Below, piece by piece: positions 1-64,000 of a stretch of 64,000 bases of DNA (the stretch's first letter is position 1; each line of letters starts with the position of its first letter). A program made the position numbers and the translations under genes. The notes below the pieces were generated by a model. That model did no database searches, was not told the origin of the DNA, and worked only from the letters and a program-made list of their open reading frames with translations. The stretch is from assembly GCA_030407315.1 (NCBI GenBank), contig JALQPE010001976.1, positions 82,301 through 146,300 on the forward strand, in the 5' to 3' direction. Source of the stretch: Asparagopsis taxiformis (taxonomy: Eukaryota > Rhodophyta > Florideophyceae > Bonnemaisoniales > Bonnemaisoniaceae).

Positions 1-14
1 GTGCACCTGCGCAG

Positions 15-1892
15 ATGGAAATATCCGCAGCAGTGCCAAACAATGGCAGCGAGGATATAGAAGAGGATAGTCTGGAGCCACAGAGGAAGAAGGCTAGGCT
101 GGAGCGCGGTGGTGGAGAGGACGATAATGCGGCGGTTGCTAGCGAAACAGCAACAAGAGAAGGTGCGGCCGAGGATGACGCTATGGAGGTTGACACTGTA
201 TCGCCTACAGAAGCACCGCTCGTTGACGTCGGAAAGGAATCCAAGCCGGAATATGTCACCAAGCTGGAAGCTGTGATGGGGCGTTACATTCACACTGTGA
301 ATTGTGACGCCACTGATGTAGCCAAAGAGGTGGAGGACAAAATTAGTTTCCTGGAAGATGGCGTGTTGGAGGACAGTGTTCAGCTTGTGCTCACTGATCC
401 TCCATTCAACACGAGGCGGGAAGGCGGCAGAGAAAACTCGGAGTACGATATTCTGGAGCCGGAAGAGTTGGCGAGTGTTGCGTGTGAAATAGTTCGAGTT
501 CTTCGGCCTGGCGGTCATGCTCTAATCTATTCCAGCGTGCGCCAACTCGTGGCATGGATGGATGCAATCAGAAATGCCGAGCCTGGCAAGATGATTGTGG
601 ACAGTGTTCCAGTCGTGCTATCTCGCCGACCACACAGCTTTACGTCCAATCCATCGACGAAAACGTGCACACTGCATAATATGCACGATTTCGTTATCCA
701 TGCGTATAAGCGGGGGAAGGGTATGGCTGCATACGATATGGTGGATTACAGGTTGCACAATCCGGACATATCGAGGCACCCTGGGTTCACCAACGCGATT
801 GACAACGTTCCGAGGTTGTCGGCTGGTGAAGCTCAATACGATGGGCAGAACAACCGACTGCGCCATGAGCAGAAGGCGTTGACCACTCTTCGTGAGCTTC
901 TGGAACGATTTTCGAAGCAGAACGATATCGTGATGGATTTCTTCTCGGGAACATACAGCACAGCCATAGCGTGTATGACGTTGAGGGATGGTACGTATCG
1001 TCGGTTCATTGGGTGTGAGAAGGAAAAAAGGTGCCACGATGCATCGCAGGAGTGGATACTGCATGCTTTCGTCAGTGAGGTGAAAGCCGGGCGATATGGG
1101 GGGATCTTGCAGCGTGAGGTGGAGAGTATTCTTGGGGACGAGTCGGTACCGGTCACAGGAAAAGCTCCAAGGCTTCGTCAGAAGCACATCTCAGATGCAC
1201 CAGAAGGTTTACCTGCTGTGACAGCATTGCCGAACCATCTGCTTGTGTTCGTTGCGTCAATGAAGAAGGACGGTTCTATGCTTCACAGATTGAGCGGGGT
1301 GCCTATGGACCAGTGGCCGGCCGAGGACATGCACTCGTTTTGGAGCATAGACCCGGACGCGATTCTGGCTGCTGATGCCGCATTCTACGGTGTCTATGTT
1401 TCGCAATCGGAGGTAAGAGGTGGTGGGTTTGGCGTATTCGCGGCGAAGAAACTGAAGAAGGGGACGGTCATTGGCTGGTACAACGGGACGATTTTCTATG
1501 CGAAGATTCGAGACTCGGAACCGCAGAGATCAGTGATGTACGGCCCGGAAGGATTTGGGTGCACAGGACAGAGGTTCCAGGACTACAACATGGAATTGGA
1601 AACCACGTACATAGGGAGGGGTGCACCTGTTCGGAAGGTCTGGCTCGTTCCAGCGGTCTATAATTGTACCAGCTACCTCAATGATTGTCGGGTCATTGAC
1701 GGAACGGAGAAAGCGACCGAGGTGAGTCGAACACAGTCAGCCGAGTTTCGACAAGGCGATGCCATAGACAAACCGGACTTTGCTTCGAATATCAAGAATC
1801 CCCATGCTGTCAAGGTCGTTCTGACCAGAGACGTTGAAGCTGATGAGGAGATATTTGCTGACTATGGTAGAAAATATTGGCCAGCTAACTGA
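15..1892 (+). CDS. Beta-class DNA methyltransferase fused to a C-terminal SET domain
   Basis: The 625-aa protein starts at the first ATG visible, only 14 bases into the window, so an earlier start or exon cannot be excluded. Residues 1-80 are acidic and disordered with a basic patch (QRKKARLE) like a nuclear signal. An amino-methyltransferase follows: catalytic motif DPPF at residues 128-131, LRPGG at 163-167, and an SAM-binding motif I (DFFSGTYST) at 308-316. The order motif IV, target region, motif I is that of beta-class N6-adenine/N4-cytosine methyltransferases. A SET domain occupies about 468-618: RGGGFGVFA at the start, a divergent SYLNDC in place of the usual NH-S-C, and EIFADYG at the end. 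The known family roles are DNA amino-methylation and protein-lysine methylation; activity of either half here is not shown. It is the only plus-strand gene of DT1 and is followed by palindrome arrays shared with the other cargo genes. Confidence 0.82.
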   Translation: MEISAAVPNNGSEDIEEDSLEPQRKKARLERGGGEDDNAAVASETATREGAAEDDAMEVDTVSPTEAPLVDVGKESKPEYVTKLEAVMGRYIHTVNCDATDVAKEVEDKISFLEDGVLEDSVQLVLTDPPFNTRREGGRENSEYDILEPEELASVACEIVRVLRPGGHALIYSSVRQLVAWMDAIRNAEPGKMIVDSVPVVLSRRPHSFTSNPSTKTCTLHNMHDFVIHAYKRGKGMAAYDMVDYRLHNPDISRHPGFTNAIDNVPRLSAGEAQYDGQNNRLRHEQKALTTLRELLERFSKQNDIVMDFFSGTYSTAIACMTLRDGTYRRFIGCEKEKRCHDASQEWILHAFVSEVKAGRYGGILQREVESILGDESVPVTGKAPRLRQKHISDAPEGLPAVTALPNHLLVFVASMKKDGSMLHRLSGVPMDQWPAEDMHSFWSIDPDAILAADAAFYGVYVSQSEVRGGGFGVFAAKKLKKGTVIGWYNGTIFYAKIRDSEPQRSVMYGPEGFGCTGQRFQDYNMELETTYIGRGAPVRKVWLVPAVYNCTSYLNDCRVIDGTEKATEVSRTQSAEFRQGDAIDKPDFASNIKNPHAVKVVLTRDVEADEEIFADYGRKYWPAN

Positions 1893-2197
1893 GCTACTTT
1901 GATAGATTTGAGTAAACACGCATTGACAGAGACAATAGACTGTGCATCATCTTCCAAGAGCGCTAGATATTATAGACTACACTACAACAATCGTGACATG
2001 ACTGCAGGAAGGCATCTGCGGCCTGGAGTGCAAACTATCCACTTTTCAACTGCTATACCTATGGATACGAAAGGGAGAGAAACTAGAAAGATGTGAGTGC
2101 GAAATTGTGTAGCAACGCAGCATGTAGAACACCAGTAACAGAGCGATGTAGGAGAAGCAGTCACCCCATTACAGTGCGGGCCGTTTACCGGGGATGC
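1893..2197. other. 3' flank of the methyltransferase-SET gene
   Basis: About 300 bases of A/T-leaning DNA with no credible gene. The last part carries the conserved lead-in to a palindrome array (CCGTTTACCGGGGATGCT), which also precedes arrays elsewhere in DT1 and DT2. No polyadenylation signal could be assigned with confidence. Confidence 0.6.
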
Positions 2198-2598
2198 TGA
2201 CAGCAAAGTCATCGTTACGATGACTTTGCTGTAAGAAAACAAATCATTACAGCAGCCATGATTTCTTTACCGGGTAAAAAAATTGTGGCCGCTGTAATGA
2301 AACGTTTTCTTACAGCAAAGTCATCGTAACGATGACTTTGCTGTAAGAAAGCAAAACATTACAGCGGCCACAATTTTTTACCCGGTAAAATTTCTTGCTG
2401 ATTTTTTACCCGGTAAAAAATTCTTTGGCCACTGCAAGGAAACGGTTCCTTACAGCAAAGTCATCGTTACGATGACTTTGCTGTAAGAAAACGTTTCATT
2501 ACAGCGGCCACAATTTTTTTACCCGGTAAAGAAATCGTGGCTGCTGTAATGATTTGTTTTCTTACAGCAAAGTCATCGTAACGATGACTTTGCTGTAA
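2198..2598. repeat. Palindrome array 1 (four 37-nt palindromes)
   Basis: Copies of a 37-nt palindrome lie at 2198-2234, 2310-2346, 2450-2486 and 2562-2598. Each has the 18-nt half-site TTACAGCAAAGTCATCGT, one central A or T, and the exact reverse complement. The first copy has TG for TT at its outer edge. Spacers of about 63-103 bases contain a second small palindrome, TTTACCCGGTAAA, and inverted ATTACAGYGGCCA motifs. The array sits between the methyltransferase-SET gene and the first ParB-dioxygenase gene. Confidence 0.95.
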
Positions 2599-2628
2599 GG
2601 AACCCTGGTAAACGGCTTCAGCTGTAAG

Positions 2629-2706
2629 CAGCAGGGAGTTTCGTCCTTCTCCCTTCTTGGTAAAGGTACCTTTACCAAGATGGGAGAAGGACGAAACTCC
2701 CTGCTG
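2629..2706. repeat. 78-bp near-perfect palindrome
   Basis: Two 39-base arms meet at GGTACC, centred between 2667 and 2668, with a single mismatched pair (CCCTTC against GAtGGG). The outer ends are CAGCAGGGAGTTTCG and its complement. The left arm also occurs, without the right arm, after the second array near 3511-3547, so the second arm looks like an inverted copy made next to the first. Confidence 0.93.
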
Positions 2707-3190
2707 TCTCACATGAGAAGCGAAGTGTGAAGTAGGGAACATCACGGGAGGATGGTTTGGACGGCTGTTGGTCGCAAAATCTACTCCTTGTGCCGTGAGC
2801 CACAGCGACCATATGGTACCTGTGCCTCACGGCATAAAATATATATTCAACCCGCCCGGGCGGGAACCGGCGCCGGTTCCGGTGCACTATAGTCGTCAAT
2901 AAGTAGGACTCTAGCTACTCACTATACAACTATAATCGTAAGGTAGGATAGCCTAAGATCGTAGTACGGAAGAGACGGATGGGAGGGTGTGTGTAGAGGA
3001 AAATTAAGGCGGCAGTACGAGTAGCCTATCGTGGTAATAGACGAGTATTTCATTGCGAGAGGGGGCGTGAGGGGGGAAACGAAAGGCGTCAGTCGTCACC
3101 AGAGAGGCTGGGATGCTGAAGGCGGAGTAGAGAAATGGGGGAGAGGGTGAAGCCAGACTGCTTACAGCTTTGGCAGTTCCGGCGGGGTGC
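2707..3190. other. Intergenic module with twin palindromes
   Basis: No gene seen. At 2851-2864 and 2863-2880 two perfect palindromes overlap by two bases (CCCGCCCGGGCGGG and GGAACCGGCGCCGGTTCC), GC-rich islands in A/T-leaning DNA. The text around 2740-2830 and 3100-3190 recurs in diverged form in DT2 (about 26220-26560, 27640-27960 and 28690-29030), so this is a repeated inter-array module of the element family. Confidence 0.65.
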
Positions 3191-3479
3191 TGACAGCAAA
3201 GTCATCGTTACGATGACTTTGCTGTAAGAAAACAAATCATTACAGCAGCCATGATTTCTTTACCGGGTAAAAAAATTGTGGCCGCTGTAATGAAACGTTT
3301 TCTTACAGCAAAGTCATCGTAACGATGACTTTGCTGTAAGAAAGCAAAACATTACAGCGGCCACAATTTTTTACCCGGTAAAATTTCTTGCTGATTTTTT
3401 ACCCGGTAAAAAATTCTTCGGCCACTGCAAGGAAACGGTTCCTTACAGCAAAGTCATCGTTACGATGACTTTGCTGTAA
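3191..3479. repeat. Palindrome array 2 (three 37-nt palindromes)
   Basis: Copies at 3191-3227, 3303-3339 and 3443-3479. Palindromes and spacers match array 1 almost base for base, minus one spacer-palindrome unit, and the downstream GTAAACGGCTTCGGCTGTAAGCAG matches too. The two arrays are therefore a local duplication about 990 bases apart, with loss of one unit. Confidence 0.95.
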
Positions 3480-3984
3480 GGAACCCTGGTAAACGGCTTC
3501 GGCTGTAAGCAGCAGGGAGTTTCGTCCTTCTCTCATCCTGGTAAAGGTAAGAAGCGAAGTTTGAAGTCGGGTAAATTGCTCAGCAAAGGTCTGTACGGCT
3601 GTGAGCAGCTCTCAGGAGTATTTTACCTCACGTGGTCTCTGTTCAGGTTATACCCTGTATATATATAGGTAGCCTAGTGTAGGTGGGAAGATAGACGAAA
3701 ATTCTACAAATAATTTATCACAGTGACGGCTCTCGTAGTCGAAATCTGCGCGTTGTCAAGGGTTGAAACTAGTCTCCCCCTACGGCCTAGCTAGTAAAAT
3801 CATATAACGTTGTAGACTAATATTAAAAAGTAGCAAGCAATCTGCTGAGTAGCACTAAACTATGAGATGAAGGACAGATGTATAGATGAGAACTGAAAAA
3901 TGGGCTAAGGTAACAATGTTGAGATGAGAAAGACAGAACTTTATAGCAGGGAACAGTAGTATAGGTTTTAATACTTCTGATATG
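3480..3984. other. 3' flank of the first ParB-dioxygenase gene
   Basis: A/T-leaning noncoding DNA. The section 3650-3980 recurs, inverted and diverged, after the related pseudogene in DT2 (25325-25600), so it is part of the conserved 3' region of that gene and probably carries its transcript end. No separate gene is seen. Confidence 0.6.
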
Positions 3985-6900
3985 CTATCTATTGCTCCTA
4001 TCGTACTTGTAATATTCGACGGTGTGGATGTGGTCCGTGAGGACGTCCTTCTCCGTCTTCAAGTAGATGTGGCCGCGCGTGGGCAGGCCATAGACTAACT
4101 TCTCGCCTGCAGGAAGATCTCCTCGGCTGAAGCCGACCCCGTAATGGTAAAGGTCACCGCGACCAACCAATACGGAATAGGGTGGCACCCAAAAGATGAG
4201 AGGGGGAACCTTCCACATATCGGCGCCCGGACTGGCCAGGCATACATGACTATAAGGGGCAACTACTATAGAGAACCCATCGGCTCCGCTCGACATCATG
4301 AAATATGATGGAGACGTGGTAGGACTTCCAACACTATTCGTCGCTACCTTGAAGTCCGTGTGCCCATCCTGGTCCGCAGCCCCATCTGCTGTAAGAAGCA
4401 GCCGCAATCCTGTCTTCGGGAAGAAGACAGGATCCTCACCCTCCATTCCCAACTTCAAGAACTCCGCACAAACACCAAGAGCAAGCTCTGCCACCAACTT
4501 GTTCTTATACATCTCCAAATTCCCCTCCTCCAACTTGTCGCACAACTCACGCCGCGGCAGAGAGAGGCGCCCACGACCACCATCGATGCGGTCCTTCGCA
4601 TCACCCACGTTGTGGATGAACTGCCACGGCGAAGGATCGAAGCCGGGCTTTGCGAAAGCTGGCGGCTCGTCCTGTGGCTCCCTGTCGTCATCGTTAGAAT
4701 CAGACTGCTGGGAGGGTTTTTCAACCTCCTCAACCAGCGGGAACTGCCTAGCGAAGTGACCGAACAACTCATGCGTCGCATTACCAGCCGTGGACGATGC
4801 CAACAGGCCTTCCATAACAATAACCCCCAAGTTTTCCAACAATGCCTTCTTCACCGCAAAGTACCTGTCCACCACCGTATCCTCAGCACCCGGCGATGCA
4901 GCTGCCTGGAATGCTGCCGCCCTCATTTCCGCCCGAACCGTCTCCACCGTCGTACTTTCCATATAGTACTTCATCCGGCTGCCAGACGCAATTGCGCTGG
5001 GGAGAACGGCGGCCACATTCTCATCGACGATGCTGTCGGGAATGGGATTCTCCTGGGCGTCGTCGAACTGGAGAACCGGCTCCCGAGAGCGACCTCGGGA
5101 AGCCGACTTGGATTTCTTTGACGACGACTTTGATGAAGTCTCACCGAGCCTTCTCTTTTTGGTAGAAGGCTCGGGCGTCGCAGAAGCGGCTTCCAAGTTA
5201 CGCTTCCCGAGGATGGAGTTTTCACCCGCATCCTCGGGGGCGCTCTCCAGCTCGACGACCTCCACAGCACCACCCGCCGTTCCACCACGACCGGAACGAC
5301 TCGCTTGCAGGCGGGTACTCCTTCTGGGCATCACTTTCCTCCCAGAAGTTTCCACTCCGGGCGGTGCAGAATCACTGACTTCAATGACATCTTCGTCAGG
5401 ATCTGCACCGCCCTTCGCACTGCTGCCCTCGACCACATTCTCGGGAGTAGGGCCCTCCGTCGAAATCCTCGCAACCGTCTTCTGTCCAACCCCACCGGAT
5501 GGTGAAGGGACGAAGCTGTCATCGCTGGAGCTTCCCGAACTGCTAGCAGATGCAGAACGGGAAGCTTCGACAGCGGGGGCCGGAGCAGCAGGGTGCTGCT
5601 CGGCAGCCGGAGTCGCAGGCTCAGGCTGCGAAGCCGGTGAGACCTGCTCCTGCGCGGCTTGGACAGGACGGTTGGGGGTACCAGTCCCGGCGTGGGAAAC
5701 TGGACCAGAGCGTTCGCTGCCATCCTGGGGACCACGCGCAGTCGGCTTGACCGGGGTCACCGCAGGGGAGGATGCAGACACGGCAGGGGTAGAGACAGGA
5801 ACAGGGGCAACCTCGGAATTGCTGGAAGATTCCAGTTGAGGTGGTGGGGGCAAAGGAATGGAGGATGAAGGGATGGGCAAGGAATTGGAAGAGGAAGGGA
5901 TGGGGGCATCATCACCACATGTGGCTGGGAGCGCAGCATGTGGGATGTCTGGGTACATCGCGTGAAAGCGTTTCCGCATTTGCATGTCGCGGTACCCAGT
6001 GACGCGCAGGAGCATTTTCCTGGCGTCCTTCCCGAAGACAGACTTCTTACGGGGAAAAATATTTTCGTAACTGTAACCATCGGGGGGGCCTTCCTTGGGA
6101 CGGAAGTCTGCCCAGCACCCCTTCTTGGGGACCATCTGAGCAAGAACTTCGACAACGCGCGAGCGAATGTCGAAGCTCTTGCTCGGGTCACCCCGGCTGG
6201 GAATTGACCCATCCAGCATCCTCAACACATCCGACACGTTCCAGTACTCGGCCACCTCCTTCACGTACCCGAAGATTTCCAACAAACCAGCAATCCATTC
6301 CTGCCCAATGGTACCAACCGAGTACGGTTTCAGCCCGGCCGACCGACGGCTACAAGTGTAGCGCGCCGTCATCTCCAGGATGAAACACTTCTGCACATCC
6401 GGAGCACTCCTGAACGACCCATTGAACAACAAGTTCACCGTACAACCAGCCAGATCCTCGGTCGAAGAGAACTGCACGAACTCCGGCCTGTTCGGGATGC
6501 TCGACCAGTACTTGAAAGCAGGGCTTTCAATGGTCTTGAACCCTCGCGCGATCGAGACGTAGCGCATGAGCTGTCTCGGACGAATCCAGCTCAGCGCTTT
6601 CCGTTCTTTTATGTATTGAACGGTCGGCTCGATCTTCTTCTTTCCCAGGCGGTGGATATTGATGAACTCCATCACAGAGCACACATTGTCAGCAACTGTT
6701 ACCTCGCTGACATTGTGGGTGTGGAAGTTCATCAGCCGTGAAAGCGGGAGTACTTCTTCGGAGCAGAAGACATCCCGGCCAAGCCGAGTCGGTGGGAGGA
6801 GAAAGTCGACTGGAATAGTTCCAAAGCGACGGTAGATGTCAGACTTGACAAACTCCTCCCACTCTGGACTGTCCTTCGCAGGAGCAGGTCCAGCCGACTC

Positions 6901-7632
6901 GAGAATGGCCTTCAACGCGGTCACTCGGTGAGATCCATCGACATATTGCAGTCGTACTTTTGCATTGGAATCAATCACCTCGCAGACGGACACGCGTGAA
7001 GCAATCACGGAAAATCCCTGAGTGAGAAACGTTTTCTTCAACTCATCAACGCGATGCGGCCTGACCACCCTGGACACGACTGCCGGAGGAGAAACATCCA
7101 GGGGGGAAATGAAGACTGGAATGTTTCGGCAGCTCTCCGGACTTATGTCGTAGTCCACATCCACCGGGATGGGCACTGTGCCAGGGTAGGCCAGCCTGGT
7201 GCTGCGGAGAGGCTTGTTCGGTACGATGTCACGAGCGTTGTGATCATCGACCTTCTCCGCATCCTCTGCCAAGTCGCTGCCGGACGCGATGATCATGTCC
7301 GGAGCAGGCGAGCTGGGCAGAGGAGCACCAGATCCCTCGACGGCTGGCGCCGCTTCGGCAGATTGAGCCGGAAGCGGAGTTGCGGGAACGCCAGCGTCGA
7401 TTGTCGGGACAACCGCGGGATCGGAAGCGGAAGGGGGGGAGGGGACGGGCTTAGGTGCTGGGCTGAGCTGGGTCAGCGCTGCAGCAGCTTCGCAAACGTC
7501 CATGGGGACAGGGGGGGCCAGAGAAGGAGAAGGAGAGGGAGAAGGAGAGGGAGAAGGAGTGGGAGAATCGTTGTCACGGCGGCTGGCAGAGCGCACCTGG
7601 CGGTCGAAAGCGTTGGGGGATTGTTGAGCCAT
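3985..7632 (-). CDS. ParB-like domain protein with C-terminal 2OG-Fe(II) dioxygenase-like domain, paralog 1
   Basis: The 1,215-aa protein uses the ATG at 7632 (MAQQSP); the open frame runs upstream only through a non-ATG pyrimidine-rich leader. After a Ser/Pro-rich N-terminus with an SP dipeptide run, a ParB/sulfiredoxin-fold-like domain covers about residues 170-330, with the signature VDGSHRVTAL (VDGSHR at 231-236). A region shared with paralog 2 follows (YWSSIP; EMTA), then a long disordered stretch with a basic nuclear-type patch (KKRRLG), then a C-terminal domain with HTD (H1091, D1093), GDLYHYG (H1163) and RGHIYL (R1186). The HxD...H...R layout and the GD-xx-H-x-G context suggest a double-stranded beta-helix dioxygenase. 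Oxidation of DNA or protein is not shown. It lies between palindrome arrays in a transposon that also carries a DNA methyltransferase, which makes a modified base or histone a reasonable substrate guess. Confidence 0.78.
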   Translation of the reverse strand: MAQQSPNAFDRQVRSASRRDNDSPTPSPSPSPSPSPSLAPPVPMDVCEAAAALTQLSPAPKPVPSPPSASDPAVVPTIDAGVPATPLPAQSAEAAPAVEGSGAPLPSSPAPDMIIASGSDLAEDAEKVDDHNARDIVPNKPLRSTRLAYPGTVPIPVDVDYDISPESCRNIPVFISPLDVSPPAVVSRVVRPHRVDELKKTFLTQGFSVIASRVSVCEVIDSNAKVRLQYVDGSHRVTALKAILESAGPAPAKDSPEWEEFVKSDIYRRFGTIPVDFLLPPTRLGRDVFCSEEVLPLSRLMNFHTHNVSEVTVADNVCSVMEFINIHRLGKKKIEPTVQYIKERKALSWIRPRQLMRYVSIARGFKTIESPAFKYWSSIPNRPEFVQFSSTEDLAGCTVNLLFNGSFRSAPDVQKCFILEMTARYTCSRRSAGLKPYSVGTIGQEWIAGLLEIFGYVKEVAEYWNVSDVLRMLDGSIPSRGDPSKSFDIRSRVVEVLAQMVPKKGCWADFRPKEGPPDGYSYENIFPRKKSVFGKDARKMLLRVTGYRDMQMRKRFHAMYPDIPHAALPATCGDDAPIPSSSNSLPIPSSSIPLPPPPQLESSSNSEVAPVPVSTPAVSASSPAVTPVKPTARGPQDGSERSGPVSHAGTGTPNRPVQAAQEQVSPASQPEPATPAAEQHPAAPAPAVEASRSASASSSGSSSDDSFVPSPSGGVGQKTVARISTEGPTPENVVEGSSAKGGADPDEDVIEVSDSAPPGVETSGRKVMPRRSTRLQASRSGRGGTAGGAVEVVELESAPEDAGENSILGKRNLEAASATPEPSTKKRRLGETSSKSSSKKSKSASRGRSREPVLQFDDAQENPIPDSIVDENVAAVLPSAIASGSRMKYYMESTTVETVRAEMRAAAFQAAASPGAEDTVVDRYFAVKKALLENLGVIVMEGLLASSTAGNATHELFGHFARQFPLVEEVEKPSQQSDSNDDDREPQDEPPAFAKPGFDPSPWQFIHNVGDAKDRIDGGRGRLSLPRRELCDKLEEGNLEMYKNKLVAELALGVCAEFLKLGMEGEDPVFFPKTGLRLLLTADGAADQDGHTDFKVATNSVGSPTTSPSYFMMSSGADGFSIVVAPYSHVCLASPGADMWKVPPLIFWVPPYSVLVGRGDLYHYGVGFSRGDLPAGEKLVYGLPTRGHIYLKTEKDVLTDHIHTVEYYKYDRSNR

Positions 7633-7866
7633 TGCTTTGGTGAGTGATTGACAAACGAAGAGTGAAAGATTGAGAAAGAGAGAAGAAGATCTGAACGACA
7701 AGCTGTTTTGCTGCGTAAGCTGAGTAAGATAGGCGAAACTTAGAGATCTGACATATTCCTATTAGTATACACCCTGGTAATGATATTCAGCGGTTGACCA
7801 ATCCGAACCTTCCACATCACTTTTCGTTGTACGACAATTACAGCTCAGGCAGTTTACCAAGGATCC
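7633..7866. promoter_or_regulatory. Upstream region of paralog 1
   Basis: On the minus strand the 70 bases before the ATG at 7632 are rich in TTCTTC/CTCTTTCTC pyrimidine tracts, typical of a leader. Further upstream is A/T-rich DNA with no clear TATA box, then palindrome array 3. Any promoter must lie between the array and the gene; this is inference from position. Confidence 0.35.
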
Positions 7867-8130
7867 TTACAGCAAAGCCATCGTTACGATGACTTTGCTG
7901 TAAGGAAACGTTTCATTACAGAGGCCAGGAATTTTTTTACCGGGTAAAGAAATCATGGCCACTGTAATGTTTTGTTTCCTGACAGCAAAGTCATCGTTAC
8001 GATGACTTTGCTGTAAGAAAACGTTTTCATTACAGCGGCCAGGAATTTTTTTACCGGGTAAAGAAATCATGGCCACTGTAATGAAACCTTTCCTTACAGC
8101 AAAGTCATCGTAACGATGACTTTGCTGTAA
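7867..8130. repeat. Palindrome array 3 (three 37-nt palindromes)
   Basis: Copies at 7867-7903 (one substitution, GCC for GTC), 7980-8016 (TG for TT at its edge) and 8094-8130. Spacers carry TTTACCGGGTAAA and the GGCCA/TGGCC pair. The array ends with CATCCCTGGTAAACTGC, the standard array exit seen in DT2. Confidence 0.94.
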
Positions 8131-8731
8131 GCATCCCTGGTAAACTGCTCCATCTGTAAGCCGTTGGTCTCAACCCTCGCTCTCGTTTCTGTTGTCCTCC
8201 TTCATCATCTCCACCTACCTTCCCCCTACACACCACCTCTCTAATGTCACTCTACCCACCCTTTGGTGCATGAAATATTTTCTTACCACTGCCATAGTCT
8301 ACACATACTGCTGCCTTCATACCTCTGCATGCCTACCCTTCAATCTTTCTTCCATCTTTCTCTACCGTGCTAGGCTTAGACCATGCTCTGTGCACATCTG
8401 ACTTACTTAATATCATTGTATAGCTAGAAACTAGAATAATAATTACATCACTAGAGTACACTGCAAATGTTAGTAACTATGGTTGGTGTGGTACACAACA
8501 CCCTAACTCCTTCATGAGTAAACTTTGCGCACAGAACCGTTCAATACCAGGTAGTGCAGCCAGCGCAAACCAGGCTTGCACGACGCAGAGTGCTCCCCAG
8601 AGCCGTCAACAGTCGTCCAAACCATCGTTGTACGATGTTCCCGGCTCCACACTTCCCTTCTCACCCTTCCCAGGGTGGGAGACGGACGAAACTCCCAACC
8701 GCTTACAGCCGAAGCCGTTTACCCGGGATGC
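8131..8731. other. Inter-array module between paralogs 1 and 2
   Basis: No gene seen. The text from 8140 to 8400 is the diverged reverse complement of 27060-27310 in DT2, showing a shared ancestral intergenic segment. The stretch 8480-8730 holds another copy of the module that leads into an array (CCGTTTACCCGGGATGCTTACAG). Confidence 0.65.
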
Positions 8732-8957
8732 TTACAGCAAAGTCATCGTTACGATGACTTTGCTGTAAGGAAAGGTTTGATTACAGTGGTGAGAAAATTT
8801 TACCGGGTAAAAAAATCAGCAAGAATTTTTTACCCGGTAAAAAATTGTGGCCGCTGTAATGATTTGATTTCTTACAGCAAAGTCATCGTTACGATGACTT
8901 TGCTGTAAGAAATCAAATCATTACAGCAAAGTCATCGTAACGATGACTTTGCTGTCA
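8732..8957. repeat. Palindrome array 4 (three 37-nt palindromes)
   Basis: Copies at 8732-8768, 8872-8908 and 8921-8957. The last two are separated by only 12 bases, the closest spacing in the window, and the last ends TCA instead of TAA. Spacers include TTTACCGGGTAAA and TTTACCCGGTAAA. Confidence 0.94.
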
Positions 8958-9208
8958 GCACCCCAGCGAAACTGCATCATCTGTAAGCCTTCCTCACCTC
9001 AATGTTGTAACCAAAGACGACTGCGATATTACCTTGTTCTATTCTAGTAGTGCCCACCATAGTTTCCTCCCCTTCTCATATTAAATTGAGTATTGTATAT
9101 CTCTCGACCCGTCTACATACGCAAACGTCATGTACTAGCCTAACTTTCATCGTTTACTTGAAGGCGGCCTTGATGCCTGCCATAGAATGCTATTAAGAAC
9201 TAATTTCA
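8958..9208. other. 3' flank of paralog 2
   Basis: About 250 bases of A/T-leaning DNA between array 4 and the stop codon of the next minus-strand gene. Nothing else recognised; it presumably holds that gene's transcript end. Confidence 0.5.
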
Positions 9209-11949
9209 TCAGATATCTAAACGCTCCCAGTAGTTGACATTGAAGGGAGGCTGTAGCAACTTCTCCCTGGAAGTTCGCAGTGATAGATGGGACCGGATAG
9301 GATGCTGGTACCTCACCGAAGAACGACCCTCCGCGAATCCCATTCCTCCGTGATACACGTCCGTTCGGCATACAAGCAGGGAATACGGTGGGATGCGCAC
9401 GTTCGTCACTGGCACGCGGTACTTGTCTTTCGCTGGATGACTTAGGCACACATGGCTGAACTTGGCGATACGAATGATGAACCCATCCGCACCAGCAGCC
9501 ATCATGAAATATGATGGCGAGTTGAGAGGACCAGTTCCAGTTCCCTCACGGACGGGAACATCGGTATGCATAAGTTGCTCCTGACTACCTTCTGCGGTCA
9601 AAATCAGACGAAGACCCGTTTCTGGAAAGACCACCGCTTCTTCTCTTCCAAACCCGAGCTTCAGGTTCTCCGCACAAATCGCCTTACCTAGCTCCAGAAT
9701 CAGCTTGTTCCTGTACTGCCGCGCGCTTTCTTGCTCAAGGTCATCGCAGATGCTTTTCCGGTCCGTCTTCAATACACCAGTGCTGTCTTTCGGTCGAAGT
9801 GGTTTCCACGTGTTCTTCTGACTTGCACTCGAGCCACTTGCAGTACCTTGGAATGTGCTGGCCATCTGTGTGAATAACTCGGGCTAGTGCTGTAAGTTTC
9901 TGGTGTCCTGATTCGAAGTTTCAATATCACAGAGCGGTTCTGCGCATCTCCAGCCTGTTGTCCAGGCGTGTCTATGTCCATGCGACCACTATTGTCCAAG
10001 TTGATATCCAGACTTTGCGTATCGCCGCTTTGTTTCCTTCCCTGAGGAAGATCTTCTCTGACAATCCTTCCCGGCGAATTATCCCTGGCACGACTTTCCC
10101 GCTCTGCCCTTGAAGCTGAAAGACGTTCCTGTTCTTTTTGGAGAACAGCAAGACGTTCTGCTTCCCTCTTCTCAGCTGCTGCAAGACGCGTGGCAGGACG
10201 TTCCTGTCCTCCCTCTTTTGCTGCGGCAGGACGGTCTTCTGCTTCTTTCGGGGTGCTCAGAGGTGCCTCTTCTATTGCTTTCGTCGCGACAGCAGGAATC
10301 ACTTCTTCAGCCACCACATTTGGAGTAATTTCCTGTTCTTCCTCCACAACAGCAGAAACTTCCTGCTCTGCTTGGGCTTCGGCAGATACTCCTTCTTCTG
10401 CTTGAACAGGACCAGAAGTTTCCACAGTTTCCTTCTCTGTAGAATTATTTCCCTGTTCTGCGGCAGTAGGTGCTTCTTCGTCTTCTGCTTTGGCGCCATC
10501 AACAAGTGCTTTTTCTATTTCTCCGGGGGTCATGCGATTCCGTTCCCTCTCCTCCTCCGCTTTCGTCTCCTGCATTGCCTTTGTCCCGGTAGCATATTCC
10601 AGTTTGTCGTAAAAACTGTTTGTAAACATCCCGTTCTTGGTTCTCAGACTGCTACTGTCTACCACGTCGTCATGAAAGTCGACAAGGACGAATACAATGC
10701 GCTCTCCAATGCGATGATCATTATCCCCGACCTCCTTCGCGTTTTCTGCTGCCAAATCCGTTCGCACGAATTCCTCCATCGTTGCAGAGTTCAACCACTT
10801 GCGGACGACCTCTGCCATATCATAGATGGCCAACAGAGCCAGTAGCCAAGTGCGCATCGTGAACGGACTTCCGCTTCCGATATTTCTGACAAGTCCTCTC
10901 TTCCTCCTCATCCTTGTCCACGACGCTGTCATCTCGAGCACAAACCACTGGAACCACTCCTTATCGCGCGTCCCGCGTCCGTCCGTGCCATTGCGGAATA
11001 TTGCGTTATTGACAAGATCGAGCACGCACCCGTACATATCGGCAGAGTCAATTCGAGAAAAGTCCGGATCTCTTCCCTCGGTTCTTGCATCCTCGATTTC
11101 TCTGTTCCTATCCAAAGCATTGTAAACGCTAGGGATAGAGCTCCAGTACACGAAAGCAACGCTGTCTGTGCGATTGAACCCCTTCGCAATGTTGATGTAC
11201 TGCCTATACGAGTTCTCCGAACGGTTCCTGTCGGACGGCAGAATATAGCTCACTTCTTTCAGAATAGGAATAAGCCGGACAACAGGAAGATCCATCTGGT
11301 TGGAAAACCTGAGAAACTCTATGACCGCACACACATTGTCGGCAATGCTCACAGAAGCGACATCGTGAGTTTGTATATTGGCTTCGAGAGACAGTTTCAG
11401 AACCTCCAGCGCATCGAAAATTAGACGCCCGTTCGGCGCAATCAACTGTTGTACCCAAACCAATTCCAAGGAATCCCTGTTCTTTCCTGAGTACTTCTCC
11501 AGGCATAGTTGCAGAGCAGCTATGCGATGAGAGCCATCGATGCAGTAAAACTCGTCTCCTTCGTTATCTTCCATTTTGCAGACTGTAATCATAGTTCCAG
11601 TGGTAGAGAAACCTCTATCCATGAAAATGCTGGCCAGTTCGTTTACACGACCCGGTCGCACCAAACGGGAGGTCACTGTCGGAAATTTCACTTTGCGAGG
11701 ATCAACTTGCACTTTAGAAGAGCTGTACTGAGCAATAGTGATGCTTTTCTCTTCAGCAGAAGGAGAATTGCTCTTCTCCGCTGTAGTATTCATGATACTA
11801 TTGTCTCCCATTGTAATCCCTGCAATCTCAGTTCGTTCAATCGGTTCTCTGTTCAAATGTTGTGTAGACGATGAAATCCACAATTGTGGTACCTCCGAGT
11901 GCGCTTCCCGTCTCTCAGCTTCCTCTCTTATACTGTCCGGACAAGACAT
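9209..11949 (-). CDS. ParB-like domain protein with C-terminal dioxygenase-like domain, paralog 2 (one predicted intron)
   Basis: Exon 1 is 11949-9931 and exon 2 is 9865-9209; removing a predicted 65-bp GT-AG intron (9866-9930) gives 891 aa. The start is the ATG at 11949 (MSCPDS). A ParB-like domain has IDGSHRIAAL (IDGSHR at 137-142). The middle shares YWSSIP and EMTA blocks with paralog 1. Residues about 460-660 are a charged, Glu/Ala-rich region likely to be coiled or disordered. The C-terminal domain has HTD (H773, D775), VYHGGMG (H845) and R864. The spacing between the two histidines is 72 residues in both paralogs, which supports a real metal site. Without splicing, the two halves are in different frames, so a frameshifted gene is the alternative. 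It is shorter than paralog 1 because the Ser/Pro-rich parts are reduced. Confidence 0.75.
9866..9930 (-). other. Predicted 65-bp intron in paralog 2
   Basis: On the minus strand the segment begins GTGATATTG right after codon TCT and ends ATTCACACAG right before ATG GCC. Splicing joins the upstream frame to the conserved dioxygenase frame at phase 0. Because homology to paralog 1 resumes just inside the second frame, a junction must exist here; a GT-AG intron is the simplest explanation. Confidence 0.6.
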
Positions 11950-12649
11950 TCCCTACCTACGTTCAGTCCTGATGAACCTTACGCTGCACCCGCTCAGCAC
12001 CTCTGACTCTACCTGATCCTGATACCTCCACAAAGCGTTTAGCCCTTTCCATCAATCTACACCTAATAGTATGTACCTCTAGCGCATATAATGCAATCGA
12101 ACCCGTTTACCTCACCACGTCAATTATCATTCATATTCCAACAACCTATTTCATCCACACTCTCCACCTCGCTTCTTCTTCCGTACCATTGATTCCTATC
12201 AATCGATTCTACGTGAGTTTTATACATTTACTACGATCCACCTCTCCTACAAGTCTGAAAAATTCATTTCTACACTAACTTTTGCTACTCACAAATGAAC
12301 GGTTCCCGTGCAGGCCACTGCTTGAATTTCTTCCTATTGGCGTACTCGGCTGCAAAGGATTCATAGACTATTTAAACGGTGATCATATAAATGGTTTTCA
12401 ATGTGCTCCAATGGACAATACACCAAAGAACATCAATATGAATTCATTTCAACTACCTATTCACTACTGCGATTCAGTTTTCTTGCATACCAAATCTCAT
12501 TGCGTTCCTACCCTAGTCGATTCAAAATGCTTCCTCTTCGTCAGTTGATCAATATTCCTTATTCCTTACAACGAGCAGGTCCTCTGGACATCCTAAAGTT
12601 GGTTACTTAACCTTAACTATCGATGAATTTGCTGTAATGAAACGTTTTC
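11950..12649. other. Intergenic region upstream of paralog 2
   Basis: About 700 bases of A/T-leaning DNA. The promoter of paralog 2 must lie here on the minus strand, but no TATA box or other site is convincing. Short open frames (for example 12282-12548) show no protein-like composition and are not called. Confidence 0.5.
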
Positions 12650-13163
12650 TTACAGCAAAGTCATCGTTACGATGACTTTGCTGTAAGAAAAGAAAACATT
12701 ACAGCAGCCATGATTTCTTTACCGGGTAAAAAAATTGTGGCCGCTGTAATGAAACGTTTTCTTACAGCAAAGTCATCGTTACGATGACTTTGCTGTAAGA
12801 AAAGAAAACATTACAGTAGCCATGATTTCTTTACCGGGTAAAAAATTGTGGCCGCTGTAATGAAACGTTTTCTTACAGCAAAGTCATCGTAACGATGACT
12901 TTGCTGTAAGAAAGCAAATCATTACAGCGGCCACAATTTTTTTACCCGGTAAAATTTCTTGCTGATTTTTTACCCGGTAAAAAATTCTTCGGCCACTGCA
13001 AGGAAACGGTTCCTTACAGCAAAGTCATCGTTACGATGACTTTGCTGTAAGAAAGCAAATCATTACAGCTGCCACGATTTTTTTACCCGGTAAAACATTC
13101 TTGGCCACTGTAATGGAAACGTTTTCTTACAGCAAAGTCATCGTAACGATGACTTTGCTGTAA
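12650..13163. repeat. Palindrome array 5 (five 37-nt palindromes)
   Basis: The largest array: copies at 12650-12686, 12762-12798, 12873-12909, 13014-13050 and 13127-13163. The central base alternates (T, T, A, T, A), so copies occur in both orientations. Spacers of 74-104 bases carry TTTACCSGGTAAA and GGCCA/TGGCC motifs. It separates the transposase from the ParB-dioxygenase genes. Confidence 0.95.
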
Positions 13164-13284
13164 GCATACCTCCCTCCATCCTCTCAGATCCTCTCCCCAC
13201 TACTTTGCACCAATCCACCACCGCCCTAGAGTGTACAATTCATATGTGATGCATCTGGTTATTCATTTTATTCTTCCCTAAAAA

Positions 13285-16200
13285 TCATGCAGCCCTCGGT
13301 GGAAATCCGTCTCGCCTACATAGTGCATATATCTCTCCACCCTCCAGCAGTCCGGGTCCGTGCCTTACCTCCCTCATGTTCTCATCATATTCGCATACAC
13401 TCCCATTGCAATAGTGCATACCAAACACCTCAGTGACTCCCTCACTCATCTCCACAATTACTGTTCGTCGCCTCTCTTCGACCTTGAACACTCCTTCATC
13501 AGTTTTTTGCAAACCCAGGCAAACTCCATAAGCTGTACCTTGCTCATCTCTCGCACTCTCGTTCCTCAGGATAAAGAACGCTAGAACAATAAAAACCGCG
13601 GTTCATAATTAATTCTTCCCCGCATTATCTCTGATGTGAGACGAGACGCCGGGTACAGAATCGCTTGTGAAGTTGCACCATCCTCACATTTCATCTGTTC
13701 AGGGCAAACAGCATGGATGATAGCTCCTGATTCTAGAGAGCCAGACCTCTGCACTGTTTTCCTTCCCCACTCTGTCGTAGTGCTTCTAGAAACTCTTCTC
13801 ACCCATTCGGCATACTTTCCACACCCGCTTGTTCCGCTTCCGTACCTTTCGGTAAAGAACCGTTTGAAAACACCTACAGCACCCTCTGCCATATCACATT
13901 TTCCATTCATGTACTCCTTGACCTCGTCAATAGATATACCTCCATGCCCTCTCCACGTCACAATTTCACCATCCGCCGACAATATCTTTCCTCGACGCTG
14001 GGAGAGAAGCTGGAGAACCGGTTCCTGGAAGCAGTTTTTCACTACCTCGTCTTCCACATCTATTTCTCTCCCTAGCTCCTGTGAAAGAACGTTGACCATT
14101 TGAGAGCATTCGGACGAGGACCAATGTTGTGGCTCCATGCCGATTTCGCGCAAAACAATGGCCACTCTCGTCTGCCAGTCATCCGCAAGAACTAATTCCA
14201 GCGCTGAAAGCTGTTCGCTTTGGTGATTGGACATTCTCACACCTTTCTTCAGCGGCTGATGCATCCGTTCGAATATAAGCTCCTGCACGTGCTTCACAGA
14301 GCCGTAGGCAGGAAGCGTATGAACACAAAACTCGACAAGACGATGAACATTAGGCTTGTCCAAATGTGCTCCTGCTCCCTTCACTTTCCGACAATACTCA
14401 TTCAACGTCTCCACGTAGTCTACAGTTCTTCCCAGAATGTATTCATTCCTGCCACCTTCTCCGTCAGCCGTCTCTACTTCATGGGGACCGTCTTTCCACC
14501 ATACGGGCATGAAACTAATACACGAAACCAGCTTCTGAAACATCACTACTAGTTTGACGGCCCCATCAAATTTTTCACGATGACCTTCCCCTTTCCCATC
14601 CATCATTCGAGCTGCGTTTTCGAATGCCATAGGTGCTATCAGAAGCACACTGAATATGTCACTCATGTTCATGGAAAGCAGATTGTTGGTTCCAAATAAA
14701 CGGTTCTGCCTTCCCATCCTGAACTTCTTCAGAGCGCCCAGAATTTGCAATTCAGCTACCTCTCGAATTCGTGGGCTGGCAGCTGAAATACAAGCGTTCA
14801 GTACATCTTGTGCCAGTCCAGACAATAGATGGTCAGGTGCTATCACTGCGGAACGGTACGGGTCAAAAATTGCTGGGACAACTGAAACTCCGTTTTCCGT
14901 CTTCGGTACTTCTTCCTGCACTGCTTCCAAGGAAGTGCTCAGGACATGAAATGGTAAATCTTCCCCTTCTTCTGCAGCCAGTCCGAGAGTGCGAAGCTGG
15001 GTTTCTGTGGCATCCTTACGTGTCGATGCATTCCGATACTTGCTCCTGGCATGCGTCGATGTTTGCCCGTTCACTACCGAAGTGTATGCATTCTTCGTGC
15101 CACCAGTACTGCTCAGGTCATATTTGCGGAAACTGCAGATGTGGCACGGAGAGTTTGATGTGTGTCCAAGAACATCCAGGGTATGTGAAACTGCAGGATA
15201 GTCTCCAATGCTCCCCACTGGGTCTAGAAATACCACAATATCTTCTCCCTCTGCATTTTTCGTTGGGAAACCCTCTGTGCTTCCTCGCACTATATCTTGA
15301 ACGATATATCGCAATACACAATTTGTGGACACTCCCGGAGGTGGCAAACCAATCACTCGAACCGCTTGGTAGCTTCCCCTTTTCCGAGGCGGTAGATTGA
15401 GAGGTAACATATAGCATCCACCAAAACTTCCCTTCCTGCTTGTGAATGGTTCAAAGTCATCCGTGTAAAGGAGAAATCGGTAAACAAAGTAGTTTCGACC
15501 ATCCTCCAGCTTTCCCCAACATGGTGCATCTTCTCGCGGAGACGCTGGGTGCCATTGCGACCTGTGGTCTCCGAAACCATCCGAGAACACCCCTGAAACA
15601 CGAATTTCTTCATAGTTGGGGCTTCCTAGTCTATCGGGCGGGTTTCTGGCTTCAGCAAAGCTCGCGCCCGGTGAAAAGCAAAGTAACATGGTGGATGCTT
15701 CTCCGACCTGCTCTTTCAAATACCTGTTCACCAATACGACGTGTGGAACAATATCACCCTCTTCCATTCCAATTGGTAATAGAACGGTTATCACGTCCCC
15801 AGCTCGTGTTCCTTTTCCCTTGGCTCCTGCTCCGATTACACATTGCGATATCGCTCGCAGAGCATGCTGCCTCTCCCATTCCAATAGATGTGACATTCGC
15901 GGCTGCAGATATTTTTCGACATGCACATCATGCTCACCGTCGTGTCGAGCCTCATAGGTAACTATGGTCCTAGCATGAAGTTCCCACAACGACGTAACCG
16001 CCACTCTTCTCCTCTTCGGTTTCCCACCATCTCTGTCATTCTTCCTGAACCCTTTTGCTCTTTCGATGACGGCAACCTGACGAGCTCCTGGATGACATCG
16101 GATTCGAATTGCTGTTCCATCAGGTACATAAATGTGCTTCAAACCCTTTTTCCCATCGCTGTCAATGGGAACAACTGCTGTGCGAACGAATGGGTCGCTC

Positions 16201-17087
16201 AAAACACCCCTCCTGCACTTTGCAATGAACGAATCTTCAATGCTGCACTCTGCGGTTGATTTTTCTCCTTCCGAGCTTCGATTGTTCGCATCACTGCGGA
16301 ATGCTTTAAAGATTGGTCGAGTCTGGACATCTTTCAGAGCCCATGTGCTTGGGAGTACAATACGAACTTTCGCCATTCCTCCACAATTGTCTCTGTCATC
16401 TGTTGTTCCACGGGTTCCTACTGCACCTCGATGCTGTGCAGCTCTTGCTCCGCTCTTTCGAAGGTCTATCGGAAACTCGATGTCACAGCTCTTTGCATAG
16501 CAATGTTTCCTCAAGAATGGTAGTATCTTCTGTCGCATCACAGAGTCCGACGGGACGTGCTCACTTGGATCTCTGCGGAAATTCATTCCGAACAGGGTAC
16601 CTTCATAGTGGGCTCTTGTCATTCTTTGAGTTCCACTCAGCTGAAGAGCCCCATACATCGCAGGCCATTGTAGTAATGCCTTGAAATCACCACATGCTTC
16701 ATCCCCAGCATTTCGGTCTATCGGGCCTCCAGTTGAAATGGAATCAGAACCTCGTCCGGTTGCTTCTTCCGATTCCATTAGCGTGCTCGATGCTACGTAG
16801 ATGTCACTTCCAGCTTCATCGTTGTTGCTGTACACATCAATACAACCTTCTATTGTGTCACCCATAGGGATTGGGGACTCCAATAGGTCATCTGTGGTAC
16901 ACTCACGTCGTAGCTCATTACCTCTCGGGATTTCTTTGTTCATGCAGGCTGCATCACTGCTGCGGATTTCTCCCTGCAGTTTCCCAGGAAGCTGTTTACT
17001 GGGACTGGCCACATTGAGTGAATCGAATCTCGCCTTTGTCCTACGACTTGTGGTTTTCTTTCGAATAGGAGTCCGTCTCGGAGCCAT
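13285..17087 (-). CDS. Plavaka/CACTA-like transposase (one predicted intron)
   Basis: Exon 1 is 17087-13688 and exon 2 is 13580-13285, giving 1,231 aa. The N-terminus is very basic (APRRTPIRKKTTSRRTKAR). The core resembles KDZ/Plavaka/Tnp2 transposases: YTDDFEPFTSRKGSFGG (D543/D544), then PLNLPPRKRGSYQAVRVIGLP, then GDYPAVSHTLDVLGH (D629) with the SPCHIC zinc-type pair (642-651), and APDHLLSGLAQDV (D752, H753), which sits where the third acidic motif is expected. Assignment is from motif order, not a search. It is adjacent to the subterminal repeats of DT1 and reads away from the end at 19731. The exon-2 part is a clean 98-codon extension (EGVFKVEERRRTVIVEMSEG) reached only by splicing. It is the obvious candidate to move DT1; no inactivating break is visible in it. 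Confidence 0.7.
13581..13687 (-). other. Predicted 107-bp intron in the transposase gene
   Basis: Minus-strand donor AAAT|GTGAGG at 13687 and acceptor TTTTTATTGTTCTAG|CG at 13581, with a textbook pyrimidine tract. Splicing replaces a short unremarkable tail ending in a stop at the acceptor by an in-frame, protein-like C-terminal extension ending at 13285. Read-through without splicing gives a 1,168-aa protein instead. Confidence 0.6.
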
Positions 17088-18050
17088 CTTGATGTTTTTG
17101 TTCTTTTCTTCTTCGCTCAGTTTTGTGGCATAGAATACAACTCTAAACTTCTATGACATGACTACTATCTCAATACAGTACTACTACTTTTAACCGTTAC
17201 GAAACCTTTCCAGGCTTTCATTCGATCCAATGAACTGGTTCACCACAATGCTTTGCCCTATGCTCATTGCTTTATGCACATTGATTGCTATTTCATCCGG
17301 ACTCAACATCGTTTTGCTATCTTGTATCGCATCCCCTAACCACAAACCCAGCCAAGATGTATCCATTTCCGGAAAACGGCCGTTTATTTCGCAGTGATGC
17401 TCTAGGCACTAATACTGAATCTGATTTTCTCATACACGTACTTCCTACTCGTATACTCTACCATTTTCGGCCCTATTTACAAGTTGAAAGCACAATCTCT
17501 CGTTGAATCGTACTCGGTGTGATATCTTAAATTAGCATAAATTTATATATTGCAATGCAGATTCACTGCTCGCTTGCAACATGAAAATTATAAAATTTCT
17601 CCCACACTGCTGTTTCCTAGCCGCCCACATCCACGTGGCCCGCTTTGACTGCCTGCCAAGTGTGCTCAGAGCATGCAATGACGTCATCGATATATACCGT
17701 CCAAATCATCACTGGAAGCGCGGACTCCTCGTCCAGGAAAGTGCGCCATTTTTCCTACTCCTCGCCTCCCCCTTTCCAGTAGGCCCCATATGCTAGTGTT
17801 TTTCCTATATTTCTGTAGTGATGACGTCATTATAGACTTGAGAAGGCGGTAGAAGATACAATAATTTTGCGCCTGTTCTGCCAGGTCATGTGCTTCAAAG
17901 CGTAATTCGCACCCTAGGTATCGTTTTTCTGGGCCTCCCATCGCACCGCTCCGTTTCAAATTCATCCCTCTATTGTTCTCCTACACGTCATTTCCGCCCG
18001 CAGAGTGCTACTTAAACAACAGATTCTGGAAATCCCTGTTTCCATCTTCG

Positions 18051-18183
18051 TATCCGTCGGAAACAAAACAACAACTCTGGCTGTGGAAGCAGTACAGATC
18101 ATCTATACTGCTTCCAAAGCGTAAGTTGTAGATCATCAATACTGCTTCCAAAGCCAAAGTTGTTGCTTTGTCTCCGACGGATA
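18051..18183. repeat. Imperfect inverted repeat inside the type-A end
   Basis: Arms at about 18051-18094 and 18140-18183 begin and end with TATCCGTCGGA / TCCGACGGATA and include GGAAGCAGTA / TACTGCTTCC. At the matching place in the DT2 arm there is instead a different, perfect palindrome (22031-22064). Confidence 0.85.
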
Positions 18184-18890
18184 TGAACCATGATGGTACG
18201 TTTCCACAACTCACGCCACTAACCCAGTTTTCTATTCGTTTTCTCTTTCTCAGGTTTCCAGTCGGTGAGTGTTCCACTTCTACTTTCATTTATCTTTCTC
18301 TCTTACCACTTCTCCACTACTTTTCTTTTCTGCCTGTGAGTACATATCTCAATTTGGGATGCAATGGTATTTGTTAAGGTACGTTAGTCTCCTAATCACC
18401 ATCAATTTCCCTCTCCAATTCAACGTCACTAACTTGTTTCCTTTCTCTACATCATTTTTTCTTCTTCTCTTCATTTCCTAGCTTATTCATGCAACTCAAT
18501 CAGTTGATAGATTTCTAGACTTTTCTAGTAGTTTTAGTTTTACTCGTCGGAATAGTGTTAGTTGTAGTAGCATTTTTAACATAGGGATTGTTTATTCTCA
18601 ATGTAGCCTGCGCAAATAAACAAATCCAGAGTGAAGCTTCCCATATCGCACCCTCTTAGATTGCTACCTATCCTACCGCGTATACCTCTCGCTAGCTCAT
18701 AGTCACTACGAAATAAAAATTCCTAGCCGTACTATTCTGTCCATTCCCATATGAATACCGTCCATGCCCCATCCTCATAGCGCTAGAACTGCCTTCCTCT
18801 ACCCCAGAAAGATGCCCACGACAGCGTGACGCTCCATCTCATCCACCACTCCCAGACACCGAATTTTACTATATCAGGACACTACTTTTA

Positions 18891-19380
18891 CTGTCTCCAG
18901 GTGCTGCCCAGGGCAGCACGAAATACTGTCTCCAGGTGCTGCCCAGGGCAGCACGAAATACTGTCTCCAGGTGCTGCCCAGGGCAGCACGAAATACTGTC
19001 TACAGGTGCTGCCCAGGGCAGCACGAAATACTGTCTCCAGGTGCTGCCCAGGGCAGCACGAAATACTGTCTACAGGTGCTGCCCAGGGCAGCACAAAGTA
19101 CTGTCTACAGGTGCTGCCCAGGGCAGCACGAAATACTGTCTACAGGTGCTGCCCAGGGCAGCACAAAGTACTGTCTACAGGTACTGCCCAGGACAAGGAA
19201 AATCACTGTCTCCAGGTATTGCCCAGGACAGTGAAAATCACTGTCTCCAGGTACTGCCCAGGACAGTGAAAATCACTGTCTCCAGGTACTGCCCAGGACA
19301 GTGAAAATCACTGTCTCCAGGTACTGCCCAGGACAGTGAAAATCACTGTCTCCAGGTACTGCCCAGGACAGTGCACCGTG
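18891..19380. repeat. 35-bp subterminal satellite of DT1, about 14 units
   Basis: Tandem 35-bp units of two types. The first eight or so contain the perfect 19-mer palindrome GTGCTGCCCAGGGCAGCAC flanked by CTGTCTCCAG and AAATA. The last six have GTACTGCCCAGGACAGTG followed by AAAATCA. Multiple copies of a short motif near the ends are the usual transposase-binding arrangement in CACTA elements; binding here is inference. Confidence 0.93.
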
Positions 19381-19731
19381 TTGGTTCCATCTATTGTCCC
19401 AGGCAGCGTATTTCACTATCCGGCCATGTTGCCTTGGCCAATACAAAACACTATCCGCCAACACTGCCCAGTACAGTAAATTACATCATATCCAACTATT
19501 GAATAAATCATTAATTTTTACTGTCTCCATTCACTGCCTCAGACAGTACTGTGAGACAGTGTTTTTTACTGTCTGCAGACAGTGTTCCGTACTGTCTGCC
19601 AGACAGTGCAAATCACTGTCTCCAAGTGTGGCATTAATTTTCATTTGCCGCATAGTGATTTTTACTGTCTCAGACAGTAAAAATCACTGTCTCGCAGTAC
19701 TGTCTGAGGCCCCCTTTTCAACACCGTAGTG

Positions 19732-20791
19732 CGTGCACCTGGGCATACGTAATGCTCGCCCTCTACGCCGTTGCGTAATTTCGTTTATTCGCCTTGCGAA
19801 CCCGACGGGGACGCGATTGACGGAGTCGTTTCGCATGCCCGCGGGCGGTTGAGGCTGCTACGTGAGCCAACTTTTCGTCGGCTCGTTGCCTTCAGCTGTG
19901 CCGTTTACGTTGGCTACCAGCTTGTACGCCGTTGCGTATTCGTATTTCGTTTCGTACGTTCGGCCCGTTGGCGTGCGTCGTTATCGTTAGCGACGTCCGC
20001 GTACGCGCTCGTATCCTGGCCGACGTGGCCGGTGGCGCGCGCGCCTTCGAATTCGAACGGGGTCTAAGCTCGTTAGCTTCTCGTTTTGCGACGCGGACGT
20101 GCGCGTCTTAGCCTTCGTGACCGTACGTGGTCAACCCCTTTCGGGTTTGCTCGTGCGTTTCGACTAGCCGGCGGGCTTTTCGCTTTCGCGCGTCATTCGC
20201 TATGCCCGCGTGGCAGGACACCGTTGTGTCGTTCCGTGGTTGCCGTACGTGGCTACCGTGTTCGGCGTCGTGCCTCACGATGGCGATACGGTTCGCCGTC
20301 CGTCGTCGCGGCCTCGTTGGCTCGTCGTACGCACGCTTTACTCGCGCGCTTCGTGCGCTGAGACCCGTTGGTCTTGTTCGTCGGCTAACGTATAGCTTCG
20401 CTCCGCTTCGTGCGTGGAGTTTCGTAATGAGGCCGTTGCCATCTTCGTTGGGGACGCGTCCGTTCTACGTCGTTTCTCCGCCTTCCGGCGTCACGTTGCC
20501 GTTAGCTCGCGAGCTGTTGGCGTTGACCACGTTGGTCGATGCGACTCGTTGTCAGCGGCTGTCCACGGGGACGTACGATGGCTCACGTGACATGCCAAAA
20601 TTACGAAATTTTCGGGGCACGCGTGTCCCGAGATTTGGCCGGATTAGCGCACTGTAATCTACCCGATTTTTCGTACCGTGCGTCCATGGCCCGCTGGCCC
20701 AAGTATAATTTTTCGCGCGAAAAATCCGACGTGTTGTCCGTCCGTGGCCCGTGGTGTCGTCACCTTTGCCCGTGGGACGGTCAACACTGTC
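19732..20791 (-). mobile_element. Detached piece of gypsy copy 1 (3' noncoding region)
   Basis: These 1,060 bases are the reverse complement, with scattered differences, of 58313-59369 in gypsy copy 2. They are bounded on each side by a CACTA terminus: DT1 on the left, DT2 on the right. The right edge reads ACACTGTC, which continues at 35883 as TCGAGCCAG exactly as in the uninterrupted copy. It therefore belongs to gypsy copy 1 and was separated by DT2. No credible gene; open frames here are by-products of its high GC content. Confidence 0.9.
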
Positions 20792-22960
20792 CACTACGGT
20801 GTTGAAAAGGGGGCCTCAGACAGTACGGTGAGACAGTGATTTTTACTGTCTGAGACAGTAAAAATCACTATGCGGCAAATGAAAATTAATGCCACACTTG
20901 GAGACAGTGATTTGCACTGTCTGGCAGACAGTACGGAACACTGTCTGCAGACAGTAAAAAACACTGTCTCACCGTACTGTCTGAGGCAATGAATGGAGAC
21001 AGTAAAAATTAATGATTTATTCAATAGTTGGATATGATGTAATTTACTGTACTGGGCAGTGTTGGCGGATAGTGTTTTGTATTGGCCAAGGCAACATGGC
21101 CGGATAGTGAAATACGCTGCCTGGGACAACAGATGGAACCAACACGGTGCACTGTCCTGGGTAGTACCTGGAGACAGTGATTTTCACTGTCCTGGCCAGT
21201 ACCTGGAGACAGTGATTTTCACTGTCCTGGCCAGTACCTGGAGACAGTGATTTTCACTGTCCTGGGCAGCACCTGTAGACAGTATTTTGTGCTGCCCTGG
21301 GCAGCACCTGTAGACAGTATTTTGTGCTGCCCTGGGCAGCACCTGGAGACAGTAAAAATAGTAAAATTCAGTGTCTGGGAGTGGTGGATGAGATGGAGCG
21401 TCATGCTGTCGTGGGCATCTTTTTGGGGTAGAGGGAGGCAGTTCTAGTGCTACGAGGATGGGTAATGGATGGTATCTACGTGAGAATGGTCACAATTGTA
21501 CGGCTAGGAATTTATATTTCGTAGTGACTATGAGCTAGAGAGAAGTACAAGCGGTAGGATAGGTAGCAATCTAAGAGGGTGCAATATGGGATGCTTCACT
21601 CTGGATTTGTTTATTTGCGCAGGATACATTGAGAGTAAAATATCCCTATGCTAGAACTGCTACTACAACCAACACTATTATGAATAGTAAAACTAAAAGT
21701 ACCAGAAAGTCTACAAATCTATCAACTGATTGCGCTGCATGAATAAGCTAGGAAATGAAGAGAAAGAGAAAAAACAGATGTAGTGAAAGGAAACAAGTTA
21801 GTGACGTTGAATTGGAGTGGGAAACTGATGGTTACCAGGAGACTAACGTACCTTAACGAATACCATTGCATCCCAAATCGAAATCTGTACTCACAGGCAG
21901 AGCAACAAAAATGGAGGAGTGAGAGAGAAAGATGAACGAAAGGAGAATTGGAAAACTCCCCGACTGGAAACTTGAGAAAACGAATAGAATACTGGGTTAG
22001 TGGCGTGAAATGTGGTGACGTACCATGTACACTGCTCCGGAAGCGTATACGCTTCCGGAGCAGTAATTATAATTACTGATGCTTTTTTTTCCGACGGATA
22101 TGGAGATGGAAAGAGGGATTTCCAGAATCTGTCGTTTAAGTAGCACTCTGCGGGCGGAAAAGACGTGTAGGAGAACAATAGAGGGATGAATTTGAAACGG
22201 AGCGGTGCGATGGGAGGCCCAGAAAAACGATACCTAGGCTGCGAATTACGCTTGGAAGCACATGATCTGGCAGAGGAGGCGCACATTATCGTATCTTCTA
22301 CCGCCTTTTATTGTCTAGAATGACGTCATCACTACAGAAATATAGGAAAAACACTAGCATATGGGGCCTACAGGACAGGCGGAGGTGAAGAGTAGGAAAA
22401 ATGGCGCACTTTCCTGGACGAGGAGTCCGCGCTTCCAGTGATGATGTGGATGGTATATATCGATAACGTCATTGTATGCTCCGAGTACACTTGGCAGGCA
22501 GTCAAAGCGGGCCACGTGGATGGTGGCGGTTAGGAAACAGCAGTGTCGAAGAATTTTTATAATTTTCATGTTGCAAGCGAGCAGTGAGTCTGCATTGCAA
22601 TATATAAATGTATGCTAATTTAAGATATCACACCGAGTACGATTCAACGAGACATCGTGTTTTCACCTTGTGAATAGGGCCGAGAATATGGTAGAGTATA
22701 CGAGTAGGAACTACGTGCATGAGAAAATCAGATTCAGTATTAGTGCTTAGAGCATCACTGCGTAACAAACGGAAGTGGATACGTCTTGGCCAGGCTGGTG
22801 TTTAGGGAATGCGATACAAGATAGCAAAACGATATTGAGTAGGTCGAGCCCGGATGAAATAGCAATCATTGTGCATAAAGTAATGAGCATAGGACAAATC
22901 ATTGTGGTGAAACAGTTCATTGGATCGAATGAAAGCCAGGAAAGGTTTCGTAATGGTTGA
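20792..22960. repeat. Type-A end of DT2 (right arm of the inverted repeat)
   Basis: Inverse counterpart of 17190-19731. It has only about six 35-bp satellite units (21140-21350) against about fourteen in DT1, and a different palindromic insert at 22031-22077. The outermost 300 bases (ACAGT repeats with GAGACAGTGATTTTTACTGTC) are nearly the same in the two arms, while the inner part is more diverged. Confidence 0.88.
22031..22077. repeat. Perfect 34-bp palindrome overlapping a 16-bp palindrome
   Basis: 22031-22064 has 17-base arms (ACTGCTCCGGAAGCGTA and its complement) with no loop. 22062-22077 (AGTAATTATAATTACT) is a second perfect palindrome sharing three bases. Both occupy the position that holds the larger inverted repeat 18051-18183 in the DT1 arm. 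Confidence 0.92.
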
Positions 22961-22989
22961 ATTTAGTGGCGGAGAAATATAATTCTGCA

Positions 22990-25329
22990 CTATAGCGGAG
23001 AAGTAGCGGAAAAGAGTAAATCTCCTTCAGCAAGCGAGACATGCATCAATATTGCCCAGTATAGTTCGTCTGAAGTGCAAGTTGAACCTCGCAAAGTGAA
23101 TATCAGAGGTCGTTGGCTAGTGGTTGAAGAAGTCTGCAACGATGGAGCAATTCTTGAAAACGGATTTGGCTGCAGAAAACTATTCCGAACAGGCCAGAGT
23201 TCGTGCAGTTCTCTTCGACGGAGAATCTGGCTGGGTGTACGGTGAAATTGTTGTTCAACGGATCGTTTAGGGGTGCTCCGGACGTCCAAAATTGTGTCAA
23301 CCTCGAGATGACGGCGTACTACACTTGTAGCCGTTGGTGGGCCGGGCTGAAACCGAACTCGGTTGGTACCATTGGGCAGGAATGGATTGCTGGTTTGTTG
23401 GAAATCTTCGGGTACGTGAAGGAGGTGGCCGAGTATTGGAACGTTTCGGATGTGTTGAGGATGCTGGATGGCTCCATTCCCAGCGTGGGTGACCCGAGCA
23501 AGAGCTTCGACATTCACTCACGCGTTGTCGAAGTTTTTGCGCCGATGGTGCCCAAGAAGGGGTTCTGAGCGGACTTACATCCCAAGGAAGGCCCTCCCAA
23601 TGGCTCCAAGTTTGAGAACATCTTTCCCAAACGGAAGTCTGTGTTTTGAAAGGACGCCAGGAAAATGCTCCTGCGCGTAACTGGCTACCGCGACATGTAA
23701 ATGCGGAAACAATTTTACGTGGTGGACCCACACATCCCACATGCTGCGCTCCCAGTCACATGTGGTCATGATTCCGCCATCCCTTCCCCTTCCATTTCTA
23801 TTTCCCTGACCATCCCTTCATCCTCCATTCCTTTGCCTTTGAAGAATCCAATTGAGGTAGTACCACCTCAATTAGATTCTTCCAGCTATTCCGAGGCTGC
23901 CTCTGTTTCTGCCACTACCCCTGTCGTGTCTGCATCGTCCGGAGTGGAAACTTCTGGGAAAGTGATGCCCAAAAGGAGTACCTGCCTGAAAGAGAGTCGT
24001 TCCGATCGTGGTGGAACAGCGACGGCGGGTGGTGCGAGCCCTGTTCAGGTCGTCGAGCTGGAGAGCGCACCCAAGGATGCGGGTAAAAGCTCCATCCTCG
24101 GGAAGCGCAACTAGGAAACCGCTTCTGCGACGCCCGAGCCCTCTACCAAAAAGAGGAAGCTCAGTGAGACTTCATCAAAGTCGTCGTCAAAGAAATCCAA
24201 GTCGGCTTCCAGAGGACGTTCTCGGGAGCCGATTCTCCAGTTCGACGACGCCCATGAGAATCCCATTCCCGACAGTATCGTCGATGAGAATGTGGCCGCC
24301 GTTCTCCCCAGCGCAATTGCGTCTGGTAGCCCGATGAAGTACTACATGGAAATTACGACGGTAGAGACGGTGCGGGCGGAAATAAAGGCGGCAGCATTCC
24401 TGGCAGCTGCATCGCCAGGTGCTGAGGACTCGGTGGTGGAATAGTACTTTGCGGTGAAGCGGCGTTGCTGGACAACATGGGGGTGGTTGTTGTGGAAGGC
24501 CTCTTGCAGTCGTCCACGGCTGGTAGTGCGACGCATGACCTCTTCAGTCACTTTCTCGGCAGTTCCCGCTGGTTGAGGAGGTTGAAAAGCCACAGAAACC
24601 CTCCCAGCAGTCTGATTCTGATTATGAAGACAGGAAACCACAGGACGAGCCGCCAGATTTCGCCAAGCCCGGTTTTGATCCTTCGCCGTGGCATTTCATC
24701 CACAACGTGGGTGCTGCGAAGGACCGCATAGATGGTGGTCGTGGGCGACTCCCCCTGCCGCGGTGTGAATTGTGCGACAAGCTGGAGGAGGGGAATTTGG
24801 ATATGTACAGGAACAAGTTGGTGGCAGAGCTTGCTCTTGGTGTTTGTGCGGATTTCTTGAAGTTGGGAATGGAGGGTGAGGATCCTGTCTTTTTCCCGAA
24901 GACAGGATTACGGCTGCTTCTTAAAACAGATGGGGCTGCGGACCAGGATGGGCACACGGACTTCTGAGTATCCCAATTTTGAGGAGTCGGACCTACCCAA
25001 TCCCCATCCTATTTCATGATGTCGAGCGGAGCCGATGGGTTCTTTATAGTAGCTGCACCTTATAGTCATGTATGCCTGGTCCATACGGACGCCGACATGT
25101 GGAAGGTTCCCGTTAACCACTTTTATGTGCCACCCTATTCCGTCTTAGTTGATCGCGGTGACCTTTACCATTACGGGGTCGGCTTCAGGTGAGGAGATCT
25201 TCCTGTGGGAGCAGAATTTAGTCTATGGTCTGCCCACGCGCGGCCACATCTACTTGAAGACGGAGAAGGACGTCCTCACGGACCACATCCACACCGTCGA
25301 ATATTAAAAGTATGACAGGAGCAATAGAT
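22990..25329 (+). pseudogene. Chimeric ParB-dioxygenase pseudogene
   Basis: About 23000-23100 matches the start of paralog 2 (AEKS..SPS then IAQYSSS), then the frame jumps to paralog-2 codons around residues 380-410 (VVRKWLNSATMEE region), and from about 23180 the rest follows paralog 1 from its PEFVQFSSTEDLAGC block to the final codons (HTVEY). Many frameshifts and stops interrupt it (for example after 23568, 24114 and 24967), and the Ser/Pro-rich centre is partly deleted. The N-terminal ParB signature of paralog 1 is missing. It cannot encode a full protein. It keeps the position next to the type-A end, where DT1 has transposase and then paralog 2, so deletion across that interval explains the chimera. 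Confidence 0.88.
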
Positions 25330-25756
25330 AGCATACGAGAAGTATTAAAACCTATGCTATTGTTCCCTGCTATGAAGTTCTGTCTTTCTCATCTCAACAT
25401 TATTCGCTTAGCCCACCTTTCTATTTTCATCTATACATCTGACCTTCATGTCATAGTTTAGTGCTACTAAGCCTATTGATTGCTACTTTTTTGTATTAGT
25501 CTACAACTTTACATGATTTCACTAGCTAGACCGTAGGGGGGACTAGTTTTAGACCTTGACAACCCGTGAGGTTCGACTATAAGAGACGTTGCTGAGATAA
25601 CACATGACACAGAATGCTCCTGGAAGCCACTCACAGCCGTACAAACGTTTTGCTGAGCCATGTTCCTGACTTCCCAATTCCTTGCTCACCCTTCCCTAGG
25701 TGGGAGGGGGACGGAACTCTCAGCCCCTTACAGCGGAAGCCGTTTACCGGGGATTC
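25330..25756. other. Former 3' flank of the pseudogene
   Basis: Diverged reverse complement of the 3' flank of paralog 1 (about 3650-3984), followed by the array lead-in at 25700-25756. No gene. Confidence 0.7.
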
Positions 25757-26123
25757 TTACAGCAAAGTCATCGTTACGATGACTTTGCTGTAAGAAAGCG
25801 TTTCCATTACAGTGGCCAAGAATTTTTTTACCGGGTAAAAAAATCATGGCAGCTGTAATGATTTGCTGTAAGGAAACGTTTCCATTGCAGTGGCCAAAAA
25901 ATTTTACCGGGTAAAAAATCAGCAAGAATTTTTACCGGGTGAAAAATCGTGGCTGCTGTAATGATTTATTTTCTTACAGCAAAGTCATCGTTACGATGAC
26001 TTTGCTGTAAGAAAGCGTTTCAATTACAGTGGCCAAGAATTTTTTTACCGGGTAAAAAATCATGGCTGCTGTAATGATTTATTTTCTTACAGCAAAGTCA
26101 TCGTAACGATGACTTTGCTGTAA
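25757..26123. repeat. Palindrome array 6 (three intact 37-nt palindromes)
   Basis: Copies at 25757-25793, 25974-26010 and 26087-26123. A half-palindrome (TTTGCTGTAAGG at 25861) marks a lost copy between the first two. Spacers contain TTTACCGGGTAAA as in DT1. Confidence 0.94.
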
Positions 26124-27318
26124 GCATCCCTGGTAAATTGCTTCCGCTGTAAGCGGCAGGGACTTCCGTCCTTTTCCGACCTAGGGAAGGGTGAGGAAGG
26201 AATTATGAAGTCAGGAAACAGGGTATAGGAATGGTATGGACGGCTGTAGGCGGCATTAGGTAACACATTGTGTTGTTTACACCCGGTTTGAGCTGGGTGT
26301 TGTGTCTAGTATGGTTGGAGGAGTGTACGAAATTTCTACCACGTGGTCGGAAATGGTTCAATTTTCTCACGACAGAGATTCTGACTTTCGAAATTCAAAA
26401 TCGTTAAAGTGGGCTGGAGTTGGTGTGAACACCTCCAGGACCTCTGGGAAGGATCTGGTAACACATGTCCTGTGACTGCACGCGGTTATCCTCTCTGAAA
26501 TCAACCATAGATTATCAGAGGGCAAAATCTACTCTTGGTGCCGTGTGGCACATTGACTATATAAAACCGTCTGTTTCCAGTTTTTATATACTTTACTCTC
26601 GAGTAGATAGGATTTCAGCTGTCCAAGTAAAGAATGGGCCATATAAATGTTTCATTTCAACACAAGCATTGTGCAATTCAACCTCTTCCAGGTCCAAAAA
26701 CTTGTCCAGAGTACACTTCCAGGCCATCGCCTGGGAGCGTACTCTAGACAATTTTTTGGACTAAGTGCACTTTCAAGTGCATGCACTTGGAGGCATCCAG
26801 TCCAAATCTACGTCGTTCCGACAAAGTTGAATTTTGGCCATGGCCGAAATTCATCACATCTGCAGTTGTGAGAATCTGATGACCAAAAATCGATGCATTC
26901 TGCCAGCCCTAATGCGCAAGCCAGAAGCTTTACGGACAGATAAAACACCTTTCTGTACTCCCCAGAGCCACTCCAGCCCTTATACACTACGGTGTTGAAA
27001 AGGGGGCCTCAGACAGTACGGTGAGACAGTGATTTTTACTGCCTCACTGTACAATGATCTTCAGGAAGTAGGATATTTTCTAAGCCTAGCACGGGAGAGA
27101 AAGATGGAAGCGTAGGCATGCAGAAGTATAGAGGCAATAGTATGTGTAGACTATGGCAGTGGTAGAAAAGTATTTCATGCACGAAAAGGACTGGTAGAGT
27201 GACACTAGAGAAGTGATGCTTAGCAGGAAGGGAGGTGGAGATGATGAAGGAGGACAACAGACATGAGATCGAGGGTTGACACCAACGGCTTACAGACGGG
27301 GCAGTTTACCAGGGATGT
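26124..27318. other. Inter-array module with a 172-bp satellite copy and a stray CACTA end
   Basis: 26130-26560 is the array-exit module also found at 27533-27960 and 28602-29030. About 26640-26984 contains one diverged copy of the 172-bp satellite of 29511-30190 and its flank. 27051-27310 is the inverse of 8140-8400 in DT1. No gene recognised. Confidence 0.65.
26985..27050. mobile_element. Truncated CACTA terminus inside DT2
   Basis: The first 50 bases (CACTACGGTGTTGAAAAGGG onward) are the same as the outer end of DT2 at 20792, then the match breaks off after ACTGCCTCACTG. It is preceded by TATA. It is a leftover end of another family member, or a piece copied from the element's own end. 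Confidence 0.85.
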
Positions 27319-27532
27319 TTACAGCAAAGTCATCGTAACGATGGCTTTGCAGTAAGGATACAATTCATTACAGTAGCCATGATTTGTTTACCCGGTAAAA
27401 AATTCTCCGGCCACTGTAAGAAAAAAATTCATTACAGTGGCCAAGAATTTTTTTACCGGGTAAACAAATCATGGCTACTGTAATGAATTGTTTTCTTACA
27501 GCAAAGTCATCGTAACGATGACTTTGCTGTAA
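27319..27532. repeat. Palindrome array 7 (two 37-nt palindromes)
   Basis: Copies at 27319-27355 (two substitutions, GGC and AGT) and 27496-27532, with TTTACCCGGTAAA and TTTACCGGGTAAA between. A central half-site remnant near 27415-27435 suggests a deleted middle copy. Confidence 0.92.
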
Positions 27533-28284
27533 GCATCCCTGGTAAACTGCCTCAGCTGTAAGCGGCTGGGAGCTTGGTCCCTCCCTCACCTTGGGAAGGG
27601 TGAGCAAGGAATTGTGAAGCCGTAAAACATGGCAGAGGGATGGTTTGGACGGCTATTAGCGGTGTTGAGGAGCACTCTGCGTCGTGCTAACCCGGTCTGG
27701 GCTGTGGGTGCCCTGCCTGGTACGGCGGGAGGAATGCACAAAATTTCAAACACAATTTCCTCAAGAGTGAAATTCTGATTATCGAAACTCAACCTCCCTA
27801 AAATGAACTAGAGCTGGCATGAGCACCTCCACGACGTCTGGAAAGGTACTGACAGTACGTTTTCGGAGCATTGGCGCAGCTGTTCTCTCTGAGATCAAGC
27901 ATAGAGTATCCGTGGCCAGATTCTATTCCTGGTGCCGTGTGGCACAGTGACCACACCAAATCGCCCTTTTTAGCAGACTATAGATTTGAGTTACTAGGAA
28001 TCTAGCTGCCTTCAATACCAACATAGTTGGTAAGTAGGCTAGCCTAGGATTGTAGGAAAATCAGGAAGGAAGGGAGGGTAGGTATGCAGCAACATGAAGG
28101 GGGTAGTATGAGTAGATAATGGCGGTGGTAGACAAGGATTGCACTCACCGAAGGGTCGGCTGGAGTGACACCAGAGTCGACACAGGAAGGAAGGTTGGGA
28201 TAGGCTGGGATGAAGGAGGACAAGAGACATGAGAGAGAGGGTGAGGCCAGACCGCTTACAGCTGAGGCAGTTTACCAGGGATGC
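27533..28284. other. Inter-array module, second DT2 copy
   Basis: Shares with 26124-26560 and 28602-29290 the sections TCCCTCACCTTGGGAAGGGTGAG, a middle part with CTCTGAGATCAAGCATAGA, and an exit leading to TTACCAGGGATGCTTACAG. These are diverged repeats of one roughly 0.7-kb module. No gene. Confidence 0.7.
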
Positions 28285-28601
28285 TTACAGCAAAGTCATC
28301 GTTACGATGACTTTGCTGTAAGAAAGGAAACATTACAGCCGGCACGATTTTTTACCCGGTAAAAAAATTCTTGGTGATTTTTTACTCGGTAAAAATTCTT
28401 CGCCCACTGTAATGTTTCCTTTTCTTACAGCAAAGTCATCGTAACGATGACTTTGCTGTAAGTAAACGTTTCATTACAGTAGCCACGATTTTTTACCCGG
28501 TAAAAAAATTCTTGGTGATTTTTTACCCGGTAAAATCCTTCGCCCACTGTAATGTTTCCTTTTCTTACAGCAAAGTCATCGTAACGATGACTTTGCTGTA
28601 A
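28285..28601. repeat. Palindrome array 8 (three 37-nt palindromes)
   Basis: Copies at 28285-28321, 28425-28461 and 28565-28601: a regular 140-bp period with near-identical spacers, each holding two TTTACCCGGTAAA-type sites (one mutated to TTTACTCGGTAAA). This is the clearest unit structure of all the arrays. Confidence 0.95.
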
Positions 28602-29510
28602 GCATACCTAGTGAATTGCCTCAGCTGTAAGCGGCTGGGAGCTTTGTCCCTCCCTCACCTTGGGAAGGGTGAGATAGGAATTGTGAAGTCGGGAACATTG
28701 TGGAAGGATGGTTTCGACGGCTTCGGGCGGCTTTCAAGAGCAATCTGTGTCTTGTTCACCCGGTCTGAGGTAACTAAAATGTTCAGTATTGCGAGAGGAG
28801 CACGCAAAATTTCAACCACGATTTTCTCATGACAGAGATTCTGGCGGTCGAAATTCAAACTCGTTAAAATGGACTAGAGTTGGAGTTAACACCTCTAGGA
28901 CCTCTGGAAAGGTACTGCCTGCACATTTTCCGAGGCTACAAAAGGCTGTTCTCTCATATCAAGCATAGATTATCGATGCGCAAAATCTACTCCTGGTACC
29001 GTGTAGCACGTTGACTATACAAAACTGTCCATTTACCGTTATAATACACCCTACTTTCACGTAGGTAGGAATCTAGATATTCACTTTACATCGATGATTA
29101 TGAAGCAGGTTAGGCTAGGATAGGAGGGTAGGCATGGAGTGAAATGAAGGCAGTGGTATGAGTAGACTATGGCAGTGGAAGACAGGTATTTAATTCACAA
29201 GAGGGGCGTGTGAAGTGACACCAGAGGCACGGTGTGTCACAGGAAGGGAGATTGGGATGATGAAGGAGGAGTAGAGACTTGAGAGATGGGTTGTTGAGGA
29301 ATGATTCTAGCTCCAGTACATAACTACATTGCTCCTCTATAGGCCACGGCAATCGACTCCAGCAGTCCAAGAAAAAATGGACTATACGAATGTTTCATTT
29401 CAATATCAGAATTGTGCAGTTGAGCCTCTTCAAGGTCCGAAAACTTGTCCAGAGTACGCTTCCAGGCTACTTGAAGGCATCCAGACCACTTGCACATCGT
29501 TCCGACAAAT
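28602..29510. other. Inter-array module, third DT2 copy
   Basis: Repeats the module seen at 26124 and 27533, then runs into the flank of the 172-bp satellite (TCCAAGAAAAAATGGACTA, compare TCCAAGTAAAGAATGGGC at 26620). No gene. Confidence 0.65.
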
Positions 29511-30190
29511 TTCAATTTTGGCCATCACATCTCCAGTTGTGAGAATGTGGTGACCAAAAATCGATGAATTCTACCAGCCCTTCCACGCAAGTCAGAAGCT
29601 TTGAGTACAATTAGACCATGTCTCAGTGCTCCCTAGAGCCACTCCATCCCTTCTAGACCACTTCCACATCGTTCCGAAAAAGTTCAATTTTGGCCATCAC
29701 ATCTCCAGTTGTGGGAATCTGGTGACCAAAAATCGATGCATTCTGTCAGCCCTAGCGCGTAAGCCGGAAGCTCTACGAACGCATAGAACACTTTTCCGTA
29801 CTCCCTAGAGCCACTCCAACCCTTACAGACCACTTGCACATCATTCGGACAAAGTTCAATTTTGGCCATCACATCTCCAGTTGTGGGAATCTGGTTGCCA
29901 AAAATCGATGCATTCTGGCAGCCCTAACGCATAATCCAGCAGCTTTACGAACGCATAGAACACTTTTCCGTACTCCCTAGAGCCACTCCAACCCTTACAG
30001 ACCACTTGCACATCATTCGGACAAAGTTCAATTTTGGCCATCACATCTCCAGTTCTCAGAATCTGATGGCCAAAAATCGATGAATTCTACCAGCCCTTCC
30101 ACGCAAGCCAGAAGCTCCTATTACAATTACAACACGTTTTAGTGCTCCCTAGAACCACCCCAACCCTTTCAGACCACTTTGCAGCCTTTT
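29511..30190. repeat. 172-bp tandem satellite, four copies
   Basis: TTCAATTTTGGCCATCACAT begins at 29511, 29683, 29855 and 30027, an exact 172-bp period. Other landmarks are CAAAAATCGATG and CCCTAGAGCCACTCCA. Copies two and three are most alike, so they are the most recent. A single diverged unit sits at about 26820-26984. Confidence 0.95.
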
Positions 30191-30283
30191 TCGCGGGGTC
30201 CGAAATCGCCTCCTTCTTCTTCCCGAGTGAGAAACATCAGTCCCCCTCAGATGCTTACAGAGAAGTTGGTTTACCATGGTTTC

Positions 30284-30540
30284 TTACAGCAAAGTCATCG
30301 TTACGATGACTTTGCTGTAAGCAACCGGGGTAAACTGCCTTTGCTGTAAGAAAACTGAATAGCAGTTCCGACAGCTTGTCCTGAGAAAGCAAATCCGCCT
30401 TAACGATGACTTTGCTGTAAGAAAACAGAGAACTTACAGTTCTGACAGCTTGTCCTGAAGAAAAAAATCCGCCTTAACGATGACTTTGCTGTAAGAAAAC
30501 AGAGTAATTACAGTTCTGACAGCCTGTCCAGAAAACCCTT
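30284..30540. repeat. Palindrome array 9 (one full, two half palindromes)
   Basis: A full 37-nt palindrome at 30284-30320 is followed by two units of about 75 bp containing only the right half (AACGATGACTTTGCTGTAAG) next to CTTACAG/TTACAG and GTTCTGACAGC. This is the last array before the captured-gene section. Confidence 0.9.
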
Positions 30541-30817
30541 CCTCCCGCTCCAGTTATAGTCTGTTACCTATCCTAGAAACGTTCCCAGTCCGAGGTATCG
30601 TACCGCTTGATCACTTATGTACTATACTTGTGCTGCCAAAGATATTAAAATAATCGCTGCTGGAAAGCATCGTTTCTGTCTCGGCGAAGACGCTGGACGA
30701 CGGAGTGATATTGCGGGCGGAATACACACGATAACATTAATCACTACTCCCCTAATCGCCCAACTTGAGTATACTTACTAAAGAAATTAGATGACTCTTC
30801 CCCGATATGATCGTCAA

Positions 30818-31422
30818 TCATTCCGAACCTACACTCTTCAATGCTTTAGCTCTGTCGGCATCTTTCCACGGACGTGAAGGCTCCATGATCAGTAACGGCG
30901 ATTCAGTCGGGGAGATACGCAGTGTCGAAAAGGCCGATTGCCACACCGCCTGTATGGCGTCCCAATTCTGCACGGTGGCAGCGCCGGTTCTTTCGTCAAA
31001 GGCGTAGACGTTTCGCACGTCGTGTCAGGCGTCGGGCGACGTGAGGATATAATCGCCATCGAGATATTTCCAGTGTACAGAACTTGGTCGTCGCGCGACA
31101 CGAGCAGCGTGAAACCTGGCTGATTGTCAGCCGACGATATGCGCCGTACATACGCTGCTATGTCGCGGATGCGCGTGTCCGGCGTCGAGAAGAATGGATT
31201 ATTGCGGAGACGTTGTTGTTGCACCGGTTGCAGTTGCAGAACGAGACATAATTGCAGCAGGACAGCGAATATGAGCACGCCTTTGGTGACAGACGCCCAG
31301 CCGAGTTGGTCTGGAGCTATCTGCGGGGGAAGGCCAGATCGCGTCGGCATGAGGATTCGAGTGCCGGTCAGTTGTAGTATGAGTGTACAAGTGTATGTTA
31401 TGTCAAGAGATGCAGCTTGCAT
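30818..31422 (-). pseudogene. Actin-family protein fragment
   Basis: Minus-strand residues from 31018 down (AFDERTGAATVQNWDAIQAVW, then LRISPTESPLLIMEPSRP) match the actin-fold block that in actin reads NWDDMEKIWHH...PEEHPVLLTE. The segment upstream (31422-31020; PFFSTPDTRIRDIAAYVRRI, NQPGFTLLVS) is in another frame and includes a hydrophobic stretch (VLIFAVLLQLCLVLQL) not normal for actins. The fragment ends abruptly at a stop at 30818. It is probably a captured piece of an actin-related protein gene; the exact subfamily cannot be told. Confidence 0.6.
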
Positions 31423-31781
31423 TAGTGGTCGAGCGCGTACAAGTTACCAAGTTACGCTCCGTGAAATATTGATGCTTCCAGTCGTTGAACGTACGCTGCA
31501 CACCCACCAGGATAGAACGATACGCGCCGCGCCGCGCCATCTGTGTGACACGCGTGTCTACAACTTGCACGCCATGTACAATTCTGCACATCAACATTGA
31601 GAATACACCAGTCCAACTAAATTGCCGTTCCGCAACTCCGAAATATGTCCCAACCCGTAAGCTCTGGCCGCTCGCCACTCCCAAACGTCTCATCGCCAAC
31701 GTGGCGCAACGCACCTCAAGTTTTACATGATGCTGCTATGACATATCCGAGTCGATCTAATTCATGTAGCATACCATTAAA
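31423..31781. other. Captured region, no gene recognised
   Basis: About 360 bases between two minus-strand gene fragments. Short open frames on both strands lack protein-like composition. It may be host intron or flanking DNA carried with the fragments. Confidence 0.4.
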
Positions 31782-32290
31782 CTATCTAAAGCCTACAACA
31801 GCAATACATACCCCAAATCTACAGCACTCACATGCATACCAACTCACCTGTTCTCTTCGCCCGTTGTCGCAAAACGAACCATGCGCTCTAACAGCTCTAC
31901 TAACTTCCACCTTGTTGCACGATGTGATTCTCTCTACATGTAATTTTCGAATATCACCCACACTTTCACATGTCGTCGTACCTCCATCCTCCTCGCACTC
32001 CGAATCACCGCCTGATCCAATAGAACGTCCATCGAACCACCCCTCGCCCTGCGGCGTCCTGTAAACCGCGCTGCAGAACGAATACCCCGCAAGAATACCG
32101 TCACCGTGTTTTGACAGTGGTGTTCGTGGACGCTTCATCAGCGGCGAACTCAACGCCATGTGCTTGCTGACGTTGCTATCGCTCAGCGACGACACGTACT
32201 GTATGTCTTCTTCAACATCAGCCAACAGGATTGCCAACGCTTTCGCCTGCTTAATCTCCTTTTTCGTGCGGTTCCCACTCGACCTTGAAC
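31782..32290 (-). pseudogene. Unidentified minus-strand coding fragment
   Basis: A continuous minus-strand frame reads EIKQAKALAILLADVEEDIQ, then MKRPRTPLSKHGDGILAGYS, then an acidic patch (GGDSECEEDGG). The composition is protein-like, with no methionine start of its own beyond internal ones. It follows the kinase fragment on the same strand. I do not recognise the family. Confidence 0.35.
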
Positions 32291-32664
32291 TAATTGTAGC
32301 CTAACTGTTCAGATCTTCGACGTGCTTCTTCAGTGTGTTATTTCTTGACGACTAGTTACCAAGCGCGATACAATCCACGCTTTTGAACCATGGGTGTTCC
32401 TTCACTGCATTCCAGCCATCCTCACCAGTTCCAAGACGTTCCGACACATCACGGCGAAGAAGCTGTGTGATTAGATGTCTCACTTGCTGAGACAAACTTC
32501 ATGGATAGTAGATGGGCGCCTTTTCTATACGCCGGTAAATGTAGTTCCTGTCCTTTGAATAGAACGGTGTGTGACCGGGACAGTATCTCGTACGAAAGTA
32601 TCCCAAACGCCCATAAATCTATACTGGTGTCGTAGCTCTGGCCACCGAGCATGCTAGCTTGCAA
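32291..32664 (-). pseudogene. AGC-type protein kinase C-lobe fragment
   Basis: From 32664 down: [20 protein letters not shown] is kinase subdomain IX (D-x-W-x-x-G). After a frame change comes SERLGTGEDGWNAVKEHPWF, the end of a PKA/PKG-like catalytic domain (compare RLG..GA.DVK.HPWF). The ATP-binding lobe and catalytic loop are absent, so it is inactive. It is joined directly to the U-box fragment at about 32655-32665, on the same strand. Confidence 0.75.
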
Positions 32665-33118
32665 TTGAACGGATCCACCTTATCGCTCAATAGGATGCGC
32701 GAGATTACCGCCCGGTCCATTATACTACCAGACGTCGGTAGTCGCACCGGATTCCGCATCAAACTGCTCATAATCGGGTCCAGAAACTCGTCTGGAATCT
32801 CCCCGAGCTCCACTTCAGCATCTTGGTCCTCCTGAAATGCACGAGCCGCATCCTCACTCACCCGCTGCAACGCCTCCAATTCCCCCGATTCAATAGCTTG
32901 CGATTGAGTCCAATTTTCAACACACGCTCACACAATTCCTTCTTGTATGATCGTCCGTCGCGTCCAACCGCCTCCGCGAACAAACGCTCCCCGTCAAAGT
33001 TCAGATACGTTTGCATAATCCGTGTCAGTAACTGCTGTGGTTTCCAAAACACTTTCTCCGGTTCCGACACCGCCAGATCCCGACACCGCTGCCCGCACAG
33101 TCCGTCCAGCAGATATAT

Positions 33119-33134
33119 CTCAACTATAGTTGAG
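33119..33134. repeat. 16-bp perfect palindrome at a frame break in the UFD2 fragment
   Basis: CTCAACTATAGTTGAG. It lies exactly where the core frame (AEMLNY) is lost and another frame resumes (LLDGLCG), as if a small palindromic insertion caused the break. Confidence 0.85.
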
Positions 33135-33710
33135 CATTTCCGCAATGCGTGACACCATTCCATCGCGTAGGAATATTCGCCGCACAACCTTGTCCTTTGT
33201 TGTTATCCACAGCAATTTCACATTGTTATTCACCAGTTGATTGTAGCTCTTCGCCAAGCCATCCAATCGCTGCAACCGCTCTTGTTTTTCCACTTTCTCC
33301 TCATCCGTCAGCGCCTCCCTCTCAGCCAACCCTCCGCGCATCAGCATTTGCATCATATGCATCCCCTCTAAGTCATCCAGCACAGAGTCCGGCAAATGGT
33401 TGACATCGTTCAACACTATAATTACAAACCTCAGGAATCGTGTCTCATCCCTCGCCTCCGCTCGCACAGACTTGCGATAGTCCTCCATGCGTATGTGATC
33501 CCGTATGCTCGACATCTACGTACAGGCGAAACAGCGCCTCCGGTAGAAATCTTCTTGACAACTTGTGACTTGCAAACAATCCCTCCATCACCGGGTTGAC
33601 CATCCGCCCATCGTCCTCGTCATCATCCAACCCACTGCCCTTTGGGAATATTGTGGACAGGAATTACACTAATTTCGAACGTAGATACGGATTCTTCACA
33701 TGCAGCGGTG

Positions 33711-33740
33711 ATGCAGCTCCAGCAATTGCTGGAGCTGCAT
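33711..33740. repeat. 30-bp perfect palindrome inside the UFD2 fragment
   Basis: Arms ATGCAGCTCCAGCAA and its complement with no loop. It adds Ala-rich residues between the core helix ending DIVSFCI and the conserved block beginning VKNPYLRSKL, without shifting the frame. Confidence 0.93.
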
Positions 33741-33855
33741 TAATGCAAAAACTCACAATGTCTTCAAGTAGAGCACTGCTACCATCAACAATCTGTGGTG
33801 CATAACGCATCGCCGACAGTAGTACCGTTGTGATAGTTTCCACTGCATGTTCAGG

Positions 33856-33918
33856 CAGCGAAGCCATGGCTTCGCTGTTACCATTACCTCCTACACCCGC
33901 GGGTGAAGGTGGTAATGG
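33856..33918. repeat. 22-bp perfect palindrome plus 38-bp imperfect palindrome
   Basis: 33856-33877 is CAGCGAAGCCATGGC with its complement; read in the minus frame it gives SEAMASL just before LPEHAVETI. 33881-33918 has outer arms CCATTACC/GGTAATGG and centre ACCCGCGGGT. The UFD2 frame changes inside or next to the second one. Confidence 0.9.
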
Positions 33919-34191
33919 CAATGGAAGTAGCGACTCTCGCTTCGGTTCCGCCCTATCTTCTTCATTAGCCACTCCGCATCAGCTGTCACAAACCTCACAA
34001 GAGCTGTCAACATTTCATTGTTCTGTAAATATACATCATAGCACAGTTCCGCCTGCACCAAGTTGTCAAACTGCCTCTTAAACATCACCAATTGAGCCTC
34101 TTGGTAATCTGGTAACGCATTCTGCTGTTGCGCACGTTCCGTGTCCGAAATCATTTCCTTCAACCGATGTAACGACCGTCGCAGCGTTCTT

Positions 34192-34254
34192 CGTACATAT
34201 GTACGTGGGATTCATTGCAGTTGAGAACATATGTTCTCTACTGCAATGAATCCC
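34192..34254. repeat. 14-bp and 48-bp adjacent palindromes at the edge of the UFD2 fragment
   Basis: 34192-34205 is CGTACATATGTACG (perfect). 34207-34254 has 24-base arms starting GGGATTCATTGCAGT with one mismatch. Together they sit just upstream of the first recognisable UFD2 codons. Confidence 0.93.
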
Positions 34255-35199
34255 AAATGGATGGACCGCATCGAAAGTCAGAAACACTCCGTCACAAAGC
34301 TGAAATCTTTGCATACAGCCGGAGCAACCAACTTTATTGCCGACTCACTCGCTCTGCCTTCAGAAATCGGCCCTGCTCTCGCCGTTGAGCTCCTCCCCGC
34401 CTCACGTACAGTCACTTCAAGTTGTCGCGCCAGAGACTCTTGTGCATTCTCGTAGAGGAGAGCTTCAAAGGTGAGAATGTGGAGGGCAAAGCAGATGGGC
34501 CGGGGTCGAGGAGAAGGGTAACCAGTGGTTCGGGCTGTCTGTAAGCAGGCTTACAGTCTGAGGACAAGGCCAGTTGGGGTAGTGAAGCGAGAGATAAACG
34601 CTCATTATTGCTAAATCATTGCATATGGCGCCACGTGCTACACATCGCACTTTCTATATTTACAAGTCTTTTCTCTATCGAGCGTCACTCCCAATGCTTC
34701 GTAACGTCGGTGCACACTCTTCAACATCTCCCACCACGATATTCTCAAGATGATGTACCGTCCTCCTCCCGCTTGCATTCAAATGAATACGTGGATATCC
34801 ATGTGGATATACGTACGTATGGATGCCATTTCTCGACATGGCTACTATGCGATCATGAGCGATTGGCAGTGGCAATGGGAAATCAACTGGGAAACATGTA
34901 ACTTCGTCTTCCAGCCATGAATATCTCCATTTGCAAATAAATTAAGCACTAGGCAGCCTCTTGCTTTCCGAATACGTAGAAGGCCGAATTGCGCAACTCC
35001 TTTAAACAGCGACGTGTCGTTGATGTGGCGGAACGTTCATAATCCGTGTTCTTCGTGTATTCACTTGATTAGTTGTACAACTATTGCAGCACAAAGACAG
35101 TTTTTGAAATAGGCGTTCCAAAATTCGATCGAATAGCCTCGAGGCTATGAGGGCTGTTTGGATCATCGCAGATACTAATGCTCGCGCAAGACTTGTTGC
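34255..35199. other. Captured or spacer region of DT2
   Basis: No gene recognised. 34270-34450 reads as a short protein-like plus-strand frame (TKLKSLHTAGATNFIADSLA) of unknown origin. Around 34780-34830 GGATATCC, TACGTACGTA and similar small palindromes cluster. Confidence 0.4.
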
Positions 35200-35247
35200 G
35201 TTCTTCTACCAACAGGATATCGCACGATATCCTATTGGTAGAAGAAC
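35200..35247. repeat. 48-bp near-perfect palindrome
   Basis: Arms GTTCTTCTACCAACAGGATA and complement, with mismatched pairs at the ACA/TAT position and at the centre. It interrupts otherwise unremarkable DNA shortly before the type-B end. Confidence 0.9.
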
Positions 35248-35402
35248 AGGCTAAGGTTTGCTCACAGAGCATTTGTAACACTGAGTCCATAAGAAGCATC
35301 GAAGTGACTTACAGGCCTTCTTCTTCTTGCTCCCATCGGAGTACGTTCTATCTGCTCTCCTCTAGAACTTATCCTCCCTCATACTAACTTCACAGCATCC
35401 TT

Positions 35403-35882
35403 CTATCTGTAAAGCTCCATCAAAATTACTATAGTCGTATACCACACACCATTCCAATATTTTCTTTCACACTAACACTATGCTCCATATTTCCTCTCAA
35501 GTCCACTCCACCAGACAGTGTTGTCAACCAATGCACGGTACTACCCGCAGACAATACAATTTGCTATCTACACTACTGTCTACAGATTTCCCCAGACAGT
35601 GCAGTAATACAATAAAATGCACTGCCTCAGACAGTAAAATGTACTGTCTGCACATACTGTCTGGCGGCAACACTTCCAGACAGTAAAATTTACTGTTCTG
35701 GACAGTAGATTTTACTGTTTTTGATATTGTCCAGAATTAGTGCCATTTTACTGCTGCAGCAGTACTCGGAAATTTCCAGACAGTAAAATTCACTGTCTCC
35801 GCGCACTGTCTTGGCCAGACAGTAATTTTTACTGTCTCAGACAGTAAATTTACTGTCTTTTTTCATTCTCAACACCGTAGTG
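35403..35882. repeat. Type-B end of DT2
   Basis: About 480 bases, nearly the same as 44817-45295 in the same orientation, ending in the 13-bp CACTA terminus. Rich in ACAGTAAA..TTTACTGT inverted pairs (for example CTGTCTCAGACAGTAAATTTACTGTC). Apart from the terminal 13 bp it differs from the type-A end but uses the same ACAGT motif, as expected for the two ends of one family. Confidence 0.9.
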
Positions 35883-36169
35883 TCGAGCCAGTCGTGGCTC
35901 TTCATATCGTGTGATCGTCCGCGCGTGGACTCGTCGTCCAATCTTTCGTTGGCGCTCGTGCCTCCACCAACGTATGGTGTCGAAAACGAAAAGAGCGACG
36001 GCTCTAGCACGCATCGCGCCCCCCAACGCAAGGGTGGACGTCCCGGCCACTCGTTGTGCCTTTGCTTCTCGTTCGTGCGGCTCGTCGCCTTCGTTTGTTG
36101 CATCGTGCAACTTCGCGCACGCGTGCGCTTAACCCGACGCTCGTGTGCGTTTTCGGGGGCCGTCGTGGC

Positions 36170-39100
36170 CTTTCACGTTGTTGCTCGTCGCACGCGTGCA
36201 AAGTATCGAGAGACGCTCTCTTCAGATACGTTCCGGCGGGGCTCCCACGTAGGGTCACGATACCCGACCCACTTCACGATGAAGTCTAGGGTGCCGTCAT
36301 CGTTTACGCGATGGTTTAGTAGGTCGTCTACTACATACGCCGGACCGTCGCGGTTCTTGTCGAGGTCTGCCTCGGTGGCATCGTATGGCTCCGGCGGGGG
36401 CGCGTTCGCCGGCGTTGGCGCGTACGCAACGCGGTCCGAGTTGACACGTTCAACTACGTCTCCTCGTTGGATGACGAACGTTCGTACGTCGTTACGTAGT
36501 ACGCGGAACGGTCCCAACGCGTGGTTGCCGAGCTTCGTGCCCTTCGTGGTCCCGTCCGTCGGGTCGATGAATACGTATTCTCCCGCGCGGATGTTTCGAT
36601 TCGAGACACGGACTCGCTTGTCGAAATTTCGTTTATAACGTGCCTGCGCGGCCTTCAGCGTTCGATACGCGTTATCCATCGTTGTGGCGAGCTCACGAAC
36701 GTAAGTGGCTCGCCCTCCCCCGTCGGGTAGTTCGCGGTTCGTTACCGACGTGTGTAGCGCCAACGGTGGCGGTGGATTCGTGAGAATCAATCGAAGGGCG
36801 TCGTGCCCGTGCTCGAATGCACATGCGTGTTGTACGCAAACGTTAACCCGATGCGTATCGATCCCAGTCGTTCTGGTTTTCGTTCACGTAATTGCGCAGC
36901 ATCGCCAGGATCGTCCTGTTGTAGCGCTCCACCTGCCCGTTCGTTTGGGGGTGGTACGTCGACGTAAAGACGTTCGTTACGCCAATCTCGTTGCAAACGC
37001 GCTGGAAGAACTTAGCAGCGAACTGCTTTCCGTTGTCGCTTATGAGCGTCCGTGGGGGTCCATACGAGAAGACCCACGCGTTGACGAACGCACTCGCCAC
37101 GTTGGCGGAATCGATATTACGTAGAGGTACGACTCTAGTCAGCTTCGTGAAGCGGTCCGTTATAACGAGAATAAATCGGTTGCCACGCGTGGTCTTCGTA
37201 AGCGGACCTAGTATGTCGATACATAGGTCTCGCAGCGGCTCCGTAGCCGGAAATAAACGTAGCGGGTTCGTCCGTTTGCGAAGCATCACGCGGTTCTTCG
37301 CACATCCAACGCAGTTTCGTACCGTTGCGTGGATGTCGGCGGCCATCGCGGGCCAGTAGTACGTCCTCCGTAGGGTATAGTACATACGCGTTTGTCCGGG
37401 ATGTCCAGCGAGGACGTGGTGGTGCGTTAACTCCAGCAGCCGCGGCCGTAACGAACCGGCACAACGATTTGTGTACGTTCCTCATCGTGAGGGTTCCGGC
37501 GTCGGAGTAGGCCATCGTGGCCTTCGAAGAATGCAGCGTCCTGCGTGTCAGACTGTCGTGTCAGTATCGTTTGACAGAACGCGTCCTCGCGTTGAGCTTC
37601 GATAAGCTCGTCCCTCGTAATGGGGAGCTGAACGTCAGCTGGTGGCACGCGTGCCGAATCGTCTTCAGCAGCGCGCTGTTCGTCGAGGAAATCCGGTTCC
37701 TCGTCAAGAACGTCATCGAGCGACGCGTCGTGATTGAACTCGAGTTCATCGTTGCCAGCCGTCGCGGCTGGTGTTCGTTCGTATCACGAGTCTCGTTCGA
37801 CGGGTCGTCGTGACCCCCGGCATTCGTCGCCTTTTTACGTACGGACGTCGTTCGTCCTTGCCCATTTCGTGTGCGTTGTCGACGACTGCGAGTCGTCACG
37901 AGGACCGCGTCCCCGTACGATGGTACGTCATCGTCGACGGGTCGACCGTCGTCATACGTAGATATCACACGTGATAAAGCGTCAGGTACCTGGTGCACGC
38001 GCCCAGGCCTGTACGTAACTTCGAAATCGAATTCGGCAACGCGTAGCCTCCATCGTAGTAGTCGTCCGGACGCGTCCGTCAACGTCATCAGCCAACGTAA
38101 GGCTTCGTGGTCCGTACGTACGGTAAATCGTTGACCCTCTACGTAGGGTCGGAGCGACGTTATCGCCCAAACGACGGAGTAGCACTCGCGCTCGGTCGCC
38201 GAGTAACCACGTTCGGTTTCGTTAAGGGTCTTCGACCAGTACCCAATCGGCACCCATTCGTTGGGCTTATCTTCGTTTTGCTGCTGGAGCAACGTAGCTC
38301 CCAGCTGATACGCCGACGCGTCGGTATCGATCATGAACGGACGTCCCGCCTTCGGAAGGTGCAAGACTGGTGGCGACACCAGTATTGTCTTCAACGTTTC
38401 GAACGCATTCGTTTGCGCGTCCGTTGGGTTCGTCCAATCGGGGGAAGCGTCCTTCTTCAAAATCGTGTTGAGTGGCCGAGCGATCTCGGCATACGCCTTT
38501 ACGAAACGGCGGTAAACGTTGGCCGCGCCCAAAAACGATCGACATTGCGTCTTGTCCCGCGGGAACGTAGCCGTACGAAAGGCTTCCTTGTTCCGTGCTG
38601 CGACGTGCAGCTTCCCTGGGGTGATCACGTGCCCCAGGTAGTCAACTCGTGGTTGAAAGAACGAGCACTTCGTGAGCTTTAACGTTACTCCCGCTGCGCG
38701 TAGCAGGGAAAGCACCTGGTCAACGTGACCCAGGTGAGACTCGAGGTCTTTCGAAAAGACGATTACGTCGTCTAAGTAGACAAGGCACGATTGCCAACGT
38801 ACTCCGGAGAGGATTATGTCCAACGTCCGCTGAAACGTAGCGGGGGCATTTCGTAGCCCGAATGGCATTCGCACGTAGCGATACGTTCCCATGAAAGACG
38901 TAAACGTTGTCTTATCACGGTCCTCGGCGGAGACGGGCACTTGCCAGTAACCGGCGTTACAATCGAGTGTCGTGAAGATGGCGGCGTCGCCAAGCGAATC
39001 GAGGCAATCTTCCATACGAGGAAGCGGGTACGAATCAGCGATCGTTTTCGCGTTCAAACGCCTGTAGTCGACACAGAAACGTAAGGATCCGTCCTTCTTC

Positions 39101-40759
39101 GGCACCAACACGATTGGTGACGCCCATTCGCTGGACGCGGGTTCGATAACCCCTTCGTTGAGCATCTTCGTGATCTGCTCCTCGGCTATCGTACGTAGAG
39201 CCGGACCCTGTCGATAGGGCATTGAACGTATGGGCCGCGTGCCCGGTTCGAGTTCGATTCGATGCTCCGTAGCATTGATTTCGCCGAGGCGTCCGCTCGT
39301 CCACATTGACGAATGTGTAGCTAGCATCTCGTTGATGCGCTTTCGTAAATCCTCGTCGTCGAGGTGCGACAAATCGATTGTCGACTGCCAATCCGTGGCG
39401 GGGTCGTTCCCCTTTTCGTTGACCAACGGGTCTGGCGTTTCGTCGCCCAACCCGTTCGTATTCGTCCGCGTCGTCGCGTCGACTAGCGGTAGGTTCAAAA
39501 CCTTCGCGAGGGCTTCGCCGCCCTCACGCTTGAGTGGGACGATTCCCAACGGGGAGCGTACCGCGTACGCAATCGTCGCGCCTTTCGGCACTCGCGGTCC
39601 TTCTTCGTGAAGTTAGATACGATATAGAGAACGTCTCTCTGGGTCCTACGTCGACCACTCCGTTGGCTATACGAAGCCCATGCCGGAATTGCACCGACGC
39701 TTTCGGTTCGAGGAACACGAGTCCGGTCGCGTCCGTCGTCACGTTGACGGTCCGTTGCGACATCGCCGGTACACGCGTGTACTTCGTCAGGCGAACCGAG
39801 AACGTTCGGCTCGGCCGATTCGCGGCCGCGTTACGCTCGCGGCGTTTCGGGGGCTCCACGTTTGGATTCGTCTCTTCCCCCTCCTCGTATGGAGTCGTCG
39901 TATCGCCCTCCGCGATAATGGGTATCGTATCTCCCCGATGGAGGTCGATTGTTTGCGCTCGACAGCGTATAGCATCGACATGCTTCGACATGAACGACGT
40001 GCCCATTATGACGGGGACAGCCAGCGTGTTGGCTACGAAGAATTTTACGCGGAACAGCGAGTTCCCAAGCCTGACACGAAGCAGGATGGCGCCTTCGATA
40101 GGCAAACGTCGCCCGTTGGCGTCTCCGAGCTTCGGTAGCTCTTCGTCACGTAGACAGCGGTCGACCCAGTCGTAGGGTAGTAAACTTGTTCGTATCAAGT
40201 TGTAGCCGCTGCACGTATCCATCGCGATGGTAATCGCCCTCATCACGTTGAGGTCTAGTCCGATCGTTCCGGACACGATATAATGCTTCGACGCAAGTAG
40301 GCACGTATGCCCGTCGAGGACCAACGGTTCGGTCCTGACCGGCGCGCGGTCTGCGTCTTCGCTAGCGGTTCGTCGCTTCACCGTATGAGCCCGTATGGCT
40401 TCTTTTGCGTCGACACGCTTCGTATAAGCCGCGTGCTTGGCTTTCTCGCGCTCGGAAGCGTCGTGCTTCCGGGTAGCGCGTCTCGCTCGTCTGCGAGGCT
40501 TCCTCTTCGTGTGAGGTTCGTTCGTCCCGTCGGACTTCGTTTCTTCCCCCACGTCGGGTGTCGTGTGACTCGAGTTGGCCTTCGCGGCCGTGAGCTTTAC
40601 GTAACTCTCGTTCATCGGTGAGCCTGCGGAGGACCAATCATCGACGTCGGTCGTCCCCCTTTCACGTAAGGGTTCAGGCGATGTGGGTGGCTCGTGACCT
40701 ACATCGCCTGGTCGTTTTCCGGCGCGAGGCCGTTCGACACGTCGTCGTCGTGAGCCCAC
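36170..40759 (-). pseudogene. Gypsy copy 1 pol, frame-broken
   Basis: In order on the minus strand: aspartic protease with MDTCSGYN (about 40220), reverse transcriptase with FCVDYRRLN and YLDDVIVFS (about 38780), RNase H with IDTDAS and TDHEALRW, integrase zinc site (HHHVLAGH...C..C) and D/D/E core (CIDILGP; ISDNGKQF; NGQVERYN), and a chromodomain (FIVKWVGYRDPTWEP) ending at 36173. Frames are lost near 39600, 37790, 37450 and 36850. Where copy 2 has lost a base (RNase H), copy 1 is intact. The start is in the -1 frame relative to gag, with no ATG before MNESYVK. Confidence 0.9.
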
Positions 40760-42495
40760 GAAGCTCGTTCGTCATCGTGACTCGTTTCCACCTCGAGTGG
40801 TGTTTCGTCAGCGGGAGTCGTCACGTAGACTCCGCTGCGGCCATTACGCTGGCCATTTCGTTCGTTCGCCCACGGGCGGGGGTCACGTCGGTCATTACGA
40901 AAGTCGCCGCGGCGCCTGTCGAAGGGCCTTCCCCCGTCACGATTGGGGTTTCGGAGTATCGTAGGCGGCGTGCCGTACCTCCGCGGGGTCACGTTCCCTC
41001 GCTCACCAGGTCGTTCCTGGTTACGTTTGGCCATTCGTTGGCGGAAGTACTCAGCCTGACGTGGGTTGCTCTTCACGTGGAAGAGGTAGTACTTGTACGC
41101 GAAAAAGATCCGTTGATCTGGCGTCAGACGCGGACACGTAAACGTCGAGTGGCCATCTTCGCGGCATGACCAACACGACAGCGTCCAGTAATCATTCGGG
41201 ATTACGGAGTGCGCCAATTGCGTCTGCTCGCTCGTGAGCTTCGGCACGTCCTCGCATGGACGGTTCAATCGAGCTTCGAGCTCGTCCGGCTTTTCGTTTG
41301 CCGTTTTCGTATCGTTGGGCGGCGGCCCGTTCGTGAAGAGGATCGCCTCCAAGTTCTCGGCAACGTGAGCCGCAGCGAGCGACACGTCGTCATCATCCCT
41401 CGCGGGGATGTTCGGGTTACCATCGTGGTAACTGGGCTCGCTAGCCCGTTCATTACGTAAGTACGCGGACTCATCGTAGTCCGCGAACTTCCTCGACTCG
41501 TGGTCGGAAATAGCCAACGTAGGCTTCACCGGAAACCGCACTTTCGGTTTCGCGGCTGACGCGACAGCTGCCGTACGTGCACGGAAGGTCGTTCCTTCGG
41601 CCGTCGCCAATCGTCTCACAACGGTGAGGTCGTTCCTCTCTCGTTCGGGGAGTGACCGGAGTCGTTCCGTCACGGCTGCCCGCGTCGAGGGCAGCAAACC
41701 ACGCACGTAGTGGTGAACGAGGAGTCGGTCCGTAAACACGTAGTTACACGCCCGCGTGGCGGTGTCGAGTCTATCAGCGTACTGATTCTCGTCCTCGTTA
41801 GGACTCTGCGTGATCATCGTGACCTTTTCGTAGGCCTCCTGCAGCACGTCGTCCTGCAGGTATCGTTTGATCAACGCGTTGATCACGTGAGGCCACGAGA
41901 ACCTCTTCGTCGGATCAGTCGTGATCACACCAGTCGTACACTGGGAATCGTAGAACCGTCGGGCGTCCCCTTCGAGGAAGAAGTGCAGCGCACGTACTGC
42001 CACTCCCTCGCACACTCCGAGTGTGCTGAACCCATCACGTATTTGGGCGAGGAATCCGAGTAACGTAATCGGATTCCGGCCGGAGAACGGCTTTAACGTA
42101 GGGAAAAGTCCCTCCAGCTCACGTTTGAGCTTATGTACGCTTTGACTCTCGTTCACGTAGAGATGTTCACGTACATCGTTAAGTCGGTACATGCGGTACG
42201 ACACCACGTTCGCAAATGCGTCGAGCATTGTCGTGTGCTCTGCCAACGCGTGGCAAACGGGTCCGAGGGCGTTCCCTGGTAAGCGTACCGCGTCGGCACG
42301 TTCGTTTTCGTGGACTCGCGTGTCCGTCGTGCCGAACGTTCCCAGCCACGGAATGTACGTCTCACGTGGCGGGGGAGCTCTCGTATCGAATTGTGCAGCT
42401 CGTGCTGCGTCCGCCGACCGCGCGTGGTCTGGGGTATCGTTAAAACGTAATTGCCTTCGTGGCGTCTCGTTGGGGTTGGCGATGGCTCGTTGCAC
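40699..42495 (-). CDS. Gypsy copy 1 gag, second frame (capsid and zinc knuckle)
   Basis: An open frame of about 598 codons without an ATG near its 5' end (the first codon in frame is GTG). It contains a retrotransposon gag region (FSGRNPITLLGFLAQIRDGF; HVINALIKRYLQDDVLQEAY) and a CCHC zinc knuckle CWSCREDGHSTFTC, followed by an Arg/Asn-rich basic tail for nucleic-acid binding. It overlaps the first gag frame by 343 bases in the -1 frame. Expression would need a -1 ribosomal slip or an ancestral frame error shared by both copies. Confidence 0.8.
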   Translation of the reverse strand: MQRAIANPNETPRRQLRFNDTPDHARSADAARAAQFDTRAPPPRETYIPWLGTFGTTDTRVHENERADAVRLPGNALGPVCHALAEHTTMLDAFANVVSYRMYRLNDVREHLYVNESQSVHKLKRELEGLFPTLKPFSGRNPITLLGFLAQIRDGFSTLGVCEGVAVRALHFFLEGDARRFYDSQCTTGVITTDPTKRFSWPHVINALIKRYLQDDVLQEAYEKVTMITQSPNEDENQYADRLDTATRACNYVFTDRLLVHHYVRGLLPSTRAAVTERLRSLPERERNDLTVVRRLATAEGTTFRARTAAVASAAKPKVRFPVKPTLAISDHESRKFADYDESAYLRNERASEPSYHDGNPNIPARDDDDVSLAAAHVAENLEAILFTNGPPPNDTKTANEKPDELEARLNRPCEDVPKLTSEQTQLAHSVIPNDYWTLSCWSCREDGHSTFTCPRLTPDQRIFFAYKYYLFHVKSNPRQAEYFRQRMAKRNQERPGERGNVTPRRYGTPPTILRNPNRDGGRPFDRRRGDFRNDRRDPRPWANERNGQRNGRSGVYVTTPADETPLEVETSHDDERASWAHDDDVSNGLAPENDQAM

Positions 42496-43100
42496 TGTCG
42501 CCCCCTTCCGTACGTTGTCGGGGTCGTCGGACCGGGTGTTGGTGGGTATCCTCCCGGAACGGCCGGGGAGGATTGCGAGTTATAGGCGCGCGAGCCTTCG
42601 TAATTCGGATCGCTTCCGCTCGGCGGAGCGGAACGTCCGGCGACGATTTCGTTGAATACTACGACAAACGAGTCGAGTCTTCCCTCCACGGCGGAGAGGC
42701 GGTTTCGTAAATCTTCGTTTTCCCGTTCGAGGGTCGCTGAGCGTTCACGTAACGCAAGAGCTTCGCGCTCCGAGACTCCGAGTCTCTGCCTTACGGCTTC
42801 GTCGACGGCCGCGTCGCTCGCCCTTTCGATGTGACCTCGAAGGTCTTCGTACACTACGCGTAGTGCCGTGGGAGTCACGTTCCCTTCGTTGAGCTGACCG
42901 CGCGTTGCGGGGTCCATGCTCACGGACTCAAACGGGCTTACCGTACGTGGTAGCTGGCCGATCGCCTCGATATCCGGCGGGATAGATCGATCAGTCGCGA
43001 AGATCGCTTCTGCTGACAAGGCCACGTCGGCTTCGGCGTCCGCTGACGTTGGCAACGGTTCCCTGGGCGACGCGCTGGAATTCGACACAGCGTAATTCAT
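42153..43100 (-). CDS. Gypsy copy 1 gag, first frame
   Basis: Starts at ATG 43100 (MNYAVSNSSASP), 105 bases after the LTR. It has an acidic N-terminus, then a predicted coiled coil (QRLGVSEREALALRERSATL, NEDLRNRLSAVEGRLDSF), then a Pro/Ser-rich stretch. The part after about 42490 overlaps the second gag frame and is probably not the biological frame. The same stop is kept in copy 2. Confidence 0.72.
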   Translation of the reverse strand: MNYAVSNSSASPREPLPTSADAEADVALSAEAIFATDRSIPPDIEAIGQLPRTVSPFESVSMDPATRGQLNEGNVTPTALRVVYEDLRGHIERASDAAVDEAVRQRLGVSEREALALRERSATLERENEDLRNRLSAVEGRLDSFVVVFNEIVAGRSAPPSGSDPNYEGSRAYNSQSSPAVPGGYPPTPGPTTPTTYGRGRQCNEPSPTPTRRHEGNYVLTIPQTTRGRRTQHELHNSIRELPRHVRRTFRGWERSARRTRESTKTNVPTRYAYQGTPSDPFATRWQSTRQCSTHLRTWCRTACTDLTMYVNIST

Positions 43101-43204
43101 AGACCGTCGTCTGTAGCGTAGCACGTAGCTTTTCGTTAACGTAAAAGAGCTCAACCTCGTTGGTTGTCGTTATGCTCGTAGCAACTTCTAGGTCGAGAGA
43201 CCAG

Positions 43205-43864
43205 TGTGGAACAACGTTAGTTCTAGATAGCTGGTACGAGCTACGGACACGCTGTCCTTACGAAACGAAACGAGCAGTCCACCCGCTGGTGTTTGACTGT
43301 ATTGTTAGAACGGTAGAAGGTAGAGTGGTTAGCGAGTAGACACGAGCGTCACGACGCAACAATCCACGCGAGGATTACGTTAGCGAACGAGGTGGTACGT
43401 CACCGGAGGCGCTCTCAACCAAGCCCGGAGGCACTACACGCAATCAGCCTTACGTGCGGCGATGGGTAGGGAGTACGCAGCTCGACGGAGACGAAGCCTC
43501 GCTAGGCAAAACGTAAACGTAAAACGTAGATGTCAGTCGTAGACTAGAGCCGTTGCTCGATCGTTGTCTTGTCCCCTTTCCCTCCCGGCACGATGCCAAT
43601 ACCTATATAGCCACGATGGCATCGCTTTACAGTGTAAACACTGCTCGTAACGTCCCCGAATGGGAAAGGACCTTGTGGGTCACACGTAGGGACCCGTTGG
43701 TCCGTTGGCCGTTGCCGGTACGTTCGTTGCACACGTGTGCCGGTTGCGCGCGCGCATGCGCCAGCAATGTTCGTGCATTGCTGTCGCCGGTCGTGTCCGC
43801 CGAAATTCGAATTCCGCGGAAAAACGTAAATATTTGCAATTTCGGAATTGCCACGTATACTACA
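43205..43864 (-). repeat. 5' LTR of gypsy copy 1 (660 bp)
   Basis: Begins TGTAGTATACGTGG and ends GTTCCACA, the TG...CA form. It matches the LTRs 50327-50989 and 63318-63978. A TATA-like TATATAGG is at about 43600-43607 (minus strand). It is followed by the primer-binding candidate TGGTCTCTCGACC. Confidence 0.93.
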
Positions 43865-44388
43865 TTCTTGATTAAAGAGGTCACAACTTGGCAGCGCAAT
43901 TCAATGTGGTTCCGGCCGGCAAGCGTCCTATTGAACACATCCTTTCGCTCATTGCTCTGCCTGGCGAACATCAGCGTATTGATTAGCTCGCATCCGTTGA
44001 AATGCCTATCCCTCTTATCCACCATTGCCTTCGTGTACGTTGTAACAACAGCACACAGCACAGCACACACCATTTCGAACGTGAACGATTTCTCCGCATC
44101 CTGCGCAATGCGGAGACGTTCCCTGTCCTTCTCAGAGGCGATCTTCTTCGGATGTCCTTGTCCCTGGCTCAGAAGCCCATCGACGATGCCCTTGACCTCC
44201 TGCATATCGGTGTTTAGCATGGAGACAGTCTTGGCGACAATTCCGAGAGTCTCGCGTAATTGAATGGTGCTCTTCTCGACGGCATCCATTTTATCACTCA
44301 GGGCTTTCAGCTCTGCAGTGATGTTCGAAAAGCCCTCACGCGTTATTTCGGAAAATGCAGCGATGCTCACGGAGGTTTCGGGATTCAT
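43865..44388 (-). pseudogene. Coiled-coil protein of unknown family, interrupted by gypsy copy 1
   Basis: ATG at 44388 (MNPETSVSIAAFSEITREGF), then an amphipathic heptad-like region (SNITAELKALSDKMDAVEKS, QLRETLGIVAKTVSMLNTDM), a basic patch, and a mixed region with a hydrophobic segment (EMVCAVLCAVVTTYTKAMVD). After about 174 codons the frame runs into the LTR. The remainder should lie beyond the missing 3' LTR of copy 1. It sits 430 bases from the type-B end of DT3, so it may be a DT3 gene. No family recognised. Confidence 0.6.
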
Positions 44389-44816
44389 GTTGAACTTGCA
44401 ATTGGAGTTTGCTAAAAGGAGAAGTGCTTTGAAGGAAGGGTGTCACGCTTAGTACAGCAGTGTTGTAGCAAATATCATTCCAGTGGATGCATCCATCCTG
44501 TTCTACTCTACATAATAATAATGCTTCTCGGTGCTCCGTAACGGTTATTTTTCATAATTTAGTGGTGGATGGTGCGTATTCTTTCCTTTGCTACCACCCA
44601 CGTCCTGTGAATACCACACCTCGCTACCAGACTGACGTCTCCTACTCGACACTTTCAATGCAAAGATAGATAGGTATAATTTGAAATGCTAAACTCAACA
44701 TAATATAGTCTACTCTGTACTTTCTCTCCTTACGGTGAGACAAACGAGATATGTTCAATCTTCCCTATCTTTCTTTCTACAACGTCCTATTCAGCATCTA
44801 GCTTCCCCGCACCCAA

Positions 44817-45295
44817 CTATCTGTAAAGCACCATCACAATTACTATAGTCGTATTCCACACACCATTCCAATATTTACCTTCACACTAACACTATGCTCC
44901 ATATTTCCTCTAAGTCCACTCCACCAGACAATGCTGTCAACCAATGCACGGTACTACCCGCAGACAATACAATTTGCTATCTACACTACTGTCTACAGAT
45001 TTCCCCAGACAGTGCAGTAATACAATACAATGTACTGCCTCAGACAGTAAAATGTACTGTCTGCACATACTGTCTGGCGGCAACACTTCCAGACAGTAAA
45101 ATTTACTGTTCTGGACAGTAAATTTTACTGTTTTTGGTACTGTCCAGATTTCGTGCCAGTTTACTGCTGCAGCAGTATTCTGAAATTTCCAGACAGTAAA
45201 TTTTACTGTCTCCGCGCACTGTCTTGGCCAGACAGTAATTTTTACTGTCTCAGACAGTAAATTTACTGTCTTTTTTCATTCCCAACACCGTAGTG
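44817..45295. repeat. Type-B end of DT3
   Basis: Direct, nearly identical copy of 35403-35882, with a few substitutions (for example CTCCACCAGACAATGCTG against CTCCACCAGACAGTGTTG). It carries the ACAGT/ACTGT inverted pairs and the CACTA terminus. Confidence 0.92.
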
Positions 45296-46826
45296 TAGTC
45301 TCGTAAGAGAGAGAAGGTATCGCTACCCGGAGGGCGTTGTGCGATTATAGCGCTCACGCGAGGTGCGTATTAATGGAGCAAAGTGACGTAATCCGTCGAG
45401 CTGTTGGCTAACCCTAAGGTTGTCCCTGAGAGGGTTAAACACTAGGTATGCAAACACTGTTCCAATGGGTCGTAATTCCACTTGAGTTTACGTTACTCTA
45501 GAAACCGTGCCTACTGGCTATTCCAGTGGCACTTTTATACTAAGTCTACTGTAAGCTAGGGTTAGTGGTTAGGAATAAATATCCAGTTAATGACCAATCA
45601 GAACCCAATTACTGGCGCTCGCCTACCCGCGAGGTCATCGCCAATAGGCTTACATTGTAATGTATGGCTGATCAGCCTAAGTTAAAATTTGCCCCTTGTG
45701 GGGTCTTGGCCGGGGCCGATAGGCCCGAGTGGGGTATTTGCAGCCTTGCGCTTGTCCCAATTACAGGAAACACGCCCAGTTGGCTGGTGCCTTGTGATTG
45801 GCACATCCCTTAAGTGGGTACCCAATAGGGAAGTGACACGCTCAGATTGAGAGGACCGCCAGGCGGTACGACAAGAGGATCGAAAGGAGAAGAGTGGACA
45901 GAGAAAAATAAAAGGCAAAGGATACGCAGGAAGAGATGACGCGCGGGGACGCGCTGTGATGTTAGTCGGGGGGAGTGTGGTGCAATTTATGCCGCTAATG
46001 CGAACGCGGGTTGAAGCGATATCGACGAGTTGAGTCCGCGTGCATCCGCGCTGAGTTAGTTAGTAAGCGAGCGTACGCGTGGCGAACCGATTACGTGTCA
46101 CGGTGCACCTGCGCGAACGCGTGCGATTGCGAGCCCGGCGCCACGTGTAGCGATTTCTACGAATTTCCCTTTATTTCCCCTTTTTGGGTTTTTTATGACG
46201 AAAGTCTTTTTCCCAAATATTTCCCTTTTTGCGTGTGAGCGAGCGGCCGCCGGCCGCGTAAGGACAGCCTGTCCTTTAGTAGTTAGCTAATAATGGTCGT
46301 TCTACTTCGCACCTTACCAATAAACAGCCAGCATCTTCGCAGCTACGAGTTAAGCGTTTAGCGAATCGCGAGGACCGATTGCGTTGAAACGTTGCGTGCG
46401 GGTTGCTCACGATCGCCGACGTTCGCGTGCGCGCTGCGCATAAACCGATCGTCGAACCGCGTCGCACCGCGATAGCGCGCGTTGCGTCGCACGCCACTAG
46501 GCCAGGGATTTACGACCCTTGTGTGGACCGCGTTATGCTCGAGTTTACTCGGTGATCTCACCCTGAGATCACGGCTTGCGCCGGCCCGCGAATCCCGTGT
46601 TGCGATCGTTCCCTACGCGTTCCGCCGTTGTACCACCCGTTCGCCAGCGCGACCGAGCGACGCGCGAAACGCAAGTTCAACCAGCGCGTTACAGTTCACC
46701 TCGCCCTGACACGGTTGCAATTCTAGAACTCCCTTAGCGATCGCCATCCCGGCTGGTCCTACAAGTGGTGCACTGAAGTGGTAGTGTGTGACGGTGATAC
46801 ACCGGGTGTCAACGGACACTTAGTGT
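45296..46826. other. Unclassified repeat-like DNA
   Basis: About 1.5 kb with a mixed base composition: A/T-leaning until 45900, then GC- and CG-rich (46000-46720). I see no protein-like frame. TAAGGACAGCCTGTCCTTTAG at 46259-46279 contains a short inverted repeat. It could be decayed retroelement or host intergenic DNA. Confidence 0.35.
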
Positions 46827-48640
46827 GTGAGGGGAATGACCAACGGTCGAGAAGGAAATGAAGGGGAGCTGATACAGCGTGAATGGTGGTCTTCCAAGCA
46901 GATGAGGGTACCTGATAGGTGGAAAAGGGGTGAGTGGGCACGTGAACCACGAGAGGCACGTGCAGGTAAGAGACCCTGGAAGGGCAGAGGAGAAGCTGAT
47001 ACAGCGAGATGGCGATGCCAGAGGCGCTGGTACAGCGGTAAGAGTAGGGCCGTACTTGTGCCACGCACTATAGCCACAGGCGGAGTAGGCAAACAGTTAC
47101 TGCGATCCGCAGGATGGGAGCGAAGCGACACGATCAGGTCCGGTGGTACACCAAGAGGCCGAAGACTCCTGATAGATGGGCACGCGCGCCACAGGCTGCG
47201 CGTGGTAAGGGATAATGCTGATACAGCGGGTGGAGTGCCAAGGGCAAACACTGGATCAGCGACGAACGGGTACCGGAAGGATGCCAAGTACTATAGCCAA
47301 GGAGAAGCAGGCTGACTCAGACGGCGAAACGCACCTTGGGAGCAAAATGACAACCGAACTTCCGGTACTTTACAATCGAAGAACTAGGCGATCCGCCGTC
47401 GAATAAATTCTATGTTACAGCACGGTGGTCAGCCCTGAGTGAACTTCTACGGTTGTCAGTGGATAGACTAAATACTGGTACAGTAGGGCGGTCGGAAAAA
47501 CCCTAAGTGGCCGGGGCGACCGATGTGGTAAACCCACTGTTAGTGTAGTGTACGACAGTTAGTGCTGGTGTAAAACTTCAGTGTACCACTGAGTCCAAGT
47601 GTACTGCGTTCAGTGATTCACTGTGGACGGGTAAAGAATCCAAAATATGGTGGGAATTAAAGTTTCAAAAATATATGCAAAATATTTGGTGTTTCACCGT
47701 ACAAGGCGGTTCGCCTCGTGTCATTGCACCACACAGACCGAATCAGTTGAGTGACCAGGGTCGGTGCGGTCCGCGCTATAGCCAAAGACGAAGCAGGCTT
47801 CCATGAGACTGCAAAACGATATTTGGGAGCACATCAATAACTAAGTCCGATTGGTTGGCGGGGGGTTCCTGAACAAGCACAATGGCCAGGACAGAAAGCT
47901 GATACAGCGGGGAATGGGTTCCAAAAGCAGGCTAGACACTATAGCCAAAGTCGAAGCAGACAGCAATGAGACTGCGAAACGCAAGTTGGGAGTGGCTCGC
48001 AACCATACCTCGGGATGGGCACCAGGCGGCCGAAGACACTTGATTGAGGAGCACACGCACCACCGGTGACGCGTGGTAGGGGCAATGCTGATACAGCGCC
48101 CCGACATTGGGAAGCTGAATCAGCGAAAAGGGGCACCGGAAGAGTGCCAAGCACCATTACCAAGGAAGAAGCACACTGAATCAGAAGGCAAAACGCACCC
48201 TGTGGGTAGATTGGACACCGAGCTTCCGGCTGGCTTTTACAATCAAAGGACATGGCGGTTCGCCTCTAGTTAAATACTAAATTACATTACATGGCTTTTA
48301 GTCCTAAATGTCCTTGTGGTTGGTGTCCAATAGGTAGGCTAAATACTGATACAGTAGGGTGGTCGAAAAACCCTAAGTGACGGGTGCGCCGGCGGCGCTG
48401 GCCCACTGTAAATACGGTGTAAACTGTTAGCTGTAGTGTACAATTCAGTGTATCACTAGCGTCACGTGCCACGTGTTCAGTGATTGCACTGCTGTTAGAA
48501 TAGATAGCCCAAAATAGTTTCGAAATAAAAGAATTGGGTAAAGTGCCCAAAATTAGAGGTGAAACACCTAGCTGTAAGCGCTTCGGCAAGTGGCATTGCA
48601 CTACAATTGGAATCCCGATGTTACGAATTACCATATAGAG
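46827..48640. repeat. Diverged tandem duplication rich in GATACAGCG motifs
   Basis: 46980-47560 and 47850-48420 share long diverged blocks about 860-880 bases apart, for example TACCGGAAGGATGCCAAG / CACCGGAAGAGTGCCAAG and AATACTGGTACAGTAGGGCG / AATACTGATACAGTAGGGTG. GCTGATACAGCG recurs at least five times. No open frame persists across both copies, so it reads as noncoding repeat. Confidence 0.7.
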
Positions 48641-49764
48641 AGGAATGTGCGGTGCAGTTCACCAAGATAATTTTCAACTGACCGGAGGGTCATGAAGGGC
48701 GTTCTATCACTACTCTTCGACAATTTCTCATTCAGTTCAAGAGAAGTTGTTCCCGAAGAAAGCATAGTAGGGTGTAACGAACTGAAGCTGATGCCAGCAA
48801 TGGCCAGCATAAACTAGTGTATTCTAGACACTACAAGTTGCACTAAGTTTACTCATATACTATAGGCTGCTAGAAAGTAACTTGCTGTTACGCCTAGAAG
48901 TATCTAGTTGGCTATGTCATCGAGTGATGTCATGATGGCATCATGTTAGATTTATTTTTGATGACATAATTTTATTTTGATTAGTATTTTCTAGAATTAG
49001 TTCGACATCGAACTACAATTCTATGGTGGATATAAAAAGGCATGGTCAACTCCGGTCTTGGGGGATCGGAGGCATCATCGATCATTCAACGAAAACAACT
49101 ACCACTCAGCTATCCCGTATACACATTCGTTTCATTGGTAGCATCGCTTTCTACGGGCGCACTGAGTGAGCAGTTCGGCAAACGCCGGCCGACTGCAAGC
49201 TCTTGGCTGAAAAGCCATCGTTGGGAGTTATTGAACACCTGAGGGCAGGAGTGCCAGGTGTAAGAACTGTAGTGTCTGCTACCCCTTGAGCAAGGGTAAG
49301 TTACCTGCGGGCAGGAAGGCCAGGTAACTAAGGGTCTACAGGAGGGACTGTAAGTGGTCAACCCGAGGGCAGGAGAGCCGGGTTGTACCTGAGGGCAGGA
49401 GGGCCAGGTGGTGTCTGAGGGCTGGAGAGCCAGACATCCCACTTACAGAGCCTAGATCGGAAGTCTAGCTTCCTGGAGGGATTATTGATTCTCAAGACTA
49501 TCCTCTGACCAGTCCTGTGCTGTCGCCAATTGTATTCCCTATACATCCTATTCCACTTGTTGGCTGTTAGCTAGGTGGACCGACAGGGTCACGGATGCGG
49601 GTAACGCAGGCTTGATAGGGGTAAGGACTTGGACTAAGAAGGGTGGAGAGGAGATAGGAAAACTCGAGGAAAGTTGGGTACGGTCTACTCGAGAAACTTT
49701 CTTATAGGGTAAGGACACCGAAGGGTTTATATCGTAAACTGGTGGGGATATCCCGAACGGATCG
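48641..49764. promoter_or_regulatory. Probable LTR/leader region of a second LTR-element family
   Basis: A TATA box (TATAAAAAGG) at 49031-49040 is followed by a series of hairpins (49235-49436) and then, about 500 bases later, by a gag frame. This order is that of LTR, leader and gag. LTR borders could not be fixed because no second LTR is in view. Confidence 0.45.
49235..49436. repeat. Five hairpins with a shared loop and different, self-complementary stems
   Basis: Hairpins at 49235-49261, 49299-49329, 49359-49385, 49387-49409 and 49412-49436. Every loop is 15 nt and close to GAGGGCAGGAGNGCC, with GGC/GCC able to pair inside. The stems differ but always match: ACACCT/AGGTGT, AGTTACCT/AGGTAACT, CAACCC/GGGTTG, ACCT/AGGT and TGTCT/AGACA. 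Confidence 0.9.
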
Positions 49765-50326
49765 TTGAACCACATTCCCTGGGGTGGGTGTGATCAGAGT
49801 GCTGAAATTCCTCTCTCCACGGGTAGAGGACCCGTCGTCAAAGGACGAATCCTTTCAAAAAAATTGGAAACTGGAAATTTATTGTTGAAGAAGAAAGAAG
49901 TTTTTTGGTTTAAGTTTGGGAAGAACACTGTCATTATGTCGTTTTTGAAGCCCAATAAGCCCCCGACATTCGATGGAACGCGTGATGCGTTTACTGTTCG
50001 GACGTGGCTACACTCTGTTGGAAGGTACATTTCTCTCATTCAGGTAGCTCGGATGCAGAAATATCCGATAAACAAGCTATTGATTTCGCTTAGACGTTCA
50101 TGGCAGGGGTGGCTGCCAACTGGTGGTTTACCGTTGTCAACGGAGCGAAAATGCCTGATTCTTGGGAGGCCTTCTCAAACCTGGTTATTCAAGAGTTCGT
50201 TCCTCAAGATAGTGCTGTTAGAGCCCGCGATAAGCTCAGCAAGTTGAAACAGAAAACAAGCGTTCCTGCCTATCTTTCCGAGTTTAGGAACATCGTAATC
50301 AATATCCAGGATATGAGTGAGGGTGA
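49765..50326 (+). pseudogene. gag fragment of another LTR retrotransposon, cut by gypsy copy 2
   Basis: Plus-strand frames give FLKPNKPPTFDGTRDAFTVR and TWLHSVGRYISL, then after a frame change near 50060-50100 WEAFSNLVIQEFVPQDSAVR and RDKLSKLKQKTSVPAYLSEF, the typical retrotransposon gag core. The frame is interrupted at 50327 by the LTR. It differs from the gag of the gypsy copies here, so it is another family. Confidence 0.8.
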
Positions 50327-50989
50327 TGTAGTATACGTGGCAATTCCGAAATTGCAAATATTTACGTTTTCCGCGGAATTCGAATTTCGGCGGACACGAC
50401 CGGCGACAGCAATGCACGAACATTGCTGGCGCATGCGCGCGCGCAACCGGCACACGTGTGCAACGAACGTACCGGCAACGGCCAACGGACCAACGGGTCC
50501 CTACGTGTGACCCACAAGGTTCTTTCCCAGTCGGGGACGTTACGAGCAGTGTTTACACTGTAAAGCGATGCCATCGTGGCTATATAGGTATTGGCATCGT
50601 GCCGGGAGGGAAAGAGGACAATACATCGAACGAGCAACGGCTCTAGTCTACGACTGACTTCTACGTTTTACGTTTACGTTCTGCCTAGCGAGGCTTCGTC
50701 TCCGTCGAGCTGCGTACTCCCTACCCATCGCCGCACGTAGGACTGATTGCGTGTAGTGCCTCCGGGCTTGGTTGAGAGCGCCTCCGGTGACGTACCACCT
50801 CGTTTGCTAACGTAATCCTCGCGTGGATTGTTGCGTCGTGACGCTCGTGTGTACTCGCTAACCTATCTCTACCGTTCTACCTAACATACAGTCAAAACAC
50901 CAGCGGGTGGACTGTTCGTTTCGTTTCGTAAGGACAGCGTGTCCACTAGCTCGTACCAGCTACTACGTCTAACGAACTAACGTTCCACA
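50327..50989 (+). repeat. 5' LTR of gypsy copy 2 (663 bp)
   Basis: TG...CA form. A TATA-like CTATATAGG lies at 50580-50588. The end is fixed by comparison: 5' and 3' copies agree through GTTCCACA and then diverge (CTGGTCTC against GACTCGTA). A few substitutions and indels separate the two LTRs, so the insertion is not brand new. Confidence 0.95.
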
Positions 50990-51003
50990 CTGGTCTCTCG
51001 ACC
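50990..51003 (+). promoter_or_regulatory. Primer-binding site candidate
   Basis: TGGTCTCTCGACC directly follows the LTR, one base in. TGG is the complement of a tRNA CCA end. The same site follows the LTR of copy 1. I could not assign the tRNA. Confidence 0.7.
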
Positions 51004-51088
51004 TAGAAGTTGCTACGAGCATAACGACAACCAACGAGGTTGAGCTCTTTTACGTTAACGAAAAGCTACGTGCTACAGACGACGGTCT

Positions 51089-52039
51089 ATGAATTACGCT
51101 GTGTCGAATTCCAGCGCGTCGCCCAGGCAACCGTTGCCAACGTCAGCGGACGCCGAAGCCGACGTGGCCTTGTCAGCAGAAGCGATCTTCGCGACTGATC
51201 GATCTACCCCGCCGGATATCGAGGCGATCGGCCAGTTACCACGTACGGTAAGCCCGTTTGAGTCCGTGAGTATGGACCCCGCAACGCGCGGTCAGCTCAA
51301 CGAAGGGAACGTGACTCCCACGGCACTACGTGTAGTGTACGAAGACCTTCGAGGTCACATCGAAAGGGCGAGCGACGCGGCCGTCGACGAAGCCGTAAGG
51401 CAGAGACTCGGAGTCTCGGAGCGCGAAGCTCTTGCGTTACGTGAACGCTCAGCGACCCTCGAACGGGAAAACGAAGATTTACGAAACCGCCTCTCCGCCG
51501 TGGAGGGAAGACTCGACTTGTTTGTTGTAGTATTTAACGAAATCGTCGCCGGACGTTCCGCTCCGCCGAGCGGAAGCGATTCGAATTACGAAGAAGGCTC
51601 GCGCGCCTATAACTCGCAATCCTCCCCGGCCGTTCCGGGAGGATACCCACCAACACCCAGTCCGACGACCCCGACAACGTACGGAAGGGGGCGACAGTGC
51701 AACGAGCCATCGCCAACCCCAACGAGACGCCACGAAGGCAATTACGTTTTAACGGAACCCCAGACCACGCGCGGTCGGCGGACGCAGCACGAGCTGCACA
51801 ATTCGATACGAGAGCTCCCCCGCCACGTGAGACGTACATTCCGTGGCTGGGAACGTTCGGCACGACGGACACGCGAGTCCACGAAGACGAACGTGCCAAC
51901 GCGGTACGCTTACCAGGGAACGCCCTCGGACCCGTTTGCCACGCGTTGGCAGAGCACACGACAATGCTCGACGCATTTGCGAACGTGGTGTCGTACCGCA
52001 TGTACCGACTTAACGATGTACGTGAACATCTCTACGTGA
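51089..52039 (+). CDS. Gypsy copy 2 gag, first frame
   Basis: 316 aa starting MNYAVSNSSASP; the same layout as in copy 1: acidic N-terminus, coiled coil (RERSATLERENEDLRNRLS), Pro/Ser-rich linker. Frame and stop are conserved between copies. The segment after about 51690 overlaps the second gag frame. Confidence 0.72.
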   Translation: MNYAVSNSSASPRQPLPTSADAEADVALSAEAIFATDRSTPPDIEAIGQLPRTVSPFESVSMDPATRGQLNEGNVTPTALRVVYEDLRGHIERASDAAVDEAVRQRLGVSEREALALRERSATLERENEDLRNRLSAVEGRLDLFVVVFNEIVAGRSAPPSGSDSNYEEGSRAYNSQSSPAVPGGYPPTPSPTTPTTYGRGRQCNEPSPTPTRRHEGNYVLTEPQTTRGRRTQHELHNSIRELPRHVRRTFRGWERSARRTRESTKTNVPTRYAYQGTPSDPFATRWQSTRQCSTHLRTWCRTACTDLTMYVNIST

Positions 52040-53516
52040 ACAGAGTCAAAGCGTACATAAGCTCAAACGTGAGCTGGAGGGACTTTTCCCTACGTTAAAG
52101 CCGTTCTCCGGCCGGAATCCGATTACGTTACTCGGATTCCTCGCCCAAATACGTGATGGGTTCAGCACACTCGGAGTGTGCGAGGGAGTGGCAGTACGTG
52201 CGCTGCACTTCTTCCTCGAAGGGGACGCCCGACGGTTCTACGATTCCCAGTGTACGACTGGTGTGATCACGACTGATCCGACGAAGAGGTTCTCGTGGCC
52301 TCACGTGATCAACGCGTTGATCAAACGATACCTGCAGGACGACGTGCTGCAGGAGGCCTACGAAAAGGTCACGATAATCACGCAGAGTCCTAACGAGGAC
52401 GAGAATCAGTACGCTGATAGACTCGACACCGCCACGCGGGCGTGTAACTACGTGTTTACGGACCGACTCCTCGTTCACCACTACGTGCGTGGTTTGCTGC
52501 CCTCGACGCGGGCAGCCGTGACGGAACGACTCCGGTCACTCCCCGAACGAGAGAGGAACGACCTCACCGTTGTGAGACGATTGGCGACGGCCGAAGGAAC
52601 GGCCTTCCGTGCACGTACGGCAGCTGTCGCGTCAGCCGCGAAACCGAAAGTGCGGTTTCCGGTGAAGCCTACGTTGGCTATTTCCGACCACGAGTCGAGG
52701 AAGTTCGCGGACTACGATGAGTCCGCGTACTTACGTAATGAACGGGCTAGCGAGCCCAGTTACCACGATGGTAACCCGAACATCCCCGCGAGGGATGATG
52801 ACGACGTATCGCTCGCTGCGGCTCACGTTGCCGAGAACTTGGAGGCGATCCTCTTCACGAACGGGCCGCCGCCCAACGATACGAAAACGGCAAACGAAAA
52901 GCCGGACGAGCTCGAAGCTCGATTGAACCGTCCATGCGAGGACGTGCCGAAGCTCACGAGCGAGCAGACGCAATTGGCGCATTCCGTAATCCCGAATGAT
53001 TACTGGACGCTGTCGTGTTGGTCATGCCGCGAAGATGGCCACTCGACGTTTACGTGTCCGCACCTGACGCCAGATCAACGGATCTTTTTCGCGTACAAGT
53101 ACTACCTCTTCCACGTGAAGAGCAACCCACGTCAGGCTGAGTACTTCCGCCAACGAATGGCCAAACAAAACCAGGAACGACCTGGTGAGCGAGGGAACGT
53201 GACCTCGCGGAGGTACGGCACGCCGCCTACGATACTCCGAAACCCCAATCGTGACGGGGGAAGGCCCTTCGACAGGCGCCGCGGCGACTTTCGTAATGAC
53301 CGACGTGACCCCCGCCCGTGGGCGAACGAACGAAATGGCCAGCGTAATGGCCGCAGCGGAGTCTACGTGACGACTCCCGCTGACGAAACACCACCGAGGT
53401 GGAGACGAGTCACGATGACGAACGAGCTTCGTGGGCTCACGACGACGACGTGTCGAACGGCCTCGCGCCAGAAAACGACCAGGCGATGTAGGTCACGAGC
53501 CACCCACATCGCCTGA
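51640..53516 (+). pseudogene. Gypsy copy 2 gag, second frame, frame-broken
   Basis: Same capsid and CCHC-knuckle (CWSCREDGHSTFTC at about 53013-53058) region as copy 1, in the -1 frame relative to the first gag frame. A lost base near 52043 and another near 53395 break it: the end reads DETPPRWRR instead of the copy-1 DETPLEVE. Confidence 0.82.
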
Positions 53517-56500
53517 ACCCTTACGTGAAAGGGGGACGACCGACGTCGATGATTGGTCCTCCGCAGGCTCACCGATGAACGAGAGTTACGTAAAGCTCAC
53601 GGCCGCGAAGGCCAACTCGAGTCACACGACACCCGACGTGGGGGAAGAAACGAAGTCCGACGGGACGAACGAACCTCACACGAAGAGGAAGCCTCGCAGA
53701 CGAGCGAGACGCGCTACCCGGAAGCACGACGCTTCCGAGCGCGAGAAAGCCAAGCACGCGGCTTATACGAAGCGTGTCGACGCAAAAGAAGCCATACGGG
53801 CTCATACGGTGAAGCGACGAATCGCTAGCGAAGACGCAGACCGCGCGCCGGTCAGGACCGAACCGTTGGTCCTCGACGGGCATACGTGCCTACTTGCGTC
53901 GAAGCATTATATCGTATTCGGAACGATCGGACTAGACCTCAACGTGATGAGGGCGATTACCATCGCGATGGATACGTGCAGCGGCTACAACTTGATACGA
54001 ACAAGTTTACTACCCTACGACTGGGTCGACCGCTGTCTACGTGACGAAGAGCTGCCGAAGCTCGGAGACGCCAACGGGCGACGTTTGCCTATCGAAGGCG
54101 CCATCCTGCTTCGTGTCAGGCTTGGGAACTCGCTATTCCGCGTGAAATTCTTCGTAGCCAACACGCTGGCTGTCCCCGTCATAATGGGCACGTCGTTCAT
54201 GTCGAAGCATGTCGATGCTATACGCTGTCGAGCGCAAACGATCGAGCTCCACCGAGGAGATACGATACCCATTATCGCGGAGGGGGATACGACGACTCCA
54301 TACGAGGAGGGGGAAGAGACGAATCCAAACGTGGAGCCCCCGAAACGCCGCGAGCGTAACGCGGCCGCGAATCGGCCGAGCCGAACGTTCTCGGTTCGCC
54401 TGACGAAGTACACGCGTGTACCGGCGATGTCGCAACGGACCGTCAACGTGACGACGGACGCGACCGGACTCGTGTTCCTCGAACCGAAAGCGTCGGTGCA
54501 ATTCCGGCATGGGCTGCGCATAGCCAACGGAGTGGTCGACGTAGGACCGAAAGAGACGTTCTCTATCATCGTGTCGAACTTCACGAAAAAGGACCGCGAT
54601 TTGCCGAAAGGCGCGACGATTGCGTACGCGGTACGCTCCCCGTTGGGAATCGTCCCACTCAAACGTGAGGGCGGCGAAGCCCTCGCGAAGGTTTTGAACC
54701 TACCGCTAGTCGACGCGACGACGCGGACGAATACGAACGGGTTGGGCGACGAAACGCCAGACCCGTTGGTCAACGAAAAGGGGAACGAGCCCGCCACGAA
54801 TTGGCAGTCGACAATCGATTTGTCGCACCTCGACGACGAGGATTTGCGAAAGCGCATCAACGAGATGCTAGCCACACATTCGTCAATGTGGACGTGCGGA
54901 CGCCTCGGCGAAACCAATGCTACGGAGCATCGAATCGAACTCGAACCGGGCACGCGGCCCATACGTTCAATGCCCTATCGACAGGGTCCGGCTCTACGTA
55001 CGATAGCCGAGGAGCAGATCACGAAGATGCTCAACGAAGGGGTTATCGAACCCGCGTCCAGCGAATGGGCGTCACCAATCGTGTTGGTGCCGAAGAAGGA
55101 CGGATCCTTACGTTTCTGTGTCGACTACAGGCGTTTGAACGCGAAAACGATCGCTGATTCGTACCCGCTTCCTCGTATGGAAGACTGCTTTGATTCGTTG
55201 GGCGACGCCGCCATCTTCACGACACTCGATTGTAACGCCGGTTACTGGCAAGTGCCCGTCTCCGCCGATGACCGTGATAAGACAACGTTTACGTCTTTCA
55301 TGGGAACGTATCGCTACGTGCGAATGCCATTCGGGCTACGAAATGCCCCCGCTACGTTTCAGCGGACGTTGGACATAATCCTCTCCGGAGTACGTTGGCA
55401 ATCGTGCCTTGTTTACTTAGACGACGTAATCGTCTTTTCGAAAGACCTCGAGTCTCACCTGGGTCACGTTGACCAGGTGCTTTCCCTGCTACGCGCAGCA
55501 GGAGTAACGTTAAAGCTCACGAAGTGCTCGTTCTTTCAACCACGAGTTGACTACCTGGGGCACGTGATCACCCCAGGGAAGCTGCACGTCGCAGCACGGA
55601 ACAAGGAAGCCTTTCGTACGGCTACGTTCCCACGAGACAAGACGCAATGTCGATCGTTTTTGGGCGCGGCCAACGTTTACCGCCGTTTCGTAAAGGCGTA
55701 TGCCGAGATCGCTCGGCCACTCAACACGATGTTGAAGAAGGACGCTTCCCCCGATTGGACGAACCCAACGGACGCGCAAACGAATGCGTTCGAAACGTTG
55801 AAGACAATACTGGTGTCGCCACCAGTATTGCACCTTCCGAAGGCGGGACGTCCGTTCATGATCGATACCGACGCGTCGGCGTATCAGCTGGGAGCTACGT
55901 TGCTCCAGCAGCAAAACGAGGATAAGCCCAACGAATGGGTGCCGATTGGGTACTGGTCGAAGACCCTTAACGAAACCGAACGTGGTTACTCGGCGACCGA
56001 GCGCGAGTGCTACTCCATCGTCTGGGCGATAACGTCGCTCCGACCCTACGTAGAGGGTCAGCGGTTCACCGTACGTACGGACCACGAAGCCTACGTTGGC
56101 TGATGACGTTGACGGACGCGTCCGGACGACTACTACGATGGAGGCTACGCGTTGCCGAATTCGATTTCGAAGTTACGTACAGGCCTGGGCGCGTGCACCA
56201 GGTACCTGACGCTTTATCACGTGTGATATCTACGTATGACGACGGTCGACCCGTCGACGATGACGTACCATCGTACGGGGACGCGGTCCTCGTGACGACT
56301 CGCAGTCGGCGACCACCCACACGAAATGGGCAGGGGCCATCGACGTCCGCACGTAAAAAGGCAACGAATGCCAGGGGTCACAACGACCCGTCGAACGAGA
56401 CTCGTGATGAACGAACATCAGCCACGACGGCTGGCCACGAGGAACTCGAGTTCAACCGCGACGCGTCGCTCGATGACGTTCTTGACGAGGAACCGGATTT

Positions 56501-58019
56501 CCTCGACGAACAGCGCGCTGCTGAAGACGATTCGGCACGCGTGCCACCAGCTGACGTTCAGCTTCCCATTACGAGGGACGAGCTTATCGAAGCCCAACGC
56601 GAGGACGCGTTCTGTCAAACGATACTGACACGACAGTCCGACACGCAGGACGCTGCATTCTTCGAAGGCCACGATGGCTTACTCCGACGCCGGAACCCTC
56701 ACGACGAGGAACGTACACAAATCGTTGTGCCGGCTTCGTTACGGCCGCGGCTGCTGGAGTTAACGCACCACCACGTCCTCGCTGGACATCCCGGGCAAAC
56801 GCGTATGTACTATACCCTACGGAGGACGTACTACTGGCCCGCGATGGCCGCCGACATCCACGCAACGGTACGAAACTGCGTCGGATGTGCGAAGAACCGC
56901 GTGAAGCTTCGCAAACGGACGAACCCGTTACGTTTATTTCCGGCTACGGAGCCGCTGCGAGACCTATGTATCGACATACTAGGTCCGCTTACGAAGACCA
57001 CGCGTGGTAACCGATTTATCCTCGTTATAACGGACCGCTTCACGAAGCTAACCAGAGTCGTACCTCTACGAAATATCGATTCCGCCATCGTGGCGAGCGC
57101 GTTCGTCAACGCGTGGGTCTTCTCGTATGGACCCCCACGGACGCTCATAAGCGACAACGGAAAGCAGTTCGCTGCTAAGTTTTTCCAGCGCGTCTGCAAC
57201 GAAATTGGCGTAACGAACGTCTTTACGTCGACGTACCACCCCCAAACGAACGGACAGGTGGAGCGCTACAACAGGACGATCCTGGCGATGCTGCGCAATT
57301 ACGTGAACGAAAAGCAGAACGACTGGGATCGATACGCATCGGCGTTAACGTTTGCGTACAACACGCATGTGCATTCGAGCACGGGCACGACGCCCTTCGA
57401 CTTGATTCTCACGAATCCACCGCCACCGTTGGCGCTACACACGTCGGTAACGAACCGCGAACTACCCGACGGGGGAGGGCGAGCCACTTACGTTCGTGAG
57501 CTCGCCACAACGATGGACAACGCGTATCGAACGCTGAAGGCCGCGCAGGCACGTTATAAACGTAACTTCGACAAACGAGTCCGTGTCTCGAATCGAAACA
57601 TCCGCGCGGGAGAATACGTATTCATCGACCCGACGGACGGGACCACGAAGGGCACGAAGCTCGGCAACCACGCGTTGGGACCGTTCCGCGTACTACGTAA
57701 CGACGTACGGACGTTCGTCATCCAACGAGGAGACGTAGTTGAACGTGTCAACTCGGACCGCGTTGCGTACGCGCCAACGCCGGCGAACGCGCCCCCGCCG
57801 GAGCCATACGATGCCACTGAGGCAGACCTCGACAAGAACCGCGACGGTCCGGCGTATGTAGTAGACGACCTACTCAAACATCGCGTAAACGAAGATGGCA
57901 CCCTAGACTTCCTCGTGAAGTGGGTCGGGTATCGTACCCCTACGTGGGAGCCCCGCCGGAACGTATCCGAAGAGAGCGTCTTTCGATACTTCGCACGCGT
58001 GCGACGAGCAACAACGTGA
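53431..58019 (+). pseudogene. Gypsy copy 2 pol, one frameshift
   Basis: 53431-56103 carries a basic N-terminal linker, a protease with MDTCSGYN (DTCS where retroviral-type proteases have DTG/DSG), RT (FCVDYRRLN; YLDDVIVFS at about 55411-55437) and RNase H up to TDHEA. One T is missing near 56092 relative to copy 1, shifting the frame. 56100-58019 continues with the end of RNase H, the integrase zinc site, the core (CIDILGP; ISDNGKQF; NGQVERYN) and a C-terminal chromodomain (FLVKWVGYRTPTWEP, about 57855-58005). Chromodomains steer integration to marked chromatin in known chromoviruses. There is no ATG near the start, so pol is probably made by frameshifting from gag. Confidence 0.92.
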
Positions 58020-60500
58020 AAGGCCACGACGGCCCCCGCAAACGCACACGAGCGTTGGATTTAGCGCACGCGTACGCGACGTTGCACGTTGCAACAAACG
58101 AAGGCGACGAGCCGCACAAACGAGAAGCGAAGGCACAACGAGTGGCCGGGACGTCCACCCTTGCGTTAGGGGGGGGCGCGATGCGTGCTAGAGCCGTCGC
58201 TCTTTTCGTTTTCCGACACCATACGTTGGTGGAGGCACGAGCGCCAACGAAAGATTGGACGACGAGTCCACGCGCGGACGATTCACACGATGTGAAGAGC
58301 CACGACTGGCTCGACAGTGTTGACCGCCCCACGGGCAAAGGTGACGACACCATGGGCCACGGACGGACAACACGTCAGATTTTTCGCGCGAAAAATTATG
58401 CTTGGGCCAGCGGGCCATGGACGCACGGTACGAAAAATCGGGTCGATTACAGTGCGCTAATCCGGCCAAATCTCGGGACACGCGTGCCCCGAAAATTTCG
58501 TAAATTTGGCATGTCACGTGAGCCATCGTACGTCCCCGTGGACAGCCGCTGACAACGAGTCGCATCGACCAACGAGGCCAACGCCAACAGCTCGCGAGCT
58601 AACGGCAACGTAACGCCGGAAGGCGGAGAAACGACGTAGGACGGACGCGTCCCCAACGAAGATGGCAACGGCCTCATTACGAAACTTCACGCACGAAGCG
58701 GAACGAAGCTATACGTTAGCCGACGAACAAGACCAACGGGTCTCAGCGCACGAAGCGCGCGAGTAAAGCGTGCGAACGACGAGCCAACGAGGCCGCGACG
58801 ACGGACGGCGAACCGAATCGCCATCGTGAGGCACGACGCCGAACACGGTAGCCACGTACGGCAACCACGGAACGACACAACGGTGTCCTGCCACGCGGGC
58901 ATAACGAATGACGCGCGAAAGCGAAAAGCCCGCCGGCTAGTCGAAACGCACGAGCAAACCCGAAAGGGGTTGACCACGTACGGTCACGAAGACTAAGACG
59001 CGCACGTCCGCGTCGCAACCGTAAAGCTAACGAAGCTTCAACTTCGTACGCATTCGAAGGCGCACGCGCCACCGGCCACGTCGGCCAGGAGACGAGCGTA
59101 CGCGGACGTCGCTAACGATAACGACGTACACTACGGGTCGAACACACGAAACGAAATACGAATACGCGACGGCGTACAAGCTGGTAGCCAACGTAAACGG
59201 CACAGCTGAAGGCAACGAGCCGACGAAAGGCTGGCTCACGTAGCAGCCTCAAACGCCCGCGGGCATGCGAAACGACTTCGTCAATCGCGTCCCCGTCGGG
59301 TTCGCAAGTCGAATAAACGAAATTACGCAACGGCGTAGAGGGCGAGCATTACGTATGCCCAGGTGCACGTCGCACCACATAACGGATGAGCTAACGAAAC
59401 GCTCCTCGGACGCCGCGGCGAACGACGCCACCACGCGAAGCGGACTAGCGCAACGATTGCGCCACCGGCTAACGTGAAGCCGCGGGAACGTGAAGCGCGA
59501 CGGCGCTAACGGTGTTAACGGCTATACGAAAAGCCAAGCCGCCGGCAAAGACGTTGTCAACGGAACCGCGACGCACCACGACGCACTGCTGCGTACACAC
59601 AACGGCGTGAAACGTCAAGCCAACTCACGCGCGAGTCGGCCTGACGTTTGGCGAATTTTCCGTCCAGCTCATCGGAGCAAATTAAAATTGGCACCGACGT
59701 GCTACGTGCCAAAGAGCTCGAATGCTCAACGGAATTCGACACCCGACGGGGTTATCCGCACGAGAAACGACGGCGGAAACGAATTCCGAGATAGTTACAA
59801 AATGATAACGCCACTGGCCAACGTGAAGCCGCGGGAAACGTGAAGCGCGACGGCGCTAATGACGTCAATGGCTATACGAAAAGCCAAGCCCGCCGGCAAC
59901 CACGTCGTCAGCGAAACCGCAACGTACTGCGACGAATTGCTGCGTACACGCCACGGCGTAGAACGTCAAACCGACTCACGCGCGAGTCGGTCTGACGTTC
60001 GACGAATTTTTCGCCCAGCTCATCGGAGCAAATTAAAATTGGCACCGACGTGCTACGTGCCAAAGAGCTCGAATGCTCAACGGAATTCGACACCCGACGG
60101 GTTATCCGCACGAGAAACGACGGCGGAAACGATTTTCGAGTTAGTTACTAAATGATACGCACGCCAACGGGCTCTACGATCGAGGTTAACGTACCACTCG
60201 CAGTGAAAAGCCGCCGCTTTGCCGAATAGTTGCGTGTGTTACGAACCTGCCAACGGGCACGCGCCGCCGCGAACTCGAAGCACGGGCTACGTAAGCCATA
60301 CGACACCCGACGGGGTAGACGCCACAACAAAAAATTGTGGGGAGGGGCTTAACGCTAACCCCTCCCCCGCTGCAGACGACCTGCCAAACGAGAATTACGA
60401 AGCTCAACGGAGCCATGCGATTACGCAAGAAACAAAACGAAGTTTACGAAGTAACACGATGCTAGAGCCGACGTGGCCTACGAACTAACCTAGGAACGAC
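58020..60500. other. 3' noncoding region of gypsy copy 2 with an internal tandem duplication
   Basis: CG- and ACG-rich, with no convincing plus-strand gene. 59466-59815 and 59820-60150 are two diverged copies of one roughly 340-bp unit (ACGTGAAGCCGCGGGAA; GGAGCAAATTAAAATTGG; AGAGCTCGAATGCTCAACGG). Each contains the inverted repeat CTCACGCGCGAGTC. The target points of DT2 and DT1 in copy 1 map to 58313 and 59369 here. Confidence 0.75.
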
Positions 60501-62730
60501 CTAGTAGCGACGAGAACGCTTGCCCGCAGGGTCATACGGACCAGGGCCTTCGCCGCGGCTATCGTGGCTGCGGCTGCGACTGGGCTGAACGAAGCCCGGC
60601 GCGTACGGATCGACGGTCTGCGTGACCACGGGGGCTCGCTCGCGACGCGACGCGGGATCCCTAGCGTAAGGATCCGCAGTCCCGTGACTGCGCGTATCCG
60701 AAGGGCGCGCCGAAGCGGGGTCGCGTGGCAGGTACGCCGCTGCGTGACCATACCCGACGGGGTCGCCGAAGCCGCCGCCACTCGCGTAACCGTAAGGTTC
60801 ATTACGAACGCCAACGGGCGGCGCGTAACTACGAGTCGCCGCGGCGAGACGCTCGGAAATCGCGCGTTCCGTTGCCAAGCGGGCAGTCAGGTCCAACGTC
60901 TGGGCCCTGAACTCTTCGGCTGCGCGAGCCACGGACGAGATGAGGGAACGAATAACCCAGCCGTCCGCACGAGGCGGAGCGGCCATCGACGTACCGAGAA
61001 GCCGACGGGCATCCTCATCGGAGACGCGGTCGTCCAGGCTCACGAAGCGTGGCGCGCGCTCGGCCGGCGTGGCCACATCCGGACGACCGACGCGGGCAAC
61101 GTTGCCCCCTCCCGTAGCCTCGCGTGGCACGATCTCTCGAGGATCCGGCGCACGCGGCGCTTCGTTTTGATGGCCACGACGGCCAGAACGCGTCCCTCGG
61201 GGGCGCTCGTTGCCCCCGAGGCCGCCGAAATAACCGGTACGATTGCCACGACGGCGTTCGGAACGGGAAGCGACCCGCGGCACGTAAGCCCCATCGCTAC
61301 GCACGGAGACGAACTCCTGGTTATCGCCGCTTGCGTAATCGGGACGTATAACCCGATACTCCGGCCCCAACGCAAGGGCGCCGCGAGCCTCAGCCAACGC
61401 GCTGGTAACGGAGACGAACGTGTCGGAACCGTCCACCGGGATTGCACGAAGCATCTCGTAGTCGGCCAGGAAGTCCAACGTGGACTCCGGCAGTAGGCAC
61501 GCGCGCCCGAACACACGACGTTCCACGAACAGCGAGCATGCGAGCATCGCTGCGTGTTCGATATCCACGGCCATGAGGAAACGTTCCTTCACGGGGGCAG
61601 GCGCGTCCTTCACGGCATCGGTAAATAATGCACCACGCGTGGTAGCAACGTGGACGACCCACGGGGGTACGGAAACTCCTCCACTACTTCCGGCAACGGC
61701 GGGAAGTAGAGCTCGCTCGGGACGACCCACGGAGCCGACGCGTGCGACACGCGGTAGTCGTCCGCGTTCACGTGACGGAGCGCGAAGTGGTCGTCGTACG
61801 ACACCACGCTCTTGGAGATGACGCTCAACGAAAGAGCAGTCTTCCATTCGGCACGTTGCCTTTCGGAAAGTGTCCGCGGACACACGAAGACGGACGCCAC
61901 CGAGATGAACGGCGGTTCCTCGGGCGTCCCTTCCACAGGAAGGCGTCCATACGATCGACGTAGATCGCGTCGTTGACGTCACGCAACCACGAGCGGTCGC
62001 AACGTATCGACGCCGGGATCTGGTAACGTTCCGATCCCGGTGGCCGTTGGCGAAAACGACCCGGCTGCCGCCCCCACGTATCCTCGGCGGAACGCATATA
62101 GTCGACGACCGCGCGGGCGTCCAGACGATCTCTGGCCAACGTGGCGAGATCGTCATCCGTGATACCCACGCGAGGCAACGCAGCCCACGCGTGGGTCAGG
62201 ACGCCTACGTTTAGCGCACCACCGCCACGTGAGGCGGTGCCGACTGTCCCAACGGGGTCACCACCTCCGGCGAGGGATCCTGGCGAGGGAACGCGGCGAA
62301 CCGTCACGACGAGGCACGCCCGTGCGGGCCGCGCCACAGCACACGACGCGAACGAGCGGCCGCTGCCATCGCGGCTACACCCATCGAGGGGCCGCGGCCA
62401 TCCGGAATGACGGGTGACGAATTCCCCGAGTCGGACGCCGTTGCGTCATCATCACGTGGGGCATCGGCCCTAGCAGCCTCGGCAGGCGTCACGGAAGCCA
62501 CCAGGCGAGACGGAGCCATCGGGCGAGACGAAGAGGCGACGGCCTGAGGAGCAACGGCTTCTCCCGCCCTAACGGATGGGGCGGGAGCGGACGGACGCTT
62601 CCGTCGCTGGCGGCGCACCGGCTCCGACGAGGGAGGGAGCGCCCTGCGAAGGGTTCTCTCGCTCCACCTCCAGCAGAGCCGGCGGGCCGCGGAGTGTTGG
62701 CATCGGTACTACGAGTCGTAACCATCGTGG
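60501..62730 (-). pseudogene. Antisense coding region in the gypsy 3' part, frame-broken
   Basis: A protein-like minus-strand reading moves across frames: MVTTRSTDANTPRPAGSAGG (ATG at 62727), then ASVTPAEAARADAPRDDDAT, then VGVLTHAWAALPRVGITDDD, then ECPRTL-like SERQRAEWKTALSLSVISKS, then VKERFLMAVDIEHAAMLACS and LPESTLDFLADYEMLRAIPV, ending with a long Arg/Gly/Tyr/Asp-rich tail (stop at 60501). The last frame alone is open for about 390 plausible codons. No family recognised. Antisense extra genes are known in some plant gypsy elements; a packaging or regulatory role is speculation. Confidence 0.6.
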
Positions 62731-63301
62731 TTACGCTGTACACGATAATTACGACGAGTGCAACGAGCACGACGACGAGAGCCACGCGGGCTAGACGAAA
62801 CAAGAGAACGAAAGGAACGGAGGTAGTAGTACCCAGCGGGGGAAAAGGTAAGGGGAACGAAAGGCAACGGCCTGGATGACGATGGTGAGAGGAAGGGTGA
62901 GCGACGATCGCTATCACGTTAAGCCGCGGCTTAAATAACCTTCGGACGACCGTTGTCGTAATGCCCGCTGGCAGATTCACGAAAGGGCCGCGGCCTACGC
63001 ACGTATCGCGCTGAATTGAAGCACACCCGCGTGGTGGAATTGGACACTGCATTCGTTGCAGGGAAACGCCTAAGCGAGGCATTGACGAACGATGCCAACG
63101 GGCGGGCCTCGATGATTACGAAAGAGCCGGAGCGCACGCGCGCGCTCCGGCGCCGTGGCGATTCGATCAGCCAACCGGGCCGCGTACGTTTAAACGAGAT
63201 TTTTGGGACAACTGCCACGTCCGCAGTTGTACCCGAAAAGGCGCCACGGCCCCGTGTCTCAGGCGCGTCCTGACGGGCCTCGCGTGGCCGGGACGTCCAC
63301 G
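62731..63301. other. Region between the antisense frame and the 3' LTR
   Basis: Noncoding as far as I can see. It would hold the promoter and leader of the antisense gene on the minus strand. The minus-strand text upstream of 62727 includes a run of valine and isoleucine codons, but no clear start or TATA box. Confidence 0.4.
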
Positions 63302-63317
63302 TGTGGGGGTGGGGCTG
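63302..63317 (+). promoter_or_regulatory. Polypurine-tract candidate
   Basis: GTGTGGGGGTGGGGC lies directly before the 3' LTR start (63318). It is a G-rich tract in the expected place for plus-strand priming, though interrupted by T. Confidence 0.55.
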
Positions 63318-63978
63318 TGTAGTATACGTGGCAATTCCGAAATTGCAAATATTTACGTTTTCCGCGGAATTCGAATTTCGGCGGACACGACCGGCGACAG
63401 CAATGCACGAACATTGCTGGCGCATGCGCGCGCGCAACCGGCACACGTGTGCAACGAACGTACTGGCAACGGCCAACGGACACAACGGGTCCCTACGTGT
63501 GACCCACAAGGTCCTTTCCATTCGGGGACGTTACGAGCAGTGTTTACACTGTAAAAGCGATGCCATCGTGGCCATATAGGTATTGGCATCGTGCCGGGAG
63601 GGAAAGGGGACAATACACTCGAACGAGCAACGGCTCTAGTCTACGACTGACTTCTACGTTTTACGTTTACGTTCGCCTAGCGAGGCTTCGTCTCCGTCGA
63701 GCTGCGTACTCCCTCCCATCGCCGCACGTAAGGCTGATTGCGTGTAGTGCCTCGGGCTTGGTTGAGAGCGCCTCCGGTGACGTGCCCACCTCGTTGCTAA
63801 CGTAATCCTCGCGTGGATTGTGCGTCGTGACGCTCGTGTCTACTCGCTAACCACTCTACCTTCTACCGTTCTAACAATACAGTCAAACACCAGCGGGTGG
63901 ACTGCTCGTTTCGTTTCGTAAGGACAGCGTGTCACTGGCTCGTACCAGCTACTCGTCTAAACGAACTATCGTTCCACA
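63318..63978 (+). repeat. 3' LTR of gypsy copy 2 (661 bp)
   Basis: Same sequence as 50327-50989 with scattered differences. It ends GTTCCACA at 63978. The following bases to 64000 match the complement of about 62695-62720, that is, the antisense region of this same family. Confidence 0.94.
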
Positions 63979-64000
63979 GACTCGTAGTACCGATGCCAAC

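Follow-up and report, generated by a model that had tools for sequence, protein, structure and literature searches.

Does a single mobile element of the red alga Asparagopsis taxiformis carry enzymes that write and remove epigenetic marks, and could it use them on itself? The question is raised by the window, a 64,000-nt stretch of contig JALQPE010001976.1 (assembly GCA_030407315.1, positions 82,301 to 146,300), in whose first 19,731 bases the sequence-only reading had placed a CACTA-type transposon with a transposase, a methyltransferase-SET fusion and two ParB-dioxygenase fusions. We propose as the best model, with nearly even credence, that the element determines its own epigenetic state through palindrome-tethered enzymes. 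ParB-methylase accessory proteins on algal transposons have been published and proposed to mark their own transposon, a precedent that favours this model (PMC12477816; this and the other articles are cited here from excerpts). They combine a ParB-like and an N4/N6 methylase domain in one accessory protein of a large eukaryotic DNA transposon, a class to which the present element belongs by domain content; in contrast to it, they are of the Sola-1 superfamily, and in the excerpt they have neither palindrome clusters nor a SET domain or a partner dioxygenase. For red algae, PMC12477816 cites Petroll et al. 2025 (Bostrychia) on giant EnSpm elements that carry multiple accessory genes; as giant EnSpm/CACTA elements with such genes they resemble the present one, and that set may contain very similar elements.

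Fungal EnSpm and Plavaka transposons carry TET/JBP genes (PMC12730594); these are likewise CMCT-clade elements whose dioxygenase is believed to take marks off DNA, whereas PlavakaB ends in CATCA and no ParB is mentioned in the excerpt. Phytophthora HarbingerS and MuDR transposons, cited in the same article, share a SET histone-methylase gene but belong to other superfamilies, and a fusion to a DNA methylase is not described in that excerpt. The Amoebidium Plavaka giant repeats are intron-poor gene clusters of up to 50 kb that also adjoin a transposase, in that case Plavaka; many of their genes, however, are tyrosine recombinases, and the excerpt mentions no ParB or SET (PMC11244446). A Bacillus cereus ParB-methylase and phage polyvalent proteins share the ParB-adenine methylase fusion but are prokaryotic and, as excerpted, have no SET (PMC5512222). 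Our literature search found no CACTA element with a SET fusion, a ParB-dioxygenase pair or palindrome clusters; the ParB-methylase part has precedents on algal transposons.

The genes belong to one DNA transposon of CACTA type, about 25-26 kb long, that moves as a unit and contains a transposase-like gene (g6), a ParB-methylase-SET gene (g3), two genes with ParB and dioxygenase-motif regions (g4 and g5), two further genes (g1 and g2) and three palindrome clusters (Table 1). Extension to the left of the window located the matching end 6,154 bases beyond base 1, with the same 13-nt terminus and the other interior type, and the CACTA...TAGTG termini of this and other copies place the element in the CACTA/EnSpm group (CMCT clade). 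Target duplications in this clade range from 2 to 5 bp (PMC12730594). Two other copies, copy 1 and the copy on contig C74, have equal genes in equal order and 2-bp duplications (CT/CT and GC/GC, respectively), and removal of copy 1 restores an interrupted transposase ORF. The duplication CG predicted for the window copy is absent, its left flank being AA and its right flank CG. A left CACTA end between g3 and g6, which would have separated the methylase from the transposase, was sought in the element and not found; together with the other copies and their duplications this supports a single composite mobile element. The methylase-transposase distance was 11.7-12.2 kb in 14 pairs, and spacing was constant in 14, 20 and 8 gene pairs. 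That unrelated elements merely lie side by side in the window might be argued from the nested copies in which the contig is rich and from the unmatched flanks of the window copy, but separate copies that have both ends, show duplications and keep the same gene spacing refute this for the family, and we give it practically no credence. The ends, duplications, restored ORF and constant spacing of one unit also favour the self-marking model.

Table 1. Features of the element. Positions are those of the window; coordinates left of base 1 equal the contig position minus 82300.
Feature	Position	Strand	Remarks
Whole element	-6154 (L003:3846) to 19731		25,886 bp; paired CACTACGGTGTTG ends; ends and genes shared with copy 1 and C74
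Element part inside window	1..19731		Right three quarters of element
g1	-5339..-3726 (L003:4661-6274)	+	537 codons; outside window; no Pfam match above cut-off
g2	-3447..-2047 (L003:6553-7953)	-	467 codons; outside window; no Pfam match above cut-off
g3, ParB-like + N6/N4 DNA methylase + SET	Start -1575 (L003:8425); in-window part 1..1892	+	1,155 aa
g3 methylase domain	378..1049	+	Pfam PF01555, E 7.5e-17, residues 126-349 of window:3-1892
g3 SET domain	1425..1868	+	Pfam PF00856, E 1.3e-6, residues 475-622
Palindrome cluster, g3/g4 gap	2198..3479		7 sites
g4, ParB-like region + HxD...H...R region	3985..7758	-	ORF, 1,257 codons
Palindrome cluster, g4/g5 gap	7867..8957		6 sites
g5, second ParB + HxD...H...R gene	9209..11952	-	Broken in window copy
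Palindrome cluster, g5/g6 gap	12650..13163		5 sites
g6, transposase-like protein	13581..17150	-	1,189 codons; CMCT-like motif order
Subterminal tandem array	18889..19371		35-bp unit, 13.8 copies
Right terminus CAACACCGTAGTG	19719..19731		CACTA end

The transposase had been filed as Plavaka/CACTA-like, of which the CACTA part is borne out, for the element, by the termini and by the duplications of other copies. The Plavaka filing was rejected on profile tests: a Pfam search with g6 gave nothing at E 0.1, and PF18759 (Plavaka) is unmatched both by g6 and by its relative in a second family of elements (family 2), while a separate ORF on the contig, used as control, matches Pfam Plavaka at 3.4e-24. 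Between g6 and that ORF, hhalign gave a weak collinear alignment (probability 3%, E 0.015). The g6 protein and its family 2 relative are 47% identical, with invariant CxxC, D and H/E motifs.

The methylase and SET domains of g3 lie in one ORF, as the sequence-only reading had it, and each clears its Pfam cut-off (N6_N4_Mtase PF01555, 62.5 bits against 26.7; SET PF00856, a lysine methyltransferase domain, 29.2 bits against 22.4). The start of the gene outside the window adds an N-terminal ParB-like region with PHROG ParB matches, and the fusion is accordingly revised to ParB-methylase-SET. A PDB search matched the DpnA methylase. In the protein database four matches were obtained, one of them g3 itself (7,991 candidates scored), and a phage search gave four records, related in the methylase part only at about 25% identity.

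Two genes, g4 and g5, were found to have a ParB-like half and a half with the residues HxD...H...R, which we take to be the motif of 2OG-Fe(II) dioxygenases; HTD, H and R are invariant in all four aligned dioxygenase-like regions. The two ParB-dioxygenase fusions read earlier are thus present as genes, although the second is broken here and the dioxygenase part is named by its motif. In the window copy of g5 a deletion of about 0.5 kb has removed the first half of the dioxygenase-like domain and broken the frame; an intron was rejected as the explanation because the C74 counterpart is intact and reads through as a single open frame (1,087 codons). Unlike the fungal TET/JBP proteins, none of the four members matched a Pfam profile at E up to 5, TET/JBP included, and a TET/JBP assignment was rejected on this ground. 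The dioxygenase-like profile had no PDB match, its PHROG matches were weak, unnamed or unrelated, and mean pLDDT in AlphaFold2 was low with one sequence (38.0) and with two (33.7). For g4, the PDB search gave one match (E 0.19) and the protein database search none (7,982 candidates scored); the ParB-dioxygenase alignment found one protein, 98% identical and lacking the dioxygenase part (7,986 candidates scored), and none of 67 pattern matches in IMG/VR was confirmed as a relative. The conserved motif residues make g4 and g5 candidate mark-removing dioxygenases (erasers).

The ParB-like regions fall in the ParB/Srx superfamily, four of the six sequences matching a PHROG ParB-like partition protein family (best 6.6e-6), and DG.HR is invariant in all six. 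None matches the Pfam ParB models; one g5-type region matches SNRNP27, an unrelated family, below its cut-off, and a ParB profile run against PDB returned 15 chance-like matches, from E 0.1. While methylase and SET by Pfam, ParB by PHROG and the invariant HTD, H and R favour the self-marking model, the Pfam result, the SNRNP27 match and the candidate status of the dioxygenase fold (a double-stranded beta-helix) weaken it, as does the report that nuclease activity without sequence specificity is common among domains of the ParB superfamily (PMC5512222). The ParB-like domains could be nucleases or NTPases that discriminate self from non-self by nicking host or competing DNA that lacks the modification of element DNA; a bacterial ParB-methylase that nicks nonspecifically, cited in PMC5512222, and weak matches to DndB (E 0.18) and GmrSD_N (E 0.054), both DNA-modification-linked families, point this way, but the SET and dioxygenase-like halves are left unexplained and we consider it improbable.

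A 37-nt palindrome had been seen as one family shared by all gaps. It is one family and lies between genes, but in three of the seven gaps only: 18 sites (up to 6 mismatches allowed), none within a gene. Exact matches to its 33-nt core number 8,325 in the 141-Mb genome, far above chance, against 0 for a reversed control. The palindromes are retained in the one gene-less copy that was read, and in family 2 another palindrome occupies the three corresponding gaps; confinement to gaps, retention and replacement all favour the self-marking model. Under that model the ParB-like regions would recruit the enzymes to the DNA of the element, with the palindrome clusters as plausible docking sites. There the methylase would write N6-methyladenine (or N4-methylcytosine), the SET domain would put a histone-type lysine mark on the same chromatin so that the element stays transcribable, and the ParB-dioxygenases would act by oxidation on silencing marks of the host or on the mark written by the element, resetting the state around transposition. 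Such self-control by writers and candidate erasers fits the anatomy of the element, and the sequence-only interpretation as a whole is partly supported. If true, one transposon combines the two halves of an epigenetic cycle with a sequence address, and the joint action of base methylation, histone methylation and mark oxidation in keeping a parasite active becomes directly testable, with unusual statistical power for mark mapping, since a single genome offers identical palindromes by the thousand and identical open copies by the dozen; the ParB fusions could also serve as targeting modules.

A further, rather unlikely possibility is an address-coded system, in which the family-specific palindrome would be a parS-like address, the writer (ParB-methylase-SET) and the erasers (ParB-dioxygenases) would share one ParB-type reader, the element and its gene-less relatives would gain and lose marks in trans, and the address would diverge from one family to the next together with its reader. 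The cargo might instead control the transposition reaction rather than silencing, methylated ends or palindromes gating transposase binding and coupling it to replication while the dioxygenases reset the mark. We regard this as unlikely: the cargo genes do travel with the transposase as a unit and gene-less elements do keep ends and palindromes (one read), but the palindromes sit in inner gaps, not at the ends, and the SET domain has no clear role in a DNA reaction.

The genome contains 1,866 element-type ends, and the contig itself is crowded with nested copies. In two of the five transposase copies checked, g3 was absent from the expected place, and gene-less copies with both ends exist, so that an element can do without the cargo or receive it in trans. 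Since g1, g3 and g4 are each split over two frames in C74 and g5 is broken in the window copy, not every copy has the full gene set; these incomplete sets and the missing g3 weaken the self-marking model. The gene-less copies could also mean that the methylase and dioxygenase-like genes ride along as passengers and do nothing for the element, a view we find very improbable in light of an excess of synonymous changes, identical intact copies and the gene order of family 2. Out of 3,443 candidates, 70 copies of the g3 methylase were scored, and all 70 agree at every position over 629 aa; synonymous and nonsynonymous changes numbered 8 and 1 between the window copy and C74, and 47 and 55 between the window copy and copy 1. 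Such maintenance favours the self-marking model, as does family 2. A search for element ends in families 2 and 3 yielded none, and no family 2 counterpart of g1 was found. Family 2 is 26-46% identical and keeps the gene order except for the first gene, and its relative of g2 is 37% identical.

The family 1 element, of which the right three quarters lie in the window, is one mobile unit carrying six genes. In the assembly analyzed (141.5 Mb, 3,156 contigs; the remainder of the window contig was read too), the right end of the window copy (19719-19731) has its partner at -6154 (position 3846 of the flanking sequence L003), giving a span of 25,886 bp, and so the matching left end that the sequence-only reading had predicted beyond window base 1 was located. 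The two ends (types A and B) have a common terminus and differing interiors. Between them no CACTA end was found, and hence no left end between the methylase-SET gene and the transposase. The predicted CG target duplication is absent from this copy, its mismatched flanks being AA and CG. The last four genes had been seen before, g3 as its C-terminal half only; g1 and g2 lie outside the window.

Genes inside the window copy of the family 1 element (negative coordinates are contig positions minus 82300)
Gene	Position	Strand
g1	-5339..-3726	+
g2	-3447..-2047	-
g3	-1575..1892	+
g4	3985-7758	-
g5	9209-11952	-
g6	13581-17150	-

A further copy, on another contig (C74:32666-57929, 25,264 bp, flanks GC/GC), has all six genes arranged as in the window copy, to which its four longest blocks are 99.4-99.8% identical; g2, g5 and g6 are open, while g1, g3 and g4 are each split over two frames, either by true damage or by assembly error. 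Copy 1, on the window contig (-58539..-30153), is flanked by CT/CT, and its in silico excision with one CT retained gave a read-through transposase ORF, which by eye equals an uninterrupted ORF of the related family 2 at -25554. Copy 1 is 97.2-99.5% identical to the window copy in blocks >600 bp, with an insert of ~9.8 kb within g3, ~1.3 kb missing at g2 and 5.0 kb missing across g5/g6. The insert (-54872 to -45067) contains ORFs of unknown kind. We call the element CACTA-type because of its ends and target duplications; the Plavaka identity also proposed for it was dropped, as g6 had no Pfam match and its alignment to a true Plavaka ORF was collinear but weak (probability 3%, E 0.015).

The proposed methyltransferase-SET fusion was borne out by Pfam matches of g3 (N6_N4_Mtase, E 7.5e-17; SET, E 1.3e-6), to which an N-terminal region is now added that contains DGAHR and matches PHROG ParB-like partition families. 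Such a match was obtained for four of six aligned ParB-like regions (best 6.6e-6), and the g3 methylase matches PHROG DNA methyltransferases (3.9e-23). Its DPPF/Y motif, we assume, suggests 6mA as the product, or possibly 4mC. A protein database search with g3 returned four matches, i.e., the query itself, P0002 (43% identity; by eye nearly equal to a broken family 2 gene on the window contig), P0003 (JGI; 38%; with a ParB-like start and an aligned SET region, no Pfam SET being listed) and P0004 (31%). The two ParB-dioxygenase fusions stood in part: g4 and g5 are 33% identical in their ParB-like halves and 45% in their C-terminal halves, and HTD, H and R are invariant across all four dioxygenase-like sequences, a pattern which we take to be that of 2OG-Fe(II) dioxygenases; no profile or model confirmed this fold, and g5 is damaged in the window copy and open on C74.

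Genome-wide, 922 + 944 instances of the 13-nt terminus were counted, against 1 + 0 for the reversed control. In protein searches, where only the best candidates were scored and the window's own copy was counted, all 70 scored g3 copies (best 70 of 3,443 candidates) showed 100% identity across 629 aa and no stops, and 62 of these copies sit in a frame of 1,186 codons; all 39 scored g6 copies (best 39 of 2,061) were 100% identical; and all 37 scored g4 copies (best 37 of 8,106) were open, 33 at 100% and four at 97-99%. Among the matches listed there were at least 14 g3-g6 pairs (spacing 11,695-12,220 bp), at least 20 g3-g4 pairs (1,987-2,099 bp) and at least eight g4-g6 pairs (5,826-6,350 bp), all in the expected relative orientation; a fifteenth g3-g6 pair (18,557 bp) was left out as a second g3 beside a g6 already paired. 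Twenty-five of the 39 transposases had no partner among the g3 matches listed: one is that of C74, in 14 the expected g3 place precedes the contig start, in five it lies past the contig end, and in five the sequence was inspected. Three of these five places hold g3 sequence (100%; 95%, partial; 70-75%), and two (C1549 and C2105) have none at the expected place. On C4 an element of 8.1 kb, with both ends present and eight palindromes, matches none of the six genes. Copies of the family therefore do not consistently lack the cargo; it is usual, though perhaps not present beside each transposase, and there are derivatives devoid of these genes. Among the first 100 listed places, opposed ends recur ~8.1 kb apart in at least four pairs (C4, C23, C101, C116) and ~14.4 kb apart on C19 and C104, which suggests abundant shorter derivatives. 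Contigs C4, C64 and C116 start 1-3 bases from the CACTACGGTGTTG terminus, and thus the assembly breaks at element ends.

The genes of the element are kept under selection. The window copy differs from C74 by eight synonymous and one nonsynonymous changes (g1, g2, g3, g4, g6; binomial P = 8e-5; 0.004 for the non-transposase genes) and from copy 1 by 47 and 55 (g1, g4, parts of g3 and g6; dN/dS ~0.36; P = 9e-7), of which the transposase part alone contributes three and six. The P values assume a nonsynonymous site share of 0.76 and ignore kinship.

The 37-nt palindrome is family-specific and confined to fixed gaps. All 37 sites on the contig (<=6 mismatches) lie inside family 1 ends; the 18 of the window copy fall in g3|g4 (7), g4|g5 (6) and g5|g6 (5), and none was found in the genes or in the other four gaps; the sequence-only reading had placed the palindrome in all gaps. 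Exact matches to its 33-nt core number 8,325 across the genome. Family 2 has different repeats in the same three gaps: one gap contains three copies of CCAAAATAATACCSGGTATTATTTTGG spaced 114 bp apart, another a single copy plus a partial one, and the third two copies of an imperfect form. In family 1 the common core, ACCCGGT, is part of a smaller palindrome that lies between the 37-mers. At window 8853-8927 the palindrome extends to 75 nt without mismatch (37-base arms, one center base), and an identical 75-mer lies in copy 1 at -35909.

Gene order is conserved in two families. One of two family 2 copies on the window contig (-26.3 to -8.3 kb) carries transposase, two ParB-dioxygenase genes, methylase-SET (in three pieces) and a g2-like gene, the inverse of the window-copy order, with tblastn pieces 26-46% identical to family 1 and no g1 counterpart found. 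A distant methylase-SET ORF of 1,082 codons (-79147..-75899; L010:853-4098 on the same contig; 22% identity; Pfam methylase and SET matched) adjoins a true Pfam Plavaka ORF (-72871 to -69761, E 3.4e-24), and the two may represent a third family that bears cargo. Element ends of family 2 and of this locus were sought and not found.

The best reading, which we favor tentatively, is that the element marks itself: the ParB-like regions would recognize the palindromes, the methylase and the SET domain, the latter putatively histone-directed, would write, and g4 and g5 may act as dioxygenases on a predicted substrate. The main rival, in which the cargo controls the transposition reaction, appears rather unlikely. 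A paired 6mA-histone writer is plausible because 6mA and H3K4me3 co-locate in several eukaryotes (PMC12695648). ParB-methylase proteins on algal transposons (PMC12477816), giant EnSpm elements of red algae with several accessory genes (Petroll et al. 2025, as cited in PMC12477816), fungal EnSpm and Plavaka with TET/JBP cargo, and Phytophthora transposons with SET (the last two from PMC12730594, the latter cited therein) have been described. The full-text literature searched, with most subscription journals outside it, yielded no CACTA element with ParB-methylase-SET, ParB-dioxygenase pairs or such palindromes.

Within window 20792-45295 two more family 1 end pairs interleave where nesting was expected: the pair 20792/35882 shares TC as its flanks and the pair 26985/45295 shares TA, and these 2-bp agreements could be chance. 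Long ORFs at 36846-42579 and 51059-58549 form two inverted copies with near-identical starts, and presumably resemble a retroelement.
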